NCBI GenBank assembly: GCA_948099385.1
Contig: CANUEZ040000196.1
Location: forward strand, 4,757,001-4,821,000
Direction: 5' to 3'
Source: Fasciola hepatica
Lineage: Eukaryota > Platyhelminthes > Trematoda > Plagiorchiida > Fasciolidae
Length of the DNA: 64,000 nucleotides
The notes under the pieces are model-generated. The model searched no databases, was not told where the DNA came from, and saw only the letters and a program-made list of their open reading frames with translations. Positions 1 through 64,000 of the stretch are shown here, piece by piece; position 1 is the first letter of the stretch; each line of letters opens with the position of its first letter. A program made the position numbers and the translations under genes.

Positions 1-120
1 TAGTGTATACGTTGAACAAAGCGTTGAGACCCATATCGGATAGCCTTGTGGTTTGGGTGTTCGACTGACATTCGTTCACCCCAACCCTTGTTCGTGTCTC
101 CGAGTGGGCTCTGTCCATGT

Positions 121-165
121 GCAATGCTCATGATTTCCTTAGCGGATCAAACAGCTGTACAGTGC
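121..165 (+). pseudogene. Hammerhead ribozyme relic, first copy of array A
   Basis: The region aligned with the B ribozyme is recognisable in A: GCAATG at 121-126 in the place of stem I, CTCATGA at 127-133 in the place of CTGATGA, a stem II-like TTCC...GGAT, CAAA at 148-151 in the place of GAAA, the same palindrome ACAGCTGT at 151-158, then A and CAGTGC at 160-165. The two core changes are G5 to C and G12 to C; both positions are essential in known hammerheads. Stem I has one mismatch (A opposite G). A therefore should not self-cleave here. About 58 relics follow at the array period, with left ends near 121, 543, 966, 1388, 1811 and so on to 24217. Confidence 0.8.
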
Positions 166-2406
166 TTCCATAATTTTCAATGGTCAGTTCAGTGTTCAAG
201 CTGCATGGAGAATCATATTATACAAATCTACTCTGCTACTGCTCTATTGCATTGTATGAGCAATCTGTGTGGATTGTTCATAAGGGAATGCCTTGTTTTT
301 CCTAGGCCCATAAATAGAGAAGTGATGGAACATAGGATTGGATCGGGGTGCGAGAATTTGGTTGTTACCATACAAAGCCAAAGCGAAAGCCGAAGGCGAT
401 TTGGGGATTGTGCTATATCATGTAGTGTATATGTTGAACAAATCGTTGAGATCCATATGGGATAGCCTTGTGGTTTGGGTGTTCGACTGACAATCGTTCA
501 CCCCAACCCTTGTTCGTGTCTCCGAGTGGGCTCTGTCCATGTGCGATGCTCATGATTCCCTTAGCGGATCAAACAGCTGTACAGTGCTTCCATAATTTTC
601 AATGGTCAGTTCAGTGTTCAAGCTGCATGGAGAATCATATTATACAAATCTACTCTGCTACTGCTCTATTGCATTGTATGAGCAATCTGTGTGGATTGTT
701 CATAAGGGAATGCCTTGGTTTTACTTAGGCCCATAAATAGAGAAGTGATGGAACACAGGATTGGATCGGTGCTCGAGAATTTGGTTGTTACCGTTCAAAG
801 CGAAAGCGAAAGCCGAAGCCAATTTGGGGATTGTGCTATATCATGTATTGTATATGTTGAACAAAGCGTTGAGATCCATATGGGATAGACTTGTGGTTTG
901 GGTGTTCGACTGACAATCGTTCACCCCAACCCTTGTTCATGTCTCCGAGTGGGATCTGTCCATGTGCAATGCTCATGATTTCCTTAGCGGATCAAACAGC
1001 TGTACAGTGCTTCCATAATTTTCAATGGTCAGTTCAGTGTTCAAGCTGCATGGAGAATCATATTATACAAATCTACTCTGCTACTGCTCTATTGCATTGT
1101 ATGAGCAATCTGTGTGGATTGTTCATAAGGGAATGCCTTGGTTTTACTTAGGCCCATAAATAGAGAAGTGGTGGAACATAGGATTGGATCGGTGTGCGAG
1201 AATTTGGTTGTTACCGTTCAAAGCGAAAGCGAAAGCCGAAGCCAATTCGGGGATTGTGCTATATCATGTATTGTATATGTTGAACAAGCGTTGAGACCCA
1301 TATGGGATAGCCTTGTGGTTAAGGTGTTCGACTGACATTCGTTCACCCCAACCCTTGTTCGTGTCTCCGAGTGGGATCTGTCCATGTGCGATGCTCATGA
1401 TTCCCTTAGCGGATCAAACAGCTGTACAGTGCTTCCATAATTTTCAATGGTCAGTTCAGTGGTCAAGCTGCGTGGAGAATCATATTATACAAATCTACTC
1501 TGCTACTGCTCTATTGCATTGTATGAGCAATCTGTGTGGATTGTTCATAAGGGAATGCCTTGGTTTTACTTAGGCCCATAAATAGAGAAGTGATGGAACA
1601 TAGGAATGGATCGGTGCTCGAGAATTTGGTTGTTACCGTTCAAAGCGAAAGCGAAAGCCGAAGCCAATTTGGGGATTGTGCTATATCATGTAGTGTATAC
1701 GTTGAACAAAGCGTTGAGACCCATATCGGATAGCCTTGTGGTTTGGGTGTTCGACTGACATTCGTTCACCCCAACCCTTGTTCGTGTCTCCGAGTGGGCT
1801 CTGTCCATGTGCAATGCTCATGATTTCCTTAGCGGATCAAACAGCTGTACAGTGCTTCCATAATTTTCAATGGTCAGTTCAGTGTTCAAGCTGCATGGAG
1901 AATCATATTATACAAATCTACTCTGCTACTGCTCTATTGCATTGTATGAGCAATCTGTGTGGATTGTTCATAAGGGAATGCCTTGGTTTTAATTAGGCCC
2001 ATAAATAGAGAAGTGATGGAACATAGGATTGGATCGGTGTGCGAGAATTTGGTTGTTACCATTCAAAGCGAAAGCGAAAGCCGAAGCCAATTTGGGGATT
2101 GTGCTATATCATGTAGTGTATATGTTGAACAAAGCGTTGAGACCCATATCGGATAGCCTTGTGGTTTGGGTGTTCGACTGACAATCGTTCACCCCAACCC
2201 TTGTTCGTGTCTCCGAGTGGGCTCTGTCCATGTGCAATGCTCATGATTCCCTTAGCGGATCAAACAGCTGTACAGTGCTTCCATAATTTTCAATGGTCAG
2301 TTCAGTGTTCAAGCTGCATGCAGAATCATATAATACAAATCTAATCTGCCACTGCTCTATTGCATTGTATGAGCAATCTGTGTGGATTGTTCATAAGGGA
2401 ATGACT

Positions 2407-2515
2407 TGGTTTTAATTAGGCCCATAAATAGAGAAAAGATGGAACATATGATTGTATTGTTGTGCGAGAATTTTTTTGATACCATAAAAAGCAAAAGCGA
2501 AAGCCGAAGCCAATT
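2407..2515 (+). repeat. Diverged monomer segment in A (also at 6211-6319)
   Basis: This stretch has an unusual density of changes against other A copies: GAAAAGATGGAACATATG, GTATTGTTGTGCG, a T7 run and CCATAAAAAGCAAAAGCG. It is faithfully present in the second copy of the 3.8-kb unit, so divergence preceded the duplication. Confidence 0.75.
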
Positions 2516-3498
2516 TGGGGATTGTGCTATATCATGTATTGTATATGCTGAACAAAGCGTTGAGACCCATATCGGATAGCCTTGTGGTTTGGGTGTTCGA
2601 CTGGCAATCGTTCACCCCAACCCTTGTTCGTGTCTCCGAGTGGGCTTTGTCCATGTGCAATGCTCATGATTCCCTTAGCGGATCAAACATCTGTACAGTG
2701 CTTCCATAATTTTCAATGGTCAGTTCAGTGTTCAAGCTGCATGGAGAATCATATTATACAAATCTACTCTGCTACTGCTCTATTGCATTGTATGAGCAAT
2801 CTGTGTGGATTGTTCATAAGGGAATGCCTTGGTTTTACTTAGGCCCATAAATAGAGAGGTGATGGAACATAGGATTGTATTGGTGTGCGAGAATTTGGTT
2901 GTTACCATTCAAAGCGAAAGCGAAAGCCGAAGGCGATTTGGGGATTGTGCTATATCATGTATTGTATATGCTGAACAAAGCGTTGAGACCCATATGGGAT
3001 AGCCTTGTGGTTTGGGTGTTCGACTGACATTCGTTCACCCCAACCCTTGTTCGTGTCTCCGAGTGGGATCTGTCCATGTGCAATGCTCATGATTTCCTTA
3101 GCGGATCAAACAGCTGTACAGTTCTTCCATAATTTGCAATGGTCAGTTCAGTGTTCAAGCTGCATGGAGAATCATATTATACAAATCTACTCTGCTACTG
3201 CTCTATTGCATTGTATGAGCAATCTGTGTGGATTGTTCATAAGGGAATGCCTTGGTTTTACTTAGGCCCATAAATAGAGAAGTGATGGAACACAGGATTG
3301 GATCGGTGCTCGAGAATTTGGTTGTTACCGTTCAAAGCGAAAGCGAAAGCCGAAGCCAATTTGGGGATTGTGCTATATCATGTAGTGTATATGTTGAACA
3401 AAGCGTTGAGACCCATATGGGATAGCCTTGTGGTTTTGGTGTTCGACTGACATTCGTTCACCCCAACCCTTGTTCGTGTCTCCGAGTGGGTTCTGTCC

Positions 3499-3551
3499 AT
3501 GTGCAATGTTCATGATTCCCTTAGCGGATCAAACAGCTGTACAGTGCTTCA
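3499..3551 (+). repeat. Example of the 422-bp A subfamily
   Basis: Some monomers combine TTCATGATTCCC in the relic core box with a one-base deletion in GCTTCATAAT (others have GCTTCCATAAT). The two changes travel together in monomers starting near 3428, 4273, 7232, 8077, 8499, 9344, 12727, 13995, 14841 and 16109, defining an interspersed subfamily. The monomer at 4695 has the first change without the deletion, so the core change is older or recombination has separated them. Confidence 0.75.
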
Positions 3552-4941
3552 TAATTTTCAATGGTCAGTTCAGTGTTCAAGCTGCATGGAGAATCATATT
3601 ATACAAATCTACTCTGCTACTGCTCTGTTGCATTGTATGAGCAATCTGTGTGGATTGTTCATAAGGGAATGCCTTGGTTTTACTTAGGCCCATAAATAGA
3701 GAAGTGATGGAACATAGGAATGGATCGGTGTGCGAGAATTTGGTTGTTACCGTTCAAAGCGAAAGCGAAAGCCGAAGCCAATTTGGGGATTGTGCTATAT
3801 CATGTAGTGTATATGTTGATCAAAGCGTTGAGACCCACATCGGATAGCCTTGTGGTTTGTGTGTTCGACTGACATTCGTTCACCCCAACCCTTGTTCGTG
3901 TCTCCGAGTGGGCTCTGTCCATGTGCAATGCTCATGATTCCCTTAGCGGATCAAACAGCTGTACAGTGCTTCCATAATTTTCAATGGTCAGTTCAGTGTT
4001 CAAGCTGCATGGAGAATCATATTATACAAATATACCCTGCTACTGCTCTATTGCATTGTATGAGCAATCTGTGTGGATTGTTCATAAGGGAATGCCTTGG
4101 TTTTACTTAGGCCCATGAATAGAGAAGTGATGGAACATAGGATTGGATTGGTGTGCGAGAAGTTGGTTGTTACCATTCAAAGCCAAAGCCAAAGCCAAAG
4201 CCAATTTGGGGATTGTGCTACATCATGTAGTGTATATGCTGAACAAAGCGTTGAGACCCATATCGGATAGCCTTGTGGTTTGGGTGTTCGACTGACATTC
4301 GTTCACCCCAACCCTTGTTCGTGTCTCCGAGTGGGTTCTGTCCATGTGCAATGTTCATGATTCCCTTAGCGGATCAAACAGCTGTACAGTGCTTCATAAT
4401 TTTCAATGGTCAGTTCAGTGTTCAAGCTGCATGGAGAATCATATTATACAAATCTACTCTGCTACTGCTCTATTGCATTGTATGAGCAATCTGTGTGGAT
4501 TGTTCATAAGGGAATGCCTTGGTTTTACTTAGGCCCATAAATAGAGAGGTGATGGAACATAGGATTGGATTGGTGTGCGAGAATTTGGTTGTTACCATTC
4601 AAAGCGAAAGCGAAAGCCGAAGGCGATTTGGGGATTGTGCTATATCATGTAGTGTATATGTTGAACAAAGCGTTGAGACCCATATGGGATAGCCTTGTGG
4701 TTTGGGTGTTCGACTGACATTCGTTCACCCCAACCCTTGTTCGTGTCTCCGAGTGGGTTCTGTCCATGTGCAATGTTCATGATTCCCTTAGCGGATCAAA
4801 CAGCTGTACAGTGCTTCCATAATTTTCAATGGTCAGTTCAGTGTTCAAGCTGCATGGAGAATCATATTATACAAATCTACTCTGCTACTGCTCTATTGCA
4901 TTGTATGAGCAATCTGTGTGGATTGTTCATAAGGGAATGCC

Positions 4942-7900
4942 TTGGTTTTACTTAGGCCCATAAATAGAGAAGTGGTGGAACATAGGATTGGATCGGTGTG
5001 CGAGAATTTGGTTGTTACCGTTCAAAGCGAAAGCGAAAGCCGAAGCCAATTCGGGGATTGTGCTATATCATGTATTGTATATGTTGAACAAGCGTTGAGA
5101 CCCATATGGGATAGCCTTGTGGTTAAGGTGTTCGACTGACATTCGTTCACCCCAACCCTTGTTCGTGTCTCCGAGTGGGATCTGTCCATGTGCGATGCTC
5201 ATGATTCCCTTAGCGGATCAAACAGCTGTACAGTGCTTCCATAATTTTCAATGGTCAGTTCAGTGGTCAAGCTGCGTGGAGAATCATATTATACAAATCT
5301 ACTCTGCTACTGCTCTATTGCATTGTATGAGCAATCTGTGTGGATTGTTCATAAGGGAATGCCTTGGTTTTACTTAGGCCCATAAATAGGGAAGTGATGG
5401 AACATAGGATTGTATTGGTGTGCGAGAATTTGGTTGTTACCGTTCAAAGCGAAAGCGAAAGCCGAAGCCAATTTGGGGATTGTGCTATATCATGTAGTGT
5501 ATACGTTGAACAAAGCGTTGAGACCCATATCGGATAGCCTTGTGGTTTGGGTGTTCGACTGACATTCGTTCACCCCAACCCTTGTTCGTGTCTCCGAGTG
5601 GGCTCTGTCCATGTGCAATGCTCATGATTTCCTTAGCGGATCAAACAGCTGTACAGTGCTTCCATAATTTTCAATGGTCAGTTCAGTGTTCAAGCTGCAT
5701 GGAGAATCATATTATACAAATCTACTCTGCTACTGCTCTATTGCATTGTATGAGCAATCTGTGTGGATTGTTCATAAGGGAATGCCTTGGTTTTAATTAG
5801 GCCCATAAATAGAGAAGTGATGGAACATAGGATTGGATCGGTGTGCGAGAATTTGGTTGTTACCATTCAAAGCGAAAGCGAAAGCCGAAGCCAATTTGGG
5901 GATTGTGCTATATCATGTAGTGTATATGTTGAACAAAGCGTTGAGACCCATATCGGATAGCCTTGTGGTTTGGGTGTTCGACTGACAATCGTTCACCCCA
6001 ACCCTTGTTCGTGTCTCCGAGTGGGCTCTGTCCATGTGCAATGCTCATGATTCCCTTAGCGGATCAAACAGCTGTACAGTGCTTCCATAATTTTCAATGG
6101 TCAGTTCAGTGTTCAAGCTGCATGGAGAATCATATAATACAAATCTAATCTGCCACTGCTCTATTGCATTGTATGAGCAATCTGTGTGGATTGTTCATAA
6201 GGGAATGACTTGGTTTTAATTAGGCCCATAAATAGAGAAAAGATGGAACATATGATTGTATTGTTGTGCGAGAATTTTTTTGATACCATAAAAAGCAAAA
6301 GCGAAAGCCGAAGCCAATTTGGGGATTGTGCTATATCATGTATTGTATATGCTGAACAAAGCGTTGAGACCCATATCGGATAGCCTTGTGGTTTGGGTGT
6401 TCGACTGGCAATCGTTCACCCCAACCCTTGTTCGTGTCTCCGAGTGGGCTTTGTCCATGTGCAATGCTCATGATTCCCTTAGCGGATCAAACATCTGTAC
6501 AGTGCTTCCATAATTTTCAATGGTCAGTTCAGTGTTCAAGCTGCATGGAGAATCATATTATACAAATCTACTCTGCTACTGCTCTATTGCATTGTATGAG
6601 CAATCTGTGTGGATTGTTCATAAGGGAATGCCTTGGTTTTACTTAGGCCCATAAATAGAGAGGTGATGGAACATAGGATTGTATTGGTGTGCGAGAATTT
6701 GGTTGTTACCATTCAAAGCGAAAGCGAAAGCCGAAGGCGATTTGGGGATTGTGCTATATCATGTATTGTATATGCTGAACAAAGCGTTGAGACCCATATG
6801 GGATAGCCTTGTGGTTTGGGTGTTCGACTGACATTCGTTCACCCCAACCCTTGTTCGTGTCTCCGAGTGGGCTTTGTCCATGTGCAATGCTCATGATTTC
6901 CTTAGCGGATCAAACAGCTGTACAGTTCTTCCATAATTTGCAATGGTCAGTTCAGTGTTCAAGCTGCATGGAGAATCATATTATACAAATCTACTCTGCT
7001 ACTGCTCTATTGCATTGTATGAGCAATCTGTGTGGATTGTTCATAAGGGAATGCCTTGGTTTTACTTAGGCCCATAAATAGAGAAGTGATGGAACACAGG
7101 ATTGGATCGGTGCTCGAGAATTTGGTTGTTACCGTTCAAAGCGAAAGCGAAAGCCGAAGCCAATTTGGGGATTGTGCTATATCATGTAGTGTATATGTTG
7201 AACAAAGCGTTGAGACCCATATGGGATAGCCTTGTGGTTTTGGTGTTCGACTGACATTCGTTCACCCCAACCCTTGTTCGTGTCTCCGAGTGGGTTCTGT
7301 CCATGTGCAATGTTCATGATTCCCTTAGCGGATCAAACAGCTGTACAGTGCTTCATAATTTTCAATGGTCAGTTCAGTGTTCAAGCTGCATGGAGAATCA
7401 TATTATACAAATCTACTCTGCTACTGCTCTGTTGCATTGTATGAGCAATCTGTGTGGATTGTTCATAAGGGAATGCCTTGGTTTTACTTAGGCCCATAAA
7501 TAGAGAAGTGATGGAACATAGGATTGTATTGGTGTGCGAGAATTTGGTTGTTACCGTTCAAAGCGAAAGCGAAAGCCGAAGCCAATTTGGGGATTGTGCT
7601 ATATCATGTAGTGTATATGTTGATCAAAGCGTTGAGACCCACATCGGATAGCCTTGTGGTTTGTGTGTTCGACTGACATTCGTTCACCCCAACCCTTGTT
7701 CGTGTCTCCGAGTGGGCTCTGTCCATGTGCAATGCTCATGATTCCCTTAGCGGATCAAACAGCTGTACAGTGCTTCCATAATTTTCAATGGTCAGTTCAG
7801 TGTTCAAGCTGCATGGAGAATCATATTATACAAATCTACTCTGCTACTGCTCTATTGCATTGTATGAGCAATCTGTGTGGATTGTTCATAAGGGAATGCC

Positions 7901-8734
7901 TTGGTTTTACTTAGGCCCATGAATAGAGAAGTGATGGAACATAGGATTGGATTGGTGTGCGAGAATTTGGTTGTTACCATTCAAAGCCAAAGCGAAAGCC
8001 AAAGCCAATTTGGGGATTGTGCTACATCATGTAGTGTATATGCTGAACAAAGCGTTGAGACCCATATCGGATAGCCTTGTGGTTTGGGTGTTCGACTGAC
8101 ATTCGTTCACCCCAACCCTTGTTCGTGTCTCCGAGTGGGTTCTGTCCATGTGCAATGTTCATGATTCCCTTAGCGGATCAAACAGCTGTACAGTGCTTCA
8201 TAATTTTCAATGGTCAGTTCAGTGTTCAAGCTGCATGGAGAATCATATTATACAAATCTACTCTGCTACTGCTCTATTGCATTGTATGAGCAATCTGTGT
8301 GGATTGTTCATAAGGGAATGCCTTGGTTTTACTTAGGCCCATAAATAGAGAGGTGATGGAACATAGGATTGGATTGGTGTGCGAGAATTTGGTTGTTACC
8401 ATTCAAAGCGAAAGCGAAAGCCGAAGGCGATTTGGGGATTGTGCTATATCATGTAGTGTATATGTTGAACAAAGCGTTGAGACCCATATGGGATAGCCTT
8501 GTGGTTTGGGTGTTCGACTGACATTCGTTCACCCCAACCCTTGTTCGTGTCTCCGAGTGGGTTCTGTCCATGTGCAATGTTCATGATTCCCTTAGCGGAT
8601 CAAACAGCTGTACAGTGCTTCATAATTTTCAATGGTCAGTTCAGTGTTCAAGCTGCATGGAGAATCATATTATACAAATCTACTCTGCTACTGCTCTATT
8701 GCATTGTATGAGCAATCTGTGTGGATTGTTCATA
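4942..8734 (+). repeat. Nine-monomer higher-order unit in A, copy 2
   Basis: Direct tandem duplicate of 1138-4930 at a spacing of 3804 bases. Differences are few. At 5403-5418 the copy reads GATTGTATTGGTGTGCG where copy 1 at about 1606 reads GAATGGATCGGTGCTCG, a cluster compatible with later conversion by another monomer. Confidence 0.85.
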
Positions 8735-11700
8735 AGGGAATGCCTTGGTTTTAATTAGGCCCATAAATAGAGAGGTGATGGAACATAGGATTGGATTGGT
8801 GTGCGAGAATTTGGTTGTTACCATTCAAAGCGAAAGCGAAAGCCGAAGGCGATTTGGGGATTGTGCTATATCATGTAGTGTATATGTTGAAGAAAGCGTT
8901 GAGACCCATATCGGATAGCCTTGTGGTTTTGGTGTTCGACTGACATTCGTTCACCCCAACCCTTGTTCGTGTCTCCGAGTGGGCTTTGTCCATGTGCAAT
9001 GCTCATGATTCCCTTAGCGGATCAAACAGCTGTACAGTGCTTCCATAATTTGCAATGGTCAGTTCAGTGTTCAAGCTGCATGGAGAATCATATTATACAA
9101 ATCTACTCTGCTACTGCTCTATTGCATTGTATGAGCAATCTGTGTGGATTGTTCATAAGGGAATGCCTTGGTTTTACTTAGGCCCATAAATAGAGAGGTG
9201 ATGGAACACAGGATTGGATCGGTGTTCGAGAATTTGGTTGTTACCATTCAAAGCGAAAGCGAAAGCCGAAGCCAATTTGGGGATTGTGCTATATCATGTA
9301 GAGTATATGTTGAACAATGCGTTGAGACCCATATGGGATAGCCTTGTGGTTTGGGTGTTCGACTGACATTCGTTCACTCCAACCCTTGTTCGTGTCTCCG
9401 AGTGGGTTCTGTCCATGTGCAATGTTCATGATTCCCTTAGCGGATCAAACAGCTGTACAGTGCTTCATAATTTTCAATGGTCAGTTCAGTGTTCAAGCTG
9501 CATGGAGAATCATATTATACAAATCTACTCTGCTACTGCTCTATTGCATTGTATGAGCAATCTGTGTGGATTGTTCATAAGGGAATGCCTTGGTTTTACT
9601 TAGGCCCATAAATAGAGAAGTGATGGAACATAGGATTGGATTGGTGTGCGAGAATTTGGTTGTTACCATTCAAAGCGAAAGCGAAAGCCGAAGCCAATTT
9701 GGGGATTGTGCTATATCATGTAGTGTATATGTTGAACAAAGCGTTGAGACCCATATGGGATAGCCTTGTGGTTTGGGTGTTCGACTGACATTCGTTCACA
9801 CCAACCCTTGTTCGTGTCTCCGAGTGGGTTCTGTCCATGTGCAATGCTCATGATTCCCTTAGCGGATCAAACAGCTGTACAGTGCTTCCATAATTTTCAA
9901 TGGTCAGTTCAGTGTTCAAGCTGCATGGAGAATCATATTATACAAATCTACTCTGCTACTGCTCTATTGCATTGTATGAGCAATCTGTGTGGATTGTTCA
10001 TAAGGGAATGCCTTGGTTTTAATTAGCCCCTTAAATAGAGAAGTGGTGGAACATAGGATTGGATCGGTGTGCGAGAATTTGGTTGTTACCGTTCAAAGCG
10101 AAAGCGAAAGCCGAAGCCAATTTGGGGATTGTGCTATATCATGTATTGTATATGTTGAAAAAAACGTTGAGAACCATATCGGATAGCCTTGTGGTTTGGG
10201 TGTTCGACTGACAATCGTTCACCCCAACCCTTGTTCGTGTCTCCGAGTAGGATCTGTCCATGTGCGATGCTCATGATTCCCTTAGCGGATCAAACAGCTG
10301 TACAGTGCTTCCATAATTTTCAATGGTCAGTTCAGTGTTCAAGCTGCATGGAGAATCATATTATACAAATCTACTCTGCTACTGCTCTATTGCATTGTAT
10401 GAGCAATCTGTGTGGATTGTTCGTAAGGGAATGCCTTGGTTTTACTTAGGCCCATAAATAGAGAAGTGATGGAACATAGGATTGGATTGGTGTGCGAGAA
10501 TTTGGTTGTTACCATTCAAAGCGAAAGCGAAAGCCGAAGCCACTTTGGGGATTGTGCTATATCATGTAGTGTATATGCTGAACAAAGCGTTGAGACCCAT
10601 ATGGGATAGCCTTGTGGTTTTGGTGTTCGACTGACAATCGTTCACCCCAACCCTTGTTCGTGTCTCCGAGTGGGCTTTGTCCATGTGCAATGCTCATGAT
10701 TCCCTTAGCGGATCAAACAGCTGTACAGTGCTTCCATAATTTGCAATGGTCAGTTCAGTGTTCAAGCTGCATGGAGAACCATATTATACAAATCTACTCT
10801 GCTACTGCTCTATTGCATTGTATGATCAATCTGTGTGGATTGTTCATAAGGGAATGCCTTGGTTTTACTTAGGCCCATAAATAGAGAGGTGATGGAACAT
10901 AGGATTGTATTGGTGTGCGAGAATTTGGTTGTTACCATTCAAATCGAAAGCGAAAGCCGAAGGCGATGTGGGGATTGTGCTATATCATGTATTGTATATG
11001 CTGAACAAAGCGTTGAGACCCATATGGGATAGCCTTGTGGTTTTGGTGTTCGACTGACATTCGTTCACCCCAACCCTTGTTCGTGTCTCCGAGTGGGTTC
11101 TGTCCATGTGCAATGTTCATGATTCCCTTAGCGGATCAAACAGCTGTACAGTGCTTCCATAATTTGCAATGGTCAGTTAAGTGTTCAAGCTGCATGGAGA
11201 ATCATATTATACAAATCTACTCTGCTACTGCTCTGTTGCATTGTATGAGCAATCTGTGTGGATTGTTCACAAGGGAATGCCTTGGTTTTACTTAGGCCCA
11301 TGAATAGAGAGGTGATGGAACATAGGATTGTATTGGTGTGCGAGAATTTGGTTGTTACCATTCAAAGCGAAAGTGAAAGCCGAAGCCAATTTGGGGATTG
11401 TGCTATATCATGTAGTGTATATGTTGATCAAAGCGTTGAGACCCACATCGGATAGCCTTGTGGTTTGTGTGTTCGACTGACATTCGTTCACCCCAACCCT
11501 TGTTCGTGTCTCCGAGTGGGCTCTGTCCATGTGCAATGCTCATGATTCCCTTAGCGGATCAAACAGCTGTACAGTGCTTCCATAATTTTCAATGGTCAGT
11601 TCAGTGTTCAAACTGCATGGAGAATCATATTATACAAATCTACTCTGCTACTGCTCTATTGCATTGTATGAGCAATCTGTGTGGATTGTTCATAAGGGAA

Positions 11701-14650
11701 TGCCTTGGTTTTACTTAGGCCCATGAATAGAGAAGTTATGGAACATAGGATTGGATTGGTGTGCGAGAATTTGGTTGTTACCGTTCAAAGCGAAAGCGAA
11801 AGCCGAAGCCAATTTGGGGATTGTGCTACATCATGTAGTGTATATGCTGAACAAAGCGTTGAGACCCATATCGGATAGCCTTGTGGTTTGGGTGTTCGAC
11901 TGACATTCGTTCACCCCAACCCTTGTTCGTGTCTCCGAGTGGGCTCTGTCCATGTGCAATGCTCATGATTCCCTTAGCGGATCAAATATCTGTACAGTGC
12001 TTCCATAATTTTCAATGGTCAGTTCAGTGTTCAAGCTGCATGGAGAATCATATTATACAAATCTACTCTGCTACTGCTCTATTGCATTGTATGAGCAATC
12101 TGTGTGGATTGTTCATAAGGGAATGCCTTGGTTTTACTTAGGCCCATAAATAGAGAAGTGGTGGAACATAGGATTGGATTGGTGTGCGAGAATTTGGTTG
12201 TTACCATTCAAAGCCAAAGCGAAAGCCGAAGCCAATTTGGGGATTGTGCTATATCATGTAGTGTATATGCTGAACAAAGCGTTGAGACCCATATCGGATA
12301 GCCTTGTGGTTTTGGTGTTCGACTGACAATCATTCACCCCAACCCTTGTTCGTGTCTCCGAGTGGGCTTTGTCCATGTGCAATGCTCATGATTCCCTTAG
12401 CGGATCAAACAGCTGTACAGTGCTTCCATAATTTTCAATGGTCAGTTCAGTGTTCAAGCTGCATGGAGAATCATATTATACAAATCTACTCTGCTACTGC
12501 TCTATTGCATTGTATGAGCAATCTGTGTGGATTGTTCATAAGGGAATGCCTTGGTTTTAATTAGGCCCATAAATAGAGAAGTGATGGAACACAGGATTGG
12601 ATCGGTGTTCGAGAATTTAGTTGTTACCGTTGAAAGCGAAAGCGAAAGCCGAAGGCGATTTGGGGATTGTGCTATATCATGTAGTGTATATGTTGAACAA
12701 AGCGTTGAGACCCATATCGGATAGCCTTGTGGTTTGGGTGTTCGACTGACATTCGTTCACCCCAACCCTTGTTCGTGTCTCCGAGTGGGTTCTGTCCATG
12801 TGCAATGTTCATGATTTCCTTAGCGGATCAAACAGCTGTACAGTGCTTCATAATTTTCAATGGTCAGTTCAGTGTTCAAGCTGCATGGAGAATCATATTA
12901 TACAAATCTACTCTGCTACTGCTCTATTGCATTGTATGAGCAATCTGTGTGGATTGTTCATAAGGGAATGCCTTGGTTTTACTTAGGCCCATGAATAGAG
13001 AAGTGATGGAACATAGGATTGGATTGGTGTGCGAGAATTTGGTTGTTACCATTCAAAGCGAAAGCGAAAGCCGAAGCCAATTTGGGGATTGTGCTATATC
13101 ATGTAGTGTATATGTTAAACAAAGCGTTCAGAACCATATGGGATAGCCTTGTGGTTTGGGTGTTCGACTGACATTCGTTCACACCAACCCTTGTTCGTGT
13201 CTCCGAGTGGGTTCTGTCCATGTGCAATGGTCATGATTCCCTTAGCGGATCAAACAGCTGTACAGTGCTTCCATAATTTTCAATGGTCAGTTCAGTGTTC
13301 AAGCTGCATGGAGAATCATATTATACAAATCTACTCTGCTACTGCTCTATTGCATTGTATGAGCAATCTGTGTGGATTGTTCATAAGGGAATGCCTTGGT
13401 TTTAATTAGGCCCATAAATAGAGAAGTGGTGGAACATAGGATTGGATTGGTGTGCGAGAATTTGGTTGTTACCGTTCAAAGCGAAAGCGAAAGCCGAAGG
13501 CGATTTGGGGATTGTGCTATATCATGTAGTGTATATGTTGAACAAAGCGTTGAGACCCATATCGGATAGCCTTGTGGTTTTGGTGTTCGACTGACATTCG
13601 TTCACCCCAACCCTTGTTCGTGTCTCCGAGTGGGCTTTGTCCATGTGCAATGCTCATGATTCCCTTAGCGGATCAAACAGCTGTACAGTGCTTCCATAAT
13701 TTTCAATGGTCAGTTCAGTGTTCAAGCTGCATGGAGAATCATATTATACAAATCTACTCTGCTACTGCTCTATTGCATTGTATGAGCAATCTGTGTGGAT
13801 TGTTCATAAGGGAATGCCTTGGTTTTACTTAGGCCCATAAATAGAGAAGTGATGGAACACAGGATTGGATCGGTGTTCGAGAATTTGGTTGTTACCATTC
13901 AAAGCCAAAGCGAAAGCCGAATCCAATTTGGGGATTGTGCTATATCATGTAGTGTATATGTTGAACAAAGCGTTGAGACCCATATGGGATAGCCTTGTGG
14001 TTTGGGTGTTCGACTGACATTCGTTCACCCGAAACGCTTGTTCGTGTCTCCGAGTGGGTTCTGTCCATGTGCAATGTTCATGATTCCCTTAGCGGATCAA
14101 ACAGCTGTACAGTGCTTCATAATTTTCAATGGTCAGTTCAGTGTTCAAGCTGCATGGAGAATCATATTATACAAATCTACTCTGCTACTGCTCTATTGCA
14201 TTGTATGAGCAATCTGTGTGGATTGTTCATAAGGGAATGCCTTGGTTTTACTTAGGCCCATAAATAGAGAAGTGATGAAACATAGGATTGGATTGGTGTG
14301 CGGGAATTTGGTTGTTACCATTCAAAGCCAAAGCGAAAGCCGAAGCCAATTTGGGGATTGTGCTATATCATGTAGTGTATATGTTGAACAAAGCGTTGAG
14401 ACCCATATGGGATAGCCTTGTGGTTTCGGTGTTCGACTGACATTCGTTCACCCCAACCCTTGTTCGTGTCTCCGAGTGGGTTCTGTGCATGTGCAATGCT
14501 CATGATTCCCTTAGCGGATCAAACAGCTGTACAGTGCTTCCATAATTTGCAATGGTCAGTTCAGTGTTCAAGCTGCATGGAGAATCATATTATACAAATC
14601 TACTCTGCTACTGCTCTATTGCATTGTATGAGCAATCTGTGTGGATTGTT

Positions 14651-17214
14651 CTTAAGGGAATGCCTTGGTTTTACTTAGGCCCATAAATAGGGAAGTGATG
14701 GAACATAGGATTGGATCGGTGTTCGAGAATTTGGTTGTTACCATTCAAAGCCAAAGCGAAAGCCGAAGCCAATTTGGGGATTGTGCTATATCATGTAGTG
14801 TATATGTTGAACAAAGCGTTGAGACCCATATGGGATAGCCTTGTGGTTTGGGTGTTCGACTGACATTCGTTCACCCCAACCCTTGTTCGTGTCTCCGAGT
14901 GGGTTCTGTCCATGTGCAATGTTCATGATTCCCTTAGCGGATCAAACAGCTGTACAGTGCTTCATAATTTTCAATGGTCAGTTCAGTGTTCAAGCTGCAT
15001 GGAGAATCATATTATACAAATCTACTCTGCTACTGCTCTATTGCATTGTATGAGCAATCTGTGTGGATTGTTCATAAGGGAATGCCTTGGTTTTACTTAG
15101 GCCCATAAATAGAGAAGTGATGGAACATAGGATTGGATTGGTGTGCGAGAATTTGGTTGTTACCATTCAAAGGGAAAGCGAAAGCCGAAGCCAATTTGGG
15201 GATTGTGCTATATCATGTATTGTATATGTTGAACAAAGCGTTGAGACCCATATCGGATAGCCTTGTGGTTTGGGTGTTCGACTGACATTCGTTCACCCCA
15301 ACCCTTGTTCGTGTCTCCGAGTGGGTTCTGTGCATGTGCAATGCTCATGATTCCCTTAGCGGATCAAACAGCTGTACAGTGCTTCCATAATTTTCAATGG
15401 TCAGTTCAGTGTTCAAGCTGCATGGAGAATCATATTATACAAATCTACTCTGCTACTGCTCTATTGCATTGTATGAGCAATCTGTGTGGATTGTTCATAA
15501 GGGAATGCCTTGGTTTTAATTAGGCCCATAAATAGAGAAGTGGTGGAACATAGGATTGGATCGGTGTGCGAGAATTTGGTTGTTACCGTTCAAAGCGAAA
15601 GCGAAAGCCGAAGCCAATTTGGGGATTGTGCTATATCATGTAGTGTATATGTTGAACAAAGCGTTGATATCCATATGGGATAGCCTTGTGGTTTGGGTGT
15701 TCGACTGACATTCGTTCACCCCAACCCTTGTTCGTGTCTCCGAGTGGGCTTTGTCCATGTGCAATGCTCATGATTCCCTTAGCGGATCAAACAGCTGTAC
15801 AGTGCTTCCATAATTTGCAATGGTCAGTTCAGTGTTCAAGCTGCATGGAGAATCATATTATACAAATCTACTCTGCTACTGCTCTATTGCATTGTATGAG
15901 CAATCTGTGTGGATTGTTCTTAAGGGAATGCCTTGGTTTTACTTAGGCCCATAAATAGGGAAGTGATGGAACACAGGATTGGATCGGTGTTCGAGAATTT
16001 GGTTGTTACCATTCAAAGCCAAAGCGAAAGCCGAAGCCAATTTGGGGATTGTGCTATATCATGTAGTGTATATGTTGAACAAAGCGTTGAGACCCATATG
16101 GGATAGCCTTGTGGTTTGGGTGTTCGACTGACATTCGTTCACCCCAACCCTTGTTCGTGTCTCCGAGTGGGTTCTGTCCATGTGCAATGTTCATGATTCC
16201 CTTAGCGGATCAAACAGCTGTACAGTGCTTCATAATTTTCAATGGTCAGTTCAGTGTTCAAGCTGCATGGAGAATCATATTATACAAATCTACTCTGCTA
16301 CTGCTCTATTGCATTGTATGAGCAATCTGTGTGGATTGTTCATAAGGGAATGCCTTGGTTTTACTTAGGCCCATAAATAGAGAAGTGATGGAACATAGGA
16401 TTGGATTGGTGTGCGAGAATTTGGTTGTTACCATTCAAAGGGAAAGCGAAAGCCGAAGCCAATTTGGGGATTGTGCTATATCATGTATTGTATATGTTGA
16501 ACAAAGCGTTGAGACCCATATCGGATAGCCTTGTGGTTTGGGTGTTCGACTGACATTCGTTCACCCCAACCCTTGTTCGTGTCTCCGAGTGGGTTCTGTG
16601 CATGTGCAATGCTCATGATTCCCTTAGCGGATCAAACAGCTGTACAGTGCTTCCATAATTTTCAATGGTCAGTTCAGTGTTCAAGCTGCATGGAGAATCA
16701 TATTATACAAATCTACTCTGCTACTGCTCTATTGCATTGTATGAGCAATCTGTGTGGATTGTTCATAAGGGAATGCCTTGGTTTTAATTAGGCCCATAAA
16801 TAGAGAAGTGGTGGAACATAGGATTGGATCGGTGTGCGAGAATTTGGTTGTTACCGTTCAAAGCGAAAGCGAAAGCCGAAGCCAATTTGGGGATTGTGCT
16901 ATATCATGTAGTGTATATGTTGAACAAAGCGTTGAGATCCATATGGGATAGCCTTGTGGTTTGGGTGTTCGACTGACATTCGTTCACCCCAACCCTTGTT
17001 CGTGTCTCCGAGTGGGCTTTGTCCATGTGCAATGCTCATGATTCCCTTAGCGGATCAAACAGCTGTACAGTGCTTCCATAATTTGCAATGGTCAGTTCAG
17101 TGTTCAAGCTGCATGGAGAATCATATTATACAAATCTACTCTGCTACTGCTCTATTGCATTGTATGAGCAATCTGTGTGGATTGTTCATAAGGGAATGCC
17201 TTGGTTTTAATTAG
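14651..17214 (+). repeat. Three-monomer higher-order unit in A (period 1268 bp)
   Basis: Monomers starting at 14841, 15263 and 15686 are matched by those at 16109, 16531 and 16954. Shared rare markers include GTTCTTAAGGGAATG (14648 and 15916), CAAAGGGAAAGCG (15169 and 16437) and TTCTGTGCATGTG (15325 and 16593). Confidence 0.8.
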
Positions 17215-19563
17215 GCCCATAATGGAGAAGTGGTGGAACATAGGATTGGATCGGTGTGCGAGAATTTGGTTGTTACCATTCAAAGCGAAAGCGAAAGCCG
17301 AAGCCAATTTGGGGAATGTGCTATATCATGTATTGTATATGTTGAACAAAGCGTTGAGACCCATATGGGATAGCCTTGTGGTTTTGGTGTTCGACTGACA
17401 TTCGTTCACCCCAACCCTTGTTCGTGTCTCCGAGTGGGCTTTGTCCATGTGCAATGCTCATGATGCCCTTAGCGGATCAAACAGCTGTACATTGCTTCCA
17501 TAATTTGCAATGGTCAGTTCAGTGTTCAAGCTGCATGGAGAATCATATTATACAAATCTACTCTGCTACTGCTCTTTTGCATTGTATGAGCAATCTGTGT
17601 GGATTGTTCACAAGGGAATGCCTTGGTTTTACTTAGGCCCATAAATAGAGAAGTGATGGAACATAGGATTGGATTGGTGTGCGGGAATTTGGTTGTTACC
17701 ATTCAAAGCCAAAGCGAAAGCCGAAGCCAATTTGGGGATTGTGCTATATCATGTAGTGTATATGTTGAACAAAGCGTTCAGACCCATATCGGATAGCCTT
17801 GTGGTTCGGTGTTCGACTGACATTCGTTCACCCCAACCCTTGTTCGTGTCTCCGAGTGGGTTCTGTGCATGTGCAATGCTCATGATTCCCTTAGCGGATC
17901 AAACAGCTGTACAGTGCTTCCATAATTTTCAATGGTCAGTTCCGTGGTCAAGCTGCATGGAGAATCATATTATACAAATCTACTCTGCTACTGCTCTATA
18001 GCATTGTATGAGCAATCTGTGTGGATAGTTCACAAGGGAATGCCTTGGTTTTACTTAGGCCCATAAATAGAGAAGTGATGGAACATAGGATTGGATTGGT
18101 GTGCGGGAATTTGGTTGTTACCATTCAAAGCGAAAGCGAAAGCCGAAGCCACTTTAGGGATTGTGCTATATCATGTATTGTATATGTTGAACAAAGCGTT
18201 GAGACCCATATCGGATAGCCTTGTGGTTTGGGTGTTCGACTGACATTCGTTCACCCCAACCCTTGTTCGTGTCTCCGAGTGGGCTCTGTCCATGTGCGAT
18301 GCTCATGATTCCCTTAGCGGATCAAACAGCTGTACAGTGCTTCCATAATTTTCAATGGTCAGTTCAGTGTTCAAGCTGCATGGAGAATCATATTATACAA
18401 ATCTACTCTGCTACTGCTCTTTTGCATTGTATGAGCAATCTGTGTGGATTGTTCACAAGGGAATGCCTTGGTTTTACTTAGGCCCATAAATAGAGAAGTG
18501 ATGGAACATAGGATTGGATTGGTGTAGGAGAATTTGTTTGTTACCATTCAAAGCGAAAGCGAAAGCCGAAGCCAATTTGGGGATTGTGCTATATCATGTA
18601 GTGTATATGTTGAACAAAGCGTTGAAGCCCATATGGGATAGCCTTGTGGTTTTGGTGTTCGACTGACATTCGTTTACCCCAACCCTTGTTCGTGTCTCCG
18701 AGTGGGTTCTGTGCATGTGCAATGCTCATGATTCCCTTAGCGGATCAAACAGCTGTACAGTGCTTCCATAATTTTCAATGGTCAGTTCAGTGTTCAAGCT
18801 GCATGGAGAATCATATTATACAAATCTACTCTGCTACTGCTCTATTGCATTGTATGAGCAATCTGTGTGGATTGTTCATAAGGGAATGCCTTGGTTTTAC
18901 TTAGGCCCATAAATAGAGAAGTGATGGAACATAGGATTGGATTGGTGTGCGAGAATTTGGTTGTTACCGTTCAAAGCGAAAGCGAAAGCCGAATCCAATT
19001 TGGGGATTGTGCTATATCATGTAGTGTATATGTTGATCAAAGCGTTGAGACCCATATGGGATAGCATTGTGGTTTGGGTGTTCGACTGACATTCGTTCAC
19101 CCCAACCCTTGTTCGTGTCTCCGAGTGGGCTCTGTCCATGTGCAATGCTCATGATTCCCTTAGCGGATCAAACAGCTGTACAGTGCTTCCATAATTTCAA
19201 TGGTCAGTTCAGTGTTCAAGCTGCATGGAGAATCATATTATACAAATCTACTCTGCTACTGCTCTATTGCATTGTATGAGCAATCTGTGTGGATTGTTCA
19301 TAAGGGAATGCCTTGGTTTTACTTAGGCCCATAAATAGGGAAGTGATGGAACATAGGATTGGATCGGTGTGCGAGAATTTGTTTGTTACCATACGAAGCG
19401 AAAGCGAAAGCCGAAGCCAATTTGGGGATTGTGCTATATCATGTAGTGTATTTGTTGAACAAAGTGTTGAGACCCATATCGGATAGCCTTGTGGTTTGGG
19501 TGTTCGACTGACATTCGTTCACTCCAACCCTTGTTCGTGTCTTCGAGTGGGCTCTGTCCATGT

Positions 19564-19592
19564 GCAATTCTAATGCTTTTATTAAAGGATCA
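19564..19592 (+). other. Scrambled relic core in a late A subfamily (first of four)
   Basis: Four A monomers near the junction (19489, 20335, 22873 and 24142) have CAATTCTAATGC followed by TTTTATTAAAGG in place of CAATGCTCATGA and its stem II. The segment keeps the same length but differs at about nine of 31 bases, while flanking sequence is unchanged. The fourth copy, at about 24210-24245, has two or three further changes. The patch erases the hammerhead core almost completely. Confidence 0.75.
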
Positions 19593-22500
19593 AACAGCTG
19601 TACAGTGCTTCCATAATTTTCAATGGTCAGTTCAGTGTTCAAGCTGCATGGAGAATCATATTATACAAATCTACTCTGCTACTGCTCTATTGCATTGTAT
19701 GAGCAATCTGTGTGGATTGTTCACAAGGGAATGCCTTGGTTTTACTTAGGCCCATAAATAGAGAGGTGATGGAACATAGGATTGGATCGGTGTGCGAGAA
19801 TTTGGTTGTTACCATTCAAAGCGAAAGCGAAAGCCGAAGCCAATTTGGGGATTGTGCTATTTCATGTATTGTATATGTTGAACAAAGCGTTGAGACCCAT
19901 ATGGGATAGCATTGTGGTTTGGGTGTTCGACTGACATTCGTTCACCCCAACCCTTGTTCGTGTCTCCGAGTGGGTTCTGTCCATGTGCAATGCTCATAAT
20001 TCCCTTAGCGGATCAAACAGCTGTACAGTGCTTCCATAATTTTCAATGGTCAGTTCAGTGTTCAAGCTGCATGGAGAATCATATTATACAAATCTACTCT
20101 GCTACTGCTCTATTGCATTGTATGAGCAATCTGTGTGGATTGTTCATAAGGGAATGCCTTGGTTTTACTTAGGCCCATAAATAGAGAGGTGATGGAACAT
20201 AGGATTGGATCGGTGTGCGAGAATTTAGTTGTTACCATAAAAAGCGAAAGCGAAAGCCGAAGCCAATTTGGGGATTGTGCTATATCATGTAGTGTATATG
20301 TTGAACAAAGCGTTGAGACCCATATCGGATAGCCTTGTGGTTTGGGTGTTCGACTGACATTCGTTCACCCCAACCCTTGTTCGTGTCTCCGAGTGGGCTC
20401 TGTCCATGTGCAATTCTAATGCTTTTATTAAAGGATCAAACAGCTGTACAGTGCTTCCATAATTTTCAATGGTCAGTTCAGTGTTCAAGCTGCATGGAGA
20501 ACCATATTATACAAATCTACTCTGCTACTGCTCTATTGCATTGTATGAGCAATCTGTGTGGATTGTTCATAAGGGAATGCCTTGGTTTTACTTAGGCCCA
20601 TAAATAGAGAGGTGATGGAACATAGGATTGGATCGGTGTACGTGAATTTTGTTGTTACCATTCAAAGCGAAAGCGAAAGCCGAAGGCGATTTGGGGATTG
20701 TGCTATACCATGTATTGTATATGTTGAACAAAGCGTTGAGACCCATATGGGATAGCATTGTGATTTGGGTTTTCGACGGACATTCGTTCACCCCAACCCT
20801 TGTTCGTGTCTCCGAGTGGGCTCTGTCCATGTGCAATGCTCATGATTCCCTTAGCGGATCAAACAGCTGTACAGTGCTTCCATAATTTTCAATGGTCAGT
20901 TCAGTGTTCAAGCTGCATGGAGAATCATATTATACAAATCTACTCTGCTACTGCTCTATTGCATTGTATGAGCAATCTGTGTGGATTGTTCATAAGGGAA
21001 TGCCTTGGTTTTTATTTAGGCCCATAAATAGAGAAGTGATGGAACATAGGATTGGATTGGTGTGCGAGAATTTGTTTGTTACCATTCAAAGCGAAAGCGA
21101 AAGCCGAAGCCACTTTGGGGATTGTGCTATATCATGTATTGTATATGTTGAACAAAGCGTTGAGACCCATATCGGATAGCCTTGTGGTTTGGGTGTTCGA
21201 CTGACATTCGTTCATCCCAACCCTTGTTCGTGTCTCCGAGTGGGCTCTGTCCATGTGCAATGCTCATGATTCCCCTAGCGGATCAAACAGCTGTACAGTG
21301 CTTCCATAATTTTCAATGGTCAGTTCAGTGTCCAAGCTGCATGGAGAATCATATTATACAAATCTACTCTGCTACTGCTCTATTGCATTGTATGAGCAAT
21401 CTGTGTGGATTGTTCATAAGGGAATGCCTTGGTTTTTCTTGGTCCCATAATGGAGAAGTGGTGGAACATAGGATTGGATCGGTGTGCGAGAATTTGGTTG
21501 TTACCATTCAAAGCGAAAGCGAAAGCCGAAGCCAATTTGGGGATTGTGCTATATCATGTAGTGTATATGTTGAACAAAGCGTTGAGACCCATATGGGATA
21601 GCCTTGTGGTTTGGGTGTTCGACTGACATTCGTTCACCCCAACCCTTGTTCGTGTCTCCGAGTGGGTTCTGTCCATGTGCAATGCTCATGATTCCCTTAG
21701 CGGATCAAACAGCTGTACAGTGCTTCCATAATTTTCAATGGTCAGTTCAGTGTTCAAGCTGCATGGAGAATCATATTATACAAATCTACTCTGCTACTGC
21801 TCTATTGCATTGTATGAGCAATCTGTGTGGATTGTTCATAAGGGAATGCCTCGGTTTTAATTAGGCCCATAAATAGAGAAGTGATGGAACATAGGATTGG
21901 ATCGGTGTGCGAGAATTTGGTTGTTACCGTTCAAAGCGAAAGCGAAAGCCGAAGGCGATTTGGGGATTGTGCTATATCATGTAGTGTATATGTTGATCAA
22001 AGCGTTGAGACCCATATGGGATAGCATTGTGGTTTGGGTGTTCGACTGACATTCGTTCACCCCAACCCTTGTTCGTGTCCCCGTGTGGGCTCTGTCCATG
22101 TGCAATGCTCATGATTCCCTTAGCGGATCAAACAGCTGTACAGTGCTTCCATAATTTTCAATGGTCAGTTCCGTGGTCAAGCTGCATGGAGAATCATATT
22201 ATACAAATCTACTCTGCTACTGCTCTTTTGCATTGTATGAGCAATCTGTGTGGATTGTTCACAAGGGAATGCCTTGGTTTTACTTAGGCCCATAAATAGA
22301 GAAGTGATGGAACATAGGATTGGATTGGTGTGCGGGAATTGGGTTGTTACCATTCAAAGCGAAAGCGAAAGCCGAAGCCACTTTGGGGATTGTGCTATAT
22401 CATGTATTGTATATGTTGAACAAAGCGTTGAGACCCATATGGGATAGCCTTGTGGTTTGGGTGTTCGACTGACATTCGTTCACCCCAACCCTTGTTCGTG

Positions 22501-24540
22501 TCTCCGAGTGGGCTCTGTCCATGTGCAATGCTCATGATTCCCTTAGCGGATCAAACAGCTGTACAGTGCTTCCATAATTTTCAATGGTCAGTTCAGTGTT
22601 CAAGCTGCATGGAGAATCATATTATACAAATCTACTCTGCTACTGCTCTATTGCATTGTATGAGCAATCTGTGTGGATTGTTCATAAGGGAATGCCTTGG
22701 TTTTACTTAGGCCCATAAATAGAGAAGTGATGGAACATAGGATTGGATCGGTGTGCGAGAATTTGGTTGTTACCATTCAAAGCGAAAGCGAAAGCCGAAG
22801 CCAATTTGGGGATTGTGCTATATCATGTATTGTATATGTTGAACAAAGCGTTGAGACCCATATCGGATAGCCTTGTGGTTTGGGTGTTCGACTGACATTC
22901 GTTCACTCCAACCCTTGTTCGTGTCTCCGAGTGGGCTCTGTCCATGTGCAATTCTAATGCTTTTATTAAAGGATCAAACAGCTGTACAGTGCTTCCATAA
23001 TTTTCAATGGTCAGTTCAGTGTTCAAGCTGCATGGAGAATCATATTATACAAATCTACTCTGCTACTGCTCTATTGCATTGTATGAGCAATCTGTGTGGA
23101 TTGTTCATAAGGGAATGCCTTGGTTTTACTTAGGCCCATAAATAGAGAAGTGATGGAACATAGGATTGGATCGGTGTACGTGAATTTTGGTTTTTACCAT
23201 AAAAAGCGAAAGCGAAAGCCGAAGCCAATTTGGGGATTGTGCTATATCATGTATTGTATATGTTGAACAAAGCGTTGAGACCCATATGGGATAGCATTGT
23301 GATTTGGGTTTTCGACTGACATTCGTTCACCCCAACCCTTGTTCGTGTCTCCGAGTGGGATCTGTCCATGTGCAATGCTCATGATTCCCTTAGCGGATCA
23401 AACAGCTGTACAGTGCTTCCATAATTTTCAATGGTCAGTTCAGTGTTCAAGCTGCATGGAGAATCATATTATACAAATCTACTCTGCTACTGCTCTATTG
23501 CATTGTATGAGCAATCTGTGTGGATTGTTCATAAGGGAATGCCTTGGTTTTACTTAGGCCCATAAATAGAGAGGTGATGGAACATAGGATTGGATTGGTG
23601 TGCGAGAATTTGGTTGTTACCATTCAAAGCGAAAGCGAAAGCCGAAGCCACTTTGGGGATTGTGCAATATCATGTAGTGTATATGTTGAACAAAGCGTTG
23701 AGACCCATATCGGATAGCCTTGTGGTTTGGGTGTTCGACTGACAATCGTTCATCCCAACCCTTGTTCGTGTCTCCGAGTGGGCTCTGTCCATGTGCAATG
23801 CTCATGATTCCCTTAGCGGATCAAACAGCTGTACAGTGCTTCCATAATTTTCAATGGTCAGTTCAGTGTTCAAGCTGCATGCAGAATCATATTATACAAA
23901 TCTACTCTGCTACTGCTCCATTGCATTGTATGAGCAATCTGTGTGGATTGTTCATAAGGGAATGCCTTGCTTTTTCTTGGGCCCATAATAGAGAAGTGGT
24001 GGAACGTAGGATTGGATCGGTGTGCGAGAATTTGGTTGTTACCGTTCAAAGCGAAAGCGAAAGCCGAAGCCAATTTGGGGAATGTGCTATATCATGTATT
24101 GTATATGTTGAACAAAGCGTTGAGATCCATATCGGATAGCCTTGTGGTTTGGGTGTTCGACTGACATTCGTTCACTCCAACCCTTGTTCGTGTCTCCGAG
24201 TGGGCTCTGTCCATTTGCAATTCTGATGCTTTTATTAAAATATCAAACAGCTGTACAGTGCTTCCATAATTTTCAATGGTCAGTTCAGTGTTCAAGCTGC
24301 ATGGAGAATCATATTATACAAATCTACTCTGCTACTGCTCTATTGCATTGTATGAGCAATCTGTGTGGATTGTTCATAAGGGAATGCCTTGGTTTTACTT
24401 AGGCCCATAAATAGAGAGGTGATGGAACACAGGATTGGATCGGTGTACGTGAATTTTGGTTTTTACCATTCAAAGCGAAAGCGAAAGCCGAAGGCGATAT
24501 GGGGATTGTGCTATATCATGTAGTGTATATGTTGAACAAA

Positions 24541-24600
24541 GCGTTGTGACCGATATTACATAGGGATGTGGTTTGTTGTTTCGACTCTGTAGGGGCATAA
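24541..24600. other. Inverted junction between arrays A and B
   Basis: A-type sequence continues to TTTCGACT at about 24579-24586, then B sequence in the opposite orientation begins with CTCTGTAGGGGC. The crossover point is at 24583-24590 and shares a few bases (GACT/CTCT), compatible with microhomology joining. Relative to the aligned monomers, A is broken between the GTTGAACAAAGCG block and the ribozyme region, while B is broken after the TTAGGCCCC block. It is therefore not a symmetric fold-back. The last 45 bases of A (24541-24585) carry many more substitutions than internal copies. Confidence 0.88.
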
Positions 24601-24674
24601 GTACAACCAACGCATTCACAAATGAACAACCTACACAGCTTCCTTACTATGCATGCAATTGATTAGTAGTACGA

Positions 24675-24703
24675 GATTAGATTAGATCAGATTAGATTAG
24701 ATT
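24675..24703. repeat. ATTAG pentamer microsatellite in B (one per monomer)
   Basis: A run of four to six ATTAG units, some changed to ATCAG, sits at the same place in each B monomer, between the GTAGTACGAG and TTGTATAATATG blocks. Loss or gain of one unit explains the 431 versus 436 bp monomer lengths. The A monomer has no such run at the aligned place; it reads CTACTCTGCTACTGCTC instead. Confidence 0.9.
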
Positions 24704-24762
24704 TGTATAATATGATTGATCATGCAGCTTGAACGCTCAACTGAGCATTGAAATCCATGGAA

Positions 24763-24812
24763 GCACTGTACAGCTGTTTCATCCTCTAAGGGACTCGACT
24801 CATCAGCAGTGC
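24763..24812 (-). ncRNA. Hammerhead ribozyme, type I, reference copy
   Basis: Read on the - strand from 24812 down: GCACTG (stem I, 5' side), CTGATGA (core C3-A9, + strand 24800-24806), 19 nt of stem II and its loop, GAAA (G12, A13, A14, A15.1; + strand 24777-24780), the palindrome ACAGCTGT (stem III, sharing A15.1), then A17 and CAGTGC (stem I, 3' side). GCACTG and CAGTGC are perfect complements, giving a 6-bp stem I that is the open end, hence type I. Cleavage is expected 3' of A17, between + strand positions 24769 and 24768. Stem II is weak: either GTC with GAT (3 bp including G-U, 13-nt loop) or GTCC with GGAT (4 bp) after a 5-nt insertion. Stem III has no room for a normal loop, so the active form may be a dimer. 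Confidence 0.88.
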
Positions 24813-24860
24813 ACATCGACCGAGCCCCCACGAGCACTCCAACAACCGGTGAACCATTGT

Positions 24861-24929
24861 GAATCGAACAACTTAACAACACAAGGCTATCCGGGATGGC
24901 TCTCAACGCTTTGTTCAACATCTACACTA
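24861..24929 (-). promoter_or_regulatory. Possible internal Pol III-type A and B boxes of B monomers
   Basis: On the - strand TAGTGTAGATG (+ 24919-24929) fits the A-box consensus TRGYNNARNNG at every fixed position, and GTTCGATTC (+ 24861-24869) fits the B-box consensus GWTCRANNC. They are 49 nt apart in the correct order and lie upstream of the ribozyme. Most B monomers keep both; some lose the B box (GTTCCATTC, for example the monomer with ribozyme at 46781). The aligned A family breaks both (TAGTGTATATG, GTTCGACTG). Both consensus motifs are short and degenerate, no tRNA-like fold is evident, and this may be chance. Confidence 0.25.
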
Positions 24930-25629
24930 CATGATATAGCACCCTTCCCAAACTCGCTTTTAATTTGAATGGTAAGAACCAGCTTCGCGCACACCGATCG
25001 ACTCCTATGATGGATGACTTCTCTGTAGGGGCCTAAGTACAACCAACGCATTCCCAAATGAACAACCTACACAGCTTCCTTACTATGCATGCAATTGATT
25101 AGTAGTACGAGATTAGATTAGATCAGATTAGATTAGATTTGTATAATATGATTGATCATGCAGCTTGAACGCTCAACTGAGCATTGAAATCCATGGAAGC
25201 ACTGTACAGCTGTTTCATCCTCTAAGGGACTCGACTCATCAGCAGTGCACATCGACCGAGCCCCCACGGGCACTCCAACAACCGGTGAACCATTGTGAAT
25301 CGAACAACTCAACAACACAAGGCTCTCCGGGATGGCTCTCAACGCTTTGTTCAACATCTACGCTACATGATATAGCACCCTTCCCAAACTCGCTTTAAAT
25401 TTGAATGGTAAGAACCAGCTTCGCGCACACCGATCGACTCCTATGATGGATGACTTCTCTGTAGGGGCGTAAGTACAACCAACGCATTCACAAATGAACA
25501 ACCTACACAGCTTCCTTACTATGCATGCAATTGATTAGTAGTACGAGATTAGATTAGATTAGATTAGATTTGTATAATATGATTGATCATGCAGCTTGAA
25601 CGCTCAACTGAGCATTGAAATCCATGGAA

Positions 25630-25679
25630 GCACTGTACATCTGTTTCATCCTCTAAGGGACTCGACTCATCAGCAGTGC
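25630..25679 (-). ncRNA. Hammerhead variant with non-palindromic stem III
   Basis: Stem III reads ACAGATGT instead of ACAGCTGT. The two outer pairs and the third A-T pair remain, but the centre becomes G-A, so a dimeric stem III would hold tandem mismatches. The same change occurs in the copies at 38592, 54978 and 59723. Confidence 0.72.
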
Positions 25680-26430
25680 ACATCGACCGAGCCCCCACGG
25701 GCACTCCAACAACCGGTGAACCATTGTGAATCGAACAACTTAACAACACAAGGCTATCCGGGATGGCTCTCAACGCTTTGTTCAACATCTACACTACATG
25801 ATATAGCACCCTTCCCAAACTCGCTTCAAATTTGAATGGTAAGAACCAGCTTCGCGCACAACGATCGACTCGTATGATGGATGACTTCTCTGTAGGGGCC
25901 TAAGTACAACCAACGCATTCCCAAATGAACAACCTACACAGCTTCCTTACTATGCATGCAATTGATTAGTAGTACGAGATTAGATTAGATTATATTAGAT
26001 TTGTATAATATGATTGTTCATGCAGCTTGAACGCTCAACTGAGCATTGAAATCCATGGAAGCACTGTACAGCTGTTTCATCCTCTAAGGGACTCGACTCA
26101 TCAGCAGTGCACATCGACCGAGCCCCCACGGGCACTCCAACAACCGGTGAACCATTGTGAATCGAACAACTTAACAACACAAGTCTATCCGGGATGGCTC
26201 TCAACGCTTTGTTCAACATCTACACTACATGATATAGTACCCTTCCCAAACTCGCTTCAAATTTGAATGGTAAGAACCAGCTTCGCGCACACCGATCGAC
26301 TCCTATGATGGATGACTTCTCTGTAGGGGCCTAAGTACAACCAACGCATTCACAAATGAACAACCTACACAGCTTCCTTACTATGCATGCAATTGATTAG
26401 TAGTACGAGATTAGATTAGATTAGATTAGA

Positions 26431-29300
26431 TTAGATTTGTATAATATGATTGATCATGCAGCTTGAACGCTCAACTGAGCATTGAAATCCATGGAAGCAC
26501 TGTACAGCTGTTTCATCCTCTAAGGGACTCGACTCATCAGCAGTGCACATCGACCGAGCCGCCACGGGCACTCCAACAACCGGTGAAACATTGTGAATCG
26601 AACAACTTAACAACACAAGGCTATCCGGGATGGCTATCAACGCTTTGTTCAACATCTACACTACATGATACAGTACCCTTCCCAAACTCGCTTCAAATTT
26701 GAATGGTAAGAACCAGCTTCGCGCACACCGATCGACTCGTATGATGGATGACTTCTCTGTAGGGGCCTAAGTACAACCAACGCATTCCTAAATGAACAAC
26801 CTACACAGCTCCCTTACTATGCATGCAAATGATTAGTAGTACGAGATTAGATTAGATTAGATTAGATTAGATTTGTATAATATGATTGATCATGCAGCTT
26901 GAACGCTCAACTGAGCATTGAAATCCATGGAAGCACTGTACAGCTGTTTCATCCTCTAAGGGACTCGACTCATCAGCAGTGCACATCGACCGAGCCCCCA
27001 AGGGCACTCCAACAACCGGTGAACCATTGTGAATCGAACAACTTAACAACACAAGGCTATCCGGGATGGCTCTCAACGCTTTGTTCAACATCTACACTAC
27101 ATGATATAGCACCCTTCCGAAACTCGCTTCAAATTTGAATGGTAAGAACCAGCTTCGCGCAAACCGATCGACTCCTATGATGGATGACTTCTCTGTAGGG
27201 GCCTAAGTACAACCAACGCATTCCCAAATGAAAAACCTACACAGCTTCCTTACTATGCATGCAATTGATTAGTAGTACGAGATTAGATCAGATTAGATTA
27301 GATTTGTACAATATGATTGATCATGCAGCTTGAACGCTCAACTGAGCATTGAAATCCATGTAAGCACTGTACAGCTGTTTCATCCTCTAAGGGACTCGAC
27401 TCATCAGCAGTGCACATCGACCGAGCCCCCACGGGCACTCCAACAACCGGTGAACCATTGTGAATCGAACAACTTATCAACACAAGGCTATCCGGGATGG
27501 CTATCAACGCTTTGTTCAACATCTACACTACATGATATAGCACCGTTCCCAAACTCGCTTCAAATTTGAATGGTAAGAACCAGCTTCGCGCACACCGATC
27601 GACTCCTATGATGGATGACTTCTCTGTAGGGGCCTAAGTACAACCAACGCATTCCCAAATGAACAACCTACACAGCTTCCTTACTATGCATGCAATTGAT
27701 TAGTAGTACGAGATTAGATCAGATTAGATTAGATTTGTATAATATGATTGATCATGCAGCTTGAACGCTCAACTGAGCATTGAAATCCATGGAAGCACTG
27801 TACAGCTGTTTCATCCTCTAAGGGACTCGACTCATCAGCAGTGCACATCGACCGAGCCCCCACGGGCACTCCAACAACCGGTGAACCATTGTGAATCGAA
27901 CAACTTAACAACACAAGGCTATCCGGGATGGCTCTCAACGCTTTGTTCAACATCTACACTACATGATATAGCACCCTTCCCAAACTCGCTTCAAATTTGA
28001 ATGGTAAGAACCAGCTTCGCGCACACCGATCGACTCCTATGATGGATGACTTCTCTGTAGGGGCCTAAGTACAACCAACGCATTCACAAATGAACAACCT
28101 ACACAGCTTCCTTACTATGCATGCAATTGATTAGTAGTACGAGATTAGATTAGATTAGATTAGATTAGATTTGTATAATATGATTGATCATGCAGCTTGA
28201 ACGCTCAACTGAGCATTGAAATCCATGGAAGCACTGTACAGCTGTTTCATCCTCTAAGGGACTCGACTCATCAGCAGTGCACATCGACCGAGCCCCCACG
28301 GGCACTCCAACAACCGGTGAAACATTGTGAATCGAACAACTTAACAACACAAGGCTATCCGGGATGGCTATCAACGCTTTGTTCAACATCTACACTACAT
28401 GATACAGTACCCTTCAAAAATTGGCTTCAAATTTGAATGGTAAGAACCAGCTTCGCGCACACCGATCGACTCCTATGATGGATGACTTCTCTGTAGGGGC
28501 CTAAGTACAACCAACGCATTCCTAAATGAACAACCTACACAGCTCCCTTACTATGCATGCAAATGATTAGTAGTACGAGATTAGATTAGATTAGATTAGA
28601 TTAGATTTGTATAATATGATTGATCATGCAGCTTGAACGCTCAACTGAGCATTGAAATCCATGGAAGCACTGTACAGCTGTTTCATCCTCTAAGGGACTC
28701 GACTCATCAGCAGTGCACATCGACCGAGCCCCCAAGGGCACTCCAACAACCGGTGAACCATTGTGAATCGAACAACTTAACAACACAAGGCTATCCGGGA
28801 TGGCTCTCAACGCTTTGTTCAACATCTACACTACATGATATAGCACCCTTCCGAAACTCGCTTCAAATTTGAATGGTAAGAACCAGCTTCGCGCAAACCG
28901 ATCGACTCCTATGATGGATGACTTCTCTGTAGGGGCCTAAGTACAACCAACGCATTCCCAAATGAAAAACCTACACAGCTTCCTTACTATGCATGCAATT
29001 GATTAGTAGTACGAGATTAGATTAGATTAGATTAGATTAGATTTGTACAATATGATTGATCATGCAGCTTGAACGCTCAACTGAGCATTGAAATCCATGT
29101 AAGCACTGTACAGCTGTTTCATCCTCTAAGGGACTCGACTCATCAGCAGTGCACATCGACCGAGCCCCCACGGGCACTCCAACAACCGGTGAACCATTGT
29201 GAATCGAACAACTTATCAACACAAGGCTATCCGGGATGGCTATCAACGCTTTGTTCAACATCTACACTACATGATATAGCACCGTTCCCAAACTCGCTTC
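26431..29300 (-). repeat. Four-monomer duplication in B (period 1734-1739 bp)
   Basis: The monomer series beginning at about 26.4 kb is repeated from about 28.1 kb. Shared rare markers are GAAACATTGTG (26585 and 28319), ATGATACAGTACCC (26666 and 28400), CCCCCAAGGGC (26995 and 28729) and TTTGTACAATATG (27303 and 29042). The period grows from 1734 to 1739 where one ATTAG unit was gained. Confidence 0.85.
27231..27235 (-). terminator. T5 run on the B sense strand (about ten monomers)
   Basis: Most B monomers read AAATGAACAACC on the + strand here. About ten read AAATGAAAAACC, giving TTTTT on the - strand: near 27231, 28965, 30694, 32418, 33708, 36296, 37593, 41480, 43204 and 44936. A T run of this length would stop RNA polymerase III if that enzyme is used; otherwise it has no evident meaning. 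Confidence 0.2.
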
Positions 29301-31688
29301 AAATTTGAATGGTAAGAACCAGCTTCGCGCACACCGATCGACTCCTATGATGGATGACTTCTCTGTAGGGGCCTAAGTACAACCAACGCATTCCCAAATG
29401 AACAACCTACACAGCTTCCTTACTATGCATGCAATTGATTAGTAGTACGAGATTAGATCAGATTAGATTAGATTTGTATAATATGATTGATCATGCAGCT
29501 TGAACGCTCAACTGAGCATTGAAATCCATGGAAGCACTGTACAGCTGTTTCATCCTCTAAGGGACTCGACTCATCAGCAGTGCACATCGACCGAGCCCCC
29601 ACGGGCACTCCAACAACCGGTGAACCATTGTGAATCGAACAACTTAACAACACAAGGCTATCCGGGATGGCGCTCAACGCTTTGTTCAACATCTACACTA
29701 CATGATATAGCACCCTTCCCAAACTCGCTTCAAATTTGAATGGTAAGAACCAGCTTCGCGCACACCGATCGACTCCTATGATGGATGACTTCTCTGTAGG
29801 GGCCTAAGTACAACCAACGCATTCACAAATGAACAACCTACACAGCTTCCCTACTATGCATGCAATTGATTAGTAGTACGAGATTAGATTAGATTAGATT
29901 AGATTTGTATAATATGATTGATCATGCAGCTTGAACGCTCAATAGAGCATTGAAATCTATGGAAGCACTGTACAGCTGTTTCATCCTCTAAGGGACTCGA
30001 CTCATCAGCAGTGCACATCGACCGAGCCCCCACGGGCACTCCAACAACCGGTGAACCATTGTGAATCGAACAACCTAACAACACAAGGCTATCCGGGATG
30101 GCTATCAACGCTTTGTTCAACATCTACACTACATGATATAGCACCGTTCCCAAACTCGCTTCAAATTTGAATGGTTAGAACCAGCTTCGCGCACACCGAT
30201 CGACTCCTATGATGGATGACTTCTCTGTAGGGGCCTAAGTACAACCAACGCATTCCCAAATGAACAACCTACACAGCTTCCTTACTATGCATGCAAATGA
30301 TTAGTAGTACGAGATTAGATCAGATTAGATTAGATTTGTATAATATGATTGATCATGCAGCTTGAACGCTCAACTGAGCATTGAAATCCATGGAAGCACT
30401 GTACAGCTGTTTCATCCTCTAAGGGACTCGACTCATCAGCAGTGCACATCGACCGAGCCCCCACGGGCACTCCAACAACCGGTGAACCATTGTGAATCGA
30501 ACAACTTAACAACACAAGTCTATCCGGGATGGCTATCAACGCTTTGTTCAACATCTACACTACATGATATAGCACCCTTCCGAAACTCGCTTCAAATTTG
30601 AATGGTAAGAACCAGCTTCGCGCACACCGATCGACTCCTATGATGGATGACTTCTCTGTAGGGGCCTAAGTACAACCAACGCATTCCCAAATGAAAAACC
30701 TACGCAGCTTCCTTACTATGCATGCAATTGATTAGTAGTACGAGATAAGTTCAGATTAGATTAGATTTGTATAATATGATTGATCATGCAGCTTGAACGC
30801 TCAACTGAGCATTGAAATCCATGGAAGCACTGTACAGCTGTTTCATCCTCTAAGGGACTCGACTCATCAGCAGTGCACATCGACCGAGCAACCACGGGCA
30901 CTCCAACAACCGGTGAACCATTGTGAATCGAACAACTTATCAACACAAGGCTATCCGGGATGGCTATCAACGCTTTGTTCAACATCTACACTACATGATA
31001 TAGCACCCTTCCCAAACTCGCTCTAAATTTGAATGGTAAGAACCAGCTTCGCGCACACCGATCGACTCCTATGATGGATGACTTCTCTGTAGGGGCCTAA
31101 GTACAACCAACGCATTCCCAAATGAACAACCTACACAGCTTCCTTACTATGCATGCAATTGATTAGTAGTACGAGATTAGATTAGATTAGATTAGATTTG
31201 TATAATATGATTGATCATGCAGCTTGAACGCTCAACTGAGCATTGAAATCCATGGAAGCACTGTACAGCTGTTTCATCCTCTAAGGGACTCGACTCATCA
31301 GCAGTGCACATCGACCGAGCCCCCACGGGCACTCCAACAACCGGTGAACCATTGTGAATCGAACAACTTAACAACACAAGTCTATCCGGGATGGCTATCA
31401 ACGCTTTGTTCAACATCTACACTACATGATATAGCACCCTTCCGAAACTCGCTTCAAATTTGAATGGTAAGAACCAGCTTCGCGCACACCGATCGACTCC
31501 TATGATGGATGACTTCTCTGTAGGGGCCTAAGTACAACCAACGCATTCCCAAATGAACAACCTACACAGCTTCCTTACTATGCATGCAAATGATTAGTAG
31601 TACGAGATTAGATCAGATTAGATTAGATTTGTATAATATGATTGATCATGCAGCTTGAACGCTCAACTGAGCATTGAAATCCATGGAA

Positions 31689-31738
31689 GCACTGAACAGC
31701 TGTTTCATCCTCTAAGGGACTCGACTCATCAGCAGTGC
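31689..31738 (-). ncRNA. Hammerhead variant with U17 at the cleavage site
   Basis: The cleavage dinucleotide is TT in place of TA on the - strand (+ strand CACTGAACAG). Hammerheads accept A, C or U at position 17, so cleavage is allowed but U17 is usually slower. Core boxes are intact. Confidence 0.75.
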
Positions 31739-32978
31739 ACATCGACCGAGCAACCACGGGCACTCCAACAACCGGTGAACCATTGTGAATCGAACAACTT
31801 AACAACACAAGGCTATCCGGGATGGCTCTCAACGCTTTGTTCAACATCTACACTACATGATATAGCACCCTTCCCAAACTCGCTTCAAATTTGAATGGTA
31901 AGAACCAGCTTCGCGCATACCGATCGACTCCTATGATGGATGACCTCTCTGTAGGGGCCTAAGTACAACCAACGCATTCCCAAATGAACAACCTACACAG
32001 CTTCCCTACTATGCATGCAATTGATTAGTAGTACGAGATTAGATTAGATTAGATTAGATTTGTATAATATGATTGATCATGCAGCTTGAACGCTCAATTG
32101 AGCATTGAAATCCATGGAAGCACTGTACAGCTGTTTCATCCTCTAAGGGACTCGACTCATCAGCAGTGCACATCGACCGAGCCCCCACGGGCACTCCAAC
32201 AACCGGTGAACCATTGTGAATCGAACAACTTAACAACACAAGGCTATCCGGGATGGCTCTCAACGCTTTGTTCAACATCTACACTACATGATATAGCACC
32301 GTTCCCAAACTCGCTTCAAATTTGAATGGTTAGAACCAGCTTCGCGCACACCGATCGACTCCTATGATGGATGACTTCTCTGTAGGGGCCTAAGTACAAC
32401 CAACGCATTCCCAAATGAAAAACCTACACAGCTTCCTTACTATGCATGCAATTGATTAGTAGTACGAGATTAGATCAGATCAGATTAGATTTGTATATGA
32501 TTGATCATGCAGCTTGAACGCTCAACGGAGCATTGAAATCCATGGAAGCACTGTACAGCTGTTTCATCCTCTAAGGGACTCGACTCATCAGCAGTGCACA
32601 TCGACCGAGCCCCCACGGGCACTCCAACAACCGGTGAACCATTGTGAATCGAACAACTTAACAACACAAGGCTATCCGGGATGGCTCTCAACGCTTTGTT
32701 CAACATCTACACTACATGATATAGCACCCTTCCGAAACTCGCTTCAAATTTGAATGGTAAGAACCAGCTTCGCGCACACCGATCGACTCCTATGATGGAT
32801 GACTTCTCTGTAGGGGCGTAAGTACAACCAACGCATTCACAAATGAACAACCTACACAGCTTCCTTACTATGCATGCAATTGATTAGTAGTACGAGATTA
32901 GATTAGATTAGATTAGATTTGTATAATATGATTGATCATGCAGCTTGAACGCTCAACTGAGCATTGAAATCCATGGAA

Positions 32979-33028
32979 GCACTGAACAGCTGTTTCATCC
33001 TCTAAGGGACTCGACTCATCAGCAGTGC
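32979..33028 (-). ncRNA. Hammerhead variant with U17 at the cleavage site
   Basis: Same A17-to-U change as the copy at 31689, exactly one 1290-bp trimer period away, so inherited by segmental amplification. Confidence 0.75.
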
Positions 33029-35789
33029 ACATCGACCGAGCCCCCACGGGCACTCCAACAACCGGTGAACCATTGTGAATCGAACAACTTAACAACACAA
33101 GGCTATCCGGGATGGCTATCAACGCTTTGTTCAACATCTACACTACATGATATAGCACCCTTCCCAAACTCGCTTCAAATTTGAATGGTAAGAACCAGCT
33201 TCGCGCATACCGATCGACTCCTATGATGGATGACCTCTCTGTAGGGGCCTAAGTACAACCAACGCATTCCCAAATGAACAACCTACACAGCTTCCCTACT
33301 ATGCATGCAATTGATTAGTAGTACGAGATTAGATTAGATTAGATTAGATTTGTATAATATGATTGATCATGCAGCTTGAACGCTCAATTGAGCATTGAAA
33401 TCCATGGAAGCACTGTACAGCTGTTTCATCCTCTAAGGGACTCGACTCATCAGCAGTGCACATCGACCGAGCCCCCACGGGCACTCCAACAACCGGTGAA
33501 CCATTGTGAATCGAACAACTTAACAACACAAGGCTATCCGGGATGGCTCTCAACGCTTTGTTCAACATCTACACTACATGATATAGCACCGTTCCCAAAC
33601 TCGCTTCAAATTTGAATGGTTAGAACCAGCTTCGCGCACACCGATCGACTCCTATGATGGATGACTTCTCTGTAGGGGCCTAAGTACAACCAACGCATTC
33701 CCAAATGAAAAACCTACACAGCTTCCTTACTATGCATGCAATTGATTAGTAGTACGAGATTAGATCAGATCAGATTAGATTTGTATATGATTGATCATGC
33801 AGCTTGAACGCTCAACGGAGCATTGAAATCCATGTAAGCACTGTACAGCTGTTTCATCCTCTAAGGGACTCGACTCATCAGCAGTGCACATCGACCGAGC
33901 CCCCACGGGCACTCCAACAACCGGTGAACCATTGTGAATCGAACAACTTAACAACACAAGGCTATCCGGGATGGCTCTCAACGCTTTGTTCAACATCTAC
34001 ACTACATGATATAGCACCCTTCCCAAACTCGCTTCAAATTTGAATGGTAAGAACCAGCTTCGCGCACACCGATCGACTCCTATGATGGATGACTTCTCTG
34101 AAGGGGCCTAAGTACAACCAACGCATTCCCAAATGAACAACCTACACAGCTTCCTTACTATGCATGCAATTGATTAGTAGTACGAGATTAGATCAGATCA
34201 GATTAGATTTGTATAATATGATTGATCATGCAGCTTGAACGCTCAACTGAGCATTGAAATCCATGGAAGCACTGTACAGCTGTTTCATCCTCTAAGGGAC
34301 TCGACTCATCAGCAGTGCACATCGACCGAGCCCCCACGGGCACTCCAACAACCGGTGAACCATTGTGAATCGAACAACTTAACAACACAAGGCTATCCGC
34401 GATGGCTCTCAACGCTTTGTTCAACATCTACACTACATGATATAGCACCGTTCCCAAACTCGCTTCAAATTTGAATGGTAAGAACCAGCTTCGCGCACAC
34501 CGATCGACTCGTATGATGGATGACTTCTCTGTAGGGGCCTAAGTACAACCAACGCATTCCCAAATGAACAACCTACACAGCTTCCTTACTATGCATGCAA
34601 TTGATTAGTAGTACGAGATTAGAACAGATTAGATTAGATTTGTATAATATGATTGATCATGCAGCTTGAACGCTCAACTGAGCATTGAAATCCATGGAAG
34701 CACTGTACAGCTGTTTCATCCTCTAAGGGACTCGACTCATCAGCAGTGCACATCGACCGAGCCCCCACGGGCACTCCAACAACCGGTGAACCATTGTGAA
34801 TCGAACAACTTAACAACACAAGGCTATCCGGGATGGCTCTCAACGCTTTGTTCAACATCTACACTACATGATATAGCACCGTTCCCAAACTCGCTTCAAA
34901 TTTGAACGGTAAGAACCAGCTTCGCGCACACCGATCGACTCCTATGATGGATGACTTCTCTGTAGGGGCCTAAGTACAACCAACGCATTCACAAATGAAC
35001 AACCTACACAGCTTCCTTACTATGCATGCAATTGATTAGTAGTGCGAGATTAGTTTAGATAAGATTAGATTAGATTTGTATAATATGATTGATCATGCAG
35101 CTTGAACGCTCAACTGAGCATTGAAATCCATGGAAGCACTGTACAGCTGTTTCATCCTCTAAGGGACTCGACTCATCAGCAGTGCACATCGACCGAGCCC
35201 CCACGGGCACTCCAACAACCGGTGAACCATTGTGAATCGAACAACTTAACAACACAAGGCTATCCGGGATGGCTATCAACGCTTTGTTCAAAATCTACAC
35301 TACGTGATATAGCACCCTTCCCAAACTCGCTTCAAATTTGAATGGTAAGAACCAGCTTCGCGCACACCGATCGACTCCTATGATGGATGACTTCTCTGTA
35401 GTGGCGTAAGTACAATCAACGCATTCCCAAATGAACAACCTACACAGCTTCCTTACTATGCATGCAATTGATTAGTAGTACGAGATTAGATTAGATTAGA
35501 TTAGATTTGTATAATATGATTGATCATGCAGCTTGAACGCTCAACTGAGCATTGAAATCCATGGAAGCACTGTACAGCTGTTTCATCCTCTAAGGGACTC
35601 GACTCATCAGCAGTGCACATCGACCGAGCAACCACGGGCACTCCAACAACCGGTGAACCATTGTGAATCGAACAACTTAACAACACAAGGCTATCCGGGA
35701 TGGCTCTCAACGCTTTGTTCAACATCTACACTACATGATATAGCACCGTTCCCAAACTCGCTTCAAATTTGAATGGTAAGAACCAGCTT

Positions 35790-38390
35790 CGCGCAGACCG
35801 ATCGACTCCTATGATGGATGACTTCTCTGTAGGGGCCTAAGTACAACCAACGCATTCCCAAATGAACAACCTACACAGCTTCCCTACTATGCATGCAATT
35901 GATTAGTAGTACGAGATTAGATTAGATTAGATTAGATTTGTATAATATGATTGATCATGCAGCTTGAACGCTCAATTGAGCATTGAAATCCATGGAAGCA
36001 CTGTACAGCTGTTTCATCCTCTAAGGGACTCGACTCATCAGCAGTGCACATCGACCGAGCCCCCACGGGCACTCCAACAACCGGTGAACCATTGTGAATC
36101 GAACAACTTAACAACACAAGGCTATCCGGGATGGCTCTCAACGCTTTGTTCAACATCTACACTACATGATATAGCACCCTTCCCAAACTCGCTTCAAATT
36201 TGAATGGTAAGAACCAGCTTCGCGCACACCGATCGACTCCTATGATGGATGACTTCTCTGTAGGGGCCTAAGTACAACCAACGCATTCCCAAATGAAAAA
36301 CCTACACAGCTTCCTTACTATGCATGCAATTGATTAGTAGTACGAGATTAGATCAGATCAGATTAGATTTGTATAATATGATTGATCATGCAGCTTGAAC
36401 GCTCAACTGAGCATTGAAATCCATGGAAGCACTGTACAGCTGTTTCATCCTCTAAGGGACTCGACTCATCAGCAGTGCACATCGACCGAGCCCCCACGGG
36501 CACTCCAACAACCGGTGAACCATTGTGAATCGAACAACTTAACAACACAAGGCTATCCGGGATGGCTCTGAACGCTTTGTTCAACATCTACACTACATGA
36601 TATAGCACCCTTCCGAAACTCGCTTCAAATTTGAATGGTAAGAACCAGCTTCGCGCACACCGATCGACTCCTATGATGGATGACTTCTCTGTAGGGGCCT
36701 AAGTGAAACCAACGCATTCCCAAATGAACAACCTACACAGCTTCCTTACTATGCATGCAATAATAAGTAGTACGAGATTAGATCAGATCAGATTAGATTA
36801 GATTTGTATAATATGATTGATCATGCAGCTTGAACGCTCAACTGAGCATTGAAATCCATGGAAGCACTGTACAGCTGTTTCATCCTCTAAGGGACTCGAC
36901 TCATCAGCAGTGCACATCGACCGAGCCCCCACGGGCACTCCAACAACCGGTGAACCATTGTGAATCGAACAACTTAACAACACAAGGCTATCCGGGATGG
37001 CTCTCAACGCTTTGTTCAACATCTACACTACATGATATAGCACCGTTCCCAAACTCGCTTCAAATTTGAATGGTAAGAACCAGCTTCGCGCAGACCGATC
37101 GACTCCTATGATGGATGACTTCTCTGTAGGGGCCTAAGTACAACCAACGCATTCCCAAATGAACAACCTACACAGCTTCCCTACTATGCATGCAATTGAT
37201 TAGTAGTACGAGATTAGATTAGATTAGATTAGATTTGTATAATATGATTGATCATGCAGCTTGAACGCTCAATTGAGCATTGAAATCCATGGAAGCACTG
37301 TACAGCTGTTTCATCCTCTAAGGGACTCGACTCATCAGCAGTGCACATCGACCGAGCCCCCACGGGCACTCCAACAACCGGTGAACCATTGTGAATCGAA
37401 CAACTTAACAACACAAGGCTATCCGGGATGGCTCTCAACGCTTTGTTCAACATCTACACTACATGATATAGCACCCTTCCCAAACTCGCTTCAAATTTGA
37501 ATGGTAAGAACCAGCTTCGCGCACACCGATCGACTCCTATGATGGATGACTTCTCTGTAGGGGCCTAAGTACAACCAACGCATTCCCAAATGAAAAACCT
37601 ACACAGCTTCCTTACTATGCATGCAATTGATTAGTAGTACGAGATTAGATCAGATCAGATTAGATTTGTATAATATGATTGATCATGCAGCTTGAACGCT
37701 CAACTGAGCATTGAAATCCATGGAAGCACTGTACAGCTGTTTCATCCTCTAAGGGACTCGACTCATCAGCAGTGCACATCGACCGAGCCCCCACGGGCAC
37801 TCCAACAACCGGTGAACCATTGTGAATCGAACAACTTAACAACACAAGGCTATCCGGGATGGCTCTGAACGCTTTGTTCAACATCTACACTACATGATAT
37901 AGCACCCTTCCGAAACTCGCTTCAAATTTGAATGGTAAGAACCAGCTTCGCGCACACCGATCGACTCCTATGATGGATGACTTCTCTGTAGGGGCCTAAG
38001 TGAAACCAACGCATTCCCAAATGAACAACCTACACAGCTTCCTTACTATGCATGCAATAATAAGTAGTACGAGATTAGATCAGATCAGATTAGATTAGAT
38101 TTGTATAATATGATTGATCATGCAGCTTGAACGCTCAACTGAGCATTGAAATCCATGGAAGCACTGTACAGCTGTTTCATCCTCTAAGGGACTCGACTCA
38201 TCAGCAGTGCACATCGACCGAGCCCCCACGGGCACTCCAACAACCGGTGAACCATTGTGAATCGAACAACTTAACAACACAAGGCTATCCGGGATGGCTC
38301 TCAACGCTTTGTTCAACATCTACACTACATGATATAGCACCGTTCCCAAACTCGCTTCAAATTTGAATGGTAAGAACCAGCTTCGCGCAC
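35790..38390 (-). repeat. Three-monomer duplication in B (period 1297 bp)
   Basis: CGCGCAGACCG (near 35792 and 37089), GCTCTGAACGC (near 36565 and 37862), AAGTGAAACC (near 36702 and 37999) and GCAATAATAAGTAG recur at 1297 bases. Confidence 0.83.
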
Positions 38391-40750
38391 ACCGATCGAC
38401 TCCTATGATGGATGACTTCTCTGTAGGGGCCTAAGTACAACCAACGCATTCCTAAATGAACAACCTACACAGCTTCCTTACTATGCATGCAATTGATTAG
38501 TAGTACGAGATTAGATCAGATTAGATTAGATTTGTATAATATGATTGATCATGCAGCTTGAACGCTCAATTGAGCATTGAAATCCATGGAAGCACTGTAC
38601 ATCTGTTTCATCCTCTACGGGACTCGACTCATCAGCAGTGCACATCGACCGAGCCCACACGGGCACTCCAACAACCGGTGAACCATTTTGAATCGAACAA
38701 CTTAACAACACAAGGCTATCCGGGACGGCTCTCAACGCTTTGTTCAACATCTACACTACATGATATAGCACCCTTCCCAAACTCGCTTCAAATTTGAATG
38801 GTAAGAACCAGCTTCGCGCACACCGATCGACTCGTATGATGGATGACTTCTCTGTAGGGGCCTAAGTACAACCAACGCATTCCCAAATGAACAACCTACA
38901 CAGCTTCCTTACTATGCATGCAATTGATTAGTAGTACGAGATTAGATTAGATCAGATTAGATTAGATTTGTATAATATGATTGATCATGCAGCTTGAACG
39001 CTCAACTGAGCATTGAAATCCATGGAAGCACTGTACAGCTGTTTCATCCTCTAAGGGACTCGACTCATCAGCAGTGCACATCGACCGAGCCCCCACGGGC
39101 ACTCCAACAACCGGTGAACCACTGTGAATCGAACAACTTAACAAAACAAGGCTATCCGGGATGGCTCTCAACGCTTTGTTCAACATCTACACTACATGAT
39201 ATAGCACCCTTCCCAATTTCGCTCCAAATTTGAATGGTAAGAACCAGCTTCGCGCACACCGATCGACTCCTATGATGGATGACTTCTCTGTAGGGGCCTA
39301 AGTACAACCAACGCATTCCTAAATGAACAACCAACACAGCTTCCTTACTATGCATGCAATTGATTAGTAGTACGAGATTAGATCAGATCAGATTAGATTT
39401 GTATAATATGATTGATCATGCAGCTTGAACGCTCAACTGAGCATTGAAATCCATGGAAGCACTGTACAGCTGTTTCATCCTCTAAGGGACTCGACTCATC
39501 AGCAGTGCACATCGACCGAGCCCCCACGGGCACTCCAACAACCGGTGAACCATTGTGAATCGAACAACTTAACAACACAAGGCTATCCGGGATGGCTCTC
39601 AACGCTTTGTTCAACATCTACACTACATGATATAGCACCCTTACCAAACTCGCTTCAATTTTGAATGGTAAGAACCAGCTTCGCGCACACCGATCGACTC
39701 CTATGATGGATGACTTCTCTGTAGGGGCCTAAGTACAACCAACGCATTCCCAAATGAACAACCTACACAGCTTCCCTACAATGCATGCAATAATTAGTAG
39801 TACGAGATTAGATCAGATTAGATTAGATTTGTATAATATGATTGATCATGCAGTATGAACGCTCAACTGAGCATTGAAATCCATGGAAGCACTGTACAGC
39901 TGTTTCATCCTCTAAGGGACTCGACTCATCAGCAGTGCACATCGACCGAGCCCCCACGGGCACTCCAACAACCGGTGAACCATTGTGAATCGAACAACTT
40001 AACAACACAAGGCTATCCGGGATGGCCATCAACGCTTTGTTCAACATCTACACTACATGATATAGCACCCTTCCCAAACTCGCTTCAAATTTGAATGGTA
40101 AGAACCAGCTTCGCGCACACCGATCGACTCGTATGATGGATGACTTCTCTGTAGGGGCCTAAGTACAACCAACGCATTCCCAAATGAACAACCTACACAG
40201 CTTCCTTACTATGCATGCAATTGATTAGTAGTACGAGATTAGATCAGATCAGATTAGATTTGTATAATATGATTGATCATGCAGCTTGACCGCTCAACTG
40301 AGCATTGAAATCCATGGAAGCACTGTACAGCTGTTTCATCCTCTAAGGGACTCGACTCATCAGCAGTGCACATCGACCGAGCCCCCACGGGCACTCCAAC
40401 AACCGGTGAACCATTGTGAATCGAACAACTTAACAACACAAGGCTATCCGGGATGGCTATCAACGCTTTGTTCAACATCTACACTACATGATATAGCACC
40501 CTTCCCAAACTCGCTTCAAATTTGAATGGTAGGAACCAGCTTCGCGCACATCGATCGACTCGTATGATGGATGACTTCTCTGTAGGGGCCTAAGTTCAAC
40601 CAACGCATTCCCAAATGAACAACCTACACAGCTTCCTTACTATGCATGCAATTGATTAGTAGTACGAGATTAGATCAGATTAGATTAGATTTGTATAATA
40701 TGATTGATCATGCAGCTTGAACGCTCAACTGAGCACTGAAATCCATGGAA

Positions 40751-40800
40751 GCACTGTACAGCTGTTTCATCCTCTAAGGGACTCGACTGATCAGCAGTGC
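40751..40800 (-). pseudogene. Hammerhead copy with G8-to-C core change
   Basis: The core box reads CTGATCA instead of CTGATGA (the + strand has G in place of C at 40789). G8 pairs with C3 and its 2'-hydroxyl acts as the general acid in the solved full-length hammerhead structures, and C3 is unchanged, so this copy should be inactive. The change also creates a TGATCA palindrome (BclI site) that marks the variant. Confidence 0.75.
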
Positions 40801-41612
40801 ACATCGACCGAGCCCCCACGGGCACTCCAACAACCGGTGAACCATTGTGAATCGAACAACTTAACAACACAAGGCTATCCGGGATGGCTATCAACGCTTT
40901 GTTCAACATCTACACTACATGATATAGCACCCTTCCCAAACTCGCTTCAAATTTGAATGGTTAGAACCAGCTTCGCGCACACCGATCGACTCCTATGATG
41001 GATGACTTCTCTGTAGGGGCCTAAGTACAACCAACGCATTCCCAAATGAACAACCTACACAGCTTCCTTACTATGCATGCAATTGATTAGTAGTACGAGA
41101 TTAGATCAGATCAGATTAGATTTGTATAATATGATTGATCATGCAGCTTGACCGCTCAACTGAGCATTGAAATCCATGGAAGCACTGTACAGCTGTTTCA
41201 TCCTTTAAGGGACTCGACTCATCAGCAGTGCACATCGACCGAGCCCCCACGGGCACTCCAACAACCGGTGAACCATTGTGAATCGAACAACTTAACAACA
41301 CAAGGCTATCCGGGATGGCTATCAACGCTTTGTTCAACATCTACACTACATGATATAGCACCCTTCCCAAACTCGCTTCAAATTTGAATGGTAAGAACCA
41401 GCTTCGCGCACATCGATCGACTCGTATGATGGATGACTTCTCTGTAGGGGCCTAAGTACAACCAACGCATTCCCAAATGAAAAACCTACGCAGCTTCCTT
41501 ACTATGCATGCAATTGATTAGTAGTACGAGATTAGATCAGATTAGATTAGATTTGTATAATATGATTGATCATGCAGCTTGAACGCTCAACTGAGCATTG
41601 AAATCCATGGAA

Positions 41613-41662
41613 GCACTGTACAGCTGTTTCATCCTCTAAGGGACTCGACTGATCAGCAGTGC
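41613..41662 (-). pseudogene. Hammerhead copy with G8-to-C core change
   Basis: Same CTGATCA core as the 40751 copy, two monomers away. The surrounding monomer pair is part of an 862-bp dimer period, so the mutation was probably copied by amplification and not gained twice. Predicted inactive. Confidence 0.75.
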
Positions 41663-42474
41663 ACATCGACCGAGCCCCCACGGGCACTCCAACAACCGGT
41701 GAACCATTGTGAATCGAACAACTTAACAAAACAAAGCTATCCGGGATGGCTATCAACGCTTTGTTCAACATCTACACTACATGATATAGCACCCTTCCCA
41801 AACTCGCTTCAAATTTGAATGGTAAGAACCAGCTTCGCGCACACCGATCGACTCCTATGATGGATGACTTCTCTGTAGGGGCCTAAGTACAACCAACGCA
41901 TTCCTAAATGAACAACCTACACAGCTTCCTTACTATGCATGCAATTGATTAGTAGTACGAGATTAGATCAGATCAGATTAGATTTGTATAATATGATTGA
42001 TCATGCAGCTTGAACGCTCAACTGAGCATTGAAATCCATGGAAGCACTGTACAGCTGTTTCATCCTCTAAGGGACTCGACTCATCAGCAGTGCACATCGA
42101 ACGAACCCCCACGGGCACTCCAACAACCGGTGAACCATTGTGAATCGAACAACTTAACAACACAAGGCTATCCGGGATGGCTCTCAACGCTTTGTTCAAC
42201 ATCTACACTACATGATATAGCACCGTTCCCAAACTCGCTTCAAATTTGAATGGTAAGAACCAGCTTCGCGCACACCGATCGACTCCTATGATGGATGACT
42301 TCTCTGTAGGGGCCTAAGTACAACCAACGCATTCCCAAATGAACAACCTACACAGCTTCCTTACTATGCATGCAATTGATTAGTAGTACGAGATTAGATC
42401 AGATCAGATTAGATTTGTATAATATGATTGATCATGCAGCTTGACCGCTCAACTGAGCATTGAAATCCATGGAA

Positions 42475-42524
42475 GCACTGAACAGCTGTTTCATCCTCTA
42501 AGGGACTCGACTCATCAGCAGTGC
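42475..42524 (-). ncRNA. Hammerhead variant with U17 at the cleavage site
   Basis: A17 is replaced by U, in a monomer outside the 31.7-34.2 kb trimer. Core boxes CTGATGA and GAAA are intact. Confidence 0.75.
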
Positions 42525-43079
42525 ACATCGACCGAGCCCCCACGGGCACTCCAACAACCGGTGAACCATTGCGAATCGAACAACTTAACAACACAAGGCT
42601 ATCCGGGATGGCTATCAACGCTTTGTTCAACATCTACACTACATGATATAGCACCCTTCCCAAACTCGCTTCAAATTTGAATGGTAAGAACCAGCTTCGC
42701 GCAAATCGATCGACTCGTATGATGGATGACTTCTCTGTAGGGGCCTAAGTTCAACCAACGCATTCCCAAATGAACAACCTACACAGCTTCCCTACAATGC
42801 ATGCAATTGATTAGTAGTACGAGATTAGATCAGATTAGATTAGATTTGTATAATATGATTGATCATGCAGCTTGAACGCTCAACTGAGCACTGAAATCCA
42901 TGGAAGCACTGTACAGCTGTTTCATCCTCTAAGGGACTCGACTCATCAGCAGTGCACATCGACCGAGCCCCCACGGGCACTCCAACAACCGGTGAACCAT
43001 TGTGAATCGAACAACTTAACAACACAAGGCTATCCGGGATGGCTATCAACGCTTTGTTCAACATCTACACTACATGATA

Positions 43080-46000
43080 TAGCACCCTTCCCAAATTCGC
43101 TTCAAATTTGAATGGTAAGAACCAGCTTCGCGCACACCGATCGACTCCTATGATGGATGACTTCTCTGTAGGGGCCTAAGTACAACCAACGCATTCCCAA
43201 ATGAAAAACCTACACAGCTTCCTTACTATGCATGCAATTGATTAGTAGTACGAGATTAGATCAGATCAGATTAGATTTGTATAATATGATTGATCATGCA
43301 GCTTGAACGCTCAACTGAGCATTGAAATCCATGGAAGCACTGTACAGCTGTTTCATCCTCTAAGGGACTCGACTCATCAGCAGTGCACATCGACCGAGCC
43401 CCCACGGGCACTCCAACAACCGGTGAACCATTGTGAATCGAACAACTTAACAACACAAGGCTATCCGGGATGGCTATCAACGCTTTGTTCAACATCTACA
43501 CTACATGATATAGCACCCTTCCCAAACTCGCTTCAATTTTGAATGGTAAGAACCAGCTTCGCGCACATCGATCGACTCGTATGATGGATGACTTCTCTGT
43601 AAGGGCCTAAGTACAACCAACGCATTCCCAAATGAACAACCTACACAGCTTCCTTACTATGCATGCAATTGATTAGTAGTACGAGATTAGATCAGATTAG
43701 ATTAGATTTGTATAATATGATTGATCATGCAGCTTGAACGCTCAACTGAGCATTGAAATCCATGGAAGCACTGTACAGCTGTTTCATCCTCTAAGGGACT
43801 CGACTCATCAGCAGTGCACATCGACCGAGCCCCCACGGGCACTCCAACAACCGGTGAACCATTGTGAATCGAACAACTTAACAAAACAAGGCAATCCGGG
43901 ATGGCTATCAACGCTTTGTTCAACATCTACACTACATGATATAGCACCCTTCCCAAACTCGCTTCAAATTTGAATGGTAAGAACCAGCTTCGCGCACACC
44001 GATCGACTCCTATGATGGATGATTTCTCTGTAGGGGCCTAAGTACAACCAACGCATTCCTAAATGAACAACCTACACAGCTTCCTTACTATGCATGCAAT
44101 TGATTAGTAGTACGAGATTAGATCAGATTAGATTAGATTTGTATAATATGATTGATCATGCAGCTTGAACGCTCAACTGAGCATTGAAATCCATGGAAGC
44201 ACTGTACAGCTGTTTCATCCTCTAAGGGACTCGACTCATCAGCAGTGCACATCGACCGAGCCCCCACGGGCACTCCAACAACCGGTGAACCATTGTGAAT
44301 CGAACAACTTAACAAAACAAAGCTATCCGGGATGGCTATCAACGCTTTGTTCAACATCTACACTACATGATATAGCACCCTTCCCAAACTCGCTTCAAAT
44401 TTGAATGGTAAGAACCAGCTTCGCGCACACCGATCGACTCCTATGATGGATGACTTCTGTAGGGGCCTAAGTACAACCAACGCATTCCCAAATGAACAAC
44501 CTACACAGCTTCCTTACTATGCATGCAATTGATTAGTAGTACGAGATTAGATCAGATCAGATTAGATTTGTATAATATGATTGATCATGCAGCTTGAACG
44601 CTCAACTGAGCATTGAAATCCATGGAAGCACTGTACAGCTGTTTCATCCTCTAGGGGACTCGACTCATCAGCAGTGCACATCGAACGAGCCCCCACGGGC
44701 ACTCCAACAACCGGTGAACCATTGTGAATCGAACAACTTAACAACACAAGGCTATCCGGGATGGCTATCAACGCTTTGTTCACCATCTACACTACATGAT
44801 ATAGCACCCTTCCCAAATTCGCTTCAAATTTGAATGGTAAGAACCAGCTTCGCGCACACCGATCGACTCCTATGATGGATGACTTCTCTGTAGGGGCCTA
44901 AGTACAACCAACGCATTCCCAAATGAAAAACCTACACAGCTTCCTTACTATGCATGCAATTGATTAGTAGTACGAGATTAGATCAGATCAGATTAGATTT
45001 GTATAATATGATTGATCATGCAGCTTGAACGCTCAACTGAGCATTGAAATCCATGGAAGCACTGTACAGCTGTTTCATCCTCTAAGGGACTCGACTCATC
45101 AGCAGTGCACATCGACCGAGCCCCCACGGGCACTCCAACAACCGGTGAACCATTGTGAATCGAACAACTTAACAACACAAGGCTATCCGGGATGGCTATC
45201 AACGCTTTGTTCAACATCTACACTACATGATATAGCACCCTTCCCAAACTCGCTTCAATTTTGAATGGTAAGAACCAGCTTCGCGCACATCGATCGACTC
45301 GTATGATGGATGACTTCTCTGTAAGGGCCTAAGTACAACCAACGCATTCCCAAATGAACAACCTACACAGCTTCCTTACTATGCATGCAATTGATTAGTA
45401 GTACGAGATTAGATCAGATTAGATTAGATTTGTATAATATGATTGATCATGCAGCTTGAACGCTCAACTGAGCATTGAAATCCATGGAAGCACTGTACAG
45501 CTGTTTCATCCTCTAAGGGACTCGACTCATCAGCAGTGCACATCGACCGAGCCCCCACGGGCACTCCAACAACCGGTGAACCATTGTGAATCGAACAACT
45601 TAACAAAACAAGGCTATCCGGGATGGCTATCAACGCTTTGTTCAACATCTACACTACATGATATAGCACCCTTCCCAAACTCGCTTCAAATTTGAATGGT
45701 AAGAACCAGCTTCGCGCACACCGATCGACTCCTATGATGGATGATTTCTCTGTAGGGGCCTAAGTACAACCAACGCATTCCTAAATGAACAACCTACACA
45801 GCTTCCTTACTATGCATGCAATTGATTAGTAGTACGAGATTAGATCAGATTAGATTAGATTTGTATAATATGATTGATCATGCAGCTTGAACGCTCAACT
45901 GAGCATTGAAATCCATGGAAGCACTGTACAGCTGTTTCATCCTCTAAGGGACTCGACTCATCAGCAGTGCACATCGACCGAGCCCCCACGGGCACTCCAA

Positions 46001-46530
46001 CAACCGGTGAACCATTGTGAATCGAACAACTTAACAAAACAAAGCTATCCGGGATGGCTATCAACGCTTTGTTCAACATCTACACTACATGATATAGCAC
46101 CCTTCCCAAACTCGCTTCAAATTTGAATGGTAAGAACCAGCTTCGCGCACACCGATCGACTCCTATGATGGATGACTTCTGTAGGGGCCTAAGTACAACC
46201 AACGCATTCCCAAATGAACAACCTACACAGCTTCCTTACTATGCATGCAATTGATTAGTAGTACGAGATTAGATCAGATCAGATTAGATTTGTATAATAT
46301 GATTGATCATGCAGCTTGAACGCTCAACTGAGCATTGAAATCCATGGAAGCACTGTACAGCTGTTTCATCCTCTAGGGGACTCGACTCATCAGCAGTGCA
46401 CATCGAACGAGCCCCCACGGGCACTCCAACAACCGGTGAACCATTGTGAATCGAACAACTTAACAACACAAGGCTATCCGGGATGGCTCTCAACGCTTTG
46501 TTCAACATCTACACTACATGATATAGCACC
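43080..46530 (-). repeat. Four-monomer duplication in B (period 1722 bp)
   Basis: Shared rare markers 1722 bases apart: TGTAAGGGCC (about 43598 and 45320), GATGATTTCTC (about 44019 and 45741), ACAAAACAAAGC, the 2-bp deletion GACTTCTGTAGG (about 44453 and 46175) and CTCTAGGGGACTC. Confidence 0.85.
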
Positions 46531-49500
46531 CTTCCCAAACTCGCTTCAAATTTGAATGGTAAGAACCAGCTTCGCGCACACCGATCGACTCCTATGATGG
46601 ATGACTTCTCTGTAGGGGCCTAAGTACAACCAACGCATTCCCAAATGAACAACCTACACAGCTTCCTTACTATGCATGCAATTGATTAGTAGTACGAGAT
46701 TAGATCAGATCAGATTAGATTTGTATAATATGATTGATCATGCAGCTTGAACGCTCAACTGATCATTGAAATCCATGGAAGCACTGTACAGCTGTTTCAT
46801 CCTCTAAGGGACTCGACTCATCAGCAGTGCACATCGACCGAGCCCCCACGGGCACTCCAACAACCGGTGAACCATTGTGAATGGAACAACTTAACAAAAC
46901 AAGGCTATCCGGGATGGCTATCAACGCTTTGTTCAACATCTACACTACATGATATAGCACCCTTCCCAAACTCGCTTCAAATTTGAATGGTAAGAACCAG
47001 CTTCGCGCAAATCGAACGACTCGTATGATGGATGACTTCTCTGTAGGGGCCTAAGTTCAACCAACGCATTCCCAAATGAACAACCTACACAGCTTCCCTA
47101 CAATGCATGCAATTGATTAGTAGTACGAGATTAGATCAGATTAGATTACATTTGTATAATATGATTGATCATGCAGCTTGAACGCTCAACTGAGCACTGA
47201 AATCCATGGAAGCACTGTACAGCTGTTTCATCCTCTAAGGGACTCGACTCATCAGCAGTGCACATCGACCGAGCCCCCACGGGCACTCCAACAACCGGTG
47301 AACCATTGTGAATCGAACAACTTAACAACACAAGGCTATCCGGGATGGCTCTCAACGCTTTGTTCAACATCTACACTACATGATATAGCACCCTTCCCAA
47401 ATTCGCTTCAAATTTGAATGGTAAGAACCAGCTTCGCGCACACCGATCGACTCCTATGATGGATGACTTCTCTGTAGGGGCCTAAGTACAACCAACGCAT
47501 TCCCAAATGAACAACCTACACAGCTTCCTTACTATGCATGCAATTGATTAGTAGTACGAGATTAGATCAGATTAGATTAGATTTGTATAATATGATTGAT
47601 CATGCAGCTTGAACGCTCAACTGAGCATTGAAATCCATGGAAGCACTGTACAGCTGTTTCATCCTCTAAGGGACTCGACTCATCAGCAGTGCACATCGAC
47701 CGAGCCCCCACGGGCACTCCAACAACCGGTGAACCATTGTGAATCGAACAACTTAACAACACAAGGCTATCCGGGATGGCTATCAACGCTTTGTTCAACA
47801 TCTACACTACATGATATAGCACCGTTCCCAAACTCGCTTCAAATTTGAATGGTAAGAACCAGCTTCGCGCACATCGATCGACTCGTATGATGGATGACTT
47901 CTCTGTAAGGGCCTAAGTACAACCAACGCATTCCCAAATGAACAACCTACACAGCTTCCTTACTATGCATGCAATTGATTAGTAGTACGAGATTAGATCA
48001 GATTAGATTAGATTTGTATAATATGATTGATCATGCAGCTTGAACGCTCAACTGAGCATTGAAATCCATGGAAGCACTGTACAGCTGTTTCATCCTCTAA
48101 GGGACTCGACTCATCAGCAGTGCACATCGACCGAGCCCCCACGGGCACTCCAACAACCGGTGAACCATTGTGAATCGAACAACTTAACAACACAAGGCTA
48201 TCCGGGATGGCTATCAACGCTTTGTTCAACATCTACACTACATGATATAGCACCCTTCCCAAACTCGCTTCAAATTTGAATGGTAAGAACCAGCTTCGCG
48301 CACACCGATCGACTCCTATGATGGATGATTTCTCTGTAGGGGCCTAAGTACAACCAACGCATTCCTAAATGAACAACCTACACAGCTTCCTTACTATGCA
48401 TGCAATTGATTAGTAGTACGAGATTAGATCAGATCAGATTAGATTTGTATAATATGATTGATCATGCAGCTTGAACGCTCAACTGAGCATTGAAATCCAT
48501 GGAAGCACTGTACAGCTGTTTCATCCTCTAAGGGACTCGACTCATCAGCAGTGCACATCGACCGAGCCCCCACGGGCACTCCAACAACCGGTGAACCATT
48601 GTGAATCGAACAACTTAACAACACAAGGCTATCCGGGATGGCTCTCAACGCTTTGTTCAACATCTACACTACATGATATAGCACCCTTCCCAAACTCGCT
48701 TCAAATTTGAATGGTAAGAACCAGCTTCGCGCACACCGATCGACTCCTATGATGGATGACTTCTCTGTAGGGGCCTAAGTACAACCAACGCATTCCCAAA
48801 TGAACAACCTACACAGCTTCCCTACAATGCATGCAATAATTAGTAGTACGAGATTAGATCAGATCAGATTAGATTTGTATAATATGATTGATCATGCAGC
48901 TTGAACGCTCAACTGAGCATTGAAATCCATGGAAGCACTGTACAGCTGTTTCATCCTCTAAGGGACTCGACTCATCAGCAGTGCACATCGACCGAGCCCC
49001 CACGGGCACTCCAACAACCGGTGAACCATTGTGAATCGAACAACTTATCAACACAAGGCTATCCGGGATGGCTATCAACGCTTTGTTCAACATCTACACT
49101 ACATGATATAGCACCCTTCCGAAGCTCGCTTCAAATTTGAATGGTAAGAACCAGCTTCGCGCACACCGATCGACTCGTATGATGGATGACTTCTCTGTAG
49201 GGGCCTAAGTACAACCAACGCATTCCCAAATGAACAACCTACACAGCTTCCTTAATATGCATGCAATTGATTAGTAGTACGAGATAAGTTCAGATCAGAT
49301 TAGATTTGTATAATATGATTGATCATGCAGCTTGAACGCTCAACTGAGCATTGAAATCCATGGAAGCACTGTACAGCTGTTTCATCCTCTAAGGGACTCG
49401 ACTCATCAGCAGTGCACATCGACCGAGCCCCCACGGGCACTCCAACAACCGGTGAACCATTGTGAATCGAACAACTTAACAACACAAGGCTATCCGGGAT

Positions 49501-50658
49501 GGCTATCAACGCTTTGTTCACCATCTACACTACATGATATAGCACCCTTCCCAAACTCGCTTCAAATTTGAATGGTAAGAACCAGCTTCGCGCACACCGA
49601 TCGACTCCTATGATGGATGACTTCTCTGTAGGGGCCTGAGTACAACCAACGCATTCCCAAATGAACAACCTACACAGCTTCCTTACTATGCATGCAATTG
49701 ATTAATAGTACGAGATTAGCTCAGATCAGATTAGATTTGTATAATATGATTGATCATGCAGCTTGAACGCTCAACTGAGCATTGAAATCCATGGAAGCAC
49801 TGTACAGCTGTTTCATCCTCTAAGGGACTCGACTCATCAGCAGTGCACATCGACCGAGCCCCCACGGGCACTCCAACAACCGGTGAACCATTGTGAATCG
49901 AACAACTTAACAACACAAGGCTATCCGGGATGGCTATCAACGCTTTGTTCAACATCTACACTACATGATATAGCACCCTTCCCAAACTCGCTTCAAATTT
50001 GAATGGTAAGAACTAGCTTCGCGCACATCGATCGACTCGTATGATGGATGACTTCTCTGTAGGGGCCTAAGTACAACCAACGCATTCCCAAATGAACAAC
50101 CTACACAGCTTCCTTACTATGCATGCAATTGATTAGTAGTACGAGATAAGATCAGATTAGATTAGATTTGTATAATATGATTGATCATGCAGCTTGAACG
50201 CTCAACTGAGCACTGAAATCCATGGAAGCACTGTACAGCTGTTTCATCCTCTAAGGGACTCGACTCATCAGCAGTGCACATCGACCGAGCCCCCACGGGC
50301 ACTCCAACAACCGGTGAACCATTGTGAATCGAACAACTTAACAACACAAGGCTATCCGGGATGGCTATCAACGCTTTGTTCAACATCTACACTACATGAT
50401 ATAGCACCCTTCCCAAACTCGCTTCAAATTTGAATGGTAAGAACCAGCTTCGCGCACACCGATCGACTCGTATGATGGATGACTTCTCTGTAGGGGCCTA
50501 AGTACAACCAACGCATTCCCAAATGAACAACCTACACAGCTTCCTTACTATGCATGCAATTGATTAGTAGTACGAGATTAGATCAGATTAGATTAGATTT
50601 GTATAATATGATTGATCATGCAGCTTGAACGCTGAACTGAGCATTGAAATCCATGGAA

Positions 50659-50708
50659 GCACTGTACAGCAGTTTCATCCTCTAAGTGACTCGACTCATC
50701 AGCAGTGC
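50659..50708 (-). ncRNA. Hammerhead copy that is a crossover chimera
   Basis: On the + strand this copy has both CAGCAGTTTC (stem III region) and CTAAGTGACTC (stem II region). In the related block the first change lies in the monomer with ribozyme at 60585 and the second in the next one, at 61016. The copy here looks like a fusion of the two, with the breakpoint in the few bases between the markers. CTGATGA and GAAA are intact; stem III keeps only two outer pairs (ACTGCTGT). Confidence 0.6.
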
Positions 50709-52387
50709 ACATCGACCGAGCCCCCACGGGCACTCCAACAACCGGTGAACCATTGTGAATCGAACAACCTAACAACGCAAGGCTATCCGGGATGGCTATC
50801 AACGCTTTGTTCAACATCTACACTACATGATATAGCACCCTTCCCAAACTCGCTTCAAATTTGAATGGTAAGAACCAGCTTCGCGCACACCGATCGACTC
50901 GTATGATGGATGACTTCTCTGTAGGGGCCTAAGTACAACCAACGCATTCCCAAATGAACAACCTACACAGCTTCCTTACTATGCATGCAAATGATTAGTA
51001 GTACGAGATTAGATTAGATTAGATTAGATTAGATTTGTATAATATGATTGATCATGCAGCTTGAACGCTCAACTGAGCATTGAAATCCATGGAAGCACTG
51101 TACAGCTGTTTCATCCTCTAAGGGACTCGACTCATCAGCAGTGCACATCGACCGAGCCCCCACGAGCACTCCAACAACCGGTGAACCATTGTGAATCGAA
51201 CAAATCAACAACACAAGGCTATCCGGGATGGCTATCAACGCTTTGTTCAACATATACACTACATCATATAGTACTCTTCCAAAACTCGCTTCAAATTTGA
51301 ATGGTAAGAACCAGCTTCGCGCACACCGATCGACTCCTATGATGGATGACTTCTCTGTAGGGGCCTAAGTACAACCAACGCATTCCCAAATGAACAACCT
51401 ACACGGCTTCCTTACTAAGCATGCAATTGATTAGTAGTACGAGATTAGATCAGATTAGATTAGATTTGTATAATATGATTGATCATGCAGCTTGAACGCT
51501 CAACTGAGCATTGAAATCCATGGAAGCACTGTACAGCTGTTTCATCCTCTAAGGGACTCGACTCATCAGCAGTGCACATCGACCGAGCCCCCACGGGCAC
51601 TCCAACAACCGGTGAACCATTGTGAATCGAACAACTTAACAACACAAGGCTATCCGGGATGGCTCTCAACGCTTTGTTCAACATCTACACTACATGATAT
51701 AGCACCCTTCCCAAACTCGCTTCAAATTTGAATGGTAAGAACCAGCTTCGCGCACACCGATCGACTCCTATGATGGATGACTTCTCTGTAGGGGCCTAAG
51801 TACAACCAACGCATTCCCAAATGAACAACCTACACAGCTTCCTTACTATGCGTGCAATTGATTAGTAGTACGAGATTAGATCAGATTAGATTAGATTTGT
51901 ATAATATGATTGATCATGCAGCTTGAACGCTCAACTGAGCATTGAAATCCATGGAAGCACTGTACAGCTGTTTCATCCTCTAAGGGACTCGACTCATCAG
52001 CAGTGCACATCGACCGAGCCCCCACGGGCACTCCAACAACCGGTGAACCATTGTGAATCGAACAACTTAACAAAACAAGGCTATCCGGGATGGCTCTCAA
52101 CGCTTTGTTCAACATCTACACTACATGATATAGCACCCTTCCCAATTTCGCTCCAAATTTGAACGGTAAGAACCAGCTTCGCGCACACCGATCGACTCGT
52201 ATGATGGATGACTTCTCTGTAGGGGCCTAAGTACAACCAACGCATTCACAAATGAACAACCTACACAGCTTCCCTACTATGCATGCAATTGATTAGTAGT
52301 ACGAGATTAGATCAGATTATATTAGATTTGTATAATATGATTGATCATGCAGCTTGAACGCTCAACTGAGCACTGAAATCCATGGAA

Positions 52388-52437
52388 GCACTGTACAGCT
52401 GTTTCATCCTCTAAGGGACTCGACTGATCAGCAGTGC
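52388..52437 (-). pseudogene. Hammerhead copy with G8-to-C core change
   Basis: Core box CTGATCA. Its partner in the 10-kb duplication, at 62740, has the normal CTGATGA although both share the rare CATCTTCACTAC marker downstream. The core base was therefore changed or corrected after the duplication. Predicted inactive. Confidence 0.75.
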
Positions 52438-53248
52438 ACATCGACCGAGCCCCCACGGGCACTCCAACAACCGGTGAACCATTGTGAATCGAACAACTTA
52501 ACAACACAAGGCTATCCGGGATGGCTATCAACGCTTTGTTCAACATCTTCACTACATGATATAGCACCCTTCCCAAACTCGCTTCAAATTTGAATGGTAA
52601 GAACCAGCTTCGCGCACACCGATCGACTCCTATGATGGATGACTTCTCTGTAGGGGCCTAAGTACAACCAACGCATTCCCAAATGAACAACCTACACAGC
52701 TTCCTTACTATGCATGCAATTGATTAGTAGTACGAGATTAGATCAGATTAGATTAGATTTGTATAATATGATTGATCATGCAGCTTGAACGCTCAACTGA
52801 GCATTGAAATCCATGGAAGCACTGTACAGCTGTTTCATCCTCTAAGGGACTCGACTCATCAGCAGTGCACATCGACCGAGCCCCCACGGGCACTCCAACA
52901 ACCGGTGAACCATTGTGAATGAAACAACTTAACAACACAAGGCTATCCGGGATGGCTATCAACGCTTTGTTCAACATCTACACTACATGATATAGCACCC
53001 TTCCCAAACTCTCTTCAAATTTGAACGGTAAGAACCAGCTTCGCGCACACCGATCGACTCCTATGATGGATGACTTCTCTGTAGGGGCCTAAGTACAACC
53101 AACGCATTCCCAAATGAACAACCTACACAGCTTCCTTACTATGCATGCAATAATTAGTACTACGAGATTAGATCAGATTAGATTAGATTTGTATAATATG
53201 ATTGATCATGCAGCTTGAACGCTCAACTGAGCATTGAAATCCATGGAA

Positions 53249-53298
53249 GCATTGTACAGCTGTTTCATCCTCTAAGGGACTCGACTCATCAGCAGTGC
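53249..53298 (-). ncRNA. Hammerhead variant with a stem I mismatch
   Basis: The 3' side of stem I is CAATGC instead of CAGTGC, putting A opposite C at the third pair. The catalytic boxes are intact. The same variant occurs at 61447 and 63601, within monomers sharing the marker ACTACATCATATAGTAC. Confidence 0.72.
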
Positions 53299-53679
53299 AC
53301 ATCGACCGAGCCCCCACGGGCACTCCAACAACCGGTGAACCATTGTGAATCGAACAACTTAACAACACAAGGCTATCCGGGATGGCTATCAACGCTTTGT
53401 TCAACGTATACACTACATCATATAGTACTCTTCCAAAACTCGCTTCAAATTTGAATGGTAAGAACCAGCTTCGCGCACATCGATCGACTCCTATGATGGA
53501 TGACTTCTCTGTAGGGGCCTATGTACAACCAACGCATTCCCAAATGAACAACCTACACGGCTTCCTTACTAAGCATGCAATTGATTAGTAGTACGAGATT
53601 AGATCAGATTAGATTAGATTTGTATAATATGATTGATCATGCAGCTTGAACGCTCAACTGAGCATTGAAATCCATGGAA

Positions 53680-53729
53680 GCACTGAACAGCTGTTTCATC
53701 CTCTAAGGGACTCGACTCATCAGCAGTGC
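53680..53729 (-). ncRNA. Hammerhead variant with U17 at the cleavage site
   Basis: A17 is replaced by U (+ strand CACTGAACAG). Core boxes are intact. Activity is expected to be reduced, not abolished. Confidence 0.72.
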
Positions 53730-55408
53730 ACATCGACCGAGCCCCCACGGGCACTCCAACAACCGGTGAACCATTGTGAATCGAACAACTTAACAACACA
53801 AGGCTATCCGTGATGGCTCTCAACGCTTTGTTCAACATCTACACTACATGATATAGCACCCTTCCCAAACTCGCTTCAAATTTGAATGGTAAGAACCAGC
53901 TTCGCGCACACCGATCGACTCCTATGATGGATGACTTCTCTGTAGGGGCCTAAGTACAACCAACGCATTCCCAAATGAACAACCTACACAGCTTCCTTAC
54001 TATGCGTGCAATTGATTAGTAGTACGAGATTAGATCAGATTAGATTAGATTTGTATAATATGATTGATCATGCAGCTTGAACGCTCAACTGAGCATTGAA
54101 ATCCATGGAAGCACTGTACAGCTGTTTCATCCTCTAAGGGACTCGACTCATCAGCAGTGCACATCGACCGAGCCCCCACGAGCACTCCAACAACCGGTGA
54201 ACCATTGTGAATCGAACAACTTAACAACACAAGGCTATCCGGGATGGCTCTCAACGCTTTGTTCAACATCTACACTACATGATATAGCACCCTTCCCAAA
54301 CTCGCTTCAAATTTGAATGGTAAGAACCAGCTTCGCGCACACCGATCGACTCCTATGATGGATGACTTCTCTGTAGGGGCCTAAGTACAACCAACGCATT
54401 CCCAAATGAACAACCTACACAGCTTCCTTACTATGCATGCAATTGATTAGTAGTACGAGATTAGATTAGATTAGATTAGATTAGATTTGTATAATATGAT
54501 TGATCATGCAGCTTGAACGCTCAACTGAGCACTGAAATCCATGGAAGCACTGTACAGCTGTTTCATCCTCTAAGGGACTCGACTCATCAGCAGTGCACAT
54601 CGACCGAGCCCCCACGGGCACTCCAACAACCGGTGAACCATTGTGAATCGAACAACTTAACAACACAAGGCTATCCGGGATGGCTATCAACGCTTTGTTC
54701 AACATCTACACTACATGATATAGCACCCTTCCCAAACTCGCTTCAAATTTGAATGGTAAGAACCAGCTTCGCGCACACCGATCGACTCCTATGATGGATG
54801 ACTTCTCTGTAGGGGCCTAAGTACAACCAACGCATTCCCAAATGAACAACCTACACAGCTTCCTTACTATGCATGCAATTGATTAGTAGTACGAGATTAG
54901 ATCAGATTAGATTAGATTTGTATAATATGATTGATCATGCAGCTTGAACGCTCAACTGAGCATTGAAATCCATGGAAGCACTGTACATCTGTTTCATCCT
55001 CTAAGGGACTCGACTCATCAGCAGTGCACATCGACCGAGCCCCCACGGGCACTCCAACAACCGGTGAACCATTGTGAATGGAACAACTTAACAAAACAAG
55101 GCTATCCGGGATGGCTATCAACGCTTTGTTCAACATCTACACTACATGATATAGCACCCTTCCCAAACTCTCTTCAAATTTGAATGGTAAGAACCAACTT
55201 CGCGCACACCGATCGACTCCTATGATGGATGACTTCTCTGTAGGGGCCTAAGTACAACCAACGCATTCCCAAATGAACAACCTACACAGCTTCCTTACTA
55301 TGCATGCAATTGATTAGTAGTACGAGATTAGATCAGATTAGATTAGATTTGTATAATATGATTGATCATGCAGCTTGAACGCTCAACTGAGCATTGAAAT
55401 CCATGGAA

Positions 55409-55458
55409 GCACTGTACAGCTGTTTCATCCTCTAAGGGACTCGACTGATCAGCAGTGC
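55409..55458 (-). pseudogene. Hammerhead copy with G8-to-C core change
   Basis: Core box CTGATCA. The monomer also carries ACAAAACAAAGC, shared with the G8-to-C copy at 41613, indicating a common source monomer. Predicted inactive. Confidence 0.75.
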
Positions 55459-57419
55459 ACATCGACCGAGCCCCCACGGGCACTCCAACAACCGGTGAAC
55501 CATTGTGAATCGAACAACTTAACAAAACAAAGCTATCCGGGATGGCTATCAACGCTTTGTTCAACATCTACACTACATGATATAGCACCCTTCCCAAACT
55601 CGCTTCAAATTTGAATGGTAAGAACCAGCTTCGCGCACACCGATCGACTCCTATGATGGATGACTTCTCTGTAGGGGCCTAAGTACAACCAACGCATTCC
55701 TAAATGAACAACCTACACAGCTTCCTTACTATGCATGCAATTGATTAGTAGTACGAGATTAGATCAGATCAGATTAGATTTGTATAATATGATTGATCAT
55801 GCAGCTTGAACGCTCAACTGAGCATTGAAATCCATGGAAGCACTGTACAGCTGTTTCATCCTCTAAGGGACTCGACTCATCAGCAGTGCACATCGACCGA
55901 GCCCACACGGGCACTCCAACAACCGGTGAACCATTGTGAATCGAACAACTTAACAACATAAGGCTATCCGGGATGGCTCTCAACGCTTTGTTCAACATCT
56001 ACACTACATGATATAGCACCCTTCCCAAACTGGCTTCAAATTTGAATGGTAAGAACCAGCTTCGCGCACACCGATCGACTCGTATGATGGATGACTTCTC
56101 TGTAGGGGCCTAAGTTCAACCAACGCATTCCCAAATGAACAACCTACACAGCTTCCCTACAATGCATGCAATTGATTAGTAGTACGAGATTAGATCAGAT
56201 TAGATTAGATTTGTATAATATGATTGATCATGCAGCTTGAACGCTCAACTGAGCATTGAAATCCATGGAAGCACTGTACAGCTGTTTCATCCTCTAAGGG
56301 ACTCGACTCATCAGCAGTGCACATCGACCGAGCCCCCACGGGCACTCCAACAACCGGTGAACCATTGTGAATCGAACAACTTAACAACACAAGGCTATCC
56401 GGGATGGCTATCAACGCTTTGTTCACCATCTACACTACATGATATAGCACCCTTCCCAAATTCGCTTCAAATTTGAATGGTAAGAACCAGCTTCGCGCAC
56501 ACCGATCGACTCCTATGATGGATGACTTCTCTGTAGGGGCCTAAGTACAACCAACGCATTCCCAAATGAACAACCTACACAGCTTCCTTACTATGCATGC
56601 AATTGATTAGTAGTACGAGATTAGATCAGATTAGATTAGATTTGTATAATATGATTGATCATGCAGCTTGAACGCTCAACTGAGCATTGAAATCCATGGA
56701 AGCACTGTACAGCTGTTTCATCCTCTAAGGGACTCGACTCATCAGCAGTGCACATCGACCGAGCCCCTACGGGCACTCCAACAACCGGTGAACCATTGTG
56801 AATCGAACAACTTAACAACACAAGGCTATCCGGGATGGCTCTCAACGCTTTGTTCAACATCTACACTACATGATATAGCACCCTTCCCAAACTGGCTTCA
56901 AATTTGAATGGTAAGAACCAGCTTCGCGCACACCGATCGACTCGTATGATGGATGACTTCTCTGTAGGGGCCTAAGTTCAACCAACGCATTCCCAAATGA
57001 ACAACCTACACAGCTTCCCTACAATGCATGCAATTGATTAGTAGTACGAGATTAGATCAGATTAGATTAGATTTGTATAATATGATTGATCATGCAGCTT
57101 GAACGCTCAACTGAGCATTGAAATCCATGGAAGCACTGTACAGCTGTTTCATCCTCTAAGGGACTCGACTCATCAGCAGTGCACATCGACCGAGCCCCCA
57201 CGGGCACTCCAACAACCGGTGAACCATTGTGAATCGAACAACTTAACAACACAAGGCTATCCGGGATGGCTATCAACGCTTTGTTCACCATCTACACTAC
57301 ATGATATAGCACCCTTCCCAAATTCGCTTCAAATTTGAATGGTAAGAACCAGCTTCGCGCACACCGATCGACTCCTATGATGGATGACTTCTCTGTAGGG
57401 GCCTAAGTACAACCAACGC

Positions 57420-60400
57420 ATTCCCAAATGAACAACCTACACAGCTTCCTTACTATGCATGCAATTGATTAGTAGTACGAGATTAGATCAGATTAGATTA
57501 GATTTGTATAATATGATTGATCATGCAGCTTGAACGCTCAACTGAGCATTGAAATCCATGGAAGCACTGTACAGCTGTTTCATCCTCTAAGGGACTCGAC
57601 TCATCAGCAGTGCACATCGACCGAGCCCCTACGGGCACTCCAACAACCGGTGAACCATTGTGAATCGAACAACTTAACAACACAAGGCTATCCGGGATGG
57701 CTATCAACGCTTTGTTCAACATCTACACTACATGATATAGCACCGTTCCCAAACTCGCTTCAAATTTGAATGGTAAGAACCAGCTTCGCGCACATCGATC
57801 GACTCGTATGATGGATGACTTCTCTGTAAGGGCCTAAGTACAACCAACGCATTCCCAAATGAACAACCTACACAGCTTCCTTACTATGCATGCAATTGAT
57901 TAGTCGTACGAGATTAGATTAGATTAGATTAGATTAGATTTGTATAATATGATTGATCATGCAGCTTGAACGCTCAACTGAGCATTGAAATCCATGGAAG
58001 CACTGTACAGCTGTTTCATCCTCTAAGGGACTCGACTCATCAGCAGTGCACATCGACCGAGCCCCCACGGGCACTCCAACAACCGGTGAACCATTGTGAA
58101 TCGAACAACTTAACAACACAAGGCTATCCGGGATGGCTATCAACGCTTTGTTCAACATCTACACTACATGATATAGCACCCTTCCCAAACTCGCTTCAAA
58201 TTTGAATGGTAAGAACCAGCTTCGCGCACACCGATCGACTCCTATGATGGATGATTTCTCTGTAGGGGCCTAAGTACAACCAACGCATTCCCAAATGAAC
58301 AACCTACACAGCTTCCTTACTATGCATGCAATTGATTAGTAGTACGAGATTAGATCAGATTAGATTAGATTTGTATAATATGATTGATCATGCAGCTTGA
58401 ACGCTCAACTGAGCATTGAAATCCATGGAAGCACTGTACAGCTGTTTCATCCTCTAAGGGACTCGACTGATCAGCAGTGCACATCGACCGAGCCCCCACG
58501 GGCACTCCAACAACCGGTGAACCATTGTGAATCGAACAACTTAACAACACAAGGCTATCCGGGATGGCTCTCAACGCTTTGTTCAACATCTACACTACAT
58601 GATATAGCACCCTTCCCAAACTCGCTTCAAATTTGAATGGTAAGAACCAGCTTCGCGCACACCGATCGACTCCTATGATGGATGACTTCTCTGTAGGGGC
58701 CTAAGTACAACCAACGCATTCCCAAATGAACAACCTACACAGCTTCCCTACAATGCATGCAATAATTAGTAGTACGAGATTAGATCAGATCAGATTAGAT
58801 TTGTATAATATGATTGATCATGCAGCTTGAACGCTCAACTGAGCATTGAAATCCATGGAAGCACTGTACAGCTGTTTCATCCTCTAAGGGACTCGACTCA
58901 TCAGCAGTGCACATCGACCGAGCCCCCACGGGCACTCCAACAACCGGTGAACCATTGTGAATCGAACAACTTAACAACACAAGGCTATCCGGGATGGCTA
59001 TCAACGCTTTGTTCAACATCTACACTACATGATATAGCACCCTTCCGAAACTCGCTTCAAATTTGAATGGTAAGAACCAGCTTCGCGCACACCGATCGAC
59101 TCCTATGATGGATGACTTCTCTGTAGGGGCCTAAGTACAACCAACGCATTCCCAAATGAACAACCTACACAGCTTCCTTAATATGCATGCAATTGATTAG
59201 TAGTACGAGATAAGTTCAGTTCAGATTAGATTTGTATAATATGATTGATCATGCAGCTTGAACGCTCAACTGAGCATTGAAATCCATGGAAGCACTGTAC
59301 AGCTGTTTCATCCTCTAAGGGACTCGACTCATCAGCAGTGCACATCGACCGAGCCCCCACGGGCACTCCAACAACCGGTGAACCATTGTGAATCGAACAA
59401 CTTAACAACACAAGGCTATCCGGGATGGCTATCAACGCTTTGTTCACCATCTACACTACATGATATAGCACCCTTCCCAAACTCGCTTCAAATTTGAATG
59501 GTAAGAACCAGCTTCGCGCACACCGATCGACTCCTATGATGGATGACTTCTCTGTAGGGGCCTGAGTACAACCAACGCATTCCCAAATGAACAACCTACA
59601 CAGCTTCCTTACTATGCATGCAATTGATTAGTAGTACGAGATTAGATTAGATTAGATTAGATTTGTATAATATGATTGATCATGCAGCTTGAACGCTCAA
59701 CTGAGCATTGAAATCCATGGAAGCACTGTACATCTGTTTCATCCTCTAAGGGACTCGACTCATCAGCAGTGCACATCGACCGAGCCCCCACGGGCACTCC
59801 AACAACCGGTGAACCATTGTGAATCGAACAACTTAACAACACAAGGCTATCCGGGATGGCTATCAACGCTTTGTTCAACATCTACACTACATGATATAGC
59901 ACCCTTCCCAAACTCGCTTCAAATTTGAATGGTAAGAACTAGCTTCGCGCACATCGATCGACTCGTATGATGGATGACTTCTCTGTAGGGGCCTAAGTAC
60001 AACCAACGCATTCCCAAATGAACAACCTACACAGCTTCCTTACTATGCATGCAATTGATTAGTAGTACGAGATTAGATCAGATTAGATTAGATTTGTATA
60101 ATATGATTGATCATGCAGCTTGAACGCTCAACTGAGCACTGAAATCCATGGAAGCACTGTACAGCTGTTTCATCCTCTAAGGGACTCGACTCATCAGCAG
60201 TGCACATTGACCGAGCCCCCACGGGCACTCCAACAACCAGTGAACCATTGTGAATCGAACAACTTAACAACACAAGGCTATCCGGGATGGCTATCAACGC
60301 TTTGTTCAACATCTACACTACATGATATAGCACGCTTCCCAAACTCGCTTCAAATTTGAATGGTAAGAACCAGCTTCGCGCACACCGATCGACTCGTATG

Positions 60401-63400
60401 ATGGATGACTTCTCTGTAGGGGCCTAAGTACAACCAACGCATTCCCAAATGAACAACCTACACAGCTTCCTTACTATGCATGCAATTGATTAGTAGTACG
60501 AGATTAGATTAGATTAGATTAGATTTGTATAATATGATTGATCATGCAGCTTGAACGCTCAACTGAGCATTGAAATCCATGGAAGCACTGTACAGCAGTT
60601 TCATCCTCTAAGGGACTCGACTCATCAGCAGTGCACATCGACCGAGCCCCCACGAGCACTCCAACAACCGGTGAACCATTGTGAATCGAACAACTTAACA
60701 ACACAAGTCTATCCGGGATGGCTATCAACGCTTTGTTCAACATCTACACTACATGATATAGCACCCTTCCCAAACTCGCTTCAAATTTGAATGGTAAGAA
60801 CCAGCTTCGCGCACACCGATCGACTCCTATGATGGATGACTTCTCTGTAGGGGCCTAAGTACAACCAACGCATTCCCAAATGAACAACCTACACAGCTTC
60901 CTTACTATGCATGCAATTGATTAGTAGTACGAGATTAGATCAGATTAGATTAGATTTGTATAATATGATTGATCATGCAGCTTGAACGCTCAACTGAGCA
61001 TTGAAATCCATGGAAGCACTGTACAGCTGTTTCATCCTCTAAGTGACTCGACTCATCAGCAGTGCACATCGACCGAGCCCCCACGGGCACTCCAACAACC
61101 GGTGAACCATTGTGAATCGAACAACCTAACAACGCAAGGCTATCCGGGATGGCTATCAACGCTTTGTTCAACATCTACACTACATGATATAGCACCCTTC
61201 CCAAACTCGCTTCAAATTTGAATGGTAAGAACCAGCTTCGCGCACACCGATCGACTCCTATGATGGATGACTTCTCTGTAGGGGCCTAAGTACAACCAAC
61301 GCATTCCCAAATGAACAACCTACACAGCTTCCTTACTATGCATGCAAATGATTAGTAGTACGAGATTAGATCAGATTAGATTAGATTTGTATAATATGAT
61401 TGATCATGCAGCTTGAACGCTCAACTGAGCATTAAAATCCATGAAAGCATTGTACAGCTGTTTCATCCTCTAAGGGACTCGACTCATCAGCAGTGCACAT
61501 CGACCGAGCCCCCACGGGCACTCCAACAACCGGTGAACCATTGTGAATGGAACAACTTAACAACACAAGGCTATCCGGGATGGCTATCAACGCTTTGTTC
61601 AACATATACACTACATCATATAGTACTCTTCCAAAACTCGCTTCAAATTTGAATGGTAAGAACCAGCTTCGCGCACACCGATCGACTCCTATGATGGATG
61701 ACTTCTCTGTAGGGGCCTAAGTACAACCAACGCATTCCCAAATGAACAACCTACACAGCTTCATTACTAAGCATGCAATTGATTAGTAGTACGAGATTAG
61801 ATTAGATTAGATTAGATTTGTATAATATGATTGATCATGCAGCTTGAACGCTCAACTGAGCATTGAAATCCATGGAAGCACTGTACAGCTGTTTCATCCT
61901 CTAAGGGACTCGACTCATCAGCAGTGCACATCGACCGAGCCCCCACGGGCACTCCAACAACCGGTGAACCATTGTGAATGGAACAACTTAACAACACAAG
62001 GCTATCCGGGATGGCTATCAACGCTTTGTTCAACATATACACTACATCATATAGTACTCTTCCAAAACTCGCTTCAAATTTGAATGGTAAGAACCAGCTT
62101 CGCGCACACCGATCGACTCCTATGATGGATGACTTCTCTGTAGGGGCCTAAGTACAACCAACGCATTCCCAAATGAACAACCTACACAGCTTCCCTACTA
62201 TGCATGCAATTGATTAGTAGTACGAGATTAGATCAGATTAGATTAGATTTGTATAATATGATTGATCATGCAGCTTGAACGCTCAACTGAGCATTGAAAT
62301 CCATGGAAGCACTGTACAGCTGTTTCATCCTCTAAGGGACTCGACTCATCAGCAGTGCACATCGACCGAGCAACCACGGGCACTCCAACAACCGGTGAAC
62401 CATTGTGAATCGAACAACTTAACAAAACAAGGCTATCCGGGATGGCTCTCAACGCTTTGTTCAACATCTACACTACATGATATAGCACCCTTCCCAATTT
62501 CGCTCCAAATTTGAATGGTAAGAACCAGCTTCGCGCACACCGATCGACTCGTATGATGGATGACTTCTCTGTAGGGGCCTAAGTACAACTAACGCATTCC
62601 CAAATGAACAACCTACACAGCTTCCCTACTATGCATGCAATTGATTAGTAGTACGAGATTAGATCAGATTATATTAGATTTGTATAATATGATTGATCAT
62701 GCAGCTTGAACGCTCAACTGAGCACTGAAATCCATGGAAGCACTGTACAGCTGTTTCATCCTCTAAGGGACTCGACTCATCAGCAGTGCACATCGACCGA
62801 GCCCCCACGGGCACTCCAACAACCGGTGAACCATTGTGAATCGAACAACTTAACAACACAAGGCTATCCGGGATGGCTATCAACGCTTTGTTCAACATCT
62901 TCACTACATGATATAGCACCCTTCCCAAACTCGCTTCAAATTTGAATGGTAAGAACCAGCTTCGCGCACACCGATCGACTCCTATGATGGATGACTTCTC
63001 TGTAGGGGCCTAAGTACAACCAACGCATTCCCAAATGAACAACCTACACAGCTTCCTTACTATGCATGCAATTGATTAGTAGTACGAGATTAGATCAGAT
63101 TAGATTAGATTTGTATAATATGATTGATCATGCAGCTTGAACGCTCAACTGAGCATTGAAATCCATGGAAGCACTGTACAGCTGTTTCATCCTCTAAGGG
63201 ACTCGACTCATCAGCAGTGCACATCGACCGAGCCCCCACGGGCACTCCAACAACCGGTGAACCATTGTGAATGGAACAACTTAACAAAACAAGGCTATCC
63301 GGGATGGCTATCAACGCTTTGTTCAACATCTACACTACATGATATAGCACCCTTCCCAAACTCTCTTCAAATTTGAACGGTAAGAACCAGCTTCGCGCAC

Positions 63401-64000
63401 ACCGATCGACTCCTATGATGGATGACTTCTCTGTAGGGGCCTAAGTACAACCAACGCATTCCCAAATGAACAACCTACACAGCTTCCTTACTATGCATGC
63501 AATAATTAGTACTACGAGATTAGATCAGATTAGATTAGATTTGTATAATATGATTGATCATGCAGCTTGAACGCTCAACTGAGCATTGAAATCCATGGAA
63601 GCATTGTACAGCTGTTTCATCCTCGAAGGGACTCGACTCATCAGCAGTGCACATCGACCGAGCCCCCACGGGCACTCCAACAACTGGTGAACCATTGTGA
63701 ATCGAACAACTTAACAACACAAGGCTATCCGGGATGGCTATCAACGCTTTGTTCAACATATACACTACATCATATAGTACTCTTCCAAAACTCGCTTCAA
63801 ATTTGAATGGTAAGAACCAGCTTCGCGCACACCGATCGACTCCTATGATGGATGACTTCTCTGTAGGGGCCTAAGTACAACCAACGCATTCCCAAATGAA
63901 CAACCTACACAGCTTCCCTACTATGCATGCAATTGATTAGTAGTACGAGATTAGATCAGATTAGATTAGATTTGTATAATATGATTGATCATGCAGCTTG
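57420..64000 (-). repeat. Large duplicated block in B, right copy
   Basis: This copy matches the 47.5-53.6 kb block but holds one extra monomer (ribozyme at 60585). The duplication unit is thus 23-24 monomers, about 10 kb. The window ends inside it. Confidence 0.83.
58431..58480 (-). pseudogene. Hammerhead copy with G8-to-C core change
   Basis: Core box CTGATCA. The matching monomer in the other half of the 10-kb duplication, at 48505, keeps CTGATGA. Predicted inactive. Confidence 0.75.

Follow-up and report, generated by a model that had tools for sequence, protein, structure and literature searches.

In Schistosoma mansoni, a SINE-like element derived from tRNA-Gln has been described that carries a hammerhead ribozyme (PMC2770079, PMC4918200, PMC8490949), and, as far as the cited portions of these accounts go, the Sm-alpha and Sj-alpha retroposons of schistosomes are short SINE-like elements with a type I hammerhead, while the W element, which is similar to Sm-alpha, measures 335 bp (PMC8490949). 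Hammerheads also lie within the monomers of satellites, and the passages cited name pDo500 of Dolichopoda, satellite 2 of newts and the W elements of S. mansoni (PMC2837043, PMC7229834, PMC8490949). A further group are the metazoan non-LTR retrozymes of Acropora, Mytilus and the axolotl, which share with the sequences described below a type I hammerhead, tandem repeats of 150–450 bp and a low GC content; in the same source, Penelope elements are named as a strong candidate for the mobilisation of retrozymes, a role that was proposed and not demonstrated (PMC7229834). The layout of Penelope insertions is illustrated by the examples given for Adineta, in which a pseudo-LTR is adjacent and inverted, a 31-bp tail is optionally present on one inverted copy, the target site duplications (TSDs) are 8 and 9 bp long and partial tandems occur (PMC3846280).

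In this study, we analysed a 64 kb stretch of the Fasciola hepatica genome (the window), which consists of two satellite arrays, A and B, that are inverted relative to each other. Array A occupies positions 1–24556 on the plus strand (TRF, period 423) and array B positions 24585–64000 with its sense strand on the minus strand (TRF, period 431); based on TRF and the sequence, the junction between them was placed at 24557–24584. The 90 B monomers cut from the window are 427–436 bp long, and 49 of them measure exactly 431 bp. Consensus sequences were built from these and from 57 A monomers, and since the two can be aligned to each other end to end, A and B are sister satellites. Between 24674 and 61818 the B monomers contain a stretch of 5–6 AGATT units, which appears as 23 TRF rows of period 5; this run is longer in the B consensus than in the consensus of A or of the dispersed element D described below. 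Array B extends past the window: of 26 probes of 450 bp each placed along this contig, 25 fell in A or B sequence, which was met in both orientations between 1.0 and 5.508 Mb, and the probe at 10 kb is neither. The A/B block is thus multi-megabase in size and possibly represents a centromere or sex-chromosome block. Over the 1.0–5.5 Mb of this contig, the type and orientation of the A/B blocks change on a scale of megabases. In the whole 1.50-Gb assembly, a 38-nt core word of the B type occurs 10,698 times and its reversed control 0 times.

A motif search located 91 type I-like hammerhead motifs in array B, one per monomer, between 24763 and 63650, and all within two mismatches of a 50-nt motif (69 match it exactly, 19 differ at one position and 3 at two). 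In a previous reading of the same DNA from its letters alone (the sequence-only reading), 91 such motifs had been reported on the minus strand only, and both the count and the coordinates are exact. The parts that it assigned to every monomer were confirmed to differing extents. GAAA, in the form GAAAC, is present in 91/91 copies, as is GTCGAGTC; the core CTGATGA is found in 86/91 and reads CTGATCA in the other 5, and a strict search for the core, GAAA, an NUH cleavage site and a six-pair stem I in which G-U was permitted recovered 83 of the 91 on the minus strand, 0 on the plus strand and 0 on either strand of 50 dinucleotide shuffles. The CTGATCA copies belong to the monomers starting at 58711, 55689, 52668, 41893 and 41031, three of which are spaced seven monomers apart and two of which are spaced two apart, a hint of a weak higher-order repeat. 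In the first B hammerhead (24763–24812, minus strand), 24812–24807 pair with 24768–24763 to form stem I, the core CTGATGA lies at 24806–24800 and is accompanied by GAAA and a palindromic stem III (ACAGCTGT), and cleavage is predicted between 24769 and 24768; these assignments are based on the sequence and the Rfam alignment, with the inner positions counted by hand.

At Rfam gathering scores, no family matched anywhere in the window. A search at a low threshold (E up to 10), which covered 23001–28000, gave Hammerhead_1 (RF00163) as the sole family matched, with seven matches at 24.5 bits and one at 22.9 bits; gathering requires 34, so that within this segment the best B score is 9.5 bits short. 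The covariance match above threshold by which the sequence-only reading had proposed to check its claim was therefore not obtained for B. The B motif nevertheless has the core, GAAA and NUH site of RF00163 and, in 83/91 copies, its stem I at the open end. The same test gave a different outcome for the dispersed relatives of B, among which Hammerhead_1 scored above gathering in 15 of 20 chosen D loci (17 matches, 34–36.7 bits; the loci were chosen from the better-preserved ones). Because relatives in the same genome reach these scores, the B motif is, judged from its sequence, a true homologue of the type I hammerhead.

What keeps B below the gathering score is stem II, in which GAGTC is doubled. 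This 5-bp tandem duplication, located by comparison with the dispersed consensus and counted by hand at 24792–24801 (minus strand) in the first copy, is present in all 91 copies of B in the window, and for this reason the claim of 91 working ribozymes in the array is unsupported. Stem II of B can form either three weak pairs (G-U, U-A and C-G) at the core or four pairs beyond a 5-nt insert. Folded as a hammerhead, the former, with the core-proximal stem GUC/GAU, has an energy of −5.6 kcal/mol, and the alternative, in which the stem GUCC/GGAU sits five nucleotides off the core, has −8.9 kcal/mol, the same as the intact D hammerhead; A evaluated as a hammerhead has −1.7 kcal/mol. The minimum-energy folds of the isolated segments are not hammerheads (−15.6 against −8.9 for D, −12.7 against −8.9 or −5.6 for B, and −11.9 for A), and since free segments favour other folds, energy alone is no proof of a hammerhead fold.

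According to the portions cited of a survey of hammerheads, stem II is frequently two pairs long and may open with a U10.1-U11.1 mismatch, a very short stem II is still able to function, and activity is reduced by insertions that follow A6 or lie at position 2 (PMC3088659). Slow cleavage of B is therefore conceivable, and we refer to its ribozyme as one that appears impaired rather than dead; a monomer on its own probably cleaves slowly or not at all, and the palindromic stem III could allow neighbouring copies to act as dimers. An alternative, in line with the sequence-only reading, is that array B works and yields self-cleaved RNAs of 431 nt that may be circular; three base pairs in stem II would then be enough, perhaps in dimers formed through stem III. 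The core is intact in 86/91 copies, two-pair stems and the U10.1-U11.1 mismatch are tolerated elsewhere (PMC3088659), and weak ribozymes that act as dimers are described for the axolotl (PMC7229834), as far as the cited parts of these sources go. Set against this are the best score of 9.5 bits under gathering, the competing stem II that puts a 5-nt insert at the core, where certain insertions reduce activity, the altered B box of its tRNA-like head (see below) and the absence of a stable circular fold: compared with 40 shuffles each, the circular fold of D is far stabler (z of −6.05), and those of B (−0.06) and A (−0.45) are not. We therefore regard a functional B array as rather doubtful. The hammerhead columns of B are also less variable than the remainder of the monomer (0.0056 versus 0.0150, window rank 0.049), which counts in favour of function and may reflect continuing selection on B; in A, the values are 0.0265 and 0.0262 (rank 0.49). 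Selection on the B ribozyme is not claimed from the variation within the array, as a rank of 0.049 is modest and the region of low variation reaches beyond the ribozyme.

Array A contains 58 positions on the plus strand that correspond to the hammerhead, none of which has CTGATGA (0/58) or GAAAC (0/58). In the A consensus, two core Gs are replaced by C, giving CTCATGA and CAAAC, and stem II carries the T form at position 10.1. On primary structure, the A hammerheads are core-dead relics. The sequence-only reading was accurate as to the motifs of B; absent from it were the duplication in stem II, the dead ribozyme in A and the extent of the array past the window.

That reading had also taken the monomer to be of an unrecognised kind. 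Instead, its most likely ancestor is a tRNA-hammerhead SINE of the Sm-alpha type, which is represented in the same genome by the dispersed element D. D has a consensus of 398 nt, in which a tRNA-like stretch ends 10 nt before a canonical type I hammerhead, and the A, B and D consensuses can be aligned over their whole length. The loci were found with the word GCACTGCTGATGAGTC, which has 19,237 matches genome-wide; 68 loci were read among the 100 listed, in contig order, and 64 were analysed after the exclusion of L004 and L059–L061 as overlapping or near-identical (63 without L030, a suspected duplicate of L029). As the loci were selected by a hammerhead word and in contig order, intact ribozymes are over-represented in this sample: a hammerhead test of our own was passed by 49/67 D copies with the word and by 8/18 without it. 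Exact D-type words number 19, and since the dispersed copies have diverged, setting these against the 10,698 B-type words is an unfair comparison of copy numbers. One locus, L051, has D-like units that contain the GAGTC duplication and, in one copy, also GTTGTTGGAGT of B, and on account of this combination we consider it an intermediate. No match was obtained when viral contigs were scanned with the hammerhead pattern.

At its head, the D consensus has both Pol III boxes, A and B. The B box at the tRNA position is intact in D (GTTCGAGTC) and altered in both satellites, to GTTGGAGTG in B and to GTTCGTGTC in A. Array A has kept the A box, into which 2 nt are inserted in B relative to the D consensus, and a looser B-box match, GTTCGATTC, is retained in B and also present in D. 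In the first B monomer, alignment to the D consensus and a box scan place the relic of the tRNA-like head at 24822–24900 on the minus strand, with ends counted by hand. The Rfam tRNA family has no match in the window at gathering, nor in 23001–28000 up to an E value of 10, and with their altered B box A and B therefore lack an intact Pol III head. In the 20 chosen D loci, tRNA scored above gathering six times in 4 loci, and both tRNA and Hammerhead_1 did so in 3 (L031, L048 and L050), which identifies D as a short non-coding element that unites a tRNA-derived head with a type I hammerhead. ARAGORN, applied to 6 loci, reported tRNA-like genes in L051 alone. D resembles Sm-alpha and Sj-alpha in the terms in which these have been described, and at about 400 nt it is longer than the W element (335 bp; PMC8490949). 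From retrozymes, which apparently have no promoters in the account cited (PMC7761336), D differs in its tRNA-like head, and B differs in that its monomer is longer than retrozyme RNAs of about 170–400 nt and its ribozyme is altered. A TTTT lies 8 nt past the hammerhead in D, TTTT runs are found in A and there are none in the B consensus; the TTTT of D could end Pol III transcription too early for a multimer to form, and we count it against the model proposed below.

The way in which D is inserted provides information on how it may have moved. Layouts were counted for copies of at least 84% identity, a threshold that we set, at 41 of the 64 loci (L069–L087 lie outside these counts): 26 are arranged head-to-head, 15 have a single arm and none is tail-to-tail. 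In the head-to-head copies the outer ends are 3′ ends on both sides, and in 21 of the 26 one of these lies at unit position 318–336 and the other at 342–366, with both at 342–366 in one copy and another end in 4; L045 (336 and 342) is borderline among the 21, in which L030 is included. The 3′ end of D accordingly has two alternative termini about 27 nt apart. At a score threshold that we set, TSDs of 11–14 bp (about 12) flank 12 of 25 head-to-head copies, counted without L030; among the single-arm copies there was one such case in 15, and among 189 mismatched control pairs there was none. The 13 head-to-head copies with no TSD at this threshold are counted against the model. The head-to-head arms look like terminal inverted repeats, and D might on that account be taken for a DNA transposon or MITE in which the hammerhead is incidental. 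The inner junction of the head-to-head copies, however, varies from copy to copy, 15 of the 41 have a single arm, 14 of 69 arms continue past the unit junction, and the tRNA head and the hammerhead both pass Rfam in 3 of the 20 chosen loci, and we consider this origin highly improbable.

LINE copies can have inverted 5′ arms, and the range of TSD lengths of LINE insertions includes 11–14 bp. The D copies might hence have been inserted by a LINE through twin priming, which likewise produces an inverted arm on the 5′ side and duplicates target sites of similar size. Twin priming places the 3′ terminus of an element at one outer end only. In D, in contrast, the outer ends are paired as 318–336 and 342–366 in 21 of 26 copies, which matches the tail of Penelope in the portions cited (PMC3846280), and a LINE appears to us an unlikely agent.

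D shares with Penelope-like retroelements (PLEs), as described in the same portions, the head-to-head copies, the tail at one end, short TSDs and partial tandems (PMC3846280). A Penelope element with this same insertion layout is present in the genome: L088 encodes 828 aa with RVT_1 and GIY-YIG domains, has a 224-bp inverted arm and ends that differ by 59 nt, and is flanked by a TSD of at least 11 bp as judged by eye. L088 was compared together with eight flanks of 1.35–1.45 kb (L089–L096) from the 90 listed GIY-YIG matches, which came from 150 scored among 302 candidates. D differs from PLEs in having no recognised protein, and it has no sequence in common with these nine loci, neither a shared 3′ end nor any other stretch; no hammerhead or D-like end was found in L088 or the eight flanks. 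The link between D and Penelope is thus structural only. Among 8000 candidates scored, the best named relative of the PLE comes from Schistosoma japonicum; further blood flukes, with a single fish among them, also rank near the top. The family of L088 comprises 828-aa frames, partial tandems of 2.75 kb and many copies of equal score, and because so many share an identical score it is probably young. In the literature searched, which covered few subscription journals and not a 2014 paper on hammerheads in Penelope elements, we found no description of the Penelope layout in hammerhead SINEs.

The arms also reveal something of the template. Besides the 14 of 69 that cross the unit junction, 12 are longer than the unit, and the D template was therefore multimeric or circular. 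Among 20 loci with at least two hammerheads, 7 have, within one insertion, some hammerheads with G and others with T at position 10.1 (L001, L011, L013, L019, L025, L047 and L058), and L051 mixes T and duplicated forms. In view of these mixtures we reject a monomer circle as the sole template; two stem II forms in single insertions point to a mixed multimer or to the copying of two RNAs.

Taken together, we think it probable that A and B grew from the dispersed, non-autonomous element D, which was moved by Penelope-type machinery, and later decayed as satellites. The homology of the three sequences, their structure, the counts and the sequence decay are the observations on which this model is based. 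According to the model, D would behave like an Sm-alpha SINE or a metazoan retrozyme and be transcribed into RNA longer than its unit, which the hammerhead would trim by cleavage of the multi-unit RNA. A Penelope-type reverse transcriptase and endonuclease would then insert the D RNA, leaving head-to-head arms, the longer end on one side and target duplications of about 12 bp. A short D tandem would subsequently be amplified at the DNA level into the multi-megabase satellites, in which promoter and ribozyme would no longer be maintained, so that A would lose two core Gs and B would fix the 5-bp duplication in stem II. The cited portions of the Sm-alpha and Sj-alpha accounts contain no mention of a Penelope-like layout or of altered-ribozyme satellites this large. 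B is set apart from pDo500, newt satellite 2 and the W elements by a ribozyme that is altered in 91/91 copies in the window, with intact relatives dispersed in the same genome.

A more far-reaching reading is in our view as likely as not: hammerhead SINEs, the animal retrozymes, may be moved by Penelope-type machinery. Its genomic trace would be the head-to-head arms, the pairing of a short with a long 3′ end and the duplications of about 12 bp, and satellites may be the endpoint that is reached once the ribozyme stops cutting multimers to units. One genome here holds the likely ancestor D, L051 as an intermediate, two descendants that became satellites and whose ribozymes were altered in different ways, and a Penelope element of the same layout. 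The enzyme that moves hammerhead SINEs thus becomes a testable question, as does a link between the loss of efficient self-cleavage and the growth of satellites.
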